Source: Sphingopyxis macrogoltabida (GTDB taxonomy: Bacteria; Pseudomonadota; Alphaproteobacteria; Sphingomonadales; Sphingomonadaceae). From it: a DNA stretch of 64,000 nucleotides. The notes beneath the pieces were generated by a model, which saw nothing but the letters and a program-made list of their open reading frames with translations, was not told the DNA's origin and did no database searches. A program made the position numbers and the translations under genes. Of the stretch, positions 1 through 64,000 are shown one piece after another. Position 1 is the stretch's first letter, and every line of letters begins with the position of its first letter. The stretch lies in NCBI RefSeq assembly GCF_001314325.1, contig NZ_CP009429.1, forward strand, positions 2,604,501 to 2,668,500. Reading direction: 5' to 3'.

Positions 1-22
1 CCGCGGGCGTCATCCGCCGCCC

Positions 23-1600
<1,578 letters not shown>

Positions 1601-1651
1601 TTATTTCGAGGCATTCCGGCGGATCGGCGGCTTGTCCCGCGGGCAGTCCGC

Positions 1652-2584
1652 TCAGCCCGCTTCCTCGATGGTAAAGCGGCTGTTCGCCAGCGTCAGTTCG
1701 TCGCCGCAATGGCTGCACGCCGCGATCATATGCAGGTCGTGCCCGCACGGGCTGTGCGTCAGCAGCACCGGCGGTCCGCGCTCGTCGGAGAACCAGCGAT
1801 CGCCCCACTGGAGCAGCGCGAGGATCACCGGATAGAGGTCGCGGCCCTTTTCGGTGAGTTTATATTCGACCCGGTCGGCGTGCGCCGAATAGGGCGCGGT
1901 GCGCAATATGCCCTGCCTGACCAGCCGTTCGAGCCGCCCGGTCAATATGTTCGTCGCCATCAGCGTATCGCGCTGGATATCGTCGAAGCGGTTGATCCGC
2001 GTGAACATCGCGCGGACGACGAGCGTCGCCCAACGGTCGCCGAACAATTCGATCATCGTATCGACCAGCGGGCGACCGCCCGGCCGCCGTGCACCGACTT
2101 CTCCGCAGAAGCGACGGCGTTCATAAGCAGGTGTGACCTGCACCAGCCCCGGCCCTTCGCGCCATGCCACCTCGCGCGGGTCGATTTCGGTACGGCAATG
2201 CTCGCACGCGGGGACGGGCTCGGTCGCATGGCCGCAACTCGCATGGTGCAGCCGGACCTGAAAATCGCGGCTCGCCGCTTCCCACTTGTGCTGCCAGCGC
2301 AGCATCATCAGCGCGTTGGGAAACTGGTCGCGGCCCTTCGGGGTCAGGAAATAGTGAAAACCGCGTGCGCCCTTCTTGGCGACTTTGGCGAGACAGTCCT
2401 CCTCGACCAGCTTCTTGAGCCGCCCGTTAACGACCGACCGCGCAAGGCCCGTGCGCGCGACGAACTCGTCGAAGCTGTGGGTGCCGAGAAACGCCTGTTC
2501 CATGATCAGCAGGACCGGGACATCGCCGACGACGTCGAGCGCGCGCCAGATCGAACAGGCCCTGATCGTGCGTTCGTGTTTCAA
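1652..2584 (-). CDS. Tandem HxlR-family transcriptional regulator with two Cys clusters
   Basis: Contains two consecutive HxlR-type winged-helix units, at about residues 5-105 and 165-265. Each begins with the family's R/C-W-x-L-x-x-x-GD-type segment (ALDVVGDVPVLLI and TMIELFGDRWATLVV). Ordinary HxlR proteins have one unit and about 110-150 residues, so this protein is a fused dimer. Each unit is followed by the same cysteine pattern, CGH then C-x-x-C (CGHATEPVPACEHC and CGHDLHMIAACSHC), which looks like a small metal-binding knuckle. The start is either TTG at 2584 or TTG at 2602; 2584 places the HERTIRACS segment at the N-terminus as in the family. It is co-directional with and downstream of the TonB receptor at 2689-4977. 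The ligand is unknown. Confidence 0.82.
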   Translation of the reverse strand: MKHERTIRACSIWRALDVVGDVPVLLIMEQAFLGTHSFDEFVARTGLARSVVNGRLKKLVEEDCLAKVAKKGARGFHYFLTPKGRDQFPNALMMLRWQHKWEAASRDFQVRLHHASCGHATEPVPACEHCRTEIDPREVAWREGPGLVQVTPAYERRRFCGEVGARRPGGRPLVDTMIELFGDRWATLVVRAMFTRINRFDDIQRDTLMATNILTGRLERLVRQGILRTAPYSAHADRVEYKLTEKGRDLYPVILALLQWGDRWFSDERGPPVLLTHSPCGHDLHMIAACSHCGDELTLANSRFTIEEAG

Positions 2585-2656
2585 GCCGTCGCCATCCTTC
2601 AATCCGTGCCGCCCCTAGACCAAGGGCGATGCAGCGGCAAGGCCGGCACCCGTGGC

Positions 2657-2680
2657 GGGAGGGCGGCGAACCGCCCTCCC
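2657..2680 (-). terminator. Strong hairpin after the TonB receptor gene
   Basis: A perfect 10-bp GC-rich stem (GGGAGGGCGG pairing with CCGCCCTCCC) with a 4-base loop lies in the 86-base gap between the TonB receptor stop and the regulator start. On the minus strand the loop reads TTCG. No T-run follows, so intrinsic termination is not assured. It could also act as an mRNA-stabilising or attenuating hairpin between two co-directional genes. Confidence 0.45.
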
Positions 2681-2688
2681 CGCAACCA

Positions 2689-4977
2689 TCAGAAGCGCCC
2701 CGTCAGTTGCACTGCGATCGTCCGCGGCCGGTCGACGATGCCGTTATAGGCATTGCCCGCATTCCGCGTGATCGTCGTCGCGAGCGGCATCGAGCTTGCC
2801 GTCTGCAGGATCCGCTGGTTCGTCAGGTTGCGACCGATCAGCGCGATTTCCCAGCGGTCCTCGATTTCGGCGAGCGCGAGCCGCGCGCCGAGCTTCACAT
2901 AACCGTCCTGATGCGTCCGCGGGTCGAGATTCGCCGACGCGATATAGGAGGAGGAGAAGTCGGCATTGACGTTGAGCGCGACCTTCAGCCCGCTCGTCAC
3001 CGGGGTCGTGTAATCGACATTGAGGTTGCCCGACCATTTGGGGCTCAGTGCATTGCGCTTGCCCGAATAGTCGCAGAAGCCGTTCGGCCCCGGCACCTGC
3101 AGATAATAGCATTGCCCGTCGGTGAAGTTGGTGAATTTGAAATCGAGATAAGCGACCGCGCCGCTGACGGTCAGCCCGTCGGCGAGCGCGGCGCGGAAAT
3201 CGGCCTCGACACCCTGCGTCCGTGCGCCCGCAGCGTTGCGGACGTTGAAGTTCAGCGTGCCGTCGAAGATGTTGACCTGCAGATCCTTGTAGGTCGTGCG
3301 GTAGAGCGAGAGGTTGAACGCGACGTTCGGCCCCTTGTACTTCAGCCCCGCCTCGAAATTGTCCGCGCTCTCGTCCTGGAATTCGAACGCCCCCGGCTTC
3401 GCGACGGTGGTCGACGTCGGCAGCGAGTTCGACCGGATGTCGAAACCGCCCGCCTTGGTGCCCTTGGCGTAGGAGCCATAAAGCATCAGGTCGTCGGTCG
3501 CGTCGAACTGGACATTGACCATCGGATTGAAGCTGTCTTCGCTGAGCTCGCCCGAGATGCTGTGCGCCTCGATGTTCAGCGCCCGGAATACCGCGGCCAC
3601 GACCGGTGCGGGCGCGGTACTGAGCGGGCCCTGAACGATCGCGAGCGTGCGGCTGCCGCTCTTCTTTTCATGGTTGAAGCGGGCGCCCGCGGTGATGCGA
3701 AAGCGGTCGCTGAGCGCCAGTTCGCCCTGCGCGAAGGCCGAGATCAAATCCGACTTCTGGTTGTAATCACGGTCGTTGCGCGTGTCGCCGAGCGCGCTGA
3801 ACGGCGCGCCCAAGGCAAGGAAGGTCGGGTTGAACAGGGTGAAATCCTGCACGTCGAGCTTGGCATTCTGGTAGTAGAGACCGGCAATATAGTTGAAGGT
3901 CTCGCCGCCGGGCGAGGTCAGGCGAAGCTCCTGCGAAAATTGCCGGTAATCCTCGCGCAAATTGGTCCCATCGAGAAAGCTGATGCCCGAGAAATCGACG
4001 TCGACGATCTCGCGCGTCTTGTAGTCGAGCAGCGACGACACCGAGGTCAGCGTATGCTCGCCGACTTCGAGGTCCATGTTCAGCGTCGCGCCGAACACCT
4101 TGTTGCGGCTTTGATAGCCATTATCCTCGCGGACATAGTCGGGATCGGTGCTGACGAAGAATGGCCCCTGGAAGACAGCGTTATAGTTGCCGACCGCGCC
4201 GAACACATCGCGCGGCTGGCCCTTCGCCTCGAAATCGGCATATTCGAGCTTGAGCTCGGCGGCGAACGGCCCGCCGCGATCGAACTCCAGCTTGCCGCGG
4301 AAATATTTCTCGTCGACGTTCGGCTCGTTGCGGTCGAGTTTCTGGTTGTAGAAATAGCCGTCCATCGTCCGGTAATAGCCGACCACGCGCGCCTCGACGC
4401 CCTCGGTCAGCGGCCCCGAGAGCACGCCGCTGAGCTGGAATTCCTTGTGGTTGAATTCATAAAGGCCGCTAACCATGCCCTCGAACTCGTCGGTCGGGCT
4501 GCGGGTGGTGATGTTGACCGCGCCGGCGATGGCGTTCTTGCCGAACAGGGTCGGCTGCGGCCCGCGCAGCACCTCGACGCGCTCCATGTCGATCAGCGGC
4601 AGGCGCGACAGCTGGTCGCGGCCGTAATAGACGCCGTCGACGAACATCGCGACCGACTGCTCGAAACCCTTGTTGTCGCCCGACGCGATGCCGCGGATCG
4701 CGATGCGGTTGGCGATCGCGGTCTGGGTGATCTTGAGGTTGGGGACCGCCGAGCTGATCTGTTCGAGGTTGGTCTGGCCATAATTTTCGACCTGCTTGCC
4801 GCTGATCGCGGAAATCGAGATCGGCACGTCCGACAGGCCCTCGGCGCGCTTCTGCGCAGTGACGATGATTTCCTCGAGCCCGCCCTGCGTGTCGGCAGGC
4901 GCCGTTTCCTGCGCAAAGGCGATTCCGGGCGTGGCGAGCGCGGTCGCGGCAAACAGCACAGCAAAGCTGGTTTTCAT
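2689..4977 (-). CDS. TonB-dependent outer-membrane receptor
   Basis: A 22-stranded-barrel receptor of 762 residues that should import a scarce ligand across the outer membrane using TonB energy. The signal peptide ends at about residue 22 (ALATPGIAFAQ). Next comes a TonB-box-like EEIIVTAQKR segment, a plug domain (VPNLKITQTAIANRIAIRG, then MERVEVLRGPQPTLFGKNA at about residues 135-153) and a long barrel. The protein ends in a C-terminal aromatic (QLTGRF), the usual outer-membrane assembly signal. It diverges from the nitronate monooxygenase/carotenoid-oxygenase operon, so it probably takes up the substrate for that operon or for the island. The ligand cannot be read from the sequence; sphingomonad receptors of this type often serve hydrophobic catabolic substrates rather than siderophores. 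Confidence 0.93.
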   Translation of the reverse strand: MKTSFAVLFAATALATPGIAFAQETAPADTQGGLEEIIVTAQKRAEGLSDVPISISAISGKQVENYGQTNLEQISSAVPNLKITQTAIANRIAIRGIASGDNKGFEQSVAMFVDGVYYGRDQLSRLPLIDMERVEVLRGPQPTLFGKNAIAGAVNITTRSPTDEFEGMVSGLYEFNHKEFQLSGVLSGPLTEGVEARVVGYYRTMDGYFYNQKLDRNEPNVDEKYFRGKLEFDRGGPFAAELKLEYADFEAKGQPRDVFGAVGNYNAVFQGPFFVSTDPDYVREDNGYQSRNKVFGATLNMDLEVGEHTLTSVSSLLDYKTREIVDVDFSGISFLDGTNLREDYRQFSQELRLTSPGGETFNYIAGLYYQNAKLDVQDFTLFNPTFLALGAPFSALGDTRNDRDYNQKSDLISAFAQGELALSDRFRITAGARFNHEKKSGSRTLAIVQGPLSTAPAPVVAAVFRALNIEAHSISGELSEDSFNPMVNVQFDATDDLMLYGSYAKGTKAGGFDIRSNSLPTSTTVAKPGAFEFQDESADNFEAGLKYKGPNVAFNLSLYRTTYKDLQVNIFDGTLNFNVRNAAGARTQGVEADFRAALADGLTVSGAVAYLDFKFTNFTDGQCYYLQVPGPNGFCDYSGKRNALSPKWSGNLNVDYTTPVTSGLKVALNVNADFSSSYIASANLDPRTHQDGYVKLGARLALAEIEDRWEIALIGRNLTNQRILQTASSMPLATTITRNAGNAYNGIVDRPRTIAVQLTGRF

Positions 4978-5048
4978 AATCTATCTCCCTCCCACCATCG
5001 TCGGGGGCACCCGCGATGTTTTTCTGGCCTTGCGACTCTTATCGTCTT

Positions 5049-5055
5049 TAAGTAT
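5049..5055. promoter_or_regulatory. Half-site resembling the island-wide palindrome
   Basis: TAAGTAT here (ATACTTA on the other strand) matches the conserved half of the palindromes at 19573, 27589, 35481 and 43409. The other half is degenerate. It lies in the 114-base divergent region between the TonB receptor (minus) and the nitronate monooxygenase operon (plus). It is a weak candidate only. Confidence 0.3.
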
Positions 5056-5091
5056 CGTTATGCAAGTCAGATAATTTGGAGAGGATAAAAG

Positions 5092-6060
5092 GTGCCGAAA
5101 AACGGCCTTCCACCGGCGCTCACGCGCAATTTGCGGCTGCCGGCGATCGCCGCGCCGATGTTTCTTGTGTCGGGTCCCGAGATGGTGATCGCAGCGTCGC
5201 GCTCGGGCGTCATCGGCAGCTTCCCTGCCCCCAATGCGCGCACGTCAGCAGACCTCGAGGATTGGGTGAGCCGGATCGACGCGGCGCTGTCGAATGATCC
5301 CGACGCCGCGCCTTGGGCGGTCAATCTGGTCGTCCATCCGTCGAACAGCCGCCTGCTCGACGACCTCGCCTGTGTCGTCCGCCACAAGGTGCCGCTGGTG
5401 ATTACCGCGCTCGGCAGCCCGGCACGGGTGGTCGAAGAAATCCACGCCTATGACGGGCTCGTTTTCGCCGACGTCAATTCGGTGGGCTTTGCGCGCAAGG
5501 CCGCTGCGGCCGGGGTCGACGGCCTCGTGCTCGTCGCCGCCGGCGCGGGCGGACATACCGGCGCGACCGCGGGCTTCGCCTTCGTCGAGGAGGTGCGGCA
5601 GTTCTGGGATGGGCCGCTCGTACTCGGCGGTGCCATCTCGACTGGCCATGCGGTGCGCGCCGCGGAAATCCTAGGCGCCGACCTCGCCTATCTCGGCACT
5701 TCGCTGATCGCCTGCACCGAGAGCATGGCGGTGCAACCTTATAAGGACATGGTCGTTGCGGCGGGGGCCGAGGATATCGTGCCGTCGAAGGGCATTACGG
5801 GCGTCACGGCTAACTGGCTGAAATCGAGCCTGATCGCCGCGGGCTATGACCCGGCGAACATGCCCGAGGACAAGCGGCCGAACTTCTCGGACGCGCAGGA
5901 CGATGCGAAGGCGTGGAAGAATGTCTGGTCCGCGGGCCAAGGCGTCGGCGCCGTGCGCGCGGTCGAACCCGTCGCGACCATCGTCGACCGCCTCGTGAAA
6001 GAATATGATGCCGCCGCCGCAAGGCCGCGCTTTGCCGCCGCCGAAGGAGTCCCCGCATGA
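5092..6060 (+). CDS. Nitronate monooxygenase / 2-nitropropane dioxygenase family flavoprotein
   Basis: A 322-residue FMN TIM-barrel protein. The family signature GAGGHTG is at residues 151-157 with the candidate catalytic His155. GGAIS at 179-183 and YLGTS at about 200-204 form the FMN phosphate-binding edge. The start is GTG at 5092, preceded by a good GGAGAGG ribosome-binding site. Family members oxidise nitronates, but many homologues in catabolic clusters act on other carbanion-like substrates or as enoyl reductases, so the substrate is open. It is the first gene of an operon and overlaps the carotenoid-oxygenase gene by 4 bases (ATGA). Confidence 0.85.
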   Translation: MPKNGLPPALTRNLRLPAIAAPMFLVSGPEMVIAASRSGVIGSFPAPNARTSADLEDWVSRIDAALSNDPDAAPWAVNLVVHPSNSRLLDDLACVVRHKVPLVITALGSPARVVEEIHAYDGLVFADVNSVGFARKAAAAGVDGLVLVAAGAGGHTGATAGFAFVEEVRQFWDGPLVLGGAISTGHAVRAAEILGADLAYLGTSLIACTESMAVQPYKDMVVAAGAEDIVPSKGITGVTANWLKSSLIAAGYDPANMPEDKRPNFSDAQDDAKAWKNVWSAGQGVGAVRAVEPVATIVDRLVKEYDAAAARPRFAAAEGVPA

Positions 6061-7553
6061 CCGCACAGCTCGTAGACACGATCCGGACCACGATCCAGCC
6101 GAACGACCATCCCTATATGAAGGACGCTTGGCGCCCGACGTACAATGAGTGGAACGCGATCTTCGCCAATGGCGATGCCGAGGTGATCGGAACGATCCCG
6201 ACCGACATCGACGGCGTTTACGTGCGCACCGGCGAGAACCAGATCCACGAACCGATCGGGCGTTATCATCCGTTCGACGGCGACGGCTTCATCCACGCCA
6301 TCTCGTTCAAGGACGGCCGCGCGAGCTATCGCAGCCGCTTCGTGCGCACCAAGGGCTTCGAGGCCGAGAAGGAGGCGGGACGCTCGCTGTGGGCGGGGCT
6401 GATGGAGCCGCCGCACAAATCGACGCGCCATGGCTGGGGGGCGCAGGAGTGGCTGAAGGATTCATCCTCGACCGACGTCGCGATCCACGCGGGCAAGATC
6501 ATCTCGACCTTCTATCAGTGCGGTGAGGCCTACCGGCTCGACCCATTCACGCTCGAACAGTTCGGCACCGAAAGCTGGGTCCCGCTCGACGGGATTTCGG
6601 CGCATTGCAAGGTCGACCTCGCGACCGGAGAATTGATGTTTTTCAATTACTCCAAGCACGCACCTTACATGCATTATGGCGTCGTCGGGGCCGACAATAA
6701 GCTTAAGCACTATATCCCCGTGCCGCTCGCCGGGCCGCGCCTTCCGCACGACATGGCGTTCACCGAAAATTACACGATCCTCAACGACATGCCGCTCTAC
6801 TGGAATGAAGAGCTGCTCGAACGGAAGCTGCACGTCGTCCAGTTCCACCCCGACGAAAAGACGCGCTTCGCGATCATCCCGCGGCACGGCCAGCCCGAGG
6901 ACATCCGCTGGTTCGAAGCCGAGCCGACCTACACGCTCCACTGGCTCAACGCGTGGGAGGAAGGCGACGAGATCATCCTCGACGGCTATTATCAGGAAGA
7001 GCCGATGCCGAAGTCCTATCCCAATGCCCCCGAGGGCTTGGAGCGGATGATGGCCTATCTCGACCAGGGACTGCTCAAGCCGCGCCTTCACCGCTGGCGA
7101 TTCAACCTGAAGACCGGCAAGACGACCGAGCAAAGGCTCGATGACCGCGATCTCGAATTCGGGATGTTCAACCACCGCTATGCCGGCAAGCCCTATCGCT
7201 ACGCCTATAGCGCGATCCCCGAGCCCGGCTGGTTCCTGTTCCGCGGGCTCGTCAAGCACGACCTCAATGCGGGGACGAGCGAGGAGTATGAATTCGGCCC
7301 CGGCCGCTTCGGCAGCGAAGCGCCGTTCGCGCCGCGCATCGATGCGAAGGACGAGGACGACGGCTATCTCGTCTCCTTCATTGCCGACCTTGAGACCGAC
7401 ACGTCCGAATGCGTTCTGATCGACGCGAAGAACGTCGCGGCGGGACCGGTGTGCCGGATCATCCTGCCCGAACGCATCTGTTCGGGCACGCACACCGTGT
7501 GGGCGAGCGGCGACGATATCGGCATGGGCAAAAACAGCGTGCTGGCCGCCTGA
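6057..7553 (+). CDS. Carotenoid cleavage oxygenase family (lignostilbene dioxygenase-like)
   Basis: A non-haem iron dioxygenase of 498 residues that should cleave a C=C bond in an apocarotenoid, stilbene or phenylpropene. All four iron-binding histidines of the seven-bladed propeller are visible: His183 (SAHCK), His231 (LPHDM), His295 (TLHWL) and His479 (GTHTVW). YHPFDGDGFIH near residue 70 is the typical first-blade motif. It is translationally coupled to the upstream flavoprotein (4-base overlap) and followed after 1 base by an acyl-CoA synthetase. That order suggests the aldehyde or acid product is activated to a CoA thioester. The true substrate is unknown; bacterial relatives include isoeugenol and lignostilbene oxygenases. 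Confidence 0.9.
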   Translation: MTAQLVDTIRTTIQPNDHPYMKDAWRPTYNEWNAIFANGDAEVIGTIPTDIDGVYVRTGENQIHEPIGRYHPFDGDGFIHAISFKDGRASYRSRFVRTKGFEAEKEAGRSLWAGLMEPPHKSTRHGWGAQEWLKDSSSTDVAIHAGKIISTFYQCGEAYRLDPFTLEQFGTESWVPLDGISAHCKVDLATGELMFFNYSKHAPYMHYGVVGADNKLKHYIPVPLAGPRLPHDMAFTENYTILNDMPLYWNEELLERKLHVVQFHPDEKTRFAIIPRHGQPEDIRWFEAEPTYTLHWLNAWEEGDEIILDGYYQEEPMPKSYPNAPEGLERMMAYLDQGLLKPRLHRWRFNLKTGKTTEQRLDDRDLEFGMFNHRYAGKPYRYAYSAIPEPGWFLFRGLVKHDLNAGTSEEYEFGPGRFGSEAPFAPRIDAKDEDDGYLVSFIADLETDTSECVLIDAKNVAAGPVCRIILPERICSGTHTVWASGDDIGMGKNSVLAA

Positions 7554-7554
7554 G

Positions 7555-9246
7555 ATGATCGTCGCGGGAGAGGATAAAAGGCGGCGACATCGGGAGAGCG
7601 GCTGGTGGGGCGACAAGACCTTCGCCGACCTGTTCGCCGCCAACGCCGAGGCGCATCCCCAGCGGCTCGCGCTGGTCGATGCGCCCAACCGCGGCGACTT
7701 CGCCTTCGGCGAGCCGCAGCGGCTGAGCTATGCCGAACTCGAAGCCGAGGTCGACCGGATCGCGGGCGCGTTGATCGTCGCGGGGATCGGCAAGGATGAC
7801 GCGCTGCTCGTCCAGCTTCCGAATATCAGCGAGTTCGTTGCGCTCTATTTTGCGGCGGCGAAGATCGGTGCGATCGTCAGCCCCGCGGCGGTGCAATATC
7901 GCAGCCATGAGCTGAAGGGCATGATCAGCGTGGTCGAGCCCAAAGCCTTCGTTTGCGCGACGCAGGTCAAGGGATGCGACCATGTCGGCGTCGCGGCACC
8001 ATTGCTCGACGGCATCCGGTTAATGACTTTCGGTCCCAACCCACCTGCCGGTGCGCTCGACCTCTCGACCGCCGCGGGCGACGAAGTCGCCCTCGCCGCG
8101 CATGTCGCCGCGAACCCGGTCGATGCCGACGATATCTTCACCATCTGCTGGACCTCGGGCACCACCGGCGTACCCAAGGGCGTTCCGCGCAGCCACAACC
8201 ACTGGATCGCGGTCGCGGGCGCGGGATATGAAGCGATGAAGGTCGGGCCGGGCGATGTCCTGCTCAACCCCTTCCCGCTCATCAACATGGCGAGCATCGG
8301 CGGCATCACGATGTGCTGGCTGACCAGCGCCGGCACGATGGTGCTGCACCACCCCTTCGATCCCGGCATCTACCTCAGGCAGATCGCGACCGAGCGGCCG
8401 AGCCTGACGATCGCGCCGCCCGCGGTGCTCAACATGCTGCTCCAGAATGAGGCGCTGCTCGCGGCGGGCGACCTGTCCAGCCTGCGCGTCATCGCCTCGG
8501 GCTCGGCGCCGCTGGCGCCCGCGATGGTGCGCGGGTTTCAGGAAAAGCTCGGCATCATCATCGTCAATGTCTTCGGGTCGAACGAGGGGATGAGTTTCAT
8601 CACCGGCGAGGGCGACATGCCCGATCCCGACAAGCGCGCGAGCCTTTTTCCGCGGCGCGGTACCTATCAGCGCCCCTATGGCGAGGGCCGCGCGCCCAAT
8701 ATCGAAAGCCGCCTCGTCCCGCCTGGCGGCGGCGATCCGATCGAGGCCGACGGCGTATCGGGCGAGTTGCAGATCCGCGGGCCGACGCTGTTCGAGGGCT
8801 ATCACAACGCCCCCGAGCGCACCGCCGAAGCCTTCACCGACGACGGCTGGTTCCGCACCGGCGACCTGTTCGAGATCGCCGAGGGCGGCGATTTCTATCG
8901 CTTCGTCGGGCGCTGCAAGGATCTGATCATCCGCGGCGGGGTGAACATCTCACCCGAGGAGATCGACCAGTTGCTCGGCGGGCATCCGTTGCTGGCCGAG
9001 GCGTGCACCTTCTCGCTCCCCGATCCGACGATGGGCGAGCGCATCGGTCTCGCCTATGTCCCGCGCGGCGCCGACGATGTCGGGATCGGCGAGGTCACCG
9101 ACTATCTGCGCGGCCACGATCTCGCGGTCTTCAAACTGCCCGAGCGCCTGTTCCGCTTCGACGCCTTGCCGCGCAACGTCACCAACAAGGTGATGCGCAG
9201 CGAAGTCCGCGACATGGCGCTCGCCACTCTCGAAAAGGAAGCCTGA
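7555..9246 (+). CDS. AMP-dependent acyl-CoA synthetase
   Basis: Activates a carboxylic acid to an acyl-adenylate and then an acyl-CoA. The 563-residue protein contains the ATP-binding loop TSGTTGVPKG near residue 203, the FGSNEG adenine-binding segment, and DDGWFRTGDL. RGGVNISPEEID follows near the hinge, and a C-terminal NKVMRSEVR carries the candidate catalytic lysine. The ATG at 7555 is 1 base after the preceding stop. A GAGAGGATAAAAG stretch like the ribosome-binding site at 5079 lies just inside the gene, so the N-terminus is slightly uncertain. As an operon member between the cleavage oxygenase and two thiolases, it probably loads the cleavage product onto CoA. Confidence 0.9.
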   Translation: MIVAGEDKRRRHRESGWWGDKTFADLFAANAEAHPQRLALVDAPNRGDFAFGEPQRLSYAELEAEVDRIAGALIVAGIGKDDALLVQLPNISEFVALYFAAAKIGAIVSPAAVQYRSHELKGMISVVEPKAFVCATQVKGCDHVGVAAPLLDGIRLMTFGPNPPAGALDLSTAAGDEVALAAHVAANPVDADDIFTICWTSGTTGVPKGVPRSHNHWIAVAGAGYEAMKVGPGDVLLNPFPLINMASIGGITMCWLTSAGTMVLHHPFDPGIYLRQIATERPSLTIAPPAVLNMLLQNEALLAAGDLSSLRVIASGSAPLAPAMVRGFQEKLGIIIVNVFGSNEGMSFITGEGDMPDPDKRASLFPRRGTYQRPYGEGRAPNIESRLVPPGGGDPIEADGVSGELQIRGPTLFEGYHNAPERTAEAFTDDGWFRTGDLFEIAEGGDFYRFVGRCKDLIIRGGVNISPEEIDQLLGGHPLLAEACTFSLPDPTMGERIGLAYVPRGADDVGIGEVTDYLRGHDLAVFKLPERLFRFDALPRNVTNKVMRSEVRDMALATLEKEA

Positions 9247-9247
9247 C

Positions 9248-10477
9248 ATGGCGAAAGACGTCTTCATCCTCGGCGGCGCGCAGAGCGACTTCGCGCGCAA
9301 CCTCGAACGCGAGGGCGGCGGCCTGTTCGAACTGTTCCGCGACGTCGCCGAAGCCGCGTTCGTCGCGACGGGCATCGAGCCCAAAGAGGTCGAGACCGCA
9401 CATGTCGGCAATTTCGTCGGCGAGCTTTTCGCGGGACAGGGTCAGCTCGGCGGCTTTTTCGGCCACGTCCACCCCGACCTCGCGGGTATTCCGGCGTCGC
9501 GACACGAGGCTGCGTGCGCGTCGGGTAGCATCGCGATCCTCGCTGCCGCGGCCGAGATCGAGGCCGAACGCTACGGCCTTGCGCTCGTGCTCGGCATCGA
9601 ACTGATGCGGAACGTCCCCGGCCAGCGCGCCGCCGAATATCTCGGCGCCGCCGCATGGGCAGGACGCGAGGCACAGGAGGCGCGATACCTGTGGCCCTAT
9701 ATGTTCGCGCGCGTCGCCGAGGAATATGAAGAGCGCTTCGGGCTCGACCGCGCGCATCTGCGCGGCATTTCAGCCAATAATTTCGCGAACGCCAAGAAGA
9801 ACCCGAACTCGCAGACGCGCGGCTGGGCGATCACCGACGAGCATCTCGGCGAGAATGACGAGGTCAACCCGCTGATCGAGGGCAGCCTGCGCAAGTCCGA
9901 TTGCGGGCAGGTTACCGACGGCGCTGCGGCGATTTTCCTCGCCTCGCACGAGGTTGCCGAGGCTTATGCCAAGCGCCGCGGCATTCCGATCGAGAGCATC
10001 CCACGCATCAAGGGCTGGGGCCATGCCACCGCGCCCCTGCTCTATTCGACCAAGGTCGCGGACAGCCGCGGCGGCGACTATGTCTTCCCCAGCGTGCGCA
10101 AGGCGATGATGGATGCGCTGCGCCGCGCCGGGATGCCCGACATCTATGCATGCGACGGGGTCGAGGTGCATGATTGCTTCTCGATCACCGAATATATGGC
10201 GATCGACCATTTCGGGATTACCAAACCGGGCGAAAGCTGGCGCGCGGTCGAGGACGGCACGATTGCCTTGGGCGGAAAGCTGCCGGTCAATCCGTCGGGA
10301 GGGCTGATCGGGCTCGGCCATCCCGTCGGGGCCACCGGCGTCCGCATGCTCCTCGATAGCTGGCGACAGGTCACCGGCAATGCCGGCGACTATCAAGTCG
10401 AGGGCGCGAAGAACTTCGCGACCTTCAACGTCGGCGGCAGCGCAACGACCGCGGTCAGCTTCGTCATCGGCACCTGA
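9248..10477 (+). CDS. SCP-x-type thiolase (acetyl-CoA acetyltransferase family)
   Basis: A 409-residue thiolase-fold enzyme expected to cleave or form a 3-ketoacyl-CoA. The nucleophilic cysteine is Cys90 in HEAACASGS, and the general-base histidine lies in GLGHPVGATG near residue 360. The usual NEAF box is replaced by HDCF (VEVHDCFSI), the hallmark of the SCP-x/SCP2 branch. That branch also lacks the C-terminal catalytic cysteine of classical thiolases. It starts 1 base after the ligase stop and is followed immediately by a second, different thiolase. In this context it probably shortens the side chain of the activated product. Confidence 0.88.
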   Translation: MAKDVFILGGAQSDFARNLEREGGGLFELFRDVAEAAFVATGIEPKEVETAHVGNFVGELFAGQGQLGGFFGHVHPDLAGIPASRHEAACASGSIAILAAAAEIEAERYGLALVLGIELMRNVPGQRAAEYLGAAAWAGREAQEARYLWPYMFARVAEEYEERFGLDRAHLRGISANNFANAKKNPNSQTRGWAITDEHLGENDEVNPLIEGSLRKSDCGQVTDGAAAIFLASHEVAEAYAKRRGIPIESIPRIKGWGHATAPLLYSTKVADSRGGDYVFPSVRKAMMDALRRAGMPDIYACDGVEVHDCFSITEYMAIDHFGITKPGESWRAVEDGTIALGGKLPVNPSGGLIGLGHPVGATGVRMLLDSWRQVTGNAGDYQVEGAKNFATFNVGGSATTAVSFVIGT

Positions 10478-10478
10478 T

Positions 10479-11645
10479 TTGACCGACGCTTACCTCTACG
10501 ACGCGGTGCGCACGCCGCGCGGCAAGGCGCGGCCCGATGGCGGGCTCGCAAGCCTGAGCCCGCAGGAATTGGTGCGTCAGCAAGCGGCGGCGCTAAAGGC
10601 ACGCTGCGGTGTGTTTGAACCCGAGGCGCTGATCCTCGGCTGCGTCACGCAGAGCGGCGCGCAGGGCGGGCATATCGCGATGCTGGCGAAGCTCCATGCC
10701 GGGCTGCCCGACGCCTGCGCGGCGCACAGCATCAACAATTATTGCGCCTCGGGGCTGTCGGCGATCGGTCAGGCGGTGGCGAAGGTGGCGAGCGGTGAAG
10801 CCGCCGCCATTATCGCGGGCGGCGTCGAGTCAATGAGCCAGAGCCCGTTCCTCGGCGATCAGGCGAGCTTCTATGCGAACGCCGAACTGCCGCCGCGGGC
10901 GCGTTTCGTGCCGCCAGTGCTTGCCGCTGACCGGCTGGCGTCGGCCGAGGGGATCACGCGCGCCGAACTCGATGCAGTCACGCTCGCTTCGCAGCAGAAG
11001 GCGGCGGCGACCGAACGCGATCCGTTGCTCCAGCATTCGCGCATCGCGACCGTCGGGCTCACCGGCGAGGAATGTATCCGGCCGCAAACCACGGCGGAAT
11101 CGCTTGCCGCCGCACCGCCGGTCTTTGGTGCACTGCAGGAAGAATATGCGGGCGCGCTCGAAGGCGCACGCTTCGAACCCCGCCACGGCATCGCGCACGC
11201 GCCGCCGATCTGCGACGGTGCGGGTCTCGCGCTCGTCGGCGGCGCAGGGCTCGGCATCGTGCCGCGCGCCCGCGTCGTCGCTTTTGCCGAAAGCGGCGGC
11301 GACCCCGCCGCCTCGCTGACCGCGGGTTTCGCCGCGATGGACAAGGTGCTGGCGCGCAGCGGCATGACGCTCGCCGATATGGATCGCATCGAATTCATGG
11401 AGGCCTTCGCGGTCACCATCGCCAAATTCCTGCGCGACCGCGACGCCGATCCGGCGCGCGTCAACGTCAGCGGCGGCCATCTCGCCAAGGGCCATCCGAT
11501 GGGTGCGAGCGGCGCGATCCTGACCTCGACCCTGCTCGACGCGCTCGATGCGTGCGCGGGTCGATACGGCCTTGCTGTGCTGACCGGCGCGATGGGGGTG
11601 GGCGCCGCGATGATCGTCGAACGGCTGGATACTACCGGCGGCTGA
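10479..11645 (+). CDS. Divergent thiolase-family protein lacking two classical active-site residues
   Basis: A 388-residue thiolase fold. The nucleophile Cys89 (INNYCASGLS) and His339 (KGHPMGASG) are present. The NEAF box reads MEAF (Met307 for Asn). The C-terminal catalytic cysteine found in FadA/PhaA-type enzymes (CIGxGQG) is replaced by Thr369 in VLTGAMGVG. The protein may therefore not run the standard reversible Claisen reaction. The start is chosen as TTG at 10479, two bases after the upstream stop, because this gives the canonical TDAYLYDAVRTPRG N-terminus; no ATG fits. It is the last gene of the operon. The chemistry is inferred from motif changes only. Confidence 0.83.
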   Translation: MTDAYLYDAVRTPRGKARPDGGLASLSPQELVRQQAAALKARCGVFEPEALILGCVTQSGAQGGHIAMLAKLHAGLPDACAAHSINNYCASGLSAIGQAVAKVASGEAAAIIAGGVESMSQSPFLGDQASFYANAELPPRARFVPPVLAADRLASAEGITRAELDAVTLASQQKAAATERDPLLQHSRIATVGLTGEECIRPQTTAESLAAAPPVFGALQEEYAGALEGARFEPRHGIAHAPPICDGAGLALVGGAGLGIVPRARVVAFAESGGDPAASLTAGFAAMDKVLARSGMTLADMDRIEFMEAFAVTIAKFLRDRDADPARVNVSGGHLAKGHPMGASGAILTSTLLDALDACAGRYGLAVLTGAMGVGAAMIVERLDTTGG

Positions 11646-11668
11646 CACCCGCCCCTTGCAAAATGGCG

Positions 11669-11690
11669 CGATCATTCCTATGAATGATCG
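11669..11690. promoter_or_regulatory. Palindromic operator of the Xre-RES toxin-antitoxin module
   Basis: A perfect inverted repeat with 9-base arms (CGATCATTC and GAATGATCG) and a 4-base spacer sits 18 bases before the antitoxin start. A TATATT sequence at 11694-11699 could be the -10, which would put the palindrome over the -35 region. A third partial copy (GAATGAC) spans the start codon. Autoregulation by the antitoxin is the norm for this family. Confidence 0.75.
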
Positions 11691-11707
11691 GCATATATTT
11701 TGTTCGG

Positions 11708-12091
11708 ATGAATGACATGGCAACCCAACTCGCCAAACAGGCCGACCAGGGCCGCACCCTCTCCGAAGCGGTCGTGCGCGTCGCCGCCTGCTGGCGGCTG
11801 ACCAACGAACAACTCGGTGCGATCCTCGGCCTTTCTCCCGCGACAGCATCGCGGCTGCGGTCGGGCAGCGTCCGGCTCGACCGGTCGGGCAAGGAATTCG
11901 AGCTCGGCCAGTATCTGGTTCGCCTGTTCCGCAGCCTCGACGCGCTGATGGGCAGCGACGATGCCGCGTCGATTTCGTGGCTCAAGACCGCGAACCTCGA
12001 CCTCGGCGGCCGGCCGATCGACCTTGTCCGCTCGATCCGCGGTCTCAGCGATGTGGCCGACTATGTCGACGACTATCGCGCGCAGGTCTGA
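11708..12091 (+). CDS. Xre/MbcA/ParS-type antitoxin
   Basis: A 127-residue protein with an N-terminal helix-turn-helix (LTNEQLGAILGLSPATASRL, about residues 34-53). The C-terminal antitoxin domain is of the MbcA/ParS/Xre type, with SLDALMGSDD and the closing LVRSIRGLSDVADYVDDYRAQ segment that normally plugs the toxin's NAD site. The ATG at 11708 is preferred over 11684 because it places the start after the palindromic operator. The gene overlaps the RES-domain gene by 29 bases, the usual antitoxin-first order. It should repress its own promoter and neutralise the toxin. Confidence 0.9.
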   Translation: MNDMATQLAKQADQGRTLSEAVVRVAACWRLTNEQLGAILGLSPATASRLRSGSVRLDRSGKEFELGQYLVRLFRSLDALMGSDDAASISWLKTANLDLGGRPIDLVRSIRGLSDVADYVDDYRAQV

Positions 12092-12815
12092 CATCGTCCC
12101 GACGGCGGCGGATTTCCGGCCCTATCGCGCCAAGCTCTGGCGGCTGGTCGAGGCGCAGCACCGCATCTCGACCAACCGCCTCGCCGTGAGCGGCGACGAT
12201 CAGGCGGTGCTTGAACAGCTTGTCGAGGAGGTCAAACCGCTGCTGCCGCCAACCGCGCGCGGCCTCCATTACCTGCTCGCGACGCCCTTTCGCTACGGCC
12301 ACAAGAAAGCGTCGCGCTTCCGCAAGGCCGGCGAACGGCCCGGCATCTTCTACGCCGCCGAACAGGCCGCGACTGCAGTAGCCGAAACCGCCTATTGGCG
12401 GCTGCTGTTCTTTTCGCGCTCGCCCGGATTCCAGCCCCCGCGCACGACGGTCGAGCATTCGGCGATTTCGGTTCCCGTCGCGCTCGACCGCGGGCTCGAT
12501 CTGACCGCAGCGCCCTTTACCGCCGATGCGCTGCTGTGGATGCACCCCGACGATTATAGCGCGTGTCAGGCGTTCGCCGCCGACGCGCGCGGCATCGATG
12601 CGCAGGCGATCCGCTACGCTTCGGTGCGCGACCCCGGCCACCGCGCCAATGTCGCTTTGCTCGACCCCGCCGCCTTTGCCGCGCGCACGCCGAAGATCGA
12701 GCAGACGTGGCATTTCCGGCTGGAGAACGGCACGATGACCGCGCTCGCAGCGCTGCCGTCGAACGCACGCCACAGCTTCACTTTCGAGCAATTCGGGCTG
12801 GCACCGCCAGCCTAG
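12063..12815 (+). CDS. RES-domain toxin
   Basis: A 250-residue RES-domain protein. Characterised homologues either consume NAD+ (MbcT of Mycobacterium) or ADP-ribosylate phosphoribosyl-pyrophosphate synthetase (ParT of a Sphingobium). The central segment RYGHKKASRFRKAGERPGIF then YAAEQAATAVAE carries the conserved Arg and Glu, and IRYASVRDPG the conserved Ser, from which the family is named. The ATG at 12063 lies inside the antitoxin gene; reading upstream of it gives only out-of-family sequence. The stop overlaps the convergent thioesterase by 4 bases. All signature residues are present, so the toxin appears intact. Confidence 0.9.
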   Translation: MSTTIARRSDIVPTAADFRPYRAKLWRLVEAQHRISTNRLAVSGDDQAVLEQLVEEVKPLLPPTARGLHYLLATPFRYGHKKASRFRKAGERPGIFYAAEQAATAVAETAYWRLLFFSRSPGFQPPRTTVEHSAISVPVALDRGLDLTAAPFTADALLWMHPDDYSACQAFAADARGIDAQAIRYASVRDPGHRANVALLDPAAFAARTPKIEQTWHFRLENGTMTALAALPSNARHSFTFEQFGLAPPA

Positions 12816-13240
12816 GCGATCGCCAGCGACGACAGAAAGACCCGGATCGGGTCGGCAAGGGGTGCAGCGCCTTCGGGACCCATCGACACGATAGTGCTGT
12901 CGGCAATGCCGATGCATTTGCCATCGATGAACAGGCCTTGCGCGATCACGAGCGAACGCTCGCCGATGCGCAATATCCCCGTCCCGACGTCGATCGTCCC
13001 CGGATAGCGCGCCTGCCCGAGGAAGCTGGTGTTCACATTCGCGATCACCAGCGCCGTGCGATCCTCCTTCGTCACCAGTTCGCGCGCCTCGGCGAGCAGT
13101 TCGAAACGCGCCTCTTCGTAAAATTGCCCGGTCGCGACATTGTTGAGGTGGCGGAACATGTCGACATCGGAAAAGCGGATCGGTACCGCCTTGTGGCGCG
13201 GATAGGTGGCCGGATCGAGCCTATATACATCGGGTTTCAT
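12812..13240 (-). CDS. Acyl-CoA thioesterase, 4-HBT hot-dog fold
   Basis: A 142-residue single hot-dog-domain protein. The RFSDVDMFRHLNNV segment (residues 22-35) matches the 4-hydroxybenzoyl-CoA thioesterase signature with its catalytic Asp. It should hydrolyse an acyl-CoA to the free acid and CoA, or act in a dehydration-like side role. It overlaps the hydrolase at 13237-13914 by 4 bases (ATGA), so the two are co-translated. Together with the HpaB-type gene just upstream it forms a minus-strand unit 15447 to 12812. The substrate is not visible. Confidence 0.85.
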   Translation of the reverse strand: MKPDVYRLDPATYPRHKAVPIRFSDVDMFRHLNNVATGQFYEEARFELLAEARELVTKEDRTALVIANVNTSFLGQARYPGTIDVGTGILRIGERSLVIAQGLFIDGKCIGIADSTIVSMGPEGAAPLADPIRVFLSSLAIA

Positions 13241-13914
13241 GGCGCCATCCTTTCACGCCAGGCGGCAATCGCTGCCGCCGTCGCGACGGGTGCTTCGCGC
13301 TGGGGAATATGGCCGCAGCCGGGGATCAGGTGCAACACCGCCTCGGGCAGGGCCGCCGCCATCTCGCGCGACCGGTCGGGCGCGACGATGCCGTCGTCCT
13401 CACCCGCCAGCACCAAGGCGGGGACCGCCAGCGTTGCCAGCAATCCGCAGCGATCGGCGCGCGTCATCGCCGCCGCTTGCTGCCCCGCGAAGCGCTCGCC
13501 GCCGCAGCGCAGCAGCATCGCGTGGGTATCGGCGAGCAGGCCGGCGTCAGCACGGCTCGTCCGCGACAGCATCGCGCGGGCGAGGCGATTGGCCAGCGCG
13601 GGAAAATCGGCGCGTGCCTGCTCGATCGCCGTGCGGCGCCCCGCCTTCGCCTCGTCCCCATCGGCGGTACAGGCGCTGCTCAGCATGGCGAAGCCCGCAA
13701 GGCGCTCCGGCATCCGCGCTGCGATTTCAAGCGCGACATAACCGCCCATCGAATGGCCGCAGAGCGCAAAACGGTCGGGCAGCTCGGCCGCAATCGCATC
13801 GGCCATCGCGTCGATCGTCGGTTCGACGGGCACGAAGATACGATCGACGGGCATGTCCTGCCAGCTCGCCTCGTCGGTCGCGATGCCGCAGATCGCGATC
13901 ACCGGAACGTCCAT
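13237..13914 (-). CDS. Alpha/beta-hydrolase
   Basis: A 225-residue alpha/beta-hydrolase. The nucleophile elbow is GHSMGG (residues 53-58), the acid probably Asp in AGEDDGIV, and the histidine in GCGHIPQRE near the C-terminus, so the catalytic triad looks complete. The N-terminal oxyanion segment is short (ICGIATDEASW). It is related to small carboxylic-ester or C-C-bond hydrolases of catabolic operons. It lies 27 bases downstream of the HpaB-type flavoprotein and overlaps the thioesterase. It would fit hydrolysis of an ester or diketone intermediate, which is inference. Confidence 0.83.
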   Translation of the reverse strand: MDVPVIAICGIATDEASWQDMPVDRIFVPVEPTIDAMADAIAAELPDRFALCGHSMGGYVALEIAARMPERLAGFAMLSSACTADGDEAKAGRRTAIEQARADFPALANRLARAMLSRTSRADAGLLADTHAMLLRCGGERFAGQQAAAMTRADRCGLLATLAVPALVLAGEDDGIVAPDRSREMAAALPEAVLHLIPGCGHIPQREAPVATAAAIAAWRERMAP

Positions 13915-13941
13915 CGTCTCTCCTCTCCGGCCGCGACGCCG

Positions 13942-15447
13942 TTATTCTTCCGTGATTCCCGCAAGGTCGCGCGCAAGACCCTTCTTCCGCTCAACCTCCA
14001 TGCCGCGCAATATCTGGATGCGCTGCGCTTGCGGCGACCCCGCTCCGTGCAGGGATTCCGTCAGGTAACCGACAGCGTTGCGGCCAAGCGTCATATTCTC
14101 GATCAGCCGCAATATCCGCTGGCGAAACTCGACCGGGACATTGTGTTTGCCCTTCATATATTTCTCGAGGATCGGGCCGATCTGCTCATTCTTGAAATCG
14201 GCATCCGACGGCATCGTCACCATGATCCCGCCCGCCAAATCCTGCGCCAGCCGCGAAATCTCGTAGGGGAAGCGCGTCACATTATGCTTGCAGACATTGG
14301 CGAGCATCGCGTCGTTCATGAAGATGCCCGACGGCAGTTGCTTCGCCTCGTGGCTCGACGCGATCGCCGACGAATAGATCGTCTCGTTGAGGTGCGTCAT
14401 CTCGACCAGCTTGTCCTTGATATGGCTCGCCGCCTCGGCGCCGTTATAGTCGGCGACTTGCGCCGCGGCACCGACCATCACGTCGCCCAGCCCCGTTTTG
14501 CAGACGTAGGACGCACGGTGATAGGCGGTGAAGCGCGCGACCATATCCTGGGCAAATTCATATTCGCCGTCCATCAGCACATGTTCATGCGGGATGAAGA
14601 CATTGTCGAAAACGACAAGCACCTCCTGCCCGCCGAAGCGCGCATTGCCCTGATCGATGTCGCCCTTTTCCATCGCACGCGTGTCGCACGACTGGCGGCC
14701 ATAAATATAGGTGATGCCCGCCGCATCGCCGGGGACGAGCCCGACGATCGCGAAGTCGCGATCGGCCTCGCCCATGTTCATCGTCGGCATGACGCAGATC
14801 CAGTGCGAGTTGAGCCCGCCGGTCATATGCGCCTTCGCGCCGGTGACATAGACGCCCGCGTCGGTCCGCCGGGTCACATGCATGAACATGTCGGGGTCGG
14901 CCTGTTCATGCGGGCGTTTCGAGCGGTCGCCCTTCGGATCGGTCATCCCGGCGCCGAGGATGATATTGTTGCGCTGGGCCTCCGCCATGAAATCGAGGTA
15001 GCGCTGGTGGTAGCCGGTGCCGTGCTTTGCATCGATATCGAAAGTGATCGAGTGGAGCACGCTGATCGTGTCGAGCCCCGCGCAGCGCTGGAAGCAGGTG
15101 CCGGTGAGCTGGCCCATGCGGCGCTGCATCCGGTTCTTCATCACCAGATCCTGCGGCGATCCGACGATGTGGAGGAAGCGGTTGACCGGCGCGTCGATCA
15201 ACTCGCTGTGTGCGGTCGCGAGGTCGGGATCGTCGACCGCGAGGTCATAGGTCATCTTCAGCGCATTGATCGACGGACGGATGATCGGATGATCGACGGG
15301 CTCCTCGACGCGCTCGCCGAACAGCCAGACCTCGACATCGCGGCCCCGCAGCGATGCGACATAGTCGTCGCCAGTGCGGATCGGTTTGAAACGGGCCCAG
15401 CGGGCGGCGGCGCTCTCCTCGCGCGGACGAGTGGCTTGGTCGGTCAT
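13942..15447 (-). CDS. HpaB-superfamily flavoprotein resembling 4-hydroxybutyryl-CoA dehydratase
   Basis: A 501-residue protein that automated annotation would call 4-hydroxyphenylacetate 3-monooxygenase. It carries Cys118 and Cys122 (TGTCFQRCAG) plus His310 and Cys316 (AYHRASYVCKTGLGD). This is close to the [4Fe-4S] ligand set reported for 4-hydroxybutyryl-CoA dehydratase (Cys99, Cys103, His292, Cys299), although the His-Cys spacing is one residue shorter. The monooxygenases of the family do not need this set. A CoA-substrate dehydratase or isomerase is therefore at least as likely as a hydroxylase. The gene faces an AraC-type regulator across a 97-base promoter region and precedes a hydrolase and a thioesterase. 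Confidence 0.8.
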   Translation of the reverse strand: MTDQATRPREESAAARWARFKPIRTGDDYVASLRGRDVEVWLFGERVEEPVDHPIIRPSINALKMTYDLAVDDPDLATAHSELIDAPVNRFLHIVGSPQDLVMKNRMQRRMGQLTGTCFQRCAGLDTISVLHSITFDIDAKHGTGYHQRYLDFMAEAQRNNIILGAGMTDPKGDRSKRPHEQADPDMFMHVTRRTDAGVYVTGAKAHMTGGLNSHWICVMPTMNMGEADRDFAIVGLVPGDAAGITYIYGRQSCDTRAMEKGDIDQGNARFGGQEVLVVFDNVFIPHEHVLMDGEYEFAQDMVARFTAYHRASYVCKTGLGDVMVGAAAQVADYNGAEAASHIKDKLVEMTHLNETIYSSAIASSHEAKQLPSGIFMNDAMLANVCKHNVTRFPYEISRLAQDLAGGIMVTMPSDADFKNEQIGPILEKYMKGKHNVPVEFRQRILRLIENMTLGRNAVGYLTESLHGAGSPQAQRIQILRGMEVERKKGLARDLAGITEE

Positions 15448-15544
15448 TATGCAGTCTCCTGATCTGTTTGCGGCAAGGCTAATCGCCAGCGACGGGCAAA
15501 ACAGGTCATGACAGGCGATAAAAACTCACCATAATGCGCACACT

Positions 15545-16576
15545 ATGGCCACGATCGACCGCTATTATTTCAACGTCTGCACCAAGGGCGCCGAGCGTCG
15601 GGGCCGGTCGCTCGACGCGCTTGTCGCAGGTACGGGTCTTTCGTCGACCGATTTCGCTCACCCCGGCTGGCGCGGACCGGTGGAAGCGATGGCCCTGCTC
15701 GTTCGCAACATCTGGGCGGCGCTCGACGACGAATATATGGGTTACACCGCCCGCCGCGCCGCGCCGGGAAGCTTTGCCTTCGCTTGCGAGCTGGCGCTCG
15801 AAGGCCGCGATGTCGCCGACGGTCTCCGCCGCGCGGCGCGCTTTTACAATCTGCTCGATGCCGGGATTGTCACCGATATCCACGCCGCCGACGCCGGGCT
15901 GGTCGTCGAGGTTTGCTTTGCCGAACCGGACCGCGATCCCGACCATTATTTCAGCGAGTTCTGGATGATCATCTGGCACCGCCTCGCCTGCTGGCTGGCG
16001 GGCGAGACGATTTCGCTGCTGTCGGCCGAATTCGATTACCCCCGTCCCGGCGCTTATTTCGAGGAGTTCAAATATCTCTTCCCCTGCCGCCATCGCTTCG
16101 ATGCTGGCGCGCGGCGGATCGTAATGGACGCGCATGCGCTGCACGCGCCGATCCGCCGCACGCCGGCCGAGCTGGAAGCCATGCTGGCGGCCGCCCCGCT
16201 CGATATCATGACGATCCCCGCCAGCGACGTCAGCGCGGCGCGGCGGGTACGCCAGCTTCTGACGCGCAGTCCCGACCTGACCCTCGACGAACTCGCCGCG
16301 GAAGCGCGCCTCTCTACGCACATACTGCGCCGCCGTTTGCGCGCCGAAGGAACCAGCCTCGCGACGCTGCGCGAAAATGTCCGGCGCGACCGCGCGACGC
16401 GGCTGCTGACGTCGAGCAACGCCACGGTCGAGGCGATCGCCGAAGCGCTTGGCTATGCCGAAGCGCGTTCCTTCACGCGCGCCTTCCGCCACTGGACCGG
16501 GCTGTCGCCGTCGGCGTGGCGCGCGAGCGGCGGCGCGCATCAGACACCCCTTGCCGCGCCCCGCCGGCGGGTCTAG
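15545..16576 (+). CDS. AraC-family transcriptional regulator (OruR/ArgR-like layout)
   Basis: A 343-residue regulator with a long N-terminal effector domain of the arabinose-binding-like type (about residues 20-205). The C-terminal 100 residues carry the two AraC helix-turn-helix units (LTLDELAAEARLSTHILRRR and TVEAIAEALGYAEARSFTRA, then FRHWTGLSPSAWR). It is divergently transcribed from the HpaB/AbfD-type gene with 97 bases between the starts, so it most likely controls that operon. The inducer is unknown. Confidence 0.88.
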   Translation: MATIDRYYFNVCTKGAERRGRSLDALVAGTGLSSTDFAHPGWRGPVEAMALLVRNIWAALDDEYMGYTARRAAPGSFAFACELALEGRDVADGLRRAARFYNLLDAGIVTDIHAADAGLVVEVCFAEPDRDPDHYFSEFWMIIWHRLACWLAGETISLLSAEFDYPRPGAYFEEFKYLFPCRHRFDAGARRIVMDAHALHAPIRRTPAELEAMLAAAPLDIMTIPASDVSAARRVRQLLTRSPDLTLDELAAEARLSTHILRRRLRAEGTSLATLRENVRRDRATRLLTSSNATVEAIAEALGYAEARSFTRAFRHWTGLSPSAWRASGGAHQTPLAAPRRRV

Positions 16577-16586
16577 TCGCCTTGCT

Positions 16587-17825
16587 GTGAGTCCGGCAAA
16601 GCGTCCCCTGCCAGCATCGCTGGCCCCCTTCCGCTTCCCCGCCTTTCGCGCCATCTGGACCGCCAACCTCGCCTCGAACATGGGGTCGATGATCCAGTCG
16701 GTCGGCGCCGCATGGCTGATGACCGAACTCACGGAGTCCCATCTCTTCATCGCCGCGGTGCAGGCAAGCGCGACGATCCCGATCCTGCTGCTCGGCGTCT
16801 TCGCAGGCGCGATCGCCGACAATTTCGACCGCCGCGCGGTGATGCTCGCGGCGCAGGGCTTCATGCTGGTAGCCTCGGCGTTGCTGACCGTCACGACGTG
16901 GACGGGCGTGCTGACGCCGGTCGCCCTCCTCGCCTTCACCCTCGCGGTCGGCTGCGGCACAGCGCTCAACTCGCCCGCATGGCAGGCGTCGGTGCGGTTG
17001 CAGGTCGGGCATGCCGATCTGCCGCAGGCGATTGCGCTCAACACCATCGCCTTCAACCTCGCGCGCAGCGTCGGCCCCGCGCTCGGCGGGCTGCTGATCT
17101 CGCTCGCCGGGCCAACCGCCGCCTTCGCGCTCAATGCGGTCAGCTATGTCGCGCTGATCATCGTGCTGCTGCGCTGGCATCCGGAGGTGACGCCGCCGCG
17201 CCGCACCCCGATGCTGGCGGCGATCGCAGTCGGCATCCGCTTTTGCATGGGGTCGAGCCCGGTGCGCCGCGTGCTGATGCGCGGTTTCGCTTTCGGGCTC
17301 GGCGCGGCGGGGTTTCAGGCGCTGCTGCCGTCGCTCGTCCGCGACCGCCTGCACGGCAGCGAAATCACCTATGGCCTCTGCCTCGGCGCCTTCGGTATCG
17401 GTTCGATCTTCTGCGCGCTGTGGATCGGCAGCGCGCGGCGGCGCTGGGGCAGCGACCGCGTGCTCGGCGTTGCGGCGATGGCGTTCGCGGCGATGATGAT
17501 CCCGGTCGCGCTGACGCAGAATCTGCTCGTCGTGATCGCGGCGGCCTTCGTCGCCGGCGGTGCGTGGGTGACGACCTTCACGACGCTCAACGTCGCGATG
17601 CAGCTCCGCTCGCCCGAGGACATTCTCGGCCGCTGCCTGTCGATCTATCAGGCGGTGACCTTCGGCGCGCTGGCGCTCGGCGCCTATCTGCTCGGGCTGC
17701 TCGCCGATCTGACCACCCTGCCGACCGCGATCCTCGTTTCGGGCGCCTGGCTTGCGGTTGCGGCCGTCGTGCTGCGCATCGTCGCGCCGATGCCGACCCG
17801 CGACGAAGGGCGGGTACTGCCATGA
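16587..17825 (+). CDS. MFS transporter, EntS/DHA3-like exporter
   Basis: A 412-residue membrane protein with about 12 hydrophobic segments. It has the MFS loop-2/3 motif in GAIADNFDRRAVM near residue 70 and the RDRLHGSEITYGL segment typical of the enterobactin-exporter-like MFS_3 branch. The start is taken as GTG 16587, just after the AraC regulator stop. The longer reading frame extends into that gene and is not needed. The gene overlaps mobA by 4 bases (ATGA). It probably exports a small organic molecule; the substrate is unknown. Confidence 0.85.
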   Translation: MSPAKRPLPASLAPFRFPAFRAIWTANLASNMGSMIQSVGAAWLMTELTESHLFIAAVQASATIPILLLGVFAGAIADNFDRRAVMLAAQGFMLVASALLTVTTWTGVLTPVALLAFTLAVGCGTALNSPAWQASVRLQVGHADLPQAIALNTIAFNLARSVGPALGGLLISLAGPTAAFALNAVSYVALIIVLLRWHPEVTPPRRTPMLAAIAVGIRFCMGSSPVRRVLMRGFAFGLGAAGFQALLPSLVRDRLHGSEITYGLCLGAFGIGSIFCALWIGSARRRWGSDRVLGVAAMAFAAMMIPVALTQNLLVVIAAAFVAGGAWVTTFTTLNVAMQLRSPEDILGRCLSIYQAVTFGALALGAYLLGLLADLTTLPTAILVSGAWLAVAAVVLRIVAPMPTRDEGRVLP

Positions 17826-18358
17826 CGGCGCGGCGTGTTGCCGGGGTGGTGCTGGCGGGCGGACGGTCGCAGCGCTTCGGCCGCGACAAGGCGGAAGAGG
17901 TCTATGACGGCCGCAAGCTGATCGACTGGTCGATTGCGGCGCTGGAGCCCTTCGTCGACACGATCCTGATCTCCGGCCGCGACTATCCGCCTTATCCGTG
18001 GGCGCCCGACCGCCCGGACACCGGCATGGGCCCGCTCGGCGGCATCGCGGGGGCGATGGCGGCGGCACAGGCGGCGGGCTGTACGCATCTGCTGTCGCTG
18101 CCATGCGACGCGCCGCATATCCCCGCCGATCAGCTCGCGCGCCTTTGCGAGGCCAGGGACTGCGCCTATCTGACCGCCTGTCCCGTCATCGGCCTGTGGC
18201 CCGTCGAACAGGCCGAACCGCTGGCAAGGCATCTTGCGGCGGGCGGTCGGCGCTCGGTACGCGCCTGGGCCGACGCACAGGGTGCGACCGCGATCGACGG
18301 CGAAGAGATCGCCAACATCAACAGCATCGAGGATTTCGAGCGACTGACCCGTCGTTAG
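17822..18358 (+). CDS. mobA: Molybdenum cofactor guanylyltransferase
   Basis: Attaches GMP to molybdopterin to form the MGD cofactor. The 178-residue product has the nucleotide-binding start GVVLAGGRSQRFGRDKA (residues 8-24), the PDTGMGPLGGIAGAM segment and LPCDAPHIP. All three belong to the MobA nucleotidyltransferase family, and the length is normal for MobA. The ATG at 17822 overlaps the MFS gene by 4 bases. The last base of the TAG stop is the first base of the large inverted repeat at 18358-18624. No other molybdopterin genes are present in the window. Confidence 0.88.
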   Translation: MTARRVAGVVLAGGRSQRFGRDKAEEVYDGRKLIDWSIAALEPFVDTILISGRDYPPYPWAPDRPDTGMGPLGGIAGAMAAAQAAGCTHLLSLPCDAPHIPADQLARLCEARDCAYLTACPVIGLWPVEQAEPLARHLAAGGRRSVRAWADAQGATAIDGEEIANINSIEDFERLTRR

Positions 18359-18624
18359 AGTCTGCCCTGAACCCATTGAGGCGTCGTGATTGCCCTGGGA
18401 AGTTTGCCGGCAAGGAGCGGCGCGCCGCGGGGGCTGGTTGCCCCTGCCAGCGACGCGACGACGTCCGGCGGACTTCCCAGGGCAACCGCTGCGCGGCGGG
18501 CCGATTTTGGCTCAGGGCCGCGTCCCTCGTCGGTCACTATGCCTCGGCATGGCTCCCTCCTCGCTCCTCGCCCTGAGCCAAAATCGGCTCCGTCACGACG
18601 CCTCAATGGGTTCAGGGCAGACTC
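18358..18624. repeat. 267-base nested inverted-repeat element
   Basis: Perfect 32-base outer arms at 18358-18389 and 18593-18624 enclose two further hairpins. Arms 18391-18403 and 18472-18484 (13 perfect bases, extendable to about 20 with two G-U pairs) form the first. Arms 18501-18518 and 18570-18587 (18 perfect bases) form the second. Folded, it would be a three-way junction. It lies between the convergent mobA and HMG-CoA lyase genes; its right arm carries the lyase stop codon and its first base is the last base of the mobA stop. No transposase is present. It looks like a mobile or dispersed palindromic intergenic repeat and may serve as a bidirectional terminator. Confidence 0.9.
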
Positions 18625-19553
18625 AAAGGAAAGGCCGGCGCGCGACTGACCATCGCCGGCAATGCGCGGCCCATCACGCCGGTAAACCAGTTGGCCGCAT
18701 CGACCGCGCGCGGCAGGTCCAGTCCCGTAGCGATCCCGCTGCGTTCGAGCATGTAGGCGACGTCCTCGGTCGCGACATTGCCCGCCGCGCCGGGCGCGAA
18801 GGGGCAGCCGCCGAGCCCGCCGAGCGAGGCATCGACCGTCGCCGCGCCCGCCGCGACCGCCGCCCACACATTGGCAAGGCCGGTCCCGCGCGTGTTGTGA
18901 AAATGCACCCGCACCGGCAAGCTGCCAACCGCTTCGCGCACCCGCCCGACCATTTCGCTGACCTGCGACGGCACGCCGACGCCGATCGTGTCGGCAAGCG
19001 CGATCTCGCGCGGCTGCGCGTCGGCGGCGCGCTTTGCCATTTCAACGACACGGGCGATCGCGATCTCACCCTCGAAAGGGCAGCCGAAGGCGGTCGCGAT
19101 CGTGATCTGTCCGCTTCGTCCCGCCGCCTGCGCGAGTTCGACGATCTCCATCGCTGCGGCGAGCGATTCGCCCGACGACTGCCCCTGATTTCGGATGCCG
19201 AACGTGTCGCTCGTCACGCAGACCGCGCCCAGTTCGTCGATCCGCCCGGTCGCCAGCGCGCGCTCGGCGCCGCGCCGGTTGAGCACGAGCCCGATAAAGG
19301 TGACGTCCTCGCGCTCAGGCAGCATCGCGACCAGTTCCTCGGCGTCGGCGAGCTGCGGCACCTTCTTCGGATTGACGAAGCTCGTCACCTCGATCCGCCG
19401 CGCTCCATAGGTGATCGCACGGCGGATCAGTTCGGCCTTGCCGGCGGTCGCCACGACCGTCGCCTCATTCTGCAGCCCGTCGCGCGGGCCGACCTCGACC
19501 ATTTCCACCGCCAGATTTTCCGCCATTTTGCGTTCCGTTTCCGCCCGAGTCAT
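18612..19553 (-). CDS. Hydroxymethylglutaryl-CoA lyase family
   Basis: Cleaves 3-hydroxy-3-methylglutaryl-CoA, or a similar tertiary hydroxyacyl-CoA, to acetyl-CoA plus acetoacetate-type products. The 313-residue TIM barrel has the catalytic start VGPRDGLQNE, the metal-site RVHFHNTRGTG segment and the signature GGCPFAPGAAGN with the active-site Cys. An in-frame ATG at 19526 would remove nine residues. The last four codons and the stop lie in an arm of the inverted repeat. It diverges from a class III CoA-transferase across a 109-base region that holds one copy of the island palindrome. The pair suits the end of a leucine- or isoprenoid-like degradation. Confidence 0.9.
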   Translation of the reverse strand: MTRAETERKMAENLAVEMVEVGPRDGLQNEATVVATAGKAELIRRAITYGARRIEVTSFVNPKKVPQLADAEELVAMLPEREDVTFIGLVLNRRGAERALATGRIDELGAVCVTSDTFGIRNQGQSSGESLAAAMEIVELAQAAGRSGQITIATAFGCPFEGEIAIARVVEMAKRAADAQPREIALADTIGVGVPSQVSEMVGRVREAVGSLPVRVHFHNTRGTGLANVWAAVAAGAATVDASLGGLGGCPFAPGAAGNVATEDVAYMLERSGIATGLDLPRAVDAANWFTGVMGRALPAMVSRAPAFPLSLP

Positions 19554-19572
19554 TTTGCAGGTTGAAAATTAC

Positions 19573-19588
19573 ATAGTATTCTAAGTAT
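19573..19588. promoter_or_regulatory. Island palindrome, site 1 (HMG-CoA lyase / CoA-transferase)
   Basis: ATAGTATTCTAAGTAT matches the 12-base core TTAGTATACTAA at 10 of 12 positions. It lies between divergent genes, 20 bases from the lyase start. The same sequence type recurs at 23189, 27589, 35481, 43409 and 44554, always in promoter regions of accessory genes. Confidence 0.65.
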
Positions 19589-19662
19589 ATCGAATCCACA
19601 AGAGTGATGCCCAGCCGGCGCAATATGCGTCATAACCCGGCCGGGGCACCGAAAGGAATGGA

Positions 19663-20820
19663 ATGACGAACACAGGGGGAGCGCTGGACGGCATCAGGGT
19701 GGTCGAGATGGGGCAGCTCATCGCCGGTCCCTTCTGCGGCCAGTTGCTCGGCGACATGGGTGCCGAGATCGTCAAGCTCGAACCGCCGGGCACGGGCGAC
19801 CAGATGCGCAACTGGGGCCAGGGCGACAAACCGAGCTGGTGGCGCGTCATCGCGCGCAACAAATATTCGGTGGCGGTCGACCTGCGCAGCGAGGAAGGTC
19901 AGGCGCTGGCGCGCGAACTGATCGCCAAGGCCGACATCCTGATCGAGAATTTCCGCCCCGGCACGCTCGAAAAATGGAACCTCGATCCCGCCGAGCTGCG
20001 CAAGACGAACCCCGGGCTGATCGTCGTGCGCGTGTCGGGCTATGGTCAGACCGGACCCTATTCGGCGCGCGCCGGCTTCGGCGGCATCGGCGAGGCGATG
20101 GGCGGCTGGCGCGGCATCGTCGGCTATCCCGACCTGCCGCCCGCGCGCATGGGCGTGTCGATCGGCGATACGCTCGCCGCGACTTACGGCTGCATGGGCG
20201 CGCTCGCGGCGCTTCATCATCGCAGCAAGACCGGCGAAGGCCAGATCGTCGACTCGGCGCTGTACGAAGCGGTGCTGCAGGTGATGGAATCGACCGTCTC
20301 CGACTATTCGGCGAGCGGCACCAAGCGGCGCCGGACGGGGTCGACGCTGCCTGCCATTGCGCCGTCGAACGTCTATCCGTGCAGCGACGGCGAATATCTG
20401 ATCGGCGCCAATCAGGACGGCGTCTTCGCCCGCCTCGCCGCAGCGATGGGACGCCCCGAACTGGCGAGCGACGAACGCTATGCGACGCACCGCGCCCGCG
20501 GCGTTCGGCAGGAGGAACTCGACGCGCTGATCGGCGAATGGACCGCGACGATGACAATCGCCGAACTGGAAGCCAAGATGGTTGCGGCAGGCGTCCCCGC
20601 GGGCCGCGTCTTCGACGCCGAAGACATGCTCGCCGACCCGCATTTCGCCGCGCGCGAGGCGCTGGTGACGGTCGCCGACGAAGAACTGGGAGAGATCCGG
20701 ATGCAGGGGGTCTTCCCGAAACTGTCGGCGACGCCCGGCAGCGTCCGCCGCCCCGCGCCGCTCACCGTCGGGCAGGATACTGGCGATGTGCTCCGCCGCT
20801 GGCTCGGCCGCGAAGGATAA
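19663..20820 (+). CDS. Class III (CaiB/BaiF) CoA-transferase
   Basis: Moves CoA between an acyl-CoA donor and a free acid. It has 385 residues, the family length. It carries the N-terminal GIRVVEMGQLIAGPFCGQLLG segment, the RNKYSVAVDLRSEEG element and Asp169 (VSIGDTLAA) at the position of the catalytic aspartate of formyl-CoA transferase. The ATG at 19663 follows GAAAGGA. It is 4 bases upstream of a frameshifted glutathione S-transferase gene and diverges from the HMG-CoA lyase. It probably activates or recycles an acid intermediate of the island pathway. Confidence 0.92.
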   Translation: MTNTGGALDGIRVVEMGQLIAGPFCGQLLGDMGAEIVKLEPPGTGDQMRNWGQGDKPSWWRVIARNKYSVAVDLRSEEGQALARELIAKADILIENFRPGTLEKWNLDPAELRKTNPGLIVVRVSGYGQTGPYSARAGFGGIGEAMGGWRGIVGYPDLPPARMGVSIGDTLAATYGCMGALAALHHRSKTGEGQIVDSALYEAVLQVMESTVSDYSASGTKRRRTGSTLPAIAPSNVYPCSDGEYLIGANQDGVFARLAAAMGRPELASDERYATHRARGVRQEELDALIGEWTATMTIAELEAKMVAAGVPAGRVFDAEDMLADPHFAAREALVTVADEELGEIRMQGVFPKLSATPGSVRRPAPLTVGQDTGDVLRRWLGREG

Positions 20821-20824
20821 GGCG

Positions 20825-21530
20825 ATGATCACCCTCTACGGCGGCCCGACCCCCCAATGCGCGCAAGATCGCGATCGCGCTGCTCGAAATGGGGCTCGCA
20901 TGGCGGCTCGAACCCGTCGATATCCTTGCGGGCGACCAGCTCACTCCCGAATTTCTCGCGCTCAACCCGAACAACAAGACGCCGGTGATCGTCGACGACG
21001 AAGGCCCGCACGGGCCGGGCTTCGTCCTGTGGGAAACCGGCGCGATCCTGCTTTACCTTGCCGAAAAGACCGGTCGCTTCCTGCCCGCCGATCCGGTGAA
21101 GCGCGCGATCTGCTGGCAATGGCTGATGTTCCAGGTCTCGGGCGTCGGCCCGATGTTCGGGCAGGAGGCGCATTTCACCCATTATGCCAGCGAGCGGCAC
21201 GACTACCCCATCGAGCGCTACAGCCGCGAGGTCGACCGGCTGATGATGGTGCTCGACAAGCGCCTCGGCGAGGCCGAATGGCTGGCGGGCGACGAATATA
21301 CGATCGCCGATATGGCCACCCTGCCCTATCTCCGCCGCCAGTTCATCGACAAGGCCGGACGCTTCCCGAACGTCGAACGCTGGGGCGCCGCGATGCTCGA
21401 ACGGCCTGCCGTCGCCGAAGGCATGAAGGTCGGGGTCGCCCGCCCCGAGACGATCGAGGGCGGGCTAAGCGGTTTCACTGACGAGCATCGCGCGATCCTG
21501 TGGGGCGACCGGCAGCATGTGAAACGGTGA
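20825..21530 (+). pseudogene. Glutathione S-transferase (Nu/YfcG-like) with +1 frameshift in a C6 tract
   Basis: The ATG at 20825 opens with MITLYGGPTP, the expected thioredoxin-fold start. The frame then breaks at the six-C run 20850-20855. Dropping one C restores NARKIAIALLEMGLAWRL and an intact remainder to 21530 that aligns throughout with the paralogues at 21913 and 26061. It is either a genuine frameshift mutation, a slippage-prone (possibly phase-variable) tract, or a sequencing error. Without correction only an N-terminally truncated protein from ATG 20889 (213 residues) is possible, lacking the first strand and the glutathione-contact loop. The rest, including the GDEYTIADMATLPY C-terminal domain, is undamaged. 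Confidence 0.8.
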
Positions 21531-21548
21531 AGCGGAAGTCGCAAAAAT

Positions 21549-21821
21549 TCATCCGCCGGGATTTTTTTCGACAAAGATTGCTACAGCCTCTGAAATTGTC
21601 GGCTTCCATAATTGAGTGTCAGATGGAAAGGCATTCAGAAACGCTTCTAATGTTCCGTGAGGAGCAATCATCTCATCAGCGCCGAGGTCTCGCCCCTCGT
21701 CGAAGGTGACATAATTGGCGAAGGCAATCCAAACCAAGCCTGTGTCCAAGTTCCGAAAACCGACATATCTCGCGGCGATCTTTGAATCCACGCGCCTCCA
21801 AACAGCTATCTCTTCAAACAT
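21549..21821 (-). CDS. Small uncharacterised protein in a low-GC patch
   Basis: A 90-residue product that I do not recognise. It is acidic-aromatic (WRRVDSKIAARYVGFRN, then TGLVWIAFANYVTFDEG) with no signal peptide, membrane segment or known motif. The surrounding 21531-21905 stretch is visibly richer in A+T than its neighbours and codon use differs, suggesting acquisition or a gene remnant. A GGGTGA sequence sits 6-7 bases before the ATG. It lies between two co-oriented-paralogue GST genes on opposite strands. It could be a genuine small protein or a decayed fragment. Confidence 0.5.
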   Translation of the reverse strand: MFEEIAVWRRVDSKIAARYVGFRNLDTGLVWIAFANYVTFDEGRDLGADEMIAPHGTLEAFLNAFPSDTQLWKPTISEAVAIFVEKNPGG

Positions 21822-21912
21822 TAAAGTTCACCCGAAGATACCCTGAAAAACGGGCCCATCGCCAATGCTATAGTGTCCGCAACAAAGCTACAATCGGCTC
21901 AAAGCAAACGTC

Positions 21913-22638
21913 TCAATCCCCCTTCACCGCCGCTTGGTTCGCTTCGCCGAACATGTTCGACCACTCCTTCTCATCCAGCGTCTGGTGCCGTCCGACATAT
22001 TTCGCCGGCGCCTTCAGATCGTCGCGCGCCATCGCCCGCGCCACCGCCGGCCGCGCCCGGATGCGTTCGAACCAGCCGTGCATCGCGGGCCATTCGTCGA
22101 GCCCCATACCCATGACGAACGCCGAGGCACGCCCGGGCCAGATCGCCATATCGGCGATCGTATAGTCGTCACCCGCGACATAGGCGCTCTTCTCCAGCCG
22201 CTTTTCGAGTACGGTGAGCAGGCGGTTCAGCTCCTTCGTATAGCGTTCGACGGCATAATCCTGTCCGGCCGGGGCATAGCGCAGGAAATGGCTCGCCTGC
22301 CCGCCCATCGGGCCCAGCCCCGCGACCTGCCAGGTCAGCCACGACAGCGTCGCGGCGCGCGCCGCACCCGATGCGGGCAGAAAGCGCCCGCTTTTTTCGG
22401 CAAGATATTGCAGGATCGCACCCGATTCAAAGACCGCAATGGGCTCGCCGCCTTCGCCGGGATCGTTATCGACGATCGCCGGCAACTTGTGATTGGGATT
22501 GATCCGTCCGAACGCCGCGGTGAGCTGGTCGCCCTCGAAGATGTCATAGGGAATGACGCGATAGGCGGCGCCGATCTCCTCGAGCATGATCGCGATCTTC
22601 TGCCCGTTCGGGGTCGCGGAATAGTGAAGATCGATCAT
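21913..22638 (-). CDS. Glutathione S-transferase, Nu/YfcG-like
   Basis: A 241-residue two-domain GST. The N-terminal thioredoxin fold starts MIDLHYSATPNGQK, where the N of TPN takes the catalytic place in this class. NPNHKLPAIVDND carries the cis-proline and FESGAILQYLAEKSG the glutathione-binding E-S pair at about residues 75-90. The C-terminal helical domain includes DDYTIADMAIWPG. The ATG at 22638 is chosen over upstream starts because the family begins there and the DUF3237 gene ends one base before. It should conjugate or deconjugate glutathione with a catabolic intermediate. It is co-transcribed with DUF3237. Confidence 0.9.
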   Translation of the reverse strand: MIDLHYSATPNGQKIAIMLEEIGAAYRVIPYDIFEGDQLTAAFGRINPNHKLPAIVDNDPGEGGEPIAVFESGAILQYLAEKSGRFLPASGAARAATLSWLTWQVAGLGPMGGQASHFLRYAPAGQDYAVERYTKELNRLLTVLEKRLEKSAYVAGDDYTIADMAIWPGRASAFVMGMGLDEWPAMHGWFERIRARPAVARAMARDDLKAPAKYVGRHQTLDEKEWSNMFGEANQAAVKGD

Positions 22639-22639
22639 C

Positions 22640-23146
22640 TCAGCGGATCTCGTGAAGGACATGGCGGACGCCGAAATCGGTGCGTTCACCGACCCCGACC
22701 GCGAGCAGGCCGTTCAGCCAGCCATATTTTACGCTCGCGGTTTCGAACACTGGCGCGATTCGCAGATAGTATCGCGACGGATCGACATCAGGCGCCGCGG
22801 GATCGGCAAAGGCGGCGCGGACATCGTCGGGAATGACGTTGCGCCCGGTGTAGGACAGATAGATGAGTTCGCCGTCATCGGTCTGCCATACCGCGCGGGC
22901 ATCGAAGGTGCCGACCGAAGCCGCCTCTCCCAGCCGTCCGCTGCGCGACCAGTTGCCGCCGCCGGGCAGGACGATACCGTTGATTCGCGGTCCGAAAAAC
23001 CGCCCGCCGCTGATATATCCCATGCGATGATCGCCGAATGGCGACACGCCCATTCCGATGATGCCGCCGCCGACCTCGAACTCCACCGTGCACAGATGGG
23101 TGCTTGCGAGAGCGGGATAACCGGCTTCTCCATTTTCATCGTTCAT
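22640..23146 (-). CDS. DUF3237 family protein
   Basis: A 168-residue protein with the DUF3237 beta-barrel pattern: LCTVEFEVGGG, GRFFGPRINGIVLPGGGNW, and a C-terminal VKYGWLNGLLAVGVGERT. No enzymatic role is established for the family, but its members recur in aromatic and xenobiotic catabolic clusters. It lies 1 base upstream of a GST on the same strand, so the two are probably co-translated. Its promoter region, shared with the divergent TonB receptor gene, contains the only perfect copy of the island palindrome. Confidence 0.85.
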   Translation of the reverse strand: MNDENGEAGYPALASTHLCTVEFEVGGGIIGMGVSPFGDHRMGYISGGRFFGPRINGIVLPGGGNWSRSGRLGEAASVGTFDARAVWQTDDGELIYLSYTGRNVIPDDVRAAFADPAAPDVDPSRYYLRIAPVFETASVKYGWLNGLLAVGVGERTDFGVRHVLHEIR

Positions 23147-23188
23147 CTTGCGAATCCTCTTCCAAAGCTATGGACAAGCATAAAACCA

Positions 23189-23204
23189 TTAGTATACTAA
23201 GGGT
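23189..23204. promoter_or_regulatory. Island palindrome, site 2 (perfect copy, DUF3237-GST / TonB receptor)
   Basis: TTAGTATACTAA at 23189-23200 is a perfect 12-base palindrome followed by GGGT. It lies in the 123-base divergent region between the DUF3237-GST unit and the second TonB receptor. It is the best match among the six sites and is used here as the core reference. Confidence 0.7.
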
Positions 23205-23269
23205 CAATCAGATTGACGGATCGGGGTCCCCTCCCCGGCACCGTCGGCATCGTTCCAAGGGAGGGTAGC

Positions 23270-25567
23270 ATGAAGGCGTTCAACCAGATTCTGTTGTCGG
23301 GAGTCGCGACGGTCGCGATGACGGCATTCGCCGCGCCGGCGCTGGCGCAGACGGCGGCCGCAGAAGCCGACGACAGCAACACGAACGAAATCATCGTCAC
23401 CGCGCAAAAACGCGAACAGAGCCTGCAGGACGTGCCGATTTCGATGGAAGTCGTCAGCGGCGCCAAGCTCGCCGAGTTCAACACCAGCGACATCAAGGCG
23501 GTGATGAACTACACGCCGAACGTCTTCGTCCAGTCGACCGCGGGCAACGACGTCATCTATATCCGCGGTTTCGGTTCGCCGCCGGCGAACTTCGCCTTCG
23601 ACCAGTCGGTCTCGCTCTATGTCGACGGCATCTACGCCGGCCGCAGCCGCCAGGCGCAGGCGCCCTTCTTCGACCTCGAACGTGTCGAAGTGCTGCGCGG
23701 CCCGCAGGGTGCGCTGTTCGGCAAGAACACTGCGGCGGGCGCGGTCAGCGTCGTGTCGGCCGGGCCGACCAGCCAGGCCGAGGGCGCCTTCACCGCGCTC
23801 TATAATTTCGACCACAAGGGCTTCGACGTCTCGGGCTATGTCTCGGGCCCGCTCAGCAGCACGCTGTCGGCACGCCTTGCGTACAAGATCGTCAAGCAGG
23901 ACGGCTATATCCGCAACCTCGCGACCAATCACGACGATCCCGAAACCAAGTCGCAGCTCGCGCGCCTGACCGTCAAGTGGGAGCCGTCGAACGACTTCGA
24001 CTATACGCTGAAGGCCGAATATGGGAACCGCGACATCGTCGGCGGGATCACCGTGTCGAGCCCGCTGACCAGTGGCCAGGATCCGCAGGACACGCGCTAT
24101 CTCGAACGCTCGGCGCTCGGCCGCGAAGGCAACCGCAATGAATCGGTGATGATCTCGGGCGTCGGCAACCTCGCACTCGGCGATTTCACCCTGACCTCGG
24201 TCACCGGCTATAGCTGGTTCAAGTCGAAGATCACCAACGGCTTCGACCAGACGATCCCGAACAGCGGCGGCGCGCATACCGTCAACTCGGTCTACAACGC
24301 CTTCCCCGAACGCTTCGACCAGTTCTCGCAGGAAATCCGCATCCTGTCGCCGGTCGGCGAAACCTTCGAATTCATCGTGGGCGCCTATTACGACAAGTCC
24401 GACTATACGCTGGAACAATATCAGGGCTTCAACATCCCCAACCTGTTCCTTTCGATCCCCGGCGCGACGCCGACCGATCCCCGCATCCCGATCTTCGACG
24501 GTCCGTATCTGGCCCGCATCGACAGCATTTTCCGCCAGAAGGCCGAAAGCTGGTCGGTCTTCGGACAGGGCACGCTCAATATCAGCGATGCCTTCCGCGC
24601 GATCGGCAGCCTGCGCTATTCGCACACCAAGAAGGACGGCAGCTTCCGAACCACGCTGGCGTCGGCTTCGAACGGCCTCAACGGACAGCCCTTCCCGCTG
24701 CGTCCGATCACCAACGCCGACGGCTCGATCAGCGAGGGCAATGTCGATCCTTCGGTGACGCTGCAATATGACATCGCCCCGCGCATCATGGTCTACGGGA
24801 CCTGGGGCCGCGGGTCGAAATCGGGCGGTTTCGTGTCGAACACGCTCGGCACCGTCGACAGCACCTTCACCTTCGAACCCGAACGGTCGGAGAATTTCGA
24901 GGCGGGCATCAAGTCGACGCTGCTCGACGGCAAGCTCGTCGCCAACGTCTCGGTCTACAAGACGAAGTTCAAGGACCTGCAGGTCTCGGTCTACCAGCCC
25001 GCGACGTCGAGCTATCTGACCGGCAATGCCGCCGCCGCGACGTCGAAGGGGGTCGAAGGATCGCTCAGCATCTTCCCGGTCCCCAATTTCGACATCAGCG
25101 CCTCGGCCGCCTATTCGGACATCAAATATGACGATTATCCGGGCGCCGCGTGCCTCGCGTCGCAGCCGGTGACCTGTACCCCGGCGACGAACAACCTCGC
25201 CGGCTTCCCGGTCGCCTATTCGTCGAAGTGGACGGGCAGCGTCACCGCGCATGCGCGCTTCGACATGTCCGATGCGATGAAGCTCGACATCACCGGCGTC
25301 GCCGCCGGCCGCTCGAAATATTTCAATTCGGACAACCAGAGCCCGATCTTCGGCGTCCAGGGCGGTTATGTGAAGCTCGACCTGCGCGTCCAGCTCGCCG
25401 ATCAGGACGATCGCTGGCATCTCGCGCTGGTCGGCAAGAATCTGACCAACCAGAAGACGATCGGCAGCGCGTTCAACCTGCCGGCGCCGATCACGCCGGT
25501 TCCGCGCGCGATCCTCTACCTCGAACCCACCCGCAACATTTCGGTCGAGGCCGGGTTCAAGTTCTGA
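23270..25567 (+). CDS. TonB-dependent outer-membrane receptor
   Basis: A 765-residue receptor. A signal peptide (MKAFNQILLSGVATVAM to ALAQ, about 26 residues) is followed by the NEIIVTAQKREQSLQDVPIS box, a plug with FDLERVEVLRGPQGALFGKN, and a barrel ending in aromatic Phe (VEAGFKF). ATG 23270 is preferred to the ATG at 23213 because it follows AGGGAGGG and opens the signal peptide. The stop overlaps the next start by one base (TGATG), so a SnoaL-like enzyme and a GST are co-translated. This links uptake directly to metabolism of the imported compound. The ligand is unknown. Confidence 0.93.
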   Translation: MKAFNQILLSGVATVAMTAFAAPALAQTAAAEADDSNTNEIIVTAQKREQSLQDVPISMEVVSGAKLAEFNTSDIKAVMNYTPNVFVQSTAGNDVIYIRGFGSPPANFAFDQSVSLYVDGIYAGRSRQAQAPFFDLERVEVLRGPQGALFGKNTAAGAVSVVSAGPTSQAEGAFTALYNFDHKGFDVSGYVSGPLSSTLSARLAYKIVKQDGYIRNLATNHDDPETKSQLARLTVKWEPSNDFDYTLKAEYGNRDIVGGITVSSPLTSGQDPQDTRYLERSALGREGNRNESVMISGVGNLALGDFTLTSVTGYSWFKSKITNGFDQTIPNSGGAHTVNSVYNAFPERFDQFSQEIRILSPVGETFEFIVGAYYDKSDYTLEQYQGFNIPNLFLSIPGATPTDPRIPIFDGPYLARIDSIFRQKAESWSVFGQGTLNISDAFRAIGSLRYSHTKKDGSFRTTLASASNGLNGQPFPLRPITNADGSISEGNVDPSVTLQYDIAPRIMVYGTWGRGSKSGGFVSNTLGTVDSTFTFEPERSENFEAGIKSTLLDGKLVANVSVYKTKFKDLQVSVYQPATSSYLTGNAAAATSKGVEGSLSIFPVPNFDISASAAYSDIKYDDYPGAACLASQPVTCTPATNNLAGFPVAYSSKWTGSVTAHARFDMSDAMKLDITGVAAGRSKYFNSDNQSPIFGVQGGYVKLDLRVQLADQDDRWHLALVGKNLTNQKTIGSAFNLPAPITPVPRAILYLEPTRNISVEAGFKF

Positions 25568-26064
25568 TGTCCCGGGGCCCGGCCGCGATCGACGCTTTCC
25601 TCGACAGGGAAGCGGCGGTCGCGGTCGTGACCTCCTATGCGTCGGCGCTCGATGCGCGCGACTGGGTCGCGTACCGCGCCCTCTTCACCGACGAGATCGC
25701 GATCGATTATGGCGCGATCGGCTCGCTCATCGCGACGGTGCCCGCGGACGAGTGGACGAACCGCTGCAAGACGCTCGAAGGCTTCGACGCGACCGCGCAC
25801 CGCCTGCACAATATCGTCGCGACGATCGACGGTGACCATGCGACGGTGGCGAGCATCGTCGATGCCGTCCATCTCGTCGGGATCGAGGACCGCGCGCTGC
25901 TCGGCGACCTGATCGGGCGCTACACGCATCGGCTGGTGCGGCACGGCGGGTGGAAGATCGCCGGCGTGACATTGACCGTCGTCGGCTATCCTGCCGGAAA
26001 GGAGGCGTTCGAAGCCGCCTTCGCCGCCGCACGCGCCATTTTCGCCGAAGGAAGTACCGGATGA
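25567..26064 (+). CDS. SnoaL/NTF2-like polyketide-cyclase-fold protein
   Basis: A 165-residue protein of the SnoaL_4 type. It has AVVTSYASALDARDWVAYRALFTDE (residues 17-41), the AHRLHNIVATIDGDHATV core and a C-terminal WKIAGVTLTVVGY strand. Members act as small dehydratases, isomerases or ring-hydroxylation accessory subunits. The start overlaps the TonB receptor stop by 1 base, and the stop overlaps the GST start by 4 bases (ATGA). No catalytic assignment is possible from the sequence alone. Confidence 0.85.
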   Translation: MSRGPAAIDAFLDREAAVAVVTSYASALDARDWVAYRALFTDEIAIDYGAIGSLIATVPADEWTNRCKTLEGFDATAHRLHNIVATIDGDHATVASIVDAVHLVGIEDRALLGDLIGRYTHRLVRHGGWKIAGVTLTVVGYPAGKEAFEAAFAAARAIFAEGSTG

Positions 26065-26771
26065 TCGATGTCTATTTCACCCCCACGCCGAACGGCCACA
26101 AGGTGTCGATCATGCTCGAAGAGACCGGGCTGGCGCATAATCTGATCGCGATGAACATGCTCGAGGGCGATCATCTGACCCCCGAATATCGCCGCATCAA
26201 CCCCAACGGCCGCCTCCCCGCCATCGTCGATCACGACCCCGTCGGTGGCGGCGCGCCGCTACCGGTGTTCGAAAGCGGCGCGATCCTGCTCTATCTCGCG
26301 GAGAAGAGCGGGCAGTTGCTCCCCGCCGATCCGCGCCGCCGGTCGCAGGCGCAACAATGGCTGATGTGGCAGATGGCAAGCTTCGGTCCGATGCAGGGTC
26401 AGGCGCATCATTTCATCCGCTACGCGCCCGAAGGACAGAGCTATCCCGTCGAACGCTATCGCAACGAAACGCTGCGCCTGCTCCATGTCCTCGACGGTCG
26501 GCTACGCGAAGCCGAGTATCTGGCGGGCGAATATTCGATCGCCGACATCGCATGCTGGCCATGGACGCGGGCGATCCGCGCGATCGGCCTGACCCTCGAC
26601 GATTATCCGGCGGTCGCCGACTGGTTCGCGCGGATCGGCGAACGCCCGACGGTGATCGCCGGCACCGACGTCAAGAATGCCGCCAACCTGTCGAGCGCGC
26701 GGCCGGTGCTGACCGAGGAGCAATGGTCGAACCTGTTCGGCAAGAATATGCTCGAAGCGCCGATCCGCTAA
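26061..26771 (+). CDS. Glutathione S-transferase, Nu/YfcG-like
   Basis: A 236-residue GST paralogous to those at 20825 and 21913. It starts MIDVYFTPTPNGHK, with NPNGRLPAIVDHDP, FESGAILLYLAEKSG and EYSIADIACWPW, the same order and spacing of elements. It is the third gene of the TonB receptor-SnoaL-GST unit, coupled by an ATGA overlap. The stop overlaps the convergent SDR gene by 4 bases. It probably handles a reactive (epoxide, quinone or ether) intermediate of the imported substrate; this role is inferred. Confidence 0.9.
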   Translation: MIDVYFTPTPNGHKVSIMLEETGLAHNLIAMNMLEGDHLTPEYRRINPNGRLPAIVDHDPVGGGAPLPVFESGAILLYLAEKSGQLLPADPRRRSQAQQWLMWQMASFGPMQGQAHHFIRYAPEGQSYPVERYRNETLRLLHVLDGRLREAEYLAGEYSIADIACWPWTRAIRAIGLTLDDYPAVADWFARIGERPTVIAGTDVKNAANLSSARPVLTEEQWSNLFGKNMLEAPIR

Positions 26772-27535
26772 ACCGTATCGGCGTGGCCCCACTGATATTC
26801 GACCTGCCCGTTCGACCGCCGCACCGCGACCCAGTCGCCGCCCGCAAGACTGTCGTCCTCGATCAGCGCGATCACCCCGCCGGCAATATCCTCGGGCAAG
26901 CACGCCTCGTTGTTCGCCAGCACCGTCTTCATCCATTCGGACTTGCCGCCCGCCCCCGTCGTATCGAGGATCGGCGTGTCGACCAGCCCCGGCAGCATCC
27001 CTGCGACGCGGACGTTGCGTTCGCCCTTCAGCGAAGCGCAGCAGCGCGTGAACATCATCACCGCCGCCTTGGTCGTCGCATACATCGCATCGTAGAAGCC
27101 GGTGCCGAGCGCGACGGTCGAGACGGTGTTGACGATCACCCCGCCGCCGCGCGCTTTCATCGCCTGTACGGCGATCTGCGTCGCCGTGACGAGCGACGTG
27201 ATGTTGACGTCGATGATCCAGCGGACGCGCGCGGAATCGACGTCGGGGAATTGCGGCAGACCCGAGACGACGCCAGCATTGTTGTGGAGGATATCGACGT
27301 CGCTATGTGCCTGGAACCACGCCTCGACCGCCGGGATATCCGAGAGATCGAGCCTGTGCACGCTGGCCTTCGCGCCCGCCGCCTCGACCAGCCGCGCAGT
27401 CTCGGCGAGCCCTGCTTCGTTGACGTCGACCAGCGCTACCATCGCCGCGCCGCGGCTCGCCAGCATCACGGCGGTCGCGCGGCCGATCCCGCCCGCCGAG
27501 CCGGTGACGATCGCGCTCTTGCCCGTGATATCCAT
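26768..27535 (-). CDS. Short-chain dehydrogenase/reductase
   Basis: A 255-residue classical SDR. It has TGSAGGIG cofactor loop (residues 11-18), LVDVNEA after strand 2 (the Asp suggests NAD(H) preference), HNNAGV, and the catalytic Ser...YATTK set (NTVSTVALGTGFYDAMYATTK). The ATG at 27535 gives the standard start; the much longer open frame upstream is antisense to the MFS gene. It diverges from the MFS operon across a region holding a partial island palindrome. It probably oxidises a secondary alcohol in the same pathway. Confidence 0.9.
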   Translation of the reverse strand: MDITGKSAIVTGSAGGIGRATAVMLASRGAAMVALVDVNEAGLAETARLVEAAGAKASVHRLDLSDIPAVEAWFQAHSDVDILHNNAGVVSGLPQFPDVDSARVRWIIDVNITSLVTATQIAVQAMKARGGGVIVNTVSTVALGTGFYDAMYATTKAAVMMFTRCCASLKGERNVRVAGMLPGLVDTPILDTTGAGGKSEWMKTVLANNEACLPEDIAGGVIALIEDDSLAGGDWVAVRRSNGQVEYQWGHADTV

Positions 27536-27575
27536 CTCTTCTCTCCCGTCGATCTTGTCGCTACCGTAAAGCACA

Positions 27576-27606
27576 TTGACAGATAAACTTAAATACCTAA
27601 GTATTT
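27576..27606. promoter_or_regulatory. TTGACA promoter element and island palindrome, site 3 (SDR / MFS operon)
   Basis: TTGACA at 27576-27581 is followed after 17 bases by AAGTAT, a possible -10 for the MFS operon. Overlapping it, TTAAATACCTAAGTAT (27589-27604) shares the CTAAGTAT half of the other island sites. Its left half is diverged (7 of 12 core matches), though AAATAC-CTAA-GTATTT at 27591-27606 is itself a palindrome. If bound, it would cover the -10 region. Confidence 0.5.
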
Positions 27607-27643
27607 TTTGACCGAGAAGACTCGTGCGTTTTTGGGGAGAGTT

Positions 27644-28939
27644 ATGACCGAAGCCACCGCGCTCAATGCCGGCGCCGCAGCGTCCGACAGCTGCCATGCG
27701 CTGCGCCGCAATGTCGCGCTCGCGATGCTGTTCGTGGTCGGCACGATCAACTTCGTCGACCGCCAATTGCTGTCGGTTCTGGTCGAACCGATCCGCGCCG
27801 AAATGGACTTCAGCGACACCCAGTTCGGGCTGCTGACCGGCCTCGCCTTCGCGCTTTTCTATGCCGCGATGGGGGTGCCGGTCGCGATGGTCGCCGACCG
27901 CTGGAACCGGGTCAAACTGATCGGCATCGCCTGCGTCGTGTGGAGCGGTTTCACCGCGGCCTGCGGCATGGTCTCCAACTTCTGGCAACTCGCGCTGATG
28001 CGCTTCGGGGTCGGCGCGGGCGAAGCGGGCGGCACCGCTCCGTCGTTGTCGGTCATCGCCGACTATTATCCGCCGGCACAGCGCCCGCTGGCGATCGGCC
28101 TCTTCACCTGCAACGGCCCGTTCGGCGTCTTCGTCGGCGCGACTTTCGGCGCGTGGGCGGCGGCCAATATCGGCTGGCGCAATGCCTTCATCGTGATCGG
28201 CATCGTCGGAATCCTCGTCGCACCGCTGCTGATCTGGCTCGTCCGGGAACCGGCACGCGGCGCGATGGACACGCACAAGCCCGCCGACGAAGCGCTTCCC
28301 TTCAGCCAGAGCCTCGCGATGTTCTGGCGCCGTCCGTCGCTGCGCATGGTGATGATCGGCAGCGGCCTCGCGGCTTTCGTCAGCTATGGCATGCTCAACT
28401 GGATCCCCGCCTTCCTGATGCGCACCCAGAAAATGCCGCTCGACGCCATGGCGACATATTTCGGGCCGGCCGCGGGGATCACCTTCGGCATCGGCATCCT
28501 CGGCGGCGGCTGGCTGGTCAGCCACCGCGCGAAGACATCGGCGCGCGCCTATGGCACCATTCCCGCGCTCGCCACCCTGGTGCTGATCCCGACCTTCATC
28601 GCCGCTTTGCTCGTCGATAGCTGGCAAGCCTCGCTCGCCCTGATGCTGATCCCGATGGCGGCCTGCACCGCTTACGTCGCCCCCGCCCTCGCACTGGTCC
28701 AGAACCTCACCCCGCCGCGCAGCCGCGCGACCGCCGCTGCGGTGCTGATGCTGATGTTCAACATCGTCGGCCTCGGTCTCGGGCCGCTGTTCGCGGGGAT
28801 CGTCAGCGACGCGCTCAAGCCCGCGCACGACGTCGACAGTCTGCGCTGGGCGCTGATGGCGCTGATGCCCTTCGCCGCCGCCGCGGGGATCGCGCAGTAC
28901 CGGATGACGCGCTATCTTGAGAAGGATTTCGCCGAATGA
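27644..28939 (+). CDS. MFS transporter, spinster-like
   Basis: A 431-residue, roughly 12-helix transporter. The first helix motif is NFVDRQLLSVLVEPIRAEM (about residues 29-47). The MFS loop FYAAMGVPVAMVADRWNRVKLI and the RFGVGAGEAGGTAPSLSVIADYYP segment are characteristic of spinster-like/ACS-type transporters seen in sphingomonad catabolic clusters. ATG 27644 follows GGGGAGAG and is preferred over 27608. The gene overlaps the next SDR by 4 bases. It likely imports an organic acid or aromatic substrate. Confidence 0.9.
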   Translation: MTEATALNAGAAASDSCHALRRNVALAMLFVVGTINFVDRQLLSVLVEPIRAEMDFSDTQFGLLTGLAFALFYAAMGVPVAMVADRWNRVKLIGIACVVWSGFTAACGMVSNFWQLALMRFGVGAGEAGGTAPSLSVIADYYPPAQRPLAIGLFTCNGPFGVFVGATFGAWAAANIGWRNAFIVIGIVGILVAPLLIWLVREPARGAMDTHKPADEALPFSQSLAMFWRRPSLRMVMIGSGLAAFVSYGMLNWIPAFLMRTQKMPLDAMATYFGPAAGITFGIGILGGGWLVSHRAKTSARAYGTIPALATLVLIPTFIAALLVDSWQASLALMLIPMAACTAYVAPALALVQNLTPPRSRATAAAVLMLMFNIVGLGLGPLFAGIVSDALKPAHDVDSLRWALMALMPFAAAAGIAQYRMTRYLEKDFAE

Positions 28940-29823
28940 CCGACGTCGCTGGCAAGACCGCCTTCATCACCGGCGGCGCAAGCGGGCTCGGCCTCGCCAC
29001 CGCAAAGGCGCTCGCCGCAAAAGGTGCCGCGGTGATCCTCGCCGACATCGACGGAGTGGGCGCCGAGGCTGCCGCCGCAGACCTGCGCCGCGACGGCGCC
29101 AACGCCCTCGGCCTTCAGCTCGACGTCACCAGCGAGGAGAGCTGGGCCGAAGCGGGCGCCAAGGCGCGCGATTTCGGCCCGGTCCGCATATTGTTCAGCA
29201 ACGCCGGGGTCGGCGGCGGTTCGGGTCCGTTCGAGCAATATGACACCGACGTCTGGCGCTGGAACTATGCGGTCAACGCGCACGCGCATCTCTATGCCTG
29301 CCGCACCTTCCTCGGCGAGATGAAGGCATCGGGCGAGCCGAGCCATCTGGTCATCACCAGCTCGATGGTCGCGATCGTCCCGCCGCCGATCTCGGTCGCC
29401 TATATCAGCTCCAAATACGCAACGCTCGGCATCGCGATGGCGCTACGCAACGAACTCGCCGAAAGCTGCGTCGACATTTCGGTGCTGATGCCCGGCATGT
29501 CGGCGACGCGGATCGTCGAGACGACACGCGACCTCCGCCCGGTCGAGGTCGAGGTCGGCAAGGCCGCGGCAACCAGCCAGGCGATGCAGGGCGTGCTCGC
29601 GGGCGGCATGTCGCCGGACCGGATCGGCGCGCGTGTCGTGCAGGCGATCGAAAACGGCGATTACTGGATCTTCACCCACCCCGAATGGAAGGCGATGGCC
29701 GAACTGGTGACTCAGGACATGCTGGCGTCCTTCGGTCCTTCGGCCGATCCGGGGTACAAGGGCGACGATATCGACGGGCTGATCGCGGCCAACGGCGGCC
29801 GCATGTTCGGCGCGAAAGCTTAA
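28936..29823 (+). CDS. Short-chain dehydrogenase/reductase
   Basis: A 295-residue SDR. It has the TGGASGLG cofactor loop at about residues 12-19, LADIDG after strand 2, SNAGVGGGSG, and the catalytic ITSSM...YISSK pair. It is longer than a minimal SDR because of a C-terminal extension (EWKAMAELVTQDML to the end). It is the second gene of a tight operon (MFS, SDR, SnoaL, CMD, SMP-30) and overlaps the MFS gene by 4 bases. It should oxidise or reduce a hydroxyl/keto group. Confidence 0.9.
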   Translation: MTDVAGKTAFITGGASGLGLATAKALAAKGAAVILADIDGVGAEAAAADLRRDGANALGLQLDVTSEESWAEAGAKARDFGPVRILFSNAGVGGGSGPFEQYDTDVWRWNYAVNAHAHLYACRTFLGEMKASGEPSHLVITSSMVAIVPPPISVAYISSKYATLGIAMALRNELAESCVDISVLMPGMSATRIVETTRDLRPVEVEVGKAAATSQAMQGVLAGGMSPDRIGARVVQAIENGDYWIFTHPEWKAMAELVTQDMLASFGPSADPGYKGDDIDGLIAANGGRMFGAKA

Positions 29824-29834
29824 GGAGCAGACAC

Positions 29835-30230
29835 ATGGCAGAACAGGACGACATCCGCGCGATGGCGCAGCGTTTCTTCGACGCGATCGAGGCGGGCGAT
29901 ATCGAGACGATGCGCGGCAGCTTCACCCCCGATGCCGAAATCTGGCACAACACCGACGAGCTGATCGTCACCCGCGACCAGACCGCGCAGACGCTGACCG
30001 GCATGGTCGCGCGGATCAAGGACCGCGAATATGCCGACCGCCGGCTCACCACCTTCCCCGGCGGCTTCGTCCAGCAGCATGTCCTGAAAGGCCGCCGCGT
30101 CCATGACGACGGCGAAGTCCGCCTGCCCTGCGCCATCGTCTGCAAGGTCGCGGACGGCAAGATCACCCGCCTCGACGAATATTTCGACAGCGCGCACGTC
30201 GCCGAGTTCCGCAAATTCGCCAACGCCTGA
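29835..30230 (+). CDS. SnoaL-like domain protein
   Basis: A 131-residue NTF2-like protein. It has MAQRFFDAIEAGDIETMRGSFTPDAEIWHN (residues 10-39), the pattern of the SnoaL_2 family, and closes with KITRLDEYFDSAHVAEF. It starts 11 bases after the SDR stop behind AAGGAG. The family includes limonene-epoxide-hydrolase-like and ketosteroid-isomerase-like enzymes as well as non-enzymatic proteins, so the function is open. Its place between an SDR and a CMD-family protein suggests an isomerase or hydratase step. Confidence 0.85.
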   Translation: MAEQDDIRAMAQRFFDAIEAGDIETMRGSFTPDAEIWHNTDELIVTRDQTAQTLTGMVARIKDREYADRRLTTFPGGFVQQHVLKGRRVHDDGEVRLPCAIVCKVADGKITRLDEYFDSAHVAEFRKFANA

Positions 30231-30240
30231 GGAGTTAGCC

Positions 30241-30888
30241 ATGCCCGTCCTGCGCCAGGTTCCCCGCTCGGAAGTTACCGACGAGACCGTCACCGCTTAT
30301 TACAACCGTCTGTTCGGCGACCGCGACCCCGTCGCCGAACCCGGCACCGCGACCGGCACGCCCGGCGACTGGTGGACCGTTTTCGCGCTGTCGCCCGACA
30401 TCTTCGAACATGCGGTCAAGGGTTTCGCCGTTTATCGCAACCCCGCGCGCACGATCGATCCGGTGCTGCGCGAACTCGGCCAGACCCGCGCCGGCTGGGT
30501 CAAGGGCAGTCAGTTCGTCTTTTCGCAGCATTGCAAGTCGCTGCGCGGCCTCGGCGTCAGCGAAGAGAAGATCGCCGCCATTGCCTATTGGACCGTCGCC
30601 GACTGCTATAACGAACAGGAACGCGCGGTGCTCGCCTATGCCGACTGCCTGAGCCAGGCCGGCGGGCGCGTCCCGCTCGAGGTGTTCGACAAGCTCAAGA
30701 CCTTCTGGAACGACGAGCAGATCTTCGAATTCACCTACATCACCTGCCTCTACGACATGCATGCGGTGATCACCCGCGCGCTGCGCATGGAATATGACGC
30801 GCGCGAAGACCCGATCGTCGAAGTCGCGGCGCCCGAAGGCTTCAGCGCCGCCGACTTCCTCAGCGCCCCACGCCCCGCGAACGGCTGA
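30241..30888 (+). CDS. Carboxymuconolactone decarboxylase-family protein
   Basis: A 215-residue, all-helical CMD/AhpD-like protein. The core element WVKGSQFVFSQHCKSLRGLG (about residues 87-106) corresponds to the AhpD-type helix, but only one cysteine is present instead of CxxC. A peroxiredoxin-reductase role is therefore unlikely. EQERAVLAYADCLSQ follows, as is common in this family. It starts 10 bases after the SnoaL gene and overlaps the SMP-30 gene by one base (TGATG). A lactone decarboxylase role next to a lactonase is plausible but unproven. Confidence 0.83.
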   Translation: MPVLRQVPRSEVTDETVTAYYNRLFGDRDPVAEPGTATGTPGDWWTVFALSPDIFEHAVKGFAVYRNPARTIDPVLRELGQTRAGWVKGSQFVFSQHCKSLRGLGVSEEKIAAIAYWTVADCYNEQERAVLAYADCLSQAGGRVPLEVFDKLKTFWNDEQIFEFTYITCLYDMHAVITRALRMEYDAREDPIVEVAAPEGFSAADFLSAPRPANG

Positions 30889-31802
30889 TGAGCGATTACG
30901 GCGCCCCCGAGGTCGTCGCGACGGGCCTTCGCTTTCCCGAAGGCCCGGTGCCGATGCCCGACGGATCGGTGCTGCTCGTCGAGATCGCGCGCGGCACACT
31001 GACCCGCGTCGCGCCCGACGGGTCGCTGTCGGTCGTCGCCGAACCCGGCGGCGGGCCGAACGGGCTCGCGATCGGCCCCGACGGCGGCGCCTATGTCTGC
31101 AACAATGGCGGCTTCCAGTGGATCGAGGCCGGCGACCTGCTCTTTCCCGGCCATGCCGCCAACCCCGATGCCTGCGGATCGATCCAGCGCGTCGATCTTG
31201 CGACCGGCGCCGTGACGACGCTCTACGACAGCTTCGAAGGCGAACGGCTGAAAGGCCCGAACGATATCGTCTTCGACGCGGACGGCGGTTTCTGGTTCAC
31301 CGATCATGGGCAGGTGCGCGGCACCGGCCGCGATCATGGCGCGATCTATCACGCTGCCGCCGACGGATCGAAGATCACGCGCCAGCGCGCCGAGATGATG
31401 GGGCCCAACGGCATCGGCCTGTCGCCCGACGGCAAGACGCTCTATGCCAGCGAGACGATGACCGCGCGCGTCTGGGCGATGGACATCGTCGCGCCCGGCA
31501 CGCTCGCACCGCCGCCGCCATGGGCGCCCGGCCGCTTCATCGGCACGCCGCCGGCCTTTCGCTTGCTCGACAGCCTCGCCGTCGAGGAAAGCGGCCGCAT
31601 CTGCGTCGGCACGATGGTCGAGGGCGGGATCACCGTCTTCGACCCCGACGGGCGCGCGTCCGAGTTCGTGCCGCTGCCCGACATCGGGATCACCAACATC
31701 GCCTTCGGCGGCGCCGACCGCCGCGATGCCTATATCACCGCATCGACCACCGGCACCCTTTACCGCGTCCGCTGGCCGCGACCGGGCCTGCGATTGCATT
31801 AA
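30888..31802 (+). CDS. SMP-30/gluconolactonase-family lactonase
   Basis: A six-bladed propeller of 304 residues. The metal-site glutamate is in GLRFPEGPV (residues 12-20), the asparagine in KGPNDIVFDADGGFWFTD and the aspartate in GPNGIGLSPDGKTLY. This gives the divalent-metal ligands of SMP-30-type lactonases. It should open a sugar- or aromatic-derived lactone. It is the last gene of the MFS-SDR-SnoaL-CMD-SMP30 operon and follows the CMD-family gene with a TGATG overlap. Confidence 0.9.
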   Translation: MSDYGAPEVVATGLRFPEGPVPMPDGSVLLVEIARGTLTRVAPDGSLSVVAEPGGGPNGLAIGPDGGAYVCNNGGFQWIEAGDLLFPGHAANPDACGSIQRVDLATGAVTTLYDSFEGERLKGPNDIVFDADGGFWFTDHGQVRGTGRDHGAIYHAAADGSKITRQRAEMMGPNGIGLSPDGKTLYASETMTARVWAMDIVAPGTLAPPPPWAPGRFIGTPPAFRLLDSLAVEESGRICVGTMVEGGITVFDPDGRASEFVPLPDIGITNIAFGGADRRDAYITASTTGTLYRVRWPRPGLRLH

Positions 31803-31865
31803 TCGTCAACTTAATTGACAGTTATTGCCTCCTATGCTAGGAAAGACTCAAGGAAGAGGATGGGC

Positions 31866-32483
31866 ATGAAATTCTATAACTCAATCGGCCCCAACCCGCG
31901 CGTCGTGAAGCTGTTCATGGCCGAAAAGGGTATCGAGATTCCCGAGGTCATAATCGACCTGCGCGGCGGCGAGAACCGCCGGGCACCCTATAATGTCGAG
32001 GTCAATCCCGCGGGCCAGACCCCGGCGCTCGCACTCGACGACGGCAGCGTCCTCACCGAAATCACCGCGATCTGCGAATATCTGGAAGAGCGTTTTCCCG
32101 AAACGCCGCTGATCGGCAGCACGGCGGAGGAGCGCGCGAACACCCGGATGTGGACCCGCCGGGTCGATATCAAGATCTGCGAGCCGCTGACCAACGGCTT
32201 CCGCTTTGCCGAAGGCCTGCCGCTGTTCGAGCCGCGGATGCGCTGCCTGCCCGAAGCGGCGGCGGGGCTGAAGGCCATCGCGCAGGACGGCATCGCCTGG
32301 CTCGATCCGCTCATCGCGGGCCGCGATTTCATCGCCGGCGACACGCTGTCGCTCGCCGACCTGCTGCTCTTCGCCTTCCTCGATTTCGGCGTGTCGGTCG
32401 GCCAGCCGGTCGACCCCGCCTTCGCCAACGTCAATGGCTGGTACGAACGGATGAAGGCCCGCCCCAGCGCCAACCCCAACTGA
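31866..32483 (+). CDS. Glutathione S-transferase
   Basis: A 205-residue GST of a different branch from the Nu-like ones. It starts MKFYNSIGPNPRVVKLFMAEKG, with NPAGQTPAL (cis-Pro) and LTEITAICEYLEERFP (glutathione-binding region); the C-terminal domain has DTLSLADLLLF. ATG 31866 is chosen over 31860 because AGGAAGAGG then has normal spacing. It pairs with a VOC-family protein 24 bases downstream and is separated from the operon before it by a 63-base gap containing TTGACA (31815-31820). A detoxification or thioether-cleavage role is possible. Confidence 0.88.
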   Translation: MKFYNSIGPNPRVVKLFMAEKGIEIPEVIIDLRGGENRRAPYNVEVNPAGQTPALALDDGSVLTEITAICEYLEERFPETPLIGSTAEERANTRMWTRRVDIKICEPLTNGFRFAEGLPLFEPRMRCLPEAAAGLKAIAQDGIAWLDPLIAGRDFIAGDTLSLADLLLFAFLDFGVSVGQPVDPAFANVNGWYERMKARPSANPN

Positions 32484-32507
32484 GTTTATGAAAATAGGAG
32501 ACGGATC

Positions 32508-33101
32508 ATGGCTGCAACCAACAACGAATTCGAATTCCTCGGCGTCAACCACCTCGCGCTCGTGTGCAAGGATATGGCAAAGACGGTCGAATTCTACCGC
32601 GACATCCTCGGCATGCCGCTGACCAAGACGATCGACCTGCCGGGCGGACGCGGCCAGCATTTCTTCTTCGACATCGGCAACGGCGATAGCCTCGCCTTCT
32701 TCTGGTTCCCCGAAGCGCCCGAGGCAGTTCCGGGCATTTCCGCCCCCGCCGCGCTGCCGACGCAGGGCAGCTTCATCTCGGCGCACGGGTCGATGAACCA
32801 TATCGCGATCAACGTCCGCGCCGACAAGTTCGACGATTATTACAACCGGCTGGTGGAAAAGGGCATCAACGTCAGCAAGGTCCTGAACCACGACGACAGC
32901 CCGATGCAGTCGACCGACGAACTCCACCCCGGCGTGTTCGTCCGCTCGGTCTATTTCTTCGACCCCGACGGCGTCTGCCTCGAATTCGCAGCATGGACCA
33001 AGGAGTTCGACGAGAGCGACGTCGCGCACGATCCGGTGCAGGCCGACGGGACGAAGCGCGAAGGCTTCATCACCGGCCGCACCCCGGTGCTCGCCGAATA
33101 A
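32508..33101 (+). CDS. VOC-superfamily (glyoxalase/extradiol dioxygenase fold) protein
   Basis: A 197-residue protein with two beta-alpha-beta-beta-beta modules. Module one is VNHLALVCKDMAKTVEFYRDILG (residues 13-35); module two is MNHIAINVRADKFDDYYNRL, followed by YFFDPDGVCLEF. His15, His at about 103 and Glu at about 163 occupy the usual metal-ligand positions. Members include glyoxalase I, ring-cleavage dioxygenases and thiol transferases. Pairing with a GST favours a glutathione-linked reaction, which is inference. The gene ends 26 bases before a strong terminator. Confidence 0.87.
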   Translation: MAATNNEFEFLGVNHLALVCKDMAKTVEFYRDILGMPLTKTIDLPGGRGQHFFFDIGNGDSLAFFWFPEAPEAVPGISAPAALPTQGSFISAHGSMNHIAINVRADKFDDYYNRLVEKGINVSKVLNHDDSPMQSTDELHPGVFVRSVYFFDPDGVCLEFAAWTKEFDESDVAHDPVQADGTKREGFITGRTPVLAE

Positions 33102-33127
33102 CAAGTGTTTCTACTGGGAAGCACTCC

Positions 33128-33158
33128 GGCCCGGCGGCACAACCGCCGGGCCTTTTTT
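33128..33158 (+). terminator. Intrinsic terminator
   Basis: A perfect 10-bp stem (GGCCCGGCGG with CCGCCGGGCC), a 5-base loop and a TTTTTT run: a textbook rho-independent terminator. It closes the GST-VOC transcription unit 26 bases after its stop. Confidence 0.93.
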
Positions 33159-33222
33159 GCGACCTTGTCGCGGCCGGACGAAAGCGCGATAGGATGCCGG
33201 CAACCAACGGAAAGGTCCGGCC

Positions 33223-33855
33223 ATGAGCGAACTGACCATCTGGACCTATGACTGGGTGCCGGAAATGCCGCGAGGGTTCGTCCGCGACCTGCGGCTCCGC
33301 TGGGCGTGCGAAGAGGCGGGGCTTCCCTATAGCGTCCGTACCGTCGCGTTCGACGATCGCGCGACCAATCATCTGGAACAGCAACCCTTCGGCCAGGTGC
33401 CGTTCCTCAGCGACGGCGAGGTCGAGATATTCGAGAGCGGTGCCGGACTGCTCCATCTCGCACGCAAAAGCGAACGGCTGATGCCCGGAGACACGGCGGG
33501 CGAAGCCGAAACGGTGCAATGGACGATCGCCGCGCTCAATTCGATCGAGATGGTCTCGGTCCCGTGGTGGTTTCTGAAAATCTCGGGCGATGCCGACAAC
33601 AAGCTGGCCGGATGGCTGACCATGCGCCTTGGCCAACTCGAGGACATATTGCGCGAACGCGAGTGGCTGGCGGCCGGGCGCTTCACCGTCGCCGACCTGC
33701 TGATGGCCGATGTACTGCGCGTTGCCGATGTCCGCGCGTTCGGCGACCGGCCCGCGACCGAAGCCTATGTCGCACGGATCACCGGCCGTTCCGCCTTCCG
33801 GAAAGCCTATGCCGACCAGATCGGCCATTTCGAGGCGGCCGATGCCCGGCGCTGA
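33223..33855 (+). CDS. Glutathione S-transferase family protein
   Basis: A 210-residue GST with an unusual N-terminus (LTIWTYDWVPEMPRGFVRDLRL). It has QQPFGQVPFL with the cis-proline, EIFESGAGLLHLARKS as glutathione-binding helix, and a C-terminal ...AAGRFTVADLLMADVLR. It is a single-gene unit with its own upstream gap, convergent with the AMP-ligase gene 12 bases away. It is the fifth GST within 13 kb. The substrate is unknown. Confidence 0.87.
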   Translation: MSELTIWTYDWVPEMPRGFVRDLRLRWACEEAGLPYSVRTVAFDDRATNHLEQQPFGQVPFLSDGEVEIFESGAGLLHLARKSERLMPGDTAGEAETVQWTIAALNSIEMVSVPWWFLKISGDADNKLAGWLTMRLGQLEDILREREWLAAGRFTVADLLMADVLRVADVRAFGDRPATEAYVARITGRSAFRKAYADQIGHFEAADARR

Positions 33856-33867
33856 AGCCCCCTCGTT

Positions 33868-35433
33868 TCACCCCACCGCGCGGTCGCGCCCTTCCCAATA
33901 GGGCGCGCGCAATTCGCGGCGCAGCACCTTGCCCAACGGGTTGCGCGGCAGCGCATCGATATAGTCGACCCGCTTCGGCGCTTTGTACGCCGCGATCCGC
34001 TCGCGCGCCCAGGCGATGACATCCGCGGGTTCGGGACGGAGGTCCGCCGACGCCACCACCAGCGCCATCACCGCCTCGCCCCATTTGTCGTCGGGGATGC
34101 CGATCACCGCGACATCGGCGACGCCGGGGCACCCCATGATCGCGCTTTCGACCTCGGCCGGATAGACATTCTCGCCCCCCGACACGATCATGTCCTTGAT
34201 CCGGTCGTGAACATAATAAAAGCCGTCGGCATCGCGGTAGCCGACGTCGCCGGTGTGGAGCCAGCCCCCAGCAAGCGTTTCCTCGGTTGCCGCGGCGCGG
34301 TTCCAATATTCCTTCATCACGATGCCGCCGCGGATCGCGATCTCGCCGATCTCGCCCTCGCCGAGTTCGTTGCCCTCGCTATCGAGGATCGCCATCGCCG
34401 CCCCCGGCCACGGCTGGCCGCAAGACGTCAGCTTGCCGGGCAGGTCATGCGCGGCCGGCGACAGATAGGAACCGCCGCCGGCGGATTCGGTCATGCCATA
34501 GAATTGCACGAAGTCACAGCCGAAGGTCGCCCGCGCGCGGCGCAGCACATCCTCGGCGATCGGCGAAGCGCCGTAAGCGATCGACTTGAGCTCCGGATAC
34601 GCCGCCCCGTCCGCATCGGGCTGGAGCAGCATCATCTGGATCATCGCCGGGGCGAGGAAAGCATGCGCGACATCTTCCTCGCGCAGCATGCGGATCGCGT
34701 CGGGTGCGGTGAAATCCTTGACCAGCACCAGCCGCCCGCCCTGCGCCAATCCCGAGAAACTGACGTTCGTCCCCGCGACGTGGAACAGCGGCATGACGAT
34801 CATCACCGTCTCGTCCTCGCCGTAGGCGAAGCCGTCGACCTCGGTCGCGGCCTCGAGGAAGGTCCGGTAATTGGCGTTGGTCAGCACGACGCCCTTGGGC
34901 AGGCCCGTCGTCCCGCTGGTGTAGAGCTGGAGCACATCGTCGGCGAGCTGCGGCACGTCGGCGGGCGGCGCGTCGGACGCGCCCGCCAGCCACGCCTCGA
35001 ACGGTTCGAACGCCGGGTGCGCCCCGTACAGGGCGATCAGCCGCGGCGGCGAAGCCAGCCCCGCGACCGCAGCCAGCGCGCAATCGAAGAAATCCTCGCC
35101 AACGAACAGCAATTTCGGCCCCGCATCGCCGAGAATGAAGCCGATCTCGCCCGGCGCCAGACGGCAATTGATCGGCGCGAAGCAGGCCCGCGCCCGTGCG
35201 GTGCCGAAGAACAGCGGATACCAGCCGTCATGATTCTTGGTCAGCGCCGAGACCCGGTCGCCCGGCGCGATGCCAGAGGCGATCAGGGCGTTCGCAACGC
35301 GGTTCGACCGCGCATCGAGTTCGGCGAAACTCGTCTCGCGCGCCCCGAACTTTACCGCAGTCGCCTGCCCCCGCGCCCGCGCCTGCGCCGCCGGTATGTC
35401 GGCCAGCGTCCGGATGGCGTCCAGATCGATCAT
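33868..35433 (-). CDS. AMP-dependent acyl-CoA synthetase
   Basis: A 521-residue adenylating ligase. It has YTSGTTGLPKGVVLT (about residues 170-184), FYGMTESAG, GWLHTGDVGYRD, and the hinge and catalytic C-terminus KDMIVSGGENVYPAEVE...RNPLGKVLRRELR. ATG 35433 follows GGGGAGAG and gives the normal N-terminus; longer reading frames enter the promoter region. It diverges from the MetE-like gene with an island palindrome between them. It should activate an aromatic or medium-chain acid; substrate specificity is not readable. Confidence 0.92.
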   Translation of the reverse strand: MIDLDAIRTLADIPAAQARARGQATAVKFGARETSFAELDARSNRVANALIASGIAPGDRVSALTKNHDGWYPLFFGTARARACFAPINCRLAPGEIGFILGDAGPKLLFVGEDFFDCALAAVAGLASPPRLIALYGAHPAFEPFEAWLAGASDAPPADVPQLADDVLQLYTSGTTGLPKGVVLTNANYRTFLEAATEVDGFAYGEDETVMIVMPLFHVAGTNVSFSGLAQGGRLVLVKDFTAPDAIRMLREEDVAHAFLAPAMIQMMLLQPDADGAAYPELKSIAYGASPIAEDVLRRARATFGCDFVQFYGMTESAGGGSYLSPAAHDLPGKLTSCGQPWPGAAMAILDSEGNELGEGEIGEIAIRGGIVMKEYWNRAAATEETLAGGWLHTGDVGYRDADGFYYVHDRIKDMIVSGGENVYPAEVESAIMGCPGVADVAVIGIPDDKWGEAVMALVVASADLRPEPADVIAWARERIAAYKAPKRVDYIDALPRNPLGKVLRRELRAPYWEGRDRAVG

Positions 35434-35480
35434 TTCGCTCTCCCCAATTCCATTTCGCGCTCCTGTTTCGCTTGAATTAG

Positions 35481-35496
35481 ATAGAATACTAAGTAA
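35481..35496. promoter_or_regulatory. Island palindrome, site 4 (acyl-CoA synthetase / MetE-like)
   Basis: ATAGAATACTAAGTAA matches the core at 10 of 12 positions. It sits in the 97-base divergent region, 48 bases from the ligase start and 34 from the MetE-like start, well placed to control both directions. Confidence 0.65.
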
Positions 35497-35530
35497 ATAC
35501 TGGCCAGCCTGAAAATCGAGAGGATTGGCC

Positions 35531-36583
35531 TTGTTCGACCACCCCATATTGCCGACGACGATCGTCGGAAGCTACCCCCAGCCCGACTGGCTGATCGACC
35601 GCGAACGGCTGAAGGCCAGCCTGCCCCCGCGCGTCCGCGCCGAGACGCTGTGGCGTATCCCCGAACCATGGCTTGCCGACGCGCAGGAAGCCGCCACTCT
35701 GATGGCGATCCGCGATCAGGAGGAGCTGGGCATCGACATCGTCGGCGACGGCGAGATGCGCCGCGAAAGCTATTCGAACCGCCTCGCGACGGCGCTGTCG
35801 GGGATCGATAGCGAAAAGCATGGCACCGCGGTCGACCGCACCGGCAATGCCAACCCGGTGCCGCTCGTCTCGGGCCCGATCCGCCGCGTCGCGCCGATCG
35901 AGGCGCAGGATGCCGCGTTCCTCCGCCGCCATTCGACCAAACCGGTCAAGCTCACCCTGCCCGGCCCGTTCACGATGACGCAGCAGGCGGAAAATGGTTA
36001 TTATCCCGACGCGCGGGCGCTCGCGATGGACTATGCCGACGCGGTCAATGCCGAGGTGAAGGATCTCTTCGCGGCGGGGGTCGACGTCGTCCAGCTCGAC
36101 GAACCCTATCTGCAGGCGCGCGCTGCCGAGGCGAACAGCTATGCCATCGAAGCGATCAACCGCGCGCTCGACGGCGTCGGCGGCACGACCGCGCTCCACA
36201 TCTGTTTCGGCTATGCGATGGTCCATCATGGCGCGGGGGCGACGGGGCCTAAGCCCAAGGCCTATGATTTCCTCGCCGAACTCGAAGCCTCGGCGATCGA
36301 CGTCATCTCCATCGAGGCGGCGCAGCCCGGGCTCGACCCGGCGATCCTCGCCGAACTGCCCACCAAGACGATCATGTACGGCGTACTAGACCTGTCGATT
36401 CCGGATGTGGAAACTCCCGAGGTCGTCGCCGGCCGCATCCGCGAGGCGTTGCGTTATGTCGACGCCGAGCGGCTGTGGATCGCCCCCGATTGCGGGATGA
36501 AATATCACAGCCGCGAGCATTCGCAGGCCAAGCTCAAGGCGATGGTCGACGGGGCCGCGCTGGTTCGGGCGGAGATCAAATGA
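35531..36583 (+). CDS. MetE C-terminal-domain-like zinc methyltransferase family protein
   Basis: A 350-residue homologue of only the C-terminal barrel of cobalamin-independent methionine synthase (MetE is about 750 residues). TTIVGSYPQP opens the barrel. LHICFGY supplies a His-x-Cys pair and IAPDCGMKY the third ligand, matching the zinc site of the family. The start is TTG at 35531, 6 bases after GAGAGGA; TTG 35525 is possible. Stand-alone proteins of this type move methyl or alkyl groups from poorly known donors, and some are hydrolases or lyases. Control with an acyl-CoA synthetase and place in a catabolic island argue against a purely methionine-synthesis role. Confidence 0.82.
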   Translation: MFDHPILPTTIVGSYPQPDWLIDRERLKASLPPRVRAETLWRIPEPWLADAQEAATLMAIRDQEELGIDIVGDGEMRRESYSNRLATALSGIDSEKHGTAVDRTGNANPVPLVSGPIRRVAPIEAQDAAFLRRHSTKPVKLTLPGPFTMTQQAENGYYPDARALAMDYADAVNAEVKDLFAAGVDVVQLDEPYLQARAAEANSYAIEAINRALDGVGGTTALHICFGYAMVHHGAGATGPKPKAYDFLAELEASAIDVISIEAAQPGLDPAILAELPTKTIMYGVLDLSIPDVETPEVVAGRIREALRYVDAERLWIAPDCGMKYHSREHSQAKLKAMVDGAALVRAEIK

Positions 36584-36590
36584 CCTTGCT

Positions 36591-36687
36591 CGTCATTGCG
36601 AGGAGCCTAGCGACGAAGCGATCTCCAGCTACCGGCCTTGAACCGAGGTCGATGGCTGGAGATTGCTTCGCTACGCTCGCAATGACG
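36591..36687. repeat. 97-base palindromic intergenic repeat, copy 1
   Basis: Outer arms CGTCATTGCGAG (36591-36602) and CTCGCAATGACG (36676-36687). Inner arms 36615-36629 and 36655-36670 (CGAAGCGATCTCCAGC against GCTGGAGATTGCTTCG, one G-T mismatch). A second copy lies at 48262-48356. It sits between the convergent MetE-like and hydrolase genes and may fold as a bidirectional terminator. Confidence 0.88.
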
Positions 36688-36691
36688 ATGC

Positions 36692-37384
36692 TTAGCCGTC
36701 GATAAAATCCCTCAGCAACGGCACCACCAGCTCCGGTGCCTCGACCGTCGGCAGATGCCCCGCGCCCGCAATCACTTCGAGCCGCGCCCCCGGAACCGCA
36801 TCCACAATCTCGTCATGGTGCGCCCGGCTGGTGATGCCGTCCTTCTCGCCCCAGATCAGCAGCGTCGGCACCGCGATCTCGCCGAGCCGCGGGCGGCTGT
36901 CGATGCGCGCCATGATCGCGCGCTGCTGCGCGAGGAAGGTGTCGGCGCCCGTATCGGCCGCCATCGCCCGCGCGATGGCGAGCAACCGTTCGTCATTCCG
37001 CTTCTCTTCGGGAAAGAGGATCGGGATGCGCTCCTCGACGACCCGGTCGAAATTGCCGCTCTCGACAAGGTCGATATAGCCTTGCCGCCGCGCCGTCTGC
37101 GCCGGACCGTCAGCCGAGGCGAGCGTCGAGATCAGCGCGAGCTTCGCGACGCGTCCGGGCGCGCGGCGCATCACCTCGAACGCGACGAAACCGCCCATCG
37201 CGTGCGCAACCAGCGCGAATTTGGGCGGCGCATTGTCGAGCAGCCGCTGCGCGAAGCCCTCGATCGTATCGTCGCTGCGATTGTCGGCGACAATCACCTC
37301 GCGGTCCGCCCAGGCATCGAGGAGCGGCTGCCACACGGCATCGGTCAAAAGCTGACCGGTAATCAGAACGATGGGAAGCGACAT
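36692..37384 (-). CDS. Alpha/beta-hydrolase-fold protein without the nucleophilic serine
   Basis: A 230-residue alpha/beta-hydrolase. The elbow reads VAHAMGG: Ala62 occupies the nucleophile position (codon GCG, genomic 37199-37201) where relatives have Ser. The acid (WGEKDGI) and histidine (GAGHLPTVE) remain. A normal ester hydrolysis mechanism is therefore unlikely. It could be a cofactor-free lyase/dioxygenase-like member, a binding protein, or inactive. Start ATG 37384 overlaps the upstream dehydrogenase stop by one base, so it is the last gene of the six-gene operon beginning at 43372. Confidence 0.85.
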   Translation of the reverse strand: MSLPIVLITGQLLTDAVWQPLLDAWADREVIVADNRSDDTIEGFAQRLLDNAPPKFALVAHAMGGFVAFEVMRRAPGRVAKLALISTLASADGPAQTARRQGYIDLVESGNFDRVVEERIPILFPEEKRNDERLLAIARAMAADTGADTFLAQQRAIMARIDSRPRLGEIAVPTLLIWGEKDGITSRAHHDEIVDAVPGARLEVIAGAGHLPTVEAPELVVPLLRDFIDG

Positions 37385-38304
37385 TAGACCACCTGATGAA
37401 GAAGCGGCTCGCCCGCCGCGAGGCGACGGCAATTCTCGTGCGCCACGGTGAGGCTGCGCACCAGCGTTTCGGGCGTGAGCCAGGCGATATGCGGCGCGAG
37501 CACCGCGTTGGGCAGCCCGAGCAGCGGATTGCCGCGCGGCAACGGCTCTTCGGCGAAGACATCGAGCCCGGCGCCGCGCAAATGCCCCGACGTCAGCGCT
37601 TCGACCAGCCGTGCCTGATCGACCAGCTCGCCGCGCGCGGTGTTCACCAGCACCGCACCCTTTTTCATCGCAAACGGATCGATGCTCGCCCGCGTCCCGT
37701 CGGTCAGCGGCATATGAAGCGACACGATATCGCTTTCGGCCAGCAGCTGGTCGAGCGGCATAAATTCATAAGGCACGTCGCGCGGGCTGCGCGCGGTATA
37801 GACGACCTTCGCGCCCAGCGCCGCGAGCACCGGCGCGAGGAGCTGCGCCGAATTGCCGAAACCGACCAGCCCCACCGTGCGCCCGCCGATCTCGCCGACG
37901 CTGTCGAGTTCAGACGGGTCGGCACTCCAGCCTTCACCGGCACGCGTCCGCGCATCGAAGAAGCAGGTGCGGCGCAGCACCGCCATCATCAACGACAGCG
38001 CCATTTCGGCGACCGCCTGGCTGTTCGTGCCGGGCATGTTGCAGACCGCGACTTTATGGTCGCGCGCGGCATCGAGCGCGATCGTGTTCACGCCAACGCC
38101 GAGCTTCTGGATCAGTTTGAGGTTCGGTGCCGAGGCGATGAACGCCGGCGTCACCGGGGTCAGGACGTGGAGCAGCGCGGTGATTTCGCCCGCCACCTCG
38201 TCGAGCGGCGCTGCCTCGTCGACATGCACGACGACGCCCGCCCCGAAGATCGCATCGACGGCCTCGCGAAAGCCGGGGCTCGGCCGGGCGTGAAGGACGA
38301 TCAT
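37384..38304 (-). CDS. D-2-hydroxyacid dehydrogenase, NAD(P)-dependent
   Basis: A 306-residue enzyme of the D-isomer-specific 2-hydroxyacid dehydrogenase family. It has KLGVGVNTIAL, the Rossmann motif GLVGFGNSAQ (about residues 139-148), catalytic Arg in VNTARGELVD, Glu in FAEEPLP and His in LAPHIAWLTPE. It interconverts a 2-keto acid and a D-2-hydroxy acid. The ATG at 38304 overlaps the enolase stop by 4 bases. It follows kinase and enolase-like genes, so its substrate may be the enol/keto acid released by the enolase-type step. Confidence 0.92.
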   Translation of the reverse strand: MIVLHARPSPGFREAVDAIFGAGVVVHVDEAAPLDEVAGEITALLHVLTPVTPAFIASAPNLKLIQKLGVGVNTIALDAARDHKVAVCNMPGTNSQAVAEMALSLMMAVLRRTCFFDARTRAGEGWSADPSELDSVGEIGGRTVGLVGFGNSAQLLAPVLAALGAKVVYTARSPRDVPYEFMPLDQLLAESDIVSLHMPLTDGTRASIDPFAMKKGAVLVNTARGELVDQARLVEALTSGHLRGAGLDVFAEEPLPRGNPLLGLPNAVLAPHIAWLTPETLVRSLTVAHENCRRLAAGEPLLHQVV

Positions 38305-39599
38305 GCTGCCACTCGCCCGATCGATCCAGCAAAGGCCGAGAAGCCCGCGAACACTGCATCGCCGCCCATCGCTTCCTCGATCCGCAGCATCTCGTTCCAC
38401 TTCGCCATGCGTTCGGAGCGCGTGAAGCTGCCGACCTTCAATTGCCCGGCATTCCAGCCGGTCGCGAGATGCGCGATCGTGACATCCTCGCTCTCGCCCG
38501 AGCGCGCCGAAACGATCGCCCCCCAACCGCGCGCCACCGCGGCGTCGAGCGCCGCCTTCGCCTCGGTCACCGTGCCGACCTGGTTGACCTTGATCAGCGC
38601 CGCGTTGCACACCGCCGCCTCGACCGCCCGTTCGACACGCGCCGCGCTGGTGACGAGGACGTCGTCGCCGATGATCTGGACGCGCTCGCCGATCGCCGCG
38701 GTGACGGCGGCCATCGCCGTCCAGTCGTCCTGCCCCGCGGGGTCCTCGATCGACAGGATCGGATAGCGACCCGCCCATTCGACGATCCGTGCCGCCATTT
38801 CCTCGCCCGACAAGCGCCCGTCGTCGAGCGCGAGATTATAACCATCGGCATCGCCCAACTCGTTCGCCGCGATGTCAAGCGAGATGAACACCTCCTCGCC
38901 CGCGCGGTGCCCGCTCGCCTCGATCGCCTTGGTCAGCGTGTCCAGCGCATCCTCGTTCGATGCGAAATTGGGCCACCAGCCGCCCTCGTCGGCGACGCCC
39001 GACAAGGGCCCCTTGGCTTCCATCAGCTTGCCCGCGGCGCGATAAACATCGTCGGTGATTTCGAGCGCGCGGCGGAAGCTTCCGGCCTTCGGGCACATGA
39101 TCATGAAATCCTGTACGTCGGTGCGCCGCCCGGCGTGAGCGCCGCCGCCGAAAATCTGGATTTCGGGAAGCGGTACGCGCACCTTGCGCCCCTCGGCCAG
39201 ATAGCGCCACAACGGCTCGCGCGCGTCCGCCGCGGCAGCGTGCAGCACCGCCATCGACACCGCGACAACGGCATTCGCGCCGAGCCGCGCCTTGTTCGGC
39301 GTGGCGTCGAGATCGCATAGCGTCTTGTCGACCGCGGCCTGGTCGCGCGCGTCCATGCCCGCGAGCGCACCCGCGATCTCGGCGCCGATCCCTGCAACCG
39401 CACCATTCACCCCGAAGCCGCCAAATGCCGCACCGCCATCGCGCAGGTCGATCGCTTCATGCGCCCCTCGCGAAGCGCCGGCGGGAGCGATCGCGCGGCC
39501 GATGGCGCCCGATTCCAGCACAACCTCGGCCTCGACGGTGGGCCGGCCGCGCGAATCCCAGAGCTGGCGGCCGGTGACGGAGGCGATACGCGAAGTCAT
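38301..39599 (-). CDS. Enolase paralogue with altered active site
   Basis: A 432-residue enolase-family protein. The metal ligands Asp242, Glu285 and Asp312, and Glu205, Lys337, Lys388 and His155, are all retained. The position equivalent to yeast His373 is Ala365 (VSARSGES instead of VSHRSGE), Glu168 is Asp164, and the loop SGASTG is AGASRG. Such changes are not expected in the glycolytic enzyme. It overlaps kinase and dehydrogenase genes by 4 bases on either side, far from any glycolytic gene. It probably performs an enolase-type dehydration or elimination on a different, perhaps phosphorylated, acid. That it is an enolase homologue is certain; the reaction is inferred. Confidence 0.88.
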   Translation of the reverse strand: MTSRIASVTGRQLWDSRGRPTVEAEVVLESGAIGRAIAPAGASRGAHEAIDLRDGGAAFGGFGVNGAVAGIGAEIAGALAGMDARDQAAVDKTLCDLDATPNKARLGANAVVAVSMAVLHAAAADAREPLWRYLAEGRKVRVPLPEIQIFGGGAHAGRRTDVQDFMIMCPKAGSFRRALEITDDVYRAAGKLMEAKGPLSGVADEGGWWPNFASNEDALDTLTKAIEASGHRAGEEVFISLDIAANELGDADGYNLALDDGRLSGEEMAARIVEWAGRYPILSIEDPAGQDDWTAMAAVTAAIGERVQIIGDDVLVTSAARVERAVEAAVCNAALIKVNQVGTVTEAKAALDAAVARGWGAIVSARSGESEDVTIAHLATGWNAGQLKVGSFTRSERMAKWNEMLRIEEAMGGDAVFAGFSAFAGSIGRVAA

Positions 39600-40576
39600 G
39601 CAAGGTTCCTTTTCCAGTTGGCGACCAGTTCGCCGAGCGGCGACGGGCGGGCGATCAGCGCCCGCGCCTGATCGCGCACGATGTTTTTATGTTCGGGGTC
39701 GGTCAGATACGGCGCCGGCGACTTGCCCTCGACCCGGGCGAGAAGCAGCGCCGCGGTCAGTTTGCCCGCGCGTAGCATCAGCCCGTCGGCATCTTCCCAG
39801 TCGATCCCGGCGCGATAGGCGTCGACCAGCGCCGCCGCCGCATCGTTCAGCCGCGCGTCGCCCGACCACACCGCCTTGAGCAACAGGTGCGTGGTGCAAA
39901 AGGCGAGGTCGAAGGCCGGATCGCCATAGACCGCGCATTCGGCGTCGAGAAACACCGGGCCATCGGCGCTGACGAGGATATTCTTCGGGCTGACGTCGCC
40001 ATGGGCCAGCGCGATCTTGCGCCCCGAAAGATCGTCGGCAAGCGCAGTGAGGACGGGCGCGAGTTCGGCGTCATGCCGCGCGACATGGAGCAGGAACGGA
40101 TCGACGCGCAGCGCGCGGAACATCTCGTCGTTCGGGAAGTCGGCGCGATCGCTTTCGTTATGCGCGGTCGCGGCGTGAACCGCCGCGATGCCGGTACCGA
40201 CCTGCGCCGCGAAAGCGACGTCGACACGTCCCGCCATCAGCTCGTCTTTCCACACCGGACAGCCGGGCAGGAAGCGCATCGCAAAGGCATGCCCCGTCGG
40301 CAGTTCGGCGAGAACTTCGGGCGCGAGCCGCGGATCGACCCCGCGCGCACGCCGCAACCAGCGGACCTCGCTCGTCCCGCGTTCGACCGGCGCGAGCCAT
40401 TCGGCGGCGACGCGAAGCTGGGGCAGCGGGCGTTTGACGACGATCGGACCGGTCGGCGTCTCGACCTTCCACACATCGCACGACACGCCGCCGGTCAGCG
40501 GCTGAAGGACGACGTCGCCCTCGCCCGTCAGACCGGCGTCGCGCAATCCGGCAATGATTTCGGCCTCCGCCGTCAC
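39596..40576 (-). CDS. APH/choline-kinase-fold small-molecule phosphotransferase
   Basis: A 326-residue aminoglycoside-phosphotransferase-fold protein. It has the GGVSCDVWKVE nucleotide loop (29-39), VVKRP lysine, catalytic HGDVSPKNIL (192-201) and metal-binding DAE (211-213). The family phosphorylates hydroxyls of small molecules; methylthioribose kinase and homoserine kinase II are relatives. Start is GTG 40576. It sits 1 base after the hydrolase gene and overlaps the enolase paralogue by 4 bases, pointing to sequential phosphorylation and elimination. Antibiotic resistance is not suggested by the context. Confidence 0.87.
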   Translation of the reverse strand: MTAEAEIIAGLRDAGLTGEGDVVLQPLTGGVSCDVWKVETPTGPIVVKRPLPQLRVAAEWLAPVERGTSEVRWLRRARGVDPRLAPEVLAELPTGHAFAMRFLPGCPVWKDELMAGRVDVAFAAQVGTGIAAVHAATAHNESDRADFPNDEMFRALRVDPFLLHVARHDAELAPVLTALADDLSGRKIALAHGDVSPKNILVSADGPVFLDAECAVYGDPAFDLAFCTTHLLLKAVWSGDARLNDAAAALVDAYRAGIDWEDADGLMLRAGKLTAALLLARVEGKSPAPYLTDPEHKNIVRDQARALIARPSPLGELVANWKRNLA

Positions 40577-40577
40577 G

Positions 40578-41711
40578 TCACAGCTTCTCCCGGATCCACG
40601 CGCCGACGAGGTCGGCGGCGTTCTGGCGCTCTTCTATCGAATCCTCGAAATAATGCGCACCGGTGATCAGTTCGAGCTTCTTGTCGGTCGAACCGAGGAA
40701 ATCGAAGATCTTGCGCGCGTCGCTCGGGAAAACGCCGGTATCGGCTGTCCCCTGCACGACCAGCGCGGGCGTATCGTGCTTGGCGAGGTGCGGCTGCCCC
40801 TGACATGGCGAGGTTTCGAGGCTCCACATGTTGAGCCAGGTTTTCAGCGTGTTGGCGCGGCCGATGCTCGGCGTGCGGTTCGCGGTCGCGGGATCGCCGC
40901 GATAGCACCAGTTCGGCTTGCGGTCCGACGGATCGATCGCCGGATCGACGCAGCGGATGTCGCCCCAGCAACGGAACATCGGAAAGATGCGATCGGGAAT
41001 GCCCGCGGCATTGAGGCGCGCCAGTTCGGCCTTCGCCCAGTCGGTGATCCGCTGGTTGCGCGCGCGCTGCCCGGCGCGGTATTTTTCGATGAACGCGTCC
41101 GAATAGGGCGGGCCATTGTCGGGGTTGAACGGATCGAGTTCGGGGTCGGTTGCGACGGGATCATTCTCGTCGATCACCGACGCGTCCATCCAGTCGGTCA
41201 GCACTTCGGGACGCCCCTGGTGGGCGTTGAAGCTGATATAGAGATCGCCCTTGATGAGGCTCGCCAGCGCATCCTGCCCCACCGAGGGCAGCCGGTCGGT
41301 CAAGGTCGGCGCGATCGCCTCGGCCTGATAGGCGCCCATCAGCGAGCCGCCGCCCGAATTGCCGAGGATGACGATCTGCTCGACCCCGGCCTCTTCCTTC
41401 AGCCATTTCATGCCGACGCCGATGTCGAGCACCGCATGTTCGAGCAGGAACTGGTCTTCGAAGCCGCGATAGCGCGTGTTCCAGCCGAGGAACCCGATGC
41501 CCTGCCGCGCAAAATAGGGCGCGATATAATGTTCGGAGAAATCGACATTATAGTGGGTGGCGATGACCGCCACCTTCGGGCGCTTGCCCGCCTCGGTCCA
41601 ATAGATGCCCTGGCACGGATGGCCGCCCGCCTGAATGCGCGGCGCGGTCGGCGACACGCGCCCGATAAATTGCGCGTCCAGTCCTGCGATCCCGTTCGGG
41701 TCCACCATCAT
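40578..41711 (-). CDS. Alpha/beta-hydrolase
   Basis: A 377-residue hydrolase. The nucleophile motif is GNSGGG (about residues 117-122), preceded by WNTRYRGFEDQFL and an ATHYNVDFSEH oxyanion region. The acid Asp in QGTADTGVFP and histidine in GAHYFEDS complete the triad. A large cap of about 150 residues separates elbow and acid. Two consecutive ATG codons (41711, 41708) are possible starts. It is the second gene of the six-gene operon. A carboxylesterase or thioesterase role on a CoA-linked or esterified substrate is plausible. Confidence 0.85.
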   Translation of the reverse strand: MMVDPNGIAGLDAQFIGRVSPTAPRIQAGGHPCQGIYWTEAGKRPKVAVIATHYNVDFSEHYIAPYFARQGIGFLGWNTRYRGFEDQFLLEHAVLDIGVGMKWLKEEAGVEQIVILGNSGGGSLMGAYQAEAIAPTLTDRLPSVGQDALASLIKGDLYISFNAHQGRPEVLTDWMDASVIDENDPVATDPELDPFNPDNGPPYSDAFIEKYRAGQRARNQRITDWAKAELARLNAAGIPDRIFPMFRCWGDIRCVDPAIDPSDRKPNWCYRGDPATANRTPSIGRANTLKTWLNMWSLETSPCQGQPHLAKHDTPALVVQGTADTGVFPSDARKIFDFLGSTDKKLELITGAHYFEDSIEERQNAADLVGAWIREKL

Positions 41712-41737
41712 CGTCTCTCCTGATTATCTGCTTGGGT

Positions 41738-43372
41738 TCAGCGGGTCACTTCGAAGGGCAGCTTATATCCCTCCAGCCCGGCACGGATCGCCTTCTTGTC
41801 GATCTTGCCCGTCGGCCCGAGCGGGATTTCGTCGACGAACAGCACGTCGTCGGGCATCCACCAGCGGGCGATCTTGCCGTCAAGATACGCCTTCAAATCG
41901 TCGGCGGATGCCGTGCCGCCGTCCTTGAGCTGGCAAAGCAGGATCGGCCGCTCGTCCCACTTCGGATGCGCGACGCCGACGACCGCGGCGTTGGCGACCG
42001 CGTCATGCCCCATCGCGATATTCTCGATCTCGATCGAGCTGATCCACTCGCCGCCCGACTTCACGACATCCTTCGCGCGGTCGGTGATCTGCATATAGCC
42101 TTCGCCGTCGATCGTGCTGACGTCGCCGGTGTCGAAAAACCCTTCGGCATCGAGCACGTCGCCGCCCTCGCCGCCGAAATAGCCGCGCGCGATCGTCGGC
42201 CCCTTGATCATCAGCCGTCCCGGCGTCTTGCCGTCGTGCGGCAGCCGATTTCCTGCATCGTCGACCAGCTTCATCTCGAGCCCGCAGAGCAGCCGCCCCT
42301 GCTTCAGCTTGTACGCCATCTGCGCGTCATCGCCCTTCGCCGCGACCGACGCATTGGGCACCGATACTGTGCCGAGCGGCGAGGTTTCGGTCATGCCCCA
42401 GCCCTGGATGACGTCGACGCCATAATCGTCGCGAAAGGTGCGGATGATCGATTCCGGACACGCCGAGCCGCCGATCGTCACCCGCTCCAGCGTCGTGAAG
42501 CGCTTGCCGTTTTCCTGCATATAGGTGAGCAGCATCTGCCACACGGTCGGCACGGCGGCCGAATAGGTCACCCCCTCTTCCTCGATCAGGTTATAGATCG
42601 ACTCGCCGTCCATCCGCTGGCCGGGCAACACGAGTTTCGCGCCGACCGCGGGCGCCGAGTAGACGACGCCCCACGCATTGGCATGGTACATCGGCACGAC
42701 CAGCAGCACCGTATCGCGCGCAGACAGCGCCAGCGCGTCGCGCTGCAACGTCATCAGCGCGTGGATATAGTTCGACCGGTGCGAATAGAGCACGCCCTTG
42801 GGGTTGCCCGTGGTCCCGCTGGTGTAACAAAGCCCGCAGGCGGCATTTTCGTCGAAGCCGCCCCAGTCATATTCCGCCGGCTGCCCCGCGATCCAGTCGT
42901 CGAAGGCGATCGCCTCGAAATCGGTTTCCGGCAGCGACGCCGCGTCGCAAAAGAAGATCACCTTTTCGATCGACGGCACCTGCGGCAGCAGTTCCGCGAC
43001 CAGATCGGCAACCGCCGGATCGGCGATCAGCAGCCGGTCGCCGGCATGGTCCGCGATATAGGCGATCTGTTCGGGAAACAGCCTGGGATTGAGCGTGTGG
43101 AGCACCGCGCCCATCCCCGCCGCGCCATACCATGCCGCAAGATGGCGCGCGCCGTTCCAGCCCATCGTCGCGACACGGTCGCCCGGCTTGATCCCCTCGC
43201 CGGCGAGCGCATTCGACACGCGCTTCGCATCGGCGTGGATGTCGGCATAGGTCGAACGGGTGACGCGCCCTTCGGCATCGCGCGAGACGATCTCGCGGTC
43301 GCCGTGCCAGTTCGCCGCATGATCGATGATCCGGTCGACCGTCAGCGGCACATTCTGCATCAATCCGTCCAT
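41738..43372 (-). CDS. AMP-dependent acyl-CoA synthetase, long/medium-chain type
   Basis: A 544-residue ligase of the AlkK/FadD-like branch. It has YTSGTTGNPKGVLYSHRS (about residues 187-204), the QGWGMTETSPLG segment, FFDTGDVSTID, KSGGEWISSIEIE hinge and C-terminal PTGKIDKKAIR with the catalytic lysine. It is the first gene of the operon running to 36692. An island palindrome lies 37 bases before its ATG. It should load a free acid onto CoA; the other genes of the operon presumably act before or after it. Confidence 0.93.
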   Translation of the reverse strand: MDGLMQNVPLTVDRIIDHAANWHGDREIVSRDAEGRVTRSTYADIHADAKRVSNALAGEGIKPGDRVATMGWNGARHLAAWYGAAGMGAVLHTLNPRLFPEQIAYIADHAGDRLLIADPAVADLVAELLPQVPSIEKVIFFCDAASLPETDFEAIAFDDWIAGQPAEYDWGGFDENAACGLCYTSGTTGNPKGVLYSHRSNYIHALMTLQRDALALSARDTVLLVVPMYHANAWGVVYSAPAVGAKLVLPGQRMDGESIYNLIEEEGVTYSAAVPTVWQMLLTYMQENGKRFTTLERVTIGGSACPESIIRTFRDDYGVDVIQGWGMTETSPLGTVSVPNASVAAKGDDAQMAYKLKQGRLLCGLEMKLVDDAGNRLPHDGKTPGRLMIKGPTIARGYFGGEGGDVLDAEGFFDTGDVSTIDGEGYMQITDRAKDVVKSGGEWISSIEIENIAMGHDAVANAAVVGVAHPKWDERPILLCQLKDGGTASADDLKAYLDGKIARWWMPDDVLFVDEIPLGPTGKIDKKAIRAGLEGYKLPFEVTR

Positions 43373-43408
43373 GTCGGCACGACTCTCCCTCGTTCATTCG
43401 TTAAAAGC

Positions 43409-43424
43409 ATAGTATGCTAAGTAT
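43409..43424. promoter_or_regulatory. Island palindrome, site 5 (six-gene operon / marR)
   Basis: ATAGTATGCTAAGTAT matches the core at 10 of 12 positions. It lies in the 153-base divergent region between the acyl-CoA synthetase that heads the operon and the MarR regulator gene, so it may be the autoregulatory site. Confidence 0.7.
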
Positions 43425-43525
43425 TTTGCTTTTGCAATGCCGCTCCGCCTTGCCTCGCCTCCGCCCTTCTTCTAGCGTAAAACTGTTGGCGCTCGGCCGG
43501 CAAACGGGGGAAATCGCGGCTCTTC

Positions 43526-43960
43526 ATGCGCACCAATCAGCTTATTATCGCTCTTTTCCAGCGTTTCTGCTGGCTCGACGAGGGCCTGCAGGCGCGGCTG
43601 CACGATCGCGGCTGGCCCGATGTCAGCCGCCCGCAATCGATGGTGATGACCAACATCGTCAGCGGCATCGTGCGCCCGTCGGACATTGCGCGCAACCTCG
43701 GCGTGTCGCGGCAGGCGATCCACAGCACGATCGGCCAGATGGTCAAGCTCGGCATCGTCGAACTCGCGCCCGATCCCGGCGACCGGCGACATATGATCGT
43801 GTCGCTGACCGAAACCGGCGCCCGGATGCGGCATGATGCGCAGCGCGCGATGGACGCGCTGTCCGACCAGTTGGCCGAAAGGCTGGGCCACGAACGCTTC
43901 GACGCGCTGCTCGCGACGCTCGAAGCCGACTGGGGCGACAATATCGAGCGGACGCGCTAG
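43526..43960 (+). CDS. MarR-family transcriptional regulator
   Basis: A 144-residue winged-helix protein. The recognition unit is RPSDIARNLGVSRQAIHSTIGQMVKLGIVEL, and the wing DPGDRRHMIVSLTETG holds the DxRxx MarR signature. N- and C-terminal helices would form the dimer interface. It is divergent from the six-gene operon with palindrome site 5 between, and convergent with the FMN reductase (4-base overlap), whose promoter carries site 6. It is the best candidate in the window for the protein that reads the palindrome. The effector could be a CoA thioester or free acid. Confidence 0.9.
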   Translation: MRTNQLIIALFQRFCWLDEGLQARLHDRGWPDVSRPQSMVMTNIVSGIVRPSDIARNLGVSRQAIHSTIGQMVKLGIVELAPDPGDRRHMIVSLTETGARMRHDAQRAMDALSDQLAERLGHERFDALLATLEADWGDNIERTR

Positions 43961-44532
43961 CCCGAAAGCGCCCTCGCGACCGCAACCAGCCGGCCCGTCG
44001 TCATCTCGACCAGCGACGCCGGCAGCGCTTCCTTCAGGCTTCCGTCCTCGGCGAACGCCGCGTGGGCATTCGGCACCACGACCTGTTCGGGGATCACCAG
44101 CATCTGGATCGTGGACAGGATCTGCCGCAAATGCATCAACCCGCGCAGCCCGCCGAAGGGACTGATCGATGCCGACATGATCGCCGCCGCCTTGCCGCGA
44201 TAGGCGGTCAGCGCGACGAGGCCCTCGCCGCCGGTCGGCCGCGATGCCCAGTCGATCGCATTCTTGAGCAGCGGCGGCAGCGAGCCGTTATATTCGGGCG
44301 ACACGAACAGCAGCCCGTCCTGCGCCGCGAAAATGTCCTTGAGCCGCTGTGCATCGGGCGGAAAATCATTCGCCTCGAGCGCCGCCGAATAGAGCGGCAG
44401 GTCGAACGTCGCCAGATCGACGCGCGTCAGGGCGGCACCCTGCGCCGCAAGACTCGCGGCGGCGAGGTCACCGAGCATAAGATTGAACGATCCCTCGCGC
44501 GTGCTGCCGACGATTACCGCAATGCTGGTCAT
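43957..44532 (-). CDS. NAD(P)H-dependent FMN reductase family
   Basis: A 191-residue flavodoxin-fold protein. It starts SIAVIVGSTREGSFN (residues 3-17, phosphate-binding GSxRxxS/N), has FVSPEYNGSLPPLLKNAIDWASRP (about residues 75-98), the signature of the family, and MSASISPFGG. It should supply reduced flavin or reduce quinones/azo compounds. Its upstream region contains palindrome site 6. It overlaps the convergent MarR gene by 4 bases. Confidence 0.9.
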   Translation of the reverse strand: MTSIAVIVGSTREGSFNLMLGDLAAASLAAQGAALTRVDLATFDLPLYSAALEANDFPPDAQRLKDIFAAQDGLLFVSPEYNGSLPPLLKNAIDWASRPTGGEGLVALTAYRGKAAAIMSASISPFGGLRGLMHLRQILSTIQMLVIPEQVVVPNAHAAFAEDGSLKEALPASLVEMTTGRLVAVARALSG

Positions 44533-44553
44533 TTTCCCTCCCGGACAAAATAA

Positions 44554-44569
44554 TTAGAATACTAACCTA
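44554..44569. promoter_or_regulatory. Island palindrome, site 6 (FMN reductase)
   Basis: TTAGAATACTAACCTA matches the core at 11 of 12 positions. It lies 21 bases upstream of the reductase start codon on the minus strand. It is the last site at the right edge of the island. Confidence 0.65.
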
Positions 44570-44663
44570 TTTTGTCAGAGATGGGCAACCGGCTTTGCAT
44601 GGTTTTATCAGCACGAGGGCCGCTTTGGGGTGGATTTCAGACATTGAAGGCAGACGCTGCTAT

Positions 44664-44778
44664 CCCCTCCCGCAAGCGGGAGGGGCAGTGAGACTTACGA
44701 ACTTTGTTCGTTAGTCGCAGCGGGGTGGGCATCTCGCCGTCGCTGCCCACCCCCAACCCCTCCCGCCTGCGGGAGGGA
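44664..44778. repeat. Cluster of three hairpin repeats between reductase and thiG
   Basis: The palindromes at 44664-44685 and 44757-44778 share the motif CCCCTCCCGC-n2-GCGGGAGG. Between them is a GTGGGC/GCCCAC inverted pair (44725-44750). The 279-base gap 44533-44811 otherwise holds only palindrome site 6 and no gene. This has the look of a dispersed intergenic repeat and may terminate thiG transcription. Confidence 0.75.
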
Positions 44779-44811
44779 AGATGAACGACAGCTTCCGACC
44801 GCCTCCCGTCG

Positions 44812-45585
44812 CTAGATCAACCCCGCCAGCGGGCTCGACGGATCGGCATATTTGCGCAGTCCCATCCGTCCCGACAGATAGGCATCGCGCCCGGCCTCGA
44901 CCGCCAGCTTCATCGCGCGCGCCATGCGGACCGGGTCTTTCGCCTCGGCGATCGCGGTGTTCATCAACACGCCGTCGCAGCCGAGCTCCATCGCCACCGC
45001 CGCGTCGCTCGCCGTACCAACGCCTGCATCGACGAGCACCGGGACCGACGCGCCCTCGACGATCAGGCGGATCGTCACCCGGTTCTGGATGCCGAGCCCC
45101 GAACCGATCGGCGCGCCGAGCGGCATCACCGCAACCGCGCCCGCATCCTCGAGCTGCTTCGCCGCGATCGGATCGTCGACGCAATAGACCATCGGCAGGA
45201 AGCCCTCTTTCGCGAGCACCTCGGTCGCCTCCAGCGTCTCGCGCATGTTCGGGTAGAGCGTCTTCGCCTCGCCGAGCACTTCCAGCTTTACGAGGTCCCA
45301 GCCCCCCGCCTCGCGTGCCAATCGCAGCGTCCGTATCGCATCGTCGGCGTTGAAACAGCCTGCGGTGTTGGGCAGGTAGGTGATCTTCTTCGGATCGATA
45401 TAGTCGGTCAGCATCGGCGCCGTCGGATCGGACACATTGACCCGGCGCACCGCGACGGTGACGATCTCGGCCCCCGACGCTTCGACCGCCGCGGCATTCT
45501 GTTCGAAGTCCTTATACTTGCCGGTGCCGACAATCAGCCGCGACGTAAACGTCCGCCCGGCGACACTCCACTGATCCGCTGACAC
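44812..45585 (-). CDS. thiG: Thiazole synthase
   Basis: Forms the thiazole phosphate of thiamine from DXP, dehydroglycine/iminoacetate and ThiS-thiocarboxylate. The 257-residue barrel has the family opening [18 protein letters not shown], the Schiff-base lysine Lys100 ([10 protein letters not shown]), [14 protein letters not shown] and the phosphate-binding [12 protein letters not shown]. The start is GTG 45585, one base after the thiS stop. The rest of the thiamine pathway is not in the window. Confidence 0.96.
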
Positions 45586-45586
45586 C

Positions 45587-45787
45587 TTAGCCGCCTCCCA
45601 CGAAATGAACGATTTCCAGCGCGTCGCCCTCGGCGAGCGCCACTTCGGCGAGCGTCGAGCGCGGGACGATCGCGCGATTGCGCTCGACCGCGACCTTCTT
45701 CACGTCGAGCCCCAGCGACGCGACGAGGTCGGCGATGCTGCCTTCGCGCACCTGACGGGGTTCGCCGTTGAGAATGACCGATATCAC
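45587..45787 (-). CDS. thiS: Sulfur carrier protein ThiS
   Basis: A 66-residue ubiquitin-fold sulfur carrier. It starts [12 protein letters not shown] and ends HFVGGG, the C-terminal Gly-Gly that is thiocarboxylated. GTG 45787 gives the expected length; the longer frame from 45892 adds 35 residues of basic, non-family sequence. It is translationally coupled to thiG (1-base gap) and divergent from aroQ with 82 bases between the starts. No TPP riboswitch is recognisable in that gap. Confidence 0.92.
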
Positions 45788-45869
45788 CGCGGAATCCGCC
45801 TCGCTTTGCCTTTTGCCGAGCAGCCCATATAGGGGGAGCGCCCGTCGCCGCAACCGAAAGACCTTGCCC

Positions 45870-46322
45870 TTGACCAGCGATCGTTCCGACAAGCCGACCG
45901 TCTATGTCCTCTCCGGCCCCAATCTCAACCTGCTCGGCACCCGCGAGCCCGAGATTTACGGCCACGACACGCTCAACGACATTCACGCACGGCTGGAGGC
46001 GCAGGCCGAAGGACTGGGGCTACGCCTCGAATGCCGGCAGACGAACCATGAAGGCGTGCTGATCGACTGGCTGCACGAAGCCTATGTCGCAGGCGCGAAA
46101 GCGGTGCTGCTCAACGCCGGCGGCTATACCCATACGTCGATCGCGATCCACGACGCGATCAAGTCGATCAAGGTGCCGGTGATCGAGGTTCACCTGTCGG
46201 ACCCGATGAAGCGCGAAGAGTTCCGCCATTTGAGCTATGTCGGCATGGCGGCGGTAGACCATTTTGCAGGTCACGGCGCGAACAGCTATACGCTGGCGCT
46301 GGACGCCGCCGCCCGTCTCTGA
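45870..46322 (+). CDS. aroQ: Type II 3-dehydroquinate dehydratase
   Basis: Dehydrates 3-dehydroquinate in the shikimate pathway. The product of about 150 residues has [19 protein letters not shown] (residues 11-29) with the catalytic Tyr/Arg loop, the [17 protein letters not shown] core, and [17 protein letters not shown] with the active-site His. No ATG fits; TTG 45870 gives the normal length. It precedes accB and accC in the common alphaproteobacterial order aroQ-accB-accC. Confidence 0.95.
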
Positions 46323-46392
46323 CAATAGGGCGCATCAAAAAACGGGGTCAGAGCGTCGGAACCGCGACGCCGCAAAGAACAGGAAATACATC

Positions 46393-46878
46393 ATGGGTGA
46401 CCATAAAGAGCAGGGCATCAACATCGATCCGGCTTTCGTCCGCGCGTTGGCGGAACTGCTCGACGATACGCAGCTTTCGGAAATCGAGGTCGAGGACGGC
46501 GATCGCAAGGTCCGCGTCGCACGGACGCTGACCGCCGCGCCTGTCGCCTATGCCGCCGCGCCCGCTCCCGTTGCGCCCCCCGCTGCGGCAGCTCCCGCCG
46601 CCCCTGCCGCTCCGGCGGCGGCCGCGCCCGCGGCCGATAATTTTGCCGGAGCGGTAAAGTCGCCGATGGTCGGCACCGTCTATCTTGCCCCCGAACCCAG
46701 CGCGCCGAATTTCGCGACGGTCGGTTCGGCGGTGAAGGAAGGCGACACGGTGCTGATTATCGAGGCGATGAAGGTGATGAACCCGATCGTCGCGCCGACG
46801 TCGGGCACGCTGAAGGCCGTGCATGTCGAGAACAGCCAGCCGGTCGAGTTCGACCAGCCGCTGTTCACCATCGGCTGA
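46393..46878 (+). CDS. accB: Biotin carboxyl carrier protein of acetyl-CoA carboxylase
   Basis: Carries biotin between the carboxylase and transferase of acetyl-CoA carboxylase. The 161-residue protein has an N-terminal helical domain (residues 1-50), an Ala/Pro-rich linker (about 52-80) and the biotinyl domain with the EAMKVMN site, whose Lys is biotinylated. ATG 46393 gives the usual start. It lies 70 bases after aroQ and 8 bases before accC. Confidence 0.97.
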
Positions 46879-46886
46879 ACGATCCG

Positions 46887-48248
46887 ATGACCATCGAAAA
46901 ACTGCTGATCGCCAACCGCGGCGAGATCGCGCTGCGCATCCACCGCGCCTGCCACGAAATGGGCATCAAGACCGTCGCGGTTCATTCGACCGCCGATGCC
47001 GACGCGATGCACGTCCGTCTTGCCGACGAGGCCGTGTGCATCGGCCCGCCGAGCGCCAAGGACAGCTATCTCAACATCCCGGCGATCATTTCGGCGGCCG
47101 AGGTGACGGGCGCCAACGCGATCCATCCCGGCTATGGCTTCCTGTCCGAGAACGCGCGTTTCGCCGAGATCATCGAAGCACATAACATCTGCTTCGTCGG
47201 CCCGAAGCCCGAGCATATCCGCACGATGGGCGACAAGGTCGAAGCGAAGCGCACCGCGGTCGAGCTCGGCTTGCCGGTCGTCCCCGGCTCGCCCGGTGCG
47301 GTGACCTATGGCGACGAGGCGAAACGGATCGCGGCCGAAGCCGGCTATCCGGTGCTGATCAAGGCAGCGTCGGGCGGCGGCGGCCGCGGCATGAAGGTCG
47401 TCCCCGACGAAGCGAGCCTCGAAAGCCTGATGGGTCAGGCGTCGAGCGAAGCGGCGGCGGCGTTCGGCGACCCGACCGTCTATATGGAAAAATATCTCGG
47501 CAACCCGCGCCACATCGAATTTCAGATATTCGGCGACGGTCAGGGCAATGCCATCCATTTGGGCGAACGCGACTGCTCGCTCCAGCGGCGCCATCAAAAA
47601 GTGCTCGAGGAAGCCCCCTCGCCGATCATCTCGGCCGAGGAGCGCGCGCGCATGGGCAAGGTCTGCGCCGACGCGATGGCGGCGATGGGTTATCGCGGCG
47701 CCGGCACGATCGAGTTTCTGTGGGAAAATGGCGAGTTTTTCTTCATCGAGATGAACACGCGCATCCAGGTCGAGCATCCGGTGACCGAGATGATCACCGG
47801 CTTCGACCTCGTCCGCGAACAGATCCGCATCGCCGACGGGCGCGGCCTGTCGGTGGCGCAGGAGGATCTGGAGTTCCGCGGCCACGCGATGGAGTGCCGG
47901 ATCAACGCCGAAGACCCGCGCACCTTCATGCCCTCGCCGGGCAAGGTCACCAATTACCACGCCGCGGGCGGCATGCATGTGCGCGTCGATAGCGGGCTTT
48001 ATGCCGGCTATTCGATCCCGCCCTATTATGACAGCATGATCGCCAAGCTGATCGTCTATGGCCGCACCCGCGAAAGCTGCATGATGCGGATGCGCCGCGC
48101 GCTCGAGGAGATGGTGATCGGCGGGGTCAAGACCAACATCCCGCTGCATCAGGCGCTGCTCGCCGCCCCCGACGTCATCCATGGCGACTATACGATCAAA
48201 TGGCTCGAGGAATGGCTAGCGCGCGAGGAAGCGGAAGGCGCGGCGTAA
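46887..48248 (+). CDS. accC: Biotin carboxylase subunit of acetyl-CoA carboxylase
   Basis: Carboxylates biotin on AccB with ATP and bicarbonate. It has 453 residues, the standard length: the N-terminal [22 protein letters not shown] fold, the ATP-grasp glycine loop [12 protein letters not shown] (about residues 158-169), [21 protein letters not shown] and the catalytic [13 protein letters not shown]. It follows accB by 8 bases. The stop is 13 bases before the second copy of the 95-base palindromic repeat. Confidence 0.98.
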
Positions 48249-48261
48249 AGGATCAAAGCCC

Positions 48262-48356
48262 CGTCATTGCGAGCTTAGCGAAGCAATCTCCAGCCAACGG
48301 TATATGTGGTCGATCGCTGGAGATTGCCGCGTCGCCTTCGGCTCCTCGCAATGACG
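48262..48356. repeat. 95-base palindromic intergenic repeat, copy 2
   Basis: Outer arms CGTCATTGCGAG (48262-48273) and CTCGCAATGACG (48345-48356), with inner GAAGCAATCTCCAGC and GCTGGAGATTGC arms. The same element as 36591-36687 with a diverged loop. It lies after accC in the intergenic region. Confidence 0.88.
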
Positions 48357-48411
48357 GCTGCTGTGCCCTCGCTCACTTTAACTATGTGATCTTTTTGGCT
48401 ATGGCACCCGC

Positions 48412-49767
48412 ATGGTCAAAAATACTCTCCCGTCGATGCGCCCCGCTGCGGCGCTGATCCTTTCGCTGGCGCTCGCCGCGCCATCCGTCCTTGCGCAGGA
48501 AGTGAAGGAGGATTCGGTCGTCCTCCAGCCCGACAAGGTCACCGACGATGCACCTGTCGTCGTCGCGCCGGTCGCGCTTCCCGCTTGGTCGGAGGCGAAT
48601 GCGACGGCTTTGCTCAGCGCGATCGAAGGCGCCGGCGACGAAGGGCTTTTCGCCAAGGATTACAACCCCGACGACCTCGCTGCGGCGATCATGTCGAAGG
48701 ATCAGGCACGGCTCGACAAGGTCGCGACCGATGCCTTCCTCCTGTTCGCGACGCACCTGCGCGACGGGCGGACGCCGAATGCCGCTCGCAAGCAATGGTT
48801 CATGGTCGATAGCGACGACACCGACGAGCCGCTGCTGCCGTTGCTCACCAATGCGCTGGCGACGAACAACGTCGCGCAGGCGCTCGCCGGCCTCGATCCG
48901 GTCCATCCCGATTTCGCGGTGCTGAAAGCGTCGCTGAAGAAGGCCAAGACCCCTGCCGAAGCCAATGGAATCCGGGTGAACATCGAACGCTGGCGCTGGA
49001 TGCCGCGCGATCTCGGCGAACGCTATGTCGTCAGCAACGTCCCCGAATATCTGACCCGCGTCATCCACGGCGGCACGACGATCGCGACGCACAAGGCCGT
49101 CGTCGGCAAGGCCTCGACCCCGACGCCGCAGCTCAATCCGATGGCGACGGGCGTCATCGTCAACCCGACCTGGACGCTGCCGCGCAGCATCATCAACGAG
49201 GGCATCGGGGCGACGATCGCCAACAATCCGGCGTCGGCACGCCGTCAGGGCTATACCTGGACAGGCAGCGGCAAGACGCTGTCGGTGGTCCAGCAGCCCG
49301 GCGCGAACAACGCGCTGGGCGTGATGAAGATGGAAATGCTCAACCCGCACGCCATCTACCTGCACGACACGCCGTCGAAGGGCGCCTTCGCCGCGGCGGC
49401 GCGGGCGTTCAGCCACGGCTGTATCCGTACCGAGCGCGCTTTGCACTTTTCGGGCCTGATGGCGGTTTATTTCGCCGGCAAGAGCCCCGAGGAATTCGGC
49501 GAAGCGATCGCCAGCGGCAAGACGACGCGCTTCGGCTTCGAACAGCCCTTCCCCGTCTATGTCGCCTATTGGACCGTCGTTCCCGACGGCAAGGGCGGCG
49601 TGAAGAAGCTGGCCGACATCTACGGCCGCGACGCGCCCGTCGTGGCGAGCTTTGCAAAGCAGGGCCGCCCGGCCGGTGCGCTCATCGCGCCGCCGCCGCC
49701 GGAGGTCGTGCCGACCGTCCAGACCACCGCGCGCGCGACGACACCGGGGACTTCGGGAATCTACTGA
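48412..49767 (+). CDS. L,D-transpeptidase (YcbB/LdtD-like)
   Basis: A secreted murein-crosslinking enzyme of 451 residues. The signal peptide (MVKNTLPSMRPAAALILSLALAAPSVLAQ) ends at about 29. A scaffold region follows, with NIERWRWMPRDLGERYVVSNVPEY at about 190-213, typical of the YcbB branch. The YkuD catalytic domain has the signature FSHGCIRT, nucleophile Cys337. The Pro-rich C-terminus is probably disordered. It acts in the periplasm making 3-3 cross-links. It is a single gene with its own upstream gap after the repeat. Confidence 0.92.
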   Translation: MVKNTLPSMRPAAALILSLALAAPSVLAQEVKEDSVVLQPDKVTDDAPVVVAPVALPAWSEANATALLSAIEGAGDEGLFAKDYNPDDLAAAIMSKDQARLDKVATDAFLLFATHLRDGRTPNAARKQWFMVDSDDTDEPLLPLLTNALATNNVAQALAGLDPVHPDFAVLKASLKKAKTPAEANGIRVNIERWRWMPRDLGERYVVSNVPEYLTRVIHGGTTIATHKAVVGKASTPTPQLNPMATGVIVNPTWTLPRSIINEGIGATIANNPASARRQGYTWTGSGKTLSVVQQPGANNALGVMKMEMLNPHAIYLHDTPSKGAFAAAARAFSHGCIRTERALHFSGLMAVYFAGKSPEEFGEAIASGKTTRFGFEQPFPVYVAYWTVVPDGKGGVKKLADIYGRDAPVVASFAKQGRPAGALIAPPPPEVVPTVQTTARATTPGTSGIY

Positions 49768-49805
49768 CGCAAGGCGCGCCACGCATCTAAACGACGGACA
49801 AGATC

Positions 49806-50177
49806 ATGAAAGCAATCGGCATTGCCGCCGCCATTCTCGTCATTGCAGTCCCGACTGGAGCACAGATAACCGATCAATCGGCGCCGAGCACCAAACCGCC
49901 GGCTCAGCCTCACATCATTGGCAGTCCAATGCGCTGGATAACCAATAGTGACTACCCTCCTGCGGCTGTGCAGGAACGGCGCGAAGGCCGTGTTCGCTTC
50001 AAGCTGACCATCAATGCGTCGGGACGGGTCAGCAATTGCGAAATCACCGCGTCAAGCGGACATGCCGACCTCGATACCCAGACCTGCCACATTCTCTCGC
50101 GCCGTGCTCGGTTCGTCAAAGCAACCGGGTCCGATGAACCCCGGTATTTCGAGAGCATATTTAGCTGGAATTTATAA
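49806..50177 (+). CDS. Small secreted TonB C-terminal-domain-like protein
   Basis: A 123-residue protein with a short signal peptide (MKAIGIAAAILVIAVPTGAQ). A TonB-C-like domain follows: YPPAAVQERREGRVRFKLTINASGRVSNCEITASSGHADLD (about 50-90), the TonB/TolA-C pattern. No transmembrane anchor beyond the signal is present, so it would be periplasmic and not a full energy transducer. It follows the L,D-transpeptidase by 38 bases. Two cysteines (NCEI, TCHI) could pair. Function unknown. Confidence 0.8.
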   Translation: MKAIGIAAAILVIAVPTGAQITDQSAPSTKPPAQPHIIGSPMRWITNSDYPPAAVQERREGRVRFKLTINASGRVSNCEITASSGHADLDTQTCHILSRRARFVKATGSDEPRYFESIFSWNL

Positions 50178-50236
50178 TTCTCCGCTGCCGGCTTCGGCAT
50201 AGCGCTTATCGCGGCGAGGAAACCGGTATAATCTTG

Positions 50237-50977
50237 TCAATCCGCCGTCTTCGGAATCACGCCGTTGCTCGCACCGGTGCGAATGATATTTTCGGTGCCC
50301 GGCAGCGGCTCGCTCGGCATCTCGAACTTCGGTACCGGCGGCGGCACGCTCAGCTTGTCGGCGAACAGCAATCGGCCCGGGCCAAGCTTGTAGAGGATCA
50401 TCGGCAACAACGCCTCGCCGAAGACGAAGCAGCCTTCGCTGCGCCCCAGCTTGCCTTGTGTCGCGATCAGCGACGGGTCGGCATACCAGGCGCCATGGAC
50501 GACGATCGCGCGCGCGTCGGCGCTGTAATTGTCGGGCTCCAGCCCTGCGAGCCGCATCGACGAGCCGTTGCTGCCATAATAATAATCGCTGGTGCGATAA
50601 GCGCCCCGCGAGGTTGCAAGGCTGCCGACACGGTTCGAAAAGCTTTTGAGCCAGCCGTCGTGCTGCGGATCCGAACCGCGGCCATGGGTGACTGGAAACA
50701 TATCGATCTTGCCCGCGACCATGTCGACGAGCGCGAAGCGCGGCCGCGACGACGGCAGGCCGAAATCGACGATGCCGACGCGGTCGGCTTGCGGGATATT
50801 GCGATTCTGCATCGCCAGTTGCCGGCGCGCGACAGCCAGATAGTCGACCGGCGGCGATACCGGCGCGATCGGCTGCTGAATCCAGTTCGGCGTCTGGGCG
50901 CGCGTCGGAAAGGCAGCCATCGCCCCCGCCCCGGCAAGTCCCGCCAATATCGCCCTGCGATCAATCAGTTCATTCAC
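50237..50977 (-). CDS. YkuD_2-type murein L,D-transpeptidase family protein
   Basis: A protein of about 246 residues with an RR-containing N-terminus (NELIDRRAILAGLAGAGAMAAFP), suggesting Tat export. The catalytic-like domain has RFALVDMVAGKIDMFPVTHGRGSDP, VVHGAWYADPS and LGRSEGCFVF, with the Cys at the nucleophile position of the YkuD_2 group. GTG 50977 is chosen after GGGTT; TTG 50989 is possible. It is convergent with the TonB-C-like gene. It may cleave or modify peptidoglycan stems or tether proteins; the specific role is unknown. Confidence 0.82.
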   Translation of the reverse strand: MNELIDRRAILAGLAGAGAMAAFPTRAQTPNWIQQPIAPVSPPVDYLAVARRQLAMQNRNIPQADRVGIVDFGLPSSRPRFALVDMVAGKIDMFPVTHGRGSDPQHDGWLKSFSNRVGSLATSRGAYRTSDYYYGSNGSSMRLAGLEPDNYSADARAIVVHGAWYADPSLIATQGKLGRSEGCFVFGEALLPMILYKLGPGRLLFADKLSVPPPVPKFEMPSEPLPGTENIIRTGASNGVIPKTAD

Positions 50978-51191
50978 TTTGCAACCCAACCCCGCATTGG
51001 CCGCCCTTTGGCGGTCCCTCGGCTTGTCATAAGCCCCAAGATGGTGGTCGAAGGCAATATTACCATGCCTGTCATGCGGGCAGATGTGGCATATTCGCCA
51101 TGAATAGCGGGTTTACGCGCCCCAAGTTTTTCCGGGCGCCTTGTCGACGACAGGATTGTCGGCGGCGCGGCGCGGCGATAGGAGCGGCCGA

Positions 51192-51536
51192 ATGAAAGCA
51201 ACGATCTGGCACAACCCCGCCTGCGGCACCTCGCGCAAGACTCTCGCGATTCTCGAGGAGACGCCCGGCGTCGATGTCACCGTCGTCGAATATCTGAAAA
51301 ATCCCTATAGCGAGGCGAAGCTGCGCCAGCTTTTCGCCGATGCCGGGATCGCCGCTCGCGACGCGCTGCGCCTGCGCGGCACCGACGCCGAAGAACGCGG
51401 CCTCAAAGATGCGAGCGAAGACGAAATCGTCGCCGCGATGGCCGCCAATCCCGCCTATGTCGAACGCCCGATCGTCGAGACCGACAAGGGCGTCCGGCTG
51501 TGCCGCCCGCAGGACCGGGTGCACGAAATCCTCTGA
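51192..51536 (+). CDS. ArsC/Spx-fold reductase (arsenate reductase-like)
   Basis: A 114-residue thioredoxin-like-fold protein. It starts MKATIWHNPACGTSRKTLAIL with the single catalytic Cys in NPxCGTSRKT, as in glutaredoxin-dependent ArsC, and has VEYLKNPYSEAKL and RPIVETDKGVRLCRP, the family's RPI segment. Start ATG 51192. There is no ars operon beside it, so arsenate reductase activity is possible but unproven; an Spx/YffB-like role is the alternative. It is followed by the NodT gene. Confidence 0.88.
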   Translation: MKATIWHNPACGTSRKTLAILEETPGVDVTVVEYLKNPYSEAKLRQLFADAGIAARDALRLRGTDAEERGLKDASEDEIVAAMAANPAYVERPIVETDKGVRLCRPQDRVHEIL

Positions 51537-51590
51537 CGCAGGGCTCGCTGCCCGGCGATCAGACTCAGAATTATTCGGCCAACGGAAATT

Positions 51591-51618
51591 TTGACACGGT
51601 TTTGCAAGTCGCTACAAC
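51591..51618 (+). promoter_or_regulatory. Predicted promoter of the NodT-MacA-MacB operon
   Basis: TTGACA (51591-51596), 16-base spacer, TACAAC (51613-51618). It lies 30 bases before the lipoprotein start codon. The TTG here has the look of an alternative start codon in the long frame, but the -35 match and the downstream lipoprotein signal favour a promoter. Confidence 0.6.
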
Positions 51619-51647
51619 CGGCGCATGCCTCCCTGCAGGTGCCGAAA

Positions 51648-53054
51648 ATGAGCGTGCGATACCGCTATCCGATCCTCCTTCTGGCATCCGCATCGCTCGC
51701 CGGGTGTAGCGTCGGCCCCGACTACCGCCCCGCCACCGTCAGTGAACTGGCGCTGCCATCCGGTTACAGCGACGGCCGCAACGCGGCGCTCGACGAAGCG
51801 GGGCTCGCTTCATGGTGGACCCGGTTCGACGATCCCATGCTCGACCGGCTCGTCGAACGCGCGATTGCTGTCAATCTCGACGTGGCGCAGGCCGAGGCGC
51901 GGCTGCGGCAGGCGCGCGAGGCGTCGGTGCAGGCTGGCGCCGACCTGCTGCCGACGGTGAGCGCCAGCGGCCGCGCCGGCCGCAATGTCGTGATCGACGG
52001 ACAGGACAGCAGCAGCTACTCGCTCGGCCTCGATGCCGACTGGCAAGTCGACCTGTTCGGCGGCGGTCGGCGCGCGCTCGAGGCAGCACGCGCCGACGAA
52101 GCGGCGACCCGCTACGACCTCGCCGGGGTGCGGATCGCGATCATCGCCGAACTGGTCACCAACTATGTCCAGCTCCGCCTTGCGCAGCAGCAACTCGCGA
52201 TCGCCGAAGAGACGGTCCGCTATCAGCGCGACAATTACGACATCGCGCGCTGGCGGGTGCAGGCCGGCCTCGCCTCCTCGCTCGACGAGCAGCAGGCGCG
52301 TACGCAATTGGCACAGACCGAAGCGAGCATTCCCGAGTTCCGGACCAGCATCCGCGGCGCGCTCAACCGCATCGCGGTGCTGACCGCCGAAGCGCCCGGA
52401 ACGGCGACCGCCACGCTCGAACCTGCCGCCCCCATCCCCACCCCACCGACCGGTATCGCCGCGGGCTTTCCCGCCGACACGCTGCGCCAGCGCCCCGATG
52501 TCCGCGCGGCCGAGCGCAGTCTCGCCGCCGCCACTGCGCGGATCGGCGTCGCGCAGGCGCAATTGCTCCCCTCGCTGGGTCTGACCGGCTCGCTCGGCAC
52601 CAGCGCGCTGACCACCCGCGGCCTGTTCGATACCATCACCGGATCGCTGTTCGCCGGCCTTTCGCAAATCCTGTTCGACGGCGGCGCCCGCGCGTCGCAG
52701 GTCCGCGCCCAGCGTGCGGCGGCGGATGGCGCCTTCGCCGCCTATCGCCAGACGATCCTCGTCTCGCTCGAAGACGTCGAAAATGCGCTGGTTGCGGCAA
52801 GCTCCGCCGACGAGCGCAGCGCCCAACTGGCGATCGCCCGCGAAGCGGCGAACAACAGCGCCATCCTTGCCCGGCTGCAATATCAATCGGGGCTGACCGA
52901 CTTTCAGACGCTGTCCAGCGTCGAAACCTCGCTCCTGTCGTCGAGCAACAGCCTGGCGAGCTCGCGCGCGGCGCAGGCGCTGGCCATCGTCCAGCTCTAC
53001 AATGCGCTGGGCGGCGGGTGGCAGTCCATGGAAACGAACGGAACCGGCGGATGA
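51648..53054 (+). CDS. NodT-family outer-membrane efflux lipoprotein
   Basis: The outer-membrane channel of a tripartite exporter. It has 468 residues. Lipoprotein signal MSVRYRYPILLLASASLAGC has a lipobox LAGC, followed by GPDYRP, typical of NodT/OprM proteins. Two OEP repeats follow with SWWTRFDDPMLDRLVERAI and RPDVRAAERSLAAATARIGVAQAQLLPSL (about 285-313). ATG 51648 opens the signal. The stop overlaps the MacA-like gene by 4 bases (ATGA). Confidence 0.93.
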   Translation: MSVRYRYPILLLASASLAGCSVGPDYRPATVSELALPSGYSDGRNAALDEAGLASWWTRFDDPMLDRLVERAIAVNLDVAQAEARLRQAREASVQAGADLLPTVSASGRAGRNVVIDGQDSSSYSLGLDADWQVDLFGGGRRALEAARADEAATRYDLAGVRIAIIAELVTNYVQLRLAQQQLAIAEETVRYQRDNYDIARWRVQAGLASSLDEQQARTQLAQTEASIPEFRTSIRGALNRIAVLTAEAPGTATATLEPAAPIPTPPTGIAAGFPADTLRQRPDVRAAERSLAAATARIGVAQAQLLPSLGLTGSLGTSALTTRGLFDTITGSLFAGLSQILFDGGARASQVRAQRAAADGAFAAYRQTILVSLEDVENALVAASSADERSAQLAIAREAANNSAILARLQYQSGLTDFQTLSSVETSLLSSSNSLASSRAAQALAIVQLYNALGGGWQSMETNGTGG

Positions 53055-54463
53055 CCGACGACAGCAAGCGCGATGAAACTCTCGACGACTTCCTCGGCGT
53101 CAAGCCCGCCAGTCCGTGGGTGCGGCGCGGCAAATGGATCGGCGTCGCGCTGCTGGCGCTCCTCTTCCTGTTCGTCCTCTATCGCTGTTTCGGCCCCGAC
53201 GACGCGGTGCGTTATTCGACCGAGGAGGTGCGCAAGGGCGCGCTGACCGTCACCGTCTCCGCGACCGGCAACATCAAGCCGATCAACCAGGTCGATGTCG
53301 GTTCGGAACAGTCGGGGCTGATCACCAACGTCTATGTCGATGTGAACGACCGTGTGACGAAGGGCCAGTTGCTCGCGTCGCTCGACACCGCGCGTCTGCA
53401 GGATTCGGTCGTCCAGGCCGAAGCGAGCCTCGCCGCCGCCAATGCCAATGTCGGCGAGGCGCAGGCGACGCTGGCACAGGCAGGCGCGAACCTCGCGCGG
53501 CAGGAAGAGGTGTTCCGCCTGTCGGGCGGCCGCGTACCGTCGAAAACCGAGCTCGACGCGGCGCGCGCCGATCAGAAACGCGCCGTCGCGTCGCTCGCCG
53601 CGTCGCGCGCGCAGGTGGCGCAGCAACGCGCCGCGCTCGGCACCGCGCAGACCAATTTGTCGAAGGCGCGCATCTATTCGCCGGTCACCGGCGTCGTGCT
53701 GTCGCGCGATATCGAACCCGGCCAGACCGTCGCTGCCTCGCTCAACGCGCCGGTGCTGTTCACGATCGCCGAGGATCTGAGCCAGATGGAACTCGAAGTG
53801 TCGATCGACGAGGCCGACGTCGGCCAGGTGAAGGAAGGCCAGGACGCGACCTTCACCGTCGATGCCTTTCCCGGCCAGCGTTTTCCGGCGAAGATCACCC
53901 GCGTCAACGTCGGATCGAACAACAGCGGCAGTTCGTCCTCTTCCTCGTCGTCGGGCTCGTCGGCGAGCAGCGCGAGTTCGGGCAATGTCGTCGCCTACAC
54001 CGCGATCCTGTCGGTCGACAATGCCAAGCAGGAATTGCGTCCCGGGATGACCGCGACCGCCGATATCTTGACCATGCACAAGCAGAACGTGCTGCTGATC
54101 GCCAACGCCGCGCTGCGCTTCCGTCCCGCGCAGGCGGACGGCGCCGGCGCGTCGAGCGGCGGGATCACCGGCGCGCTCGTCCCCCGCCGGCCGCGGCGCG
54201 GCGGCGACCGGCCGGCACGCACGGTCACCGCCGACCGGGGGGCGCAGCAGACGGTCTATATCCTCAGCGCCGAAGGGCAACCGCAGCCGATGCAGATCAC
54301 CACCGGCGACACCAACGGCAGCCTTACCGAGGTGACATCGGGCAGCCTGCGCACCGGCACGAAGGTCATCACCGGCCAGCTTTCGGACGGATCGTCAGGT
54401 GGATCGGGCGGCGGGTCCGGCGGATCAGGCGGCGGACGACGCGGCGGTGGCGGCGGCGGCTGA
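53051..54463 (+). CDS. MacA-like periplasmic adaptor (HlyD family)
   Basis: A 470-residue membrane-fusion protein. One N-terminal membrane anchor (WIGVALLALLFLFVLYRCF, about 29-47) precedes the VTVSATGNIKPINQVDVGSEQSG lipoyl half. A long coiled-coil hairpin (about 115-215) is followed by beta-barrel segments (ARIYSPVTGVVLSRDIEPGQTV). A Ser-rich insert sits at about 298-317 and a Gly-rich tail at the C-terminus. It links MacB and NodT. It is coupled to NodT by ATGA and followed 4 bases later by the ATPase. Confidence 0.93.
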   Translation: MTDDSKRDETLDDFLGVKPASPWVRRGKWIGVALLALLFLFVLYRCFGPDDAVRYSTEEVRKGALTVTVSATGNIKPINQVDVGSEQSGLITNVYVDVNDRVTKGQLLASLDTARLQDSVVQAEASLAAANANVGEAQATLAQAGANLARQEEVFRLSGGRVPSKTELDAARADQKRAVASLAASRAQVAQQRAALGTAQTNLSKARIYSPVTGVVLSRDIEPGQTVAASLNAPVLFTIAEDLSQMELEVSIDEADVGQVKEGQDATFTVDAFPGQRFPAKITRVNVGSNNSGSSSSSSSSGSSASSASSGNVVAYTAILSVDNAKQELRPGMTATADILTMHKQNVLLIANAALRFRPAQADGAGASSGGITGALVPRRPRRGGDRPARTVTADRGAQQTVYILSAEGQPQPMQITTGDTNGSLTEVTSGSLRTGTKVITGQLSDGSSGGSGGGSGGSGGGRRGGGGGG

Positions 54464-54467
54464 CGCG

Positions 54468-55190
54468 ATGGCCGATCCGATCATTCGTCTGCGCGGGATC
54501 GTCAAGACCTATGGCGAAGGGCCGACCGCCTTTCAGGCGCTGAAGGGCATCGACCTTGACATCGGCGCGGGCGATTTCGTCGCGGTGATGGGGGCATCGG
54601 GATCGGGCAAGTCGACGACGATGAACATCCTCGGCTGCCTCGATGTGCCGACGCGCGGCGAATATCTGTTTCGCGGCCACCATGTCGAGGCGCTGACGCG
54701 CGACGAGCGCGCCCTGCTGCGCCGCAAATATTTCGGCTTCGTCTTTCAGGGCTTCAACCTGCTGTCGCGCACCAGCGCGCTCGAAAATGTCGAACTGCCG
54801 CTCGTCTATCGCGGCGATCCGAAGGCGGAGCGGCACGAGGCGGCGATGGCGGCGCTCGACAAGGTCGGGCTCAAGGACTGGTGGGATCATACCCCGGCCG
54901 AATTGTCGGGCGGGCAGCAACAGCGCGTGGCGATTGCCCGCGCGATCGTGACCCGGCCGCAGGTGTTGCTCGCCGACGAACCGACGGGCAATCTCGATTC
55001 CGAACGCTCGGTCGAGATCATGGAATTGCTGTCCGACCTCAACCGGAACAGTGGCATTACCGTGCTGATGGTGACGCACGAACCCGACATGGCCGAATTC
55101 GCGCGCACCCTCGTCCATTTCAAGGACGGGCTGGTCGAGCGGATCGAAACCAACGCGCACCCGCCGGGGCTTGCGGAGCAAGGCGCGTGA
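54468..55190 (+). CDS. MacB-type ABC transporter ATP-binding protein
   Basis: A 240-residue ATPase. It has Walker A GASGSGKST (about residues 43-51), the Q-loop QGFNLL, the signature LSGGQQQR, Walker B VLLADEPTGNLD and the H-loop HEP. It belongs to the MacB/LolD subfamily, which drives mechanical export without pumping substrate across the inner membrane. Start ATG 54468, 4 bases after the adaptor stop. The stop overlaps the permease start by 4 bases (GTGA). Confidence 0.94.
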   Translation: MADPIIRLRGIVKTYGEGPTAFQALKGIDLDIGAGDFVAVMGASGSGKSTTMNILGCLDVPTRGEYLFRGHHVEALTRDERALLRRKYFGFVFQGFNLLSRTSALENVELPLVYRGDPKAERHEAAMAALDKVGLKDWWDHTPAELSGGQQQRVAIARAIVTRPQVLLADEPTGNLDSERSVEIMELLSDLNRNSGITVLMVTHEPDMAEFARTLVHFKDGLVERIETNAHPPGLAEQGA

Positions 55191-56395
55191 TCGGCACGAC
55201 CTTCTTCCTCGCGCTGCGTTCGATCCGCCGCCACGTGCTGCGTTCCTTCCTCACCGTGCTCGGCATCGTCATCGGCGTCGCCGCGGTGGTGACGATGGTC
55301 ACGCTCGGCAATGCGACGACCGCCGCGGTACAGAGCCAGATTTCAGCGCTCGGCACCAACATCCTCCAGATCCGTCCCGGTCAGGGCTTCGGCCGCGGCG
55401 GCGGCGGCCCGCGCCCGCCCGATTTCGAAATGGCCGACCTCGAGGCGATCGCGCAGCAGATCGGCGGCGTGACCGCGGTCGCGCCGCAGGCGCAGACCAG
55501 CGGCACTGCGATCTACGAAGGCGCCAACTGGTCGACGACGGTGAACGGCACCACCGACGCCTATTTCACCGTCCAGCCCTGGCCGCTTGCCGAGGGCCGC
55601 ACCTTCACCCCCGCCGAGGAACAGGCCGGCAAAAGCGTCTGCATCATCGGCAACACGATCCGCCAGAATCTGTTTCGCGGCGGCAGCGCCGTCGGCCAGC
55701 GCTTTCGCATCAAGGGCGTGAGCTGCGACGTCATCGGGGTGCTGTCGACGCGCGGTCAGGCGGGTTTCGGCGGCGATCAGGACGATATCGTGATCATGCC
55801 CGTCAAGGCGGTGCAGCGCCGCTTCACCGGCAATCAGGATATCTCCGTGATGCTCGTCGGGATCGACCAGAATTATGCAAGCGAACAGGTGCAGGCCTCG
55901 ATCACCGACCTGCTGCGCGAGCGGCGCAAGATTACCGACGGCAAGAATGATGATTTCAACATCTTCGACACCAAGCAGATTTCGGAAACGCTGACCGGCA
56001 CGACCACCCTGCTGACGCGGATTGTCGCGGCGGTCGCCGCCATCTCGCTCGTCGTCGGCGGCATCGGCATCATGAACATCATGCTGGTATCGGTCACCGA
56101 ACGCACGCGCGAGATCGGCATCCGGCTCGCGATCGGTGCGGTCGCGCGCGAGGTGCTGATGCAGTTTCTGGTCGAGGCAATCGTCCTCTCGTGCCTCGGC
56201 GGGCTCGCCGGTCTCGTCATCGCGCAGCTCGCGATTGCGATCCTCTCGCCCCTGATGCAGGTGAGCTGGATGTTCGACGCCCAGATCAACGTCATCGCCT
56301 TTGCGATTTCGGCGCTGATCGGCGTCGTCTTCGGCTATTTCCCGGCGCGCCGGGCGGCCAGCCTCAATCCGATCGACGCGCTGCGGCACGAATAG
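55187..56395 (+). CDS. MacB-type ABC transporter permease
   Basis: A 402-residue permease with one N-terminal transmembrane helix (SFLTVLGIVIGVAAVVTMVTLG), a large MacB_PCD periplasmic domain (about 55-280) and three C-terminal helices in the FtsX domain (from AAISLVVGGIGIMNIMLVSV onward, ending PARRAASLNPIDALRHE). It starts at GTG 55187 overlapping the ATPase. With the preceding three genes it forms a MacAB-TolC-type exporter for peptides, lipids or macrolide-like molecules. Confidence 0.93.
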   Translation: MIGTTFFLALRSIRRHVLRSFLTVLGIVIGVAAVVTMVTLGNATTAAVQSQISALGTNILQIRPGQGFGRGGGGPRPPDFEMADLEAIAQQIGGVTAVAPQAQTSGTAIYEGANWSTTVNGTTDAYFTVQPWPLAEGRTFTPAEEQAGKSVCIIGNTIRQNLFRGGSAVGQRFRIKGVSCDVIGVLSTRGQAGFGGDQDDIVIMPVKAVQRRFTGNQDISVMLVGIDQNYASEQVQASITDLLRERRKITDGKNDDFNIFDTKQISETLTGTTTLLTRIVAAVAAISLVVGGIGIMNIMLVSVTERTREIGIRLAIGAVAREVLMQFLVEAIVLSCLGGLAGLVIAQLAIAILSPLMQVSWMFDAQINVIAFAISALIGVVFGYFPARRAASLNPIDALRHE

Positions 56396-56397
56396 GG

Positions 56398-57639
56398 ATG
56401 AGCACTTCCGGAAATAGGCCCGGGCGACGGGCAGTGCTGGCCGGATCCGCAGCGCTGATCGCCGGCGGCTCGGCGCCTGCCGGTGCGCGGCCGGCGCCCG
56501 GATGCGCGGACAGCAACACGGTCTGGGTGCCGTCTGCGGAACTGGTTCGCGAAATTCCGCGGCTCATGCAGATCGCCGGGGTGCCCGGCATCGCCATCGC
56601 GGTCGTCGACCGCGGGGCGCTCGTCTGGAGCGAGGGCTTCGGGGTCAAAAACGCCCTCACCCGCGAGCCGGTGCGGGAAGATACGTTGTTCGAAGCCGCG
56701 TCGATGACCAAGCCGGTCTTTGCCTATGTCGCGATGCGGCTCGCCGACGAAAAGCGCCTCGATCTCGACCGGCCGCTCGTCGCCTATCGCCGGCCCGCCC
56801 ATTTGGGCGATGACCCCAATCTCGAACAGATCACGGCCCGGCATGTGCTGGCACATTCGACCGGTCTGCCCAACTGGGCTTCGGGGCCGCTGGTCACCAA
56901 CAGCGCCCCCGGATCGGGCTACAGCTATTCGGGCGAAGCCTTCATCTGGCTCCAGCTCGTCGTCGAGAAGATCACCGGCATGGGCCTCGGCAGCGTGATG
57001 CAGGCGAAGCTGTTCGGCCCGGCCGGCATGTCACGGAGCAGTTTCGGCTGGGACCAGGATATCGCGAGGGCGGCGGTCTTCGGCCATTCCGAACCGCCCG
57101 AAGGCGAGCAAATACTCCCTCCCCAGCCGACACGCGAGCTCGGCGACCGGCTGCTGCCGATCGCGGCGAAATGGCACAAGCCGATCGCGTTCTGGACCTA
57201 CGAAGATTCGATCGCGGCGATGCGCGAGGCGGACCCGAAGACGCCGCCGTCGACGCACGACCTGCTGGTCAATTCCGCGGGCGGGCTCCTGATGACGGCT
57301 TCCGACTATGCGAAGTTCATGCTGCTCATGATGGACCGGCGAGCGCGGGCGGACTGGGAGATCGGCGAGGCGGCGCGGCAAGCGATGCTCACCCCGCGGA
57401 CCGAGGTGCGCGGGCGCGATATTTCGCGGGGACTGGGCTGGGAACTCGAGCGATCCCCGGCGGGCCAGCTGTTCCAGCACAGCGGCAGCAATTACGGGAT
57501 CTTCAGAACGCTGGGGGTCGGCGATGCCCGGAGCGGGCGCGCGATCGTCGTCTTTACCAACGGCGCGAACGGGCAAGCGCTCGCATCGCGGATCGTCCGG
57601 GAGGCAACGGGGATCGACCGGTTGAAATCGCTGATCTGA
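56398..57639 (+). CDS. Serine beta-lactamase-fold hydrolase (class C/esterase family)
   Basis: A 413-residue protein with an exported N-terminus (GRRAVLAGSAALIAGGSAPAGA, Tat-like Arg pair). The beta-lactamase-fold SxxK motif is SMTK (Ser102-Lys105), with YSYSGEAF in the Tyr position and HSGSN near residue 362 as the KTG equivalent. Homologues include D-aminopeptidases and esterases, so antibiotic hydrolysis is unproven. It starts 2 bases after the MacB permease stop, so it is probably the last gene of the efflux operon and may act on the exported molecule. Confidence 0.88.
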   Translation: MSTSGNRPGRRAVLAGSAALIAGGSAPAGARPAPGCADSNTVWVPSAELVREIPRLMQIAGVPGIAIAVVDRGALVWSEGFGVKNALTREPVREDTLFEAASMTKPVFAYVAMRLADEKRLDLDRPLVAYRRPAHLGDDPNLEQITARHVLAHSTGLPNWASGPLVTNSAPGSGYSYSGEAFIWLQLVVEKITGMGLGSVMQAKLFGPAGMSRSSFGWDQDIARAAVFGHSEPPEGEQILPPQPTRELGDRLLPIAAKWHKPIAFWTYEDSIAAMREADPKTPPSTHDLLVNSAGGLLMTASDYAKFMLLMMDRRARADWEIGEAARQAMLTPRTEVRGRDISRGLGWELERSPAGQLFQHSGSNYGIFRTLGVGDARSGRAIVVFTNGANGQALASRIVREATGIDRLKSLI

Positions 57640-57667
57640 TCGACGCCAAGGCCGGATCGAGAAATCT

Positions 57668-58450
57668 TCAATAGATGGTATAGCCGCCGTCGATCACGAT
57701 CGCATCGCCCAGATGAAAACTCGAGTGATGGCTGGCGAGATAGACGGCGATGGCCGAAAAATCGTCGCCGTCGCCCCAGCGGCCGACCGGCGCGCGGCTG
57801 ATCACATTGTCGTTGAACTTGTCCCACCCCTGCAACCGCTCGGTCATGTCCGACCGCGTCCAGCCCGGCAGGATGCTGTTGACGCGGATGCCGTGCGGCG
57901 CGAGCTCGACCGCCATGGCGCGCGTCAGCGACAGCACCGCGCCCTTCGTCGCGCCATAATGCTCGTTGCGCGCGGCACCGTGAACGGCAGCGGTGGAAGC
58001 GATCGAGACGAGCGAGCCGCCGCGCTCGCCCGCCTTGCCGCGCTCGATCATGTGCGCCGCCGCCTCGCGCAAGGTGTAGAACACACCATAGACGTTGATC
58101 GACTGCAGCTTGTCGAAATCGGCCTGGCTGATCTCGAACATGTCGCGGCGCGCGATGCCGATGCCGGCGTTCGCAATCGCCTGATCGAGACGGCCGAATT
58201 CTGCGAGGATCGCCGCTATACCCGCTTTCACTGCCGCCTCGTCGGCCACGTCGACCTGCGCGCAGCGGACGGTGCCGCCAAGGGCTTCGAGTTCGGCGAC
58301 CGCCCGCTCGTTCTTGTCGGGCTTGTTGCCCCAGATCACCACCGTCGCGCCGTGCATCGCGAGACCTTTGGCCATGCCGAGGCCGATACCCCCGTTGCCG
58401 CCGGTCACCAGCGCGACCTTGCCCGTCAGGTCGAAAAGCCCCAAAGCCAT
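57668..58450 (-). CDS. Short-chain dehydrogenase/reductase
   Basis: A 260-residue classical SDR. It has VTGGNGGIG (15-23), DVADEAAVK, the NAG at IANAGI and the catalytic Ser...YGATK (SIASTAAVHGAARNEHYGATK). It closes DGGYTIY. It is the most downstream gene of the minus-strand Baeyer-Villiger cluster, 106 bases after the beta-lactamase-fold esterase. It would oxidise a cyclic or secondary alcohol to the ketone that the monooxygenases use. Confidence 0.9.
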   Translation of the reverse strand: MALGLFDLTGKVALVTGGNGGIGLGMAKGLAMHGATVVIWGNKPDKNERAVAELEALGGTVRCAQVDVADEAAVKAGIAAILAEFGRLDQAIANAGIGIARRDMFEISQADFDKLQSINVYGVFYTLREAAAHMIERGKAGERGGSLVSIASTAAVHGAARNEHYGATKGAVLSLTRAMAVELAPHGIRVNSILPGWTRSDMTERLQGWDKFNDNVISRAPVGRWGDGDDFSAIAVYLASHHSSFHLGDAIVIDGGYTIY

Positions 58451-58556
58451 CTTCGTCTCCTAGCGATGCCGGTGCGCGATCCTTTTCTGTCGCGCCGTCA
58501 TCCTTTCCATAAGGCGCCCGCCGCCGGGGTTTCAAGAAGCTACGCCGCTCCGCCCT

Positions 58557-59777
58557 TCACACCCACGCCCCGCTGGCGTTCGAGGCATAGCCGAGCGCGC
58601 GATAGGCGGCGTCGATCAGCAGTTGCGCGCGCGGTCCGACCATGACGCCGGCGCCCATGCGGTTCATCGTATAGCCGAAACCCATGCGCGCGCCGGGATC
58701 GGCGAAACCGATCGAACCGCCGAAGCCGACGTGGCCGAACGCCTCCTCGGACATCAAAAGCGTGCAGTCGACCAGTTCGGGCTGGCTGCGATTATCGGTG
58801 GTCTTCATGAACCCCGACCCGAAACGCATCGGCATCAGCAATGTCGCATCGAGGTGGCTGGCGCTTGCGGTGCGGCCCATCCGCGCCACCGTATCGGCGC
58901 CGAGCAGTTCGCCATTGGCAAGCGCCGAATAGATGGTCGCGAGCCCACGTCCATTGGTCATGCCGTTGAGCGATCCGATCTCGACGCCCCAATAAGCGGG
59001 GTCGTTGCAGTCATAACCGCCATCATTGGTCATCATCAGCGTGAAGGGCGCGGCGGGGTCGGTCTCGATCGCATGATTGGCGCGCGACTTGCCGCCGAAC
59101 AGCGGATCGGCCGGATAGATCATCGGTGCAACGCGGCGATGCTCGCCGGCCGGGAGCCCCAGCCAGAAATCGGCGCCGAGCGGCCCGGCAATCTCGCTGC
59201 GGATATAGTCGCCGAGCGGCACGCCGACCGCGCGGCGGAACAGCCCGCCCACGGTCCATGCATAGGTGTGGCCATGATAGCCGTGACGCGTCCCCGGCAC
59301 CCAGAAGGGCCGCTCGCGCGCGATCCGCTCGCACATATAGTCGAAGTCGGCGAAGCCGCCGGGCCGCACCGGATCACGCAGCGCGGGGACCCCGACCGAA
59401 TGGTCGAGGATCATCGCCACCGTCGCCTCTTCTTTCCCTTCGCAGGCGAATTCGGGCCAGTATTTCGCGACCGGGGCGTCGAGGTCGATATGCCCCTTCT
59501 CGACCGCATGATGCGCCGCGACCGCCGCGATCCCCTTGGTGCTCGACCAGACGATCGAGATTGTCTCGGCATCCCATGCTTCGCCGTCCGCCGTTTTGCG
59601 TCCGCCCCACAGGTCGACGACCGGCCGGCCTTCGTGGAAGATCGCGAGACTTGCGCCGACCTCGCCGCGTTCGTCGAAGTTGGCGGCAAAGAGATCGGCG
59701 AGTTCGGCAAAGGCCGGATCGACCTGCCCCTGCACCGTCCCGGCGGCTATATTCCTGCTGATCGCGTTCATCGTCAT
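58557..59777 (-). CDS. Beta-lactamase-fold esterase (EstB/type VIII-like)
   Basis: A 406-residue serine hydrolase. It has SxxK as SSTK (Ser78-Lys81, WSSTKGIAAVA), LDHSVGVPAL, and the YHGHTYAWTVGGLF segment with the tyrosine. The C-terminal GHVGFGGSIGFADP gives the oxyanion/third motif. It has no signal peptide, fitting cytoplasmic esterases more than beta-lactamases. ATG 59777 is chosen; the open frame above it reads into out-of-family sequence. It lies 31 bases after the first monooxygenase gene and probably hydrolyses the ester/lactone product. Confidence 0.88.
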   Translation of the reverse strand: MTMNAISRNIAAGTVQGQVDPAFAELADLFAANFDERGEVGASLAIFHEGRPVVDLWGGRKTADGEAWDAETISIVWSSTKGIAAVAAHHAVEKGHIDLDAPVAKYWPEFACEGKEEATVAMILDHSVGVPALRDPVRPGGFADFDYMCERIARERPFWVPGTRHGYHGHTYAWTVGGLFRRAVGVPLGDYIRSEIAGPLGADFWLGLPAGEHRRVAPMIYPADPLFGGKSRANHAIETDPAAPFTLMMTNDGGYDCNDPAYWGVEIGSLNGMTNGRGLATIYSALANGELLGADTVARMGRTASASHLDATLLMPMRFGSGFMKTTDNRSQPELVDCTLLMSEEAFGHVGFGGSIGFADPGARMGFGYTMNRMGAGVMVGPRAQLLIDAAYRALGYASNASGAWV

Positions 59778-59808
59778 GTGTGCCTCCGGTTTGAAGGGGC
59801 GGTGCGGC

Positions 59809-61611
59809 TCAGCGAAGCTCTGCCCCGGCAAAGTCCCGCGCCTCGCGCCAGTCGGTGACCATGTCGAGCCAGGCGAACAGACCGCCGGCATAGACGGTGT
59901 CGGTGAGCCCCTTGCCGCGCTGCACCGGCATGCCCTCATTGTTGAAATAGCCCGGCGTGCAGGAGGCGTGAAACGCCACGTCGGCCTCGCGCGCCGCGAC
60001 GATTTCCTCGACATAGGCATCCTCGGCCTCTGCGGTCGCCTCGATCTCGTCGAAGCCGCGGGCGCGGAGCAGTTCGATCGTGCGGGCGATGTGGCGCCCC
60101 TGCCGCAGCATCATCTCGGTATAGTTGATCGTCAGCCCGACATGCACCGTGCCCATCAGGAACAGGTTCGGGAAATTATGGACGAGCACCCCGTGCAGCG
60201 AGCGCGCGCCGTCGCGCCAATGATCGCGCAGCGTGATCCCGCCGCGTCCCGCAAGTTCGTACCCCTTGCGTTCGGACAGGTCGCTCGCGAAACCCGAGGC
60301 GAAGATGATCGCATCGGCGGGATATTCGGTGCCGTCGACGACAAAGCCCGTCGCGGTCAGGCGTTCGAGCCCCGCCGGGCCGCTGACGTCGATCAGTTCG
60401 ACATTGTCGCGGTTGAACGCCGGCAGGTAGAGGTCGTTGAAGGTCGGCCGCTTGCAGAAATAGCGGTACCATGGCTTCAGCAATTCGGCCGCGCTCGCCT
60501 TGCTCACCGTGCGGTCGACCCGCGCGCGGATCTTCTCCATGTAACGAAGGTCGGCGCGCTCGGCCGCCTCCGCCGCGGCTTCGGCCGAAACCTCGTTCCC
60601 GCCCTTATCGCCGCCATAGACGCTCGCCAGTTCGGCGGTCGCGTGCGTCCAGCCGTCGTCGACCAGGTCCTCGTCCTGCTTTCCGCCGAGAACCAATGTC
60701 GAATAGTTGAGCATCCGCCGGTCCTGCCAGCCGGGTTCGAGCGACGCCGCCCAGTCGGGATCGGTCGGCCGGTTCAGCCGCTCGCCGACCACCACCGGCG
60801 TGCGCTGGAGGACATAGAGATGCTCGGTCGAGGGCGCGATATAGGGGACAAGCTGCACCGCCGACGCCCCGGTCCCGACGACCGCCACGCGCTTGCCTTC
60901 GAGCTTGACGCAGTCGCCCGCGTGGCTGCCCCCGGTATAGTCATAGTCCCAGCGGCAGCTATGGAAGACATGCCCCGAAAATTCGTCGAGCCCCGGCAGG
61001 TCGGGGAGTCGCGGCTGGTCCTGCCCGCCGCCCGCCATGACGACGAAGTTGGAGCGGATCGTGTCGCCGCGGTCGGTCGCCACCGTCCAGCGGTCGCCGT
61101 CCGACCAGCGCACGTCGGTGACGCCGGTGTGGAACAGCGCATCGCGATAGAGATCGAAATGCCGCCCCAGCCGCTGCGCATGTTCGAGGATTTCGGGCTG
61201 GTGCGAATATTTCTCCTTCGGGATGTACCCCGTCTCCTCGAGGAACGGCAGATAGATATAAGATTCGACGTCGCACTGCGCGCCGGGATAGCGGTTCCAG
61301 TACCAGACCCCGCCGAAGTCACCCGCCGTGTCGACGATACGGATCGGGCCGATACCGCATTTCTTCATCTCGATTGCGACGATCAACCCGGCAAAGCCCG
61401 CACCGATGACGACGGCATCGACCGCTTCGTTCCGTACCTCGCGCTCGATGCGCGGGATATAGGTGTCGCGAAGATCGATCGCGATCCCGCTGCCCGGCGT
61501 TTGATACGCCGTCCGGTTGCGGCGGCCGCTGCGCCGGTCGCGTTCGGCAGCATATTTGGCGCGCGCCCGATCGAGATCGGGCTCGGGGCTGGTTTGCGGA
61601 TCGTCGAGCAT
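59809..61611 (-). CDS. Baeyer-Villiger-type FAD monooxygenase
   Basis: A 600-residue type I BVMO that inserts oxygen next to a ketone using FAD and NADPH. FAD motif GAGFAG (70-75), GGVWYWNRYPG loop, fingerprint FSGHVFHSCRW (211-221, FxGxxxHxxxW) and NADPH motif GTGASA (246-251) are intact. An approximately 60-residue N-terminal extension precedes the FAD fold, as in 4-hydroxyacetophenone/cyclododecanone-type enzymes. Start ATG 61611. It is followed by esterase and SDR genes and preceded by the HSL esterase, forming one strand-wise unit. Confidence 0.93.
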   Translation of the reverse strand: MLDDPQTSPEPDLDRARAKYAAERDRRSGRRNRTAYQTPGSGIAIDLRDTYIPRIEREVRNEAVDAVVIGAGFAGLIVAIEMKKCGIGPIRIVDTAGDFGGVWYWNRYPGAQCDVESYIYLPFLEETGYIPKEKYSHQPEILEHAQRLGRHFDLYRDALFHTGVTDVRWSDGDRWTVATDRGDTIRSNFVVMAGGGQDQPRLPDLPGLDEFSGHVFHSCRWDYDYTGGSHAGDCVKLEGKRVAVVGTGASAVQLVPYIAPSTEHLYVLQRTPVVVGERLNRPTDPDWAASLEPGWQDRRMLNYSTLVLGGKQDEDLVDDGWTHATAELASVYGGDKGGNEVSAEAAAEAAERADLRYMEKIRARVDRTVSKASAAELLKPWYRYFCKRPTFNDLYLPAFNRDNVELIDVSGPAGLERLTATGFVVDGTEYPADAIIFASGFASDLSERKGYELAGRGGITLRDHWRDGARSLHGVLVHNFPNLFLMGTVHVGLTINYTEMMLRQGRHIARTIELLRARGFDEIEATAEAEDAYVEEIVAAREADVAFHASCTPGYFNNEGMPVQRGKGLTDTVYAGGLFAWLDMVTDWREARDFAGAELR

Positions 61612-61649
61612 CGGGAGGGGCCTTTCGGGAAACGGAGGCGGACGGCCGG

Positions 61650-62534
61650 TCAGGCGTCGGCGAAATGGCGCGACAGGAAGGCGCAGGCACGCGCCAGCGC
61701 TTCGGCGCCCTCGGGAATCGCGGGGAAGAACCACGGCCAGACGTGGATCATGCCGGCGCGCAGCTCGACATCGACGTCGACGTCGGCATCGGCGAGCGAT
61801 TTGGCGAGGTTCAGCGCATCGTCCATCAGCACCTCGGCGGTGCCCGCCTGGATGAAGACCGGCGGGCTGCCGCGAAAATCGGCAAAGGCGGGCGAGATGC
61901 GAGGGTCGCTGACCGGGATATTCCCGGCATAATGAACCGCCATTTTCGCAAGCTGGTCGATGCTGGCGAGCGGGTCGAGCTCGCGCTTGAGCTTGCGCGA
62001 AGTTGCCGTGTCCGACAGGTCGGCCCAGGGCGACATGCAATAGATGCTCGCGGGCAGCGGCCGTGCTTCGAGCAGCAGCTCGGCGAGCAGCGCCATCACC
62101 AGCCCCGCCCCCGCGCTGTCGCCGACGAGCGCGATCTTCTCGTCACCCGCCATCGCCAGCAATTCGCGATAGGCCAGCTTCAGATCGTCGAGCCCGGCCG
62201 GATAGGGATGCTCGGGCGCCAGCCGATAGTCGATCACCGCGACCCGGCTTCCCGTCTGGCGCGCGATCTCGCCGCCGAGGTGGCGGTGCGAGTCCAGCCC
62301 GCCGATGCAATAGCCGCCGCCGTGGACCAGCAGGACGATATGGCGCGGCGCATCAGCGACCGTCAGCCACTCGGCCGGTCGCCCGCCGAGCGTCGCTGTC
62401 TCGACCGCGACGTCGGCCGGCAGCGGGAAGGCGTCGCCCATCGCGCGATAGGCTTCGCGCATCTCGCCGATGTCGGTGGGCATCGGCGACGCGAACAACT
62501 GGTCGACCAGCGCCCGATAGGCTTCACTCGGCAT
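61650..62534 (-). CDS. HSL-family alpha/beta-hydrolase (esterase/lipase)
   Basis: A 294-residue hormone-sensitive-lipase-type esterase. It has HGGGY (71-75) oxyanion motif, YRLAPEHPYPAGLDD, nucleophile GDSAGAG with Ser140, an acid in the AEVLMDDAL region and the catalytic His in GMIHVW. It sits between two Baeyer-Villiger monooxygenase genes on the same strand (38 and 18 bases away), so it probably hydrolyses the ester that they form. Cytoplasmic; no signal peptide. Confidence 0.92.
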   Translation of the reverse strand: MPSEAYRALVDQLFASPMPTDIGEMREAYRAMGDAFPLPADVAVETATLGGRPAEWLTVADAPRHIVLLVHGGGYCIGGLDSHRHLGGEIARQTGSRVAVIDYRLAPEHPYPAGLDDLKLAYRELLAMAGDEKIALVGDSAGAGLVMALLAELLLEARPLPASIYCMSPWADLSDTATSRKLKRELDPLASIDQLAKMAVHYAGNIPVSDPRISPAFADFRGSPPVFIQAGTAEVLMDDALNLAKSLADADVDVDVELRAGMIHVWPWFFPAIPEGAEALARACAFLSRHFADA

Positions 62535-62552
62535 CGTCTTCTCCTTCGGACG

Positions 62553-64000
62553 TCATGCGGCCGGGCGCTGCGGCGCCATGTCGAAGCCGCGATAATCCTG
62601 CGCGACGATCTCGCGGCAGGTCTGGAGGAAATATTGCTGGCCGAGCGTGTAGAGCAGCATCTTGCGCCGCCCCCGTCCCTCGATGTTGTGGTTGATCCCG
62701 GTGAACCAGCTATTGGTCCGGCCCGCGAGCAACTGGTCGGCCTGATCGAGCACCTGCGTCGTCCAGTCGTCCTCGGCCGCCGCACTCGCTTCGCAGCGCG
62801 CAAGCCCGCGGCCCTCCATATGCCCGATGAGTTCGGCGACGAATTCGACATTCTGCTCGGCGCAGCGCGGGACGTTACAGAAGGTCGCGCCGCTGTGCGG
62901 ACCGACGATCATGAAGAAGTTCGGAAAACCGTGGCTCTGCAGGCCGAGGAAGGTGACCGGGCCGTCGTCCCATTTCTCGCGAAGCGTCAGCCCGCCCTTG
63001 CCGACGATGTCGATCTTGTCGAAAGCGCCGCGCACCGCGTCGAAGCCGGTGGCATAGATGATCGCGTCGAGCGGAACGAAACCGCTGCCGAAGCGCATCC
63101 CGTCGGGCGTGATCTCGACGAGCGGATCGGCGTTGACGTCGATCAGGTCGACGTTCGGCTGGTTGAACACCTCATAATAGCGCGTCTCCATCGGCACCCG
63201 CCGCGTGCCGAACAGATGGTCCTTGGGGATCAGCTTTTCGGCCGTTTCGGGATCGTTGACGCGCGAGCGGATCTTGCGCGCCAGAAAGTCGCTCGCCAGC
63301 CGCGCGGCTTTCTCGTCGACCGCCAGATCGCTGAAATTGCTCAGCCAGAAAGCAAAGCCGCGTTCGCCATATTTCCGTTCGTAAAAGGCCTCGCGCTCTT
63401 CATCGCCGACCTCGAAGGTCGTGCGCGGGTCCCAGTTGTGGACGAAGCCCGCATCGCTTTCGCGGCACGACCGGAAAATCTCGGCATAGCGCGCCTTGAT
63501 GTCGGCCATCTCTTCGGGCGCGATCGGCGCGTTGCACAGCGGCTTGCACCAGTTCGGCTCCTTCTGGATGACGGTAAGATGTCCCGCGACCTTCGCCATT
63601 TCCTGGATGACCTGCACCCCGGTGGCGCCGGTGCCGACGACCGCGACGCGCTTGCCCGCCAGCTCGATGCCGCCGCGCGGCCAGTCTGACGTGTGGAAAG
63701 AGGGTCCCGCAAAGCTGTCGCGCCCCGGAAAATTCGGGATGACCGGGATCGACAGGATGCCGACCGCGGTTACCAGGTAGCGCGCGCGCGCCTCATATCC
63801 GTCCTCGCAGCGCACCAGCCAGTGCCCCTCGCGCTCCTGCCAATGCGCGGAGGCGACGCGCGTATCGAAGCGAATGTCGCGGCGCAGGTCGAGCTTGTCG
63901 GCGACGCGGCGGAGATAGGCAAAGGTCTCGGGCTGCGGCGCGAAATGTTCGCTCCAGTCCCATTCCTGCAACATCTCCTCGTCGAAGGAGAAGCAATAGG
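62553..64000 (-). CDS. Baeyer-Villiger-type FAD monooxygenase, 5' end outside the window
   Basis: The visible part, about 480 residues, begins with a YCFSFDEEMLQEW-like sequence that continues the frame to base 64000, so the N-terminal FAD motif lies beyond the edge. The fingerprint FAGPSFHTSDWP (FxGxxxHxxxWP) and NADPH motif GTGATG are present, and the C-terminal GFPNFFMIVGPHSG segment is typical of the cyclohexanone-monooxygenase group. It differs strongly from the BVMO at 59809, so the two probably have different ketone ranges. It is separated from the HSL esterase by 18 bases. Confidence 0.93.
   Translation of the reverse strand, partial: YCFSFDEEMLQEWDWSEHFAPQPETFAYLRRVADKLDLRRDIRFDTRVASAHWQEREGHWLVRCEDGYEARARYLVTAVGILSIPVIPNFPGRDSFAGPSFHTSDWPRGGIELAGKRVAVVGTGATGVQVIQEMAKVAGHLTVIQKEPNWCKPLCNAPIAPEEMADIKARYAEIFRSCRESDAGFVHNWDPRTTFEVGDEEREAFYERKYGERGFAFWLSNFSDLAVDEKAARLASDFLARKIRSRVNDPETAEKLIPKDHLFGTRRVPMETRYYEVFNQPNVDLIDVNADPLVEITPDGMRFGSGFVPLDAIIYATGFDAVRGAFDKIDIVGKGGLTLREKWDDGPVTFLGLQSHGFPNFFMIVGPHSGATFCNVPRCAEQNVEFVAELIGHMEGRGLARCEASAAAEDDWTTQVLDQADQLLAGRTNSWFTGINHNIEGRGRRKMLLYTLGQQYFLQTCREIVAQDYRGFDMAPQRPAA

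Follow-up and report, generated by a model that had tools for sequence, protein, structure and literature searches.

A palindrome shared by the operons of a Sphingopyxis catabolic island is the predicted operator of a MarR-family repressor, most likely MarR1

Does one regulator govern the catabolic island found in the window, i.e., the 64,000-nucleotide stretch of the Sphingopyxis macrogoltabida genome analysed here? The palindrome that recurs in this island very probably serves a MarR-family switch as its docking site, through which the island would be controlled as a unit, a reading drawn from its presence before most island operons and its retention in related bacteria. Judged by sequence, it is probably the operator of a MarR-family repressor, most likely MarR1, which would co-regulate a dispersed catabolic regulon. 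The predicted operators adjoin about 27 genes of the window as delimited by our own codon-usage gene caller (Table 1), and a literature search on the pathway of the island found nothing relevant.

Table 1. Predicted operators, regulator genes and island genes (window positions unless marked C1)
Feature	Position	Strand	Sequence or evidence	Context
Operator A	19571..19586	.	ACATAGTATTCTAAGT	HMG-CoA-lyase-like (-), class III CoA-transferase (+)
Operator B	23187..23202	.	CATTAGTATACTAAGG	DUF3237 (-), TonB-dependent receptor (+)
Operator C	27587..27602	.	ACTTAAATACCTAAGT	SDR (-), MFS (+)
Operator D	35479..35494	.	AGATAGAATACTAAGT	acyl-CoA ligase (-), MetE C-terminal-like (+)
Operator E	43407..43422	.	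GCATAGTATGCTAAGT	six-gene operon (-), marR1 (+)
Operator F	44552..44567	.	AATTAGAATACTAACC	5' of FMN reductase (-)
marR1	43526..43960	+	Pfam MarR_2	MarR-family regulator, 144 aa; predicted likelier binder
marR2	C1:2700656-2701159			MarR2, 168 aa; outside the window, 52 kb from marR1; same palindrome in front
Hydroxymethylglutaryl-CoA-lyase-like	18612..19553	-	NCBIfam NF004283, 292 bits (cut-off 246)	
CoA-transferase III, GST	19663..21530	+		
DUF3237, GST	21913..23146	-		
TonB-dependent receptor, SnoaL-like, GST	23270..26771	+		
SDR oxidoreductase	26768..27535	-		
Gene run: MFS, SDR, SnoaL-like, CMD, SMP-30, GST, glyoxalase-fold, GST	27644..33855	+		
AMP-dependent acyl-CoA ligase	33868..35433	-		
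MetE C-terminal-domain-like protein	35531..36583	+	Pfam Meth_synt_2	
Six genes: hydrolase, 2-hydroxyacid dehydrogenase, enolase, APH-type kinase, hydrolase-like, acyl-CoA ligase	36692..43372	-		
NADPH-dependent FMN reductase	43957..44532	-		

A scan of the window at up to three mismatches recovers the five near-copies of the 12-mer TTAGTATACTAA that the first-pass annotation had listed, with the same match counts (10/12 at 19573, 35481, and 43409, 12/12 at 23189, and 11/12 at 44554), and nothing beyond them; since the window has no other match, thiG/S, aroQ, and accBC lack a site, as had also been claimed. The opinion that so many near-copies are hard to explain by chance agrees with 100 dinucleotide shuffles, which contain 0.01 near-copies on average and one at most. 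The partial site at 27589 (site C, ACTTAAATACCTAAGT) differs from the 12-mer at five positions (by eye) and from the symmetric form ACTTAGNATNCTAAGT at three, and it counts as the sixth site; operator A has a single mismatch to ACTTAGNATNCTAAGT. A supposed half-site at 5049 (TAAGTATCGTTA), with four mismatches and one arm only, is unsupported. In our gene calls, the sites are flanked by divergently starting genes in five cases, as proposed, and the sixth, at 44554, precedes a single gene. The predicted operator consensus has the core [T/A]TAG-N4-CTAA with the ideal form ACTTAG-N4-CTAAGT.

Throughout the genome, the 12-mer occurs at 14 places with up to two mismatches (reversed pattern, 52), comprising the five in the window, C1:2701332, and eight that are outside the 80-kb stretch described below; two of these eight (L004 and L012) fall within genes as called, and the other six appear to be intergenic. 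For ACTTAGNATNCTAAGT at up to three mismatches there are 15 places in the 5.75-Mb (5749 kb) genome and 28 for the reversed pattern. Ten of the 15 fall into one 80-kb stretch, including sites A to F and four beyond the window, grouped around marR2, another MarR gene 52 kb off; the binomial value for this clustering (8e-16) is overstated because pattern and interval were chosen after the sites had been seen. The site list thereby probably joins distant genes about 50 kb off (leuC/leuD-like, a second receptor, and a sulfatase) to one pathway. A further palindrome beside site B, GTCAATCAGATTGAC, was considered as a second regulon motif and rejected: it occurs exactly once in the genome, and at up to three mismatches on the forward strand it gives 111 matches versus 10 for the reversed pattern.

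Conservation was studied in 46 loci (835 kb), which are not an unbiased sample of relatives because they were fetched with MarR1. They contain 172 matches to the 12-mer at up to two mismatches; the reversed pattern gives seven, and 100 permuted motifs give 3.2 on average and 30 at most. All but one of the 12-mer matches (171/172) are intergenic, in loci where intergenic sequence makes up 9.1% of the bases, whereas pooled permuted matches are intergenic in 130 of 317 cases. The first-pass annotation had named frequent occurrence in random or coding regions as a possible refutation; the motif proves infrequent in the rest of the genome, and the coding DNA of the relatives' loci is almost devoid of it. 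Among 169 sites, 118 are divergent, 50 minus-minus, and one plus-plus, three of the 172 being left out for want of an assignable orientation. The TAG and CTAA positions carry 1.95-2.0 bits, in matches pre-selected at up to two mismatches.

The 16-bp site is better conserved than the remaining intergenic sequence at each of the six promoters, near-identical G019 being excluded from this comparison. Identity of site versus rest is 0.93 versus 0.50 for operator A, 0.95 versus 0.69 for D, and 0.80 versus 0.64 for E. In the aligned relatives, the operator A core ATAGCATTCTAA is kept in 7/7, TTAGTATACTAAGG of operator B in 8/8, the operator D core ATAGAATACTAA in 9/9, and TTAG...CTAA of operator F in 9/9, and operator C is recognisable in 7/8 (exception G059); in these alignments G013 was taken reversed for B and C and has no A in the stretch, and G001 lacks A, B, and C. 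Several near-copies within one region might also be left by a dispersed repeat or mobile element and not represent operators. This origin is barely conceivable given that similarity among the sites is limited to about 16-20 bp and that the flanks diverge whereas every site keeps its place at the promoter.

TATACT-like hexamers occur in several sites, which also overlap promoter-like matches, and it might be argued that the sites are ordinary -10 elements belonging to AT-rich promoters, with no regulator dedicated to them. Operator B overlaps TGGACA-N16-TATACT, and promoter-like matches overlap operators A, B, and F, with counts barely above those of shuffles (4 versus 1.9 and 4 versus 1.1). 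Upstream of marR1, a minus-strand TTGC[AC]A-N17-TACTA[TC] is found in 34/46 loci, a pattern picked after reading the alignment and without control. However, the shared bases exceed a -10 element, which had been the other suggested refutation: both half-sites are conserved, not merely one hexamer, the 14 and 15 genome-wide places are strongly clustered, and presence of the motif tracks marR1. Symmetry, clustering, and association with marR1 thus make the -10 explanation very improbable.

MarR1 matches Pfam MarR_2 with 41.6 bits (cut-off 27), as expected for a MarR-type winged helix-turn-helix protein, and a PDB sequence search returns MarR-type proteins (best E 5e-6). None of the 11 listed families of named NCBIfam MarR equivalogs (HpaR, BilQ, Saro_0803, SlyA, and others) reaches its cut-off for MarR1, nor does any of the 18 listed for MarR2. 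Matches to MarR1 above 200 bits are present in 60 of the 80 genomes of the genus that were searched, the genome of the window counted; two of them, in G004 and G061, contain one reported stop in the matched part. The motif is found no more than 400 bp upstream of marR1 in 45/46 loci (exception L086), at 60-130 bp before the gene in 44/46 and at -384 in L047, and it precedes marR1 also in five loci, mostly of Sphingomonas, with altered gene order. G037, which possesses marR1, has no site near it at up to two mismatches and a 3-mismatch site about 1.4 kb upstream.

At least two copies of the 14-mer CTTAGTATACTAAG occur in 60/60 genus genomes with marR1 versus 2/20 without it (Fisher 5e-16, a value made too strong by the relatedness of the genomes), whereas reversed-motif counts are alike (2.65 versus 2.0, p 0.16). 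This co-occurrence is confounded, and fails to tell MarR1 from loss of the island, because a close orthologue of the ABH39 hydrolase is missing from all 20 marR1-negative genomes (two show matches of 39-40%), so that island and regulator were lost together. Two marR1-negative genomes, G042 and G076, each contain a single place where TTAG and CTAA are both intact, and in neither is it close to a recognisable island gene.

That one regulator, perhaps the MarR protein at 43526, serves all sites had been proposed at first pass. The palindrome is indeed shared across the island, but the binder could be either MarR because marR2 has the same palindrome in front and occurs in all 60 marR1-positive genomes. 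It is possible, if considerably less likely than not, that MarR2 is the operator-binding repressor or that both proteins bind the same palindromes, splitting or sharing the targets. The only 0-mismatch place of ACTTAGNATNCTAAGT in the genome, ACTTAGAATACTAAGT, sits between marR2 and a leuD-like gene. MarR2 gives matches above 220 bits in 60/60 marR1-positive genus genomes and in G026 and G034 (the copy of G055 has an internal stop), and it lies within the fetched marR1 locus in 45/46 cases. Paralogues of both MarRs are found in 9/15 paralogous loci (L117, L119, L121, and L155-L160). In contrast, in G026 and G034, where MarR2 occurs but MarR1 does not, the 14-mer CTTAGTATACTAAG is found once and not at all, respectively, and no site at up to three mismatches precedes marR2, although one F-like site remains behind marR2 in G034. 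Also, paralogues of MarR2 differ at the start of the recognition helix, yet the half-sites persist; in the recognition helix of MarR1, Arg-Gln is invariant in 28/28 aligned sequences.

The paralogous loci fail to separate MarR1 from MarR2 because the genome of every positive locus has both: this holds for 14/14 loci with half-site pairs, and the sole locus from a genome without either (L152 of G041) has no half-site pair at its receptor. Fifteen such loci were counted; L115, L116, L118, L123, and L124 were read and left uncounted, and L125 and L126 are outside the analysis. MarR1 seems the likelier binder, MarR2 fits almost as well, and the data separate the two weakly.

By sequence, the traits of a multi-operon regulon are present, namely a shared palindrome at the promoters of the pathway and a site upstream of marR1. 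A MarR dimer, most likely of MarR1, would place one winged helix-turn-helix on each half-site and, since several operators overlap promoter-like -10 hexamers, could obstruct RNA polymerase in a single direction or in both. A compound of the pathway would release it from the operator and so induce the genes for uptake (TonB receptors and MFS), for CoA ligases and GST-type enzymes, for the enolase and kinase, and for the regulator itself. More speculatively, and rather doubtfully, two co-conserved MarRs of different subfamilies might read one palindrome family, the module having been duplicated with receptors and operators into further sphingomonad islands. The two might then divide the sites, with ATAG...CTAAG near marR1 and symmetric ACTTAG...CTAAGT near marR2, or act jointly. 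If it exists, this two-MarR module would control an undescribed pathway with glutathione-type enzymes and a private enolase/kinase/2-hydroxyacid-dehydrogenase set. The regulon reading makes of an unannotated island in the genus Sphingopyxis a single testable regulon with a defined operator, which may serve as a reporter handle toward the inducer and hence the substrate.

This type of switch is familiar; its regulator, target list, and sensed compound seem undescribed. HucR of Deinococcus has operator half-sites TACTTAG/CTAAGTA, close to the present ones but farther apart, and a uricase target. Against the NCBIfam model of Saro_0803, the scores are 25 bits for MarR1 and 39 bits for MarR2 (cut-off 200). 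As far as the cited excerpt goes, this MarR-like protein of Novosphingobium aromaticivorans, which resveratrol releases from DNA, has a 22-bp A/T-rich binding site near the -10 box with an inverted repeat across it, but the repeat is GCAATA...TATTGC and one promoter is concerned (PMC10046596). DesR of Sphingobium sp. SYK-6 is likewise a sphingomonad MarR, a negative regulator whose binding is inhibited by vanillate and syringate, and short inverted repeats precede desR as well as several promoters of catabolic genes; however, its 15-bp repeats (e.g., GTTTGTGTCACATAC) are unlike the present motif, and in the excerpted account its targets are three, desB, ligM, and desR (PMC6888825). Although it belongs to another organism and another pathway, CouR of Rhodococcus is, in the portion cited, a MarR-type protein that represses an aromatic-acid pathway until a CoA thioester releases it, beside which the two acyl-CoA ligases of the present island may be set (PMC4737184).

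A scan of the window reproduced the five near-copies of TTAGTATACTAA reported in the first-pass annotation, in position as well as in match count; no further 12-mer within 3 mismatches is present, and shuffled windows hold a mean of 0.01. The half-site proposed at 5049 lacks a second arm. Genome-wide, the 12-mer at up to 2 mismatches is found at 14 places, compared with 52 for the backwards pattern. Side-by-side comparison of the sites suggested a longer symmetric form, ACTTAG-N4-CTAAGT. In the 5.75-Mb genome (window, C1:2604501-2668500), ACTTAGNATNCTAAGT occurs at up to 3 mismatches at 15 places, 10 of which lie between 2.624 and 2.704 Mb, and its reversed control at 28 places. All six sites originally proposed (A to F) are among these 10, and the remaining four surround a second MarR gene, marR2, located near leuD/leuC-like, TonB-receptor and sulfatase genes. 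The only site without mismatch in the genome belongs to marR2 (locus L003).

Positions of candidate operators, regulator genes and neighbouring features. Identities are means relative to the window, computed from six to eight relatives, the near-identical G019 being left out.
Feature	Position	Context	Identity inside 16-bp site	Identity outside
Site A	window 19571		0.93	0.50
Site B	window 23187		0.97	0.70
Site C	window 27587		0.88	0.68
Site D	window 35479		0.95	0.69
Site E	window 43407		0.80	0.64
Site F	window 44552		0.87	0.51
Second palindrome	window 23203-23217	directly adjoining operator B		
marR1	window 43526-43960 (+)			
marR2	C1:2700656-2701159			
Palindrome	2701330	between marR2 and leuD-like gene		
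Two palindromes	2703510, 2703593	between leuC-like gene and TonB receptor		
Palindrome	2698050	before another receptor		
Six-gene run	window 36692-43372			
Oxygenase/ligase/thiolase run	window 5092-11645			
Toxin-antitoxin pair	window 11708-12815	Xre/MbcA-type antitoxin, RES-domain toxin		
Two motif copies (G068)	L118:9973, 10140	beside TonB receptor		

When the promoters are aligned to those of seven to nine relatives, all six sites are distinct from their flanks; site C is without counterpart in one aligned relative, G059. At A, D and E, three divergent promoters, the left half-site reads ATAG, not TTAG, in nearly all aligned relatives, perhaps because these bases double as a minus-strand -10 element (TACTAT). 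The second conserved palindrome, GTCAATCAGATTGAC, is identical in seven of eight aligned relatives, one base off in G059, and has a single exact match in the genome.

About 27 genes lie in runs adjoining the six sites, according to gene calls, Pfam and NCBIfam, operon boundaries being inferred from gene spacing. They encode an HMG-CoA-lyase-like protein (score above its cut-off), an enolase (465 bits, cut-off 300), a class III CoA-transferase, five GST-fold proteins, DUF3237, two acyl-CoA ligases, two SDRs, a MetE C-terminal-like protein, a 2-hydroxyacid dehydrogenase, an APH-type kinase, MarR1 and an FMN reductase, together with a TonB receptor and an MFS transporter. The six-gene run places a full enolase paralogue, the kinase and the dehydrogenase beside a CoA ligase. 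Elsewhere in the window, genes for a nitronate-monooxygenase-like protein, an RPE65-like oxygenase, an acyl-CoA ligase and two thiolase-like proteins form a run, before which no TTAG-N4-CTAA-type operator was found.

Across 46 loci fetched with MarR1, mostly from Sphingopyxis and also from Sphingomonas, Novosphingobium, Polymorphobacter and Sphingosinicella, the 12-mer has 172 matches in 835,513 bases; the reversed motif has 7, and 100 permuted motifs average 3.2, with a maximum of 30. Although intergenic DNA makes up 9.1% of these bases, it holds 171 of the matches; the exception, in L077, is found where the motif normally precedes marR1 and could stem from a gene-call error. Orientation could be assigned for 169 matches (118 divergent, 50 minus-minus, 1 plus-plus). 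The motif lies 60-130 bp before marR1 in 44 of the 46 loci and at -384 in L047; it was not found there in L086, nor, within 2 mismatches, near marR1 of G037, outside this set. Where gene order is altered and the HMGL gene adjoins marR1 (L084, L085, L087-L089), the motif still separates the two.

Among 80 genomes of the genus, including the window's own, 60 have a MarR1 match (>200 bits), and each of these carries CTTAGTATACTAAG at up to 2 mismatches in at least two places (mean 4.8). In the 20 others it is absent from 14, present once in four and twice in two (mean 0.4), whereas reversed-motif counts are similar (2.65 with MarR1, 2.0 without). One of the 20, G041, carries a 47% MarR1 paralogue. 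Among the eight places listed for seven of the 20, one in G042 and one in G076 retain both TTAG and CTAA, and no island genes were found beside them. Since all 20 are without a close ABH39 hydrolase orthologue, co-occurrence with MarR1 is equally co-occurrence with the whole island.

The first-pass annotation had suggested one regulator, perhaps MarR1, and MarR1 is probably the repressor acting at the palindromes. The recognition helix of MarR1 carries an Arg-Gln pair shared by all 28 aligned sequences, whereas among 20 sequences the MarR2 helix is variable at its start. That MarR2, alone or together with MarR1, acts there as repressor seems rather unlikely. MarR2 (>220 bits) accompanies MarR1 in 60 of 60 genomes and adjoins the FMN reductase in most relatives; it also occurs without MarR1 in G026 and G034, where no motif precedes marR2, and G034 retains an F-like site on the opposite side of the gene.

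Fifteen loci bearing a MarR1 paralogue contain 22 half-site pairs [AT]TAG-N4-CTA[AT], at least one in each, while five scrambled versions of the half-sites gave 11, 3, 7, 1 and 1. The only pair of L152 lies inside a ligase-like stretch, and therefore 14 loci are counted. Most pairs are next to a TonB receptor or receptor-sulfatase pair. Within the stretch fetched, five of the 14 loci (L120, L122, L153, L154, L161) show no homologue of MarR2. The genomes of all 14 also hold MarR1 and MarR2 (that of L152 holds neither), so that MarR1 or MarR2 may read these sites in trans. Four paralogous islands (L117, L119, L159, L160) contain paralogues of both MarRs, FMN reductase, TonB receptors and sulfatase, with the same half-sites; the two-MarR module seems to have been duplicated. 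The two copies in G068, each with 2 mismatches and with no MarR homologue found in the surrounding 20-kb stretch, are perhaps a target in trans.

An overlap between operators and -10 elements would be in keeping with a repressor. Sites A, B and F overlap with -10 hexamers of promoter-like sequence, although the promoter scans yielded just 4 matches each, against 1.9 and 1.1 in shuffles. In 34 of the 46 loci, marR1 is preceded by a minus-strand TTGC[AC]A-N17-TACTA[TC], a pattern written after reading the alignment and without control. In ACTTAG-N4-CTAAGT, the centres of the two half-sites are about 10 bp apart, the spacing expected if a dimer binds along one face of the DNA.

Open-licence PMC papers were searched for the motif sequence, Sphingopyxis MarR, Sphingobium MarR-type regulators, HucR, sphingomonad regulons and the island enzymes. 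The motif sequence itself matched two papers there, whose titles point to unrelated subjects. In the excerpts obtained, PMC5343134 names a MarR regulator of tyrosine degradation in other taxa, PMC12352068 shows where 44 N. aromaticivorans factors, MarR proteins included, bind in vitro, and PMC6771000 names MarR once, within a list. Judged from sequence, the regulon would be a further case of the known MarR type of system, the motif and regulon themselves having no description among the matches listed. By analogy to characterised MarR proteins, e.g., DesR of Sphingobium sp. SYK-6 (PMC6888825) and Saro_0803 of Novosphingobium aromaticivorans (PMC10046596), we infer that a ligand would release the MarR protein from its operator.
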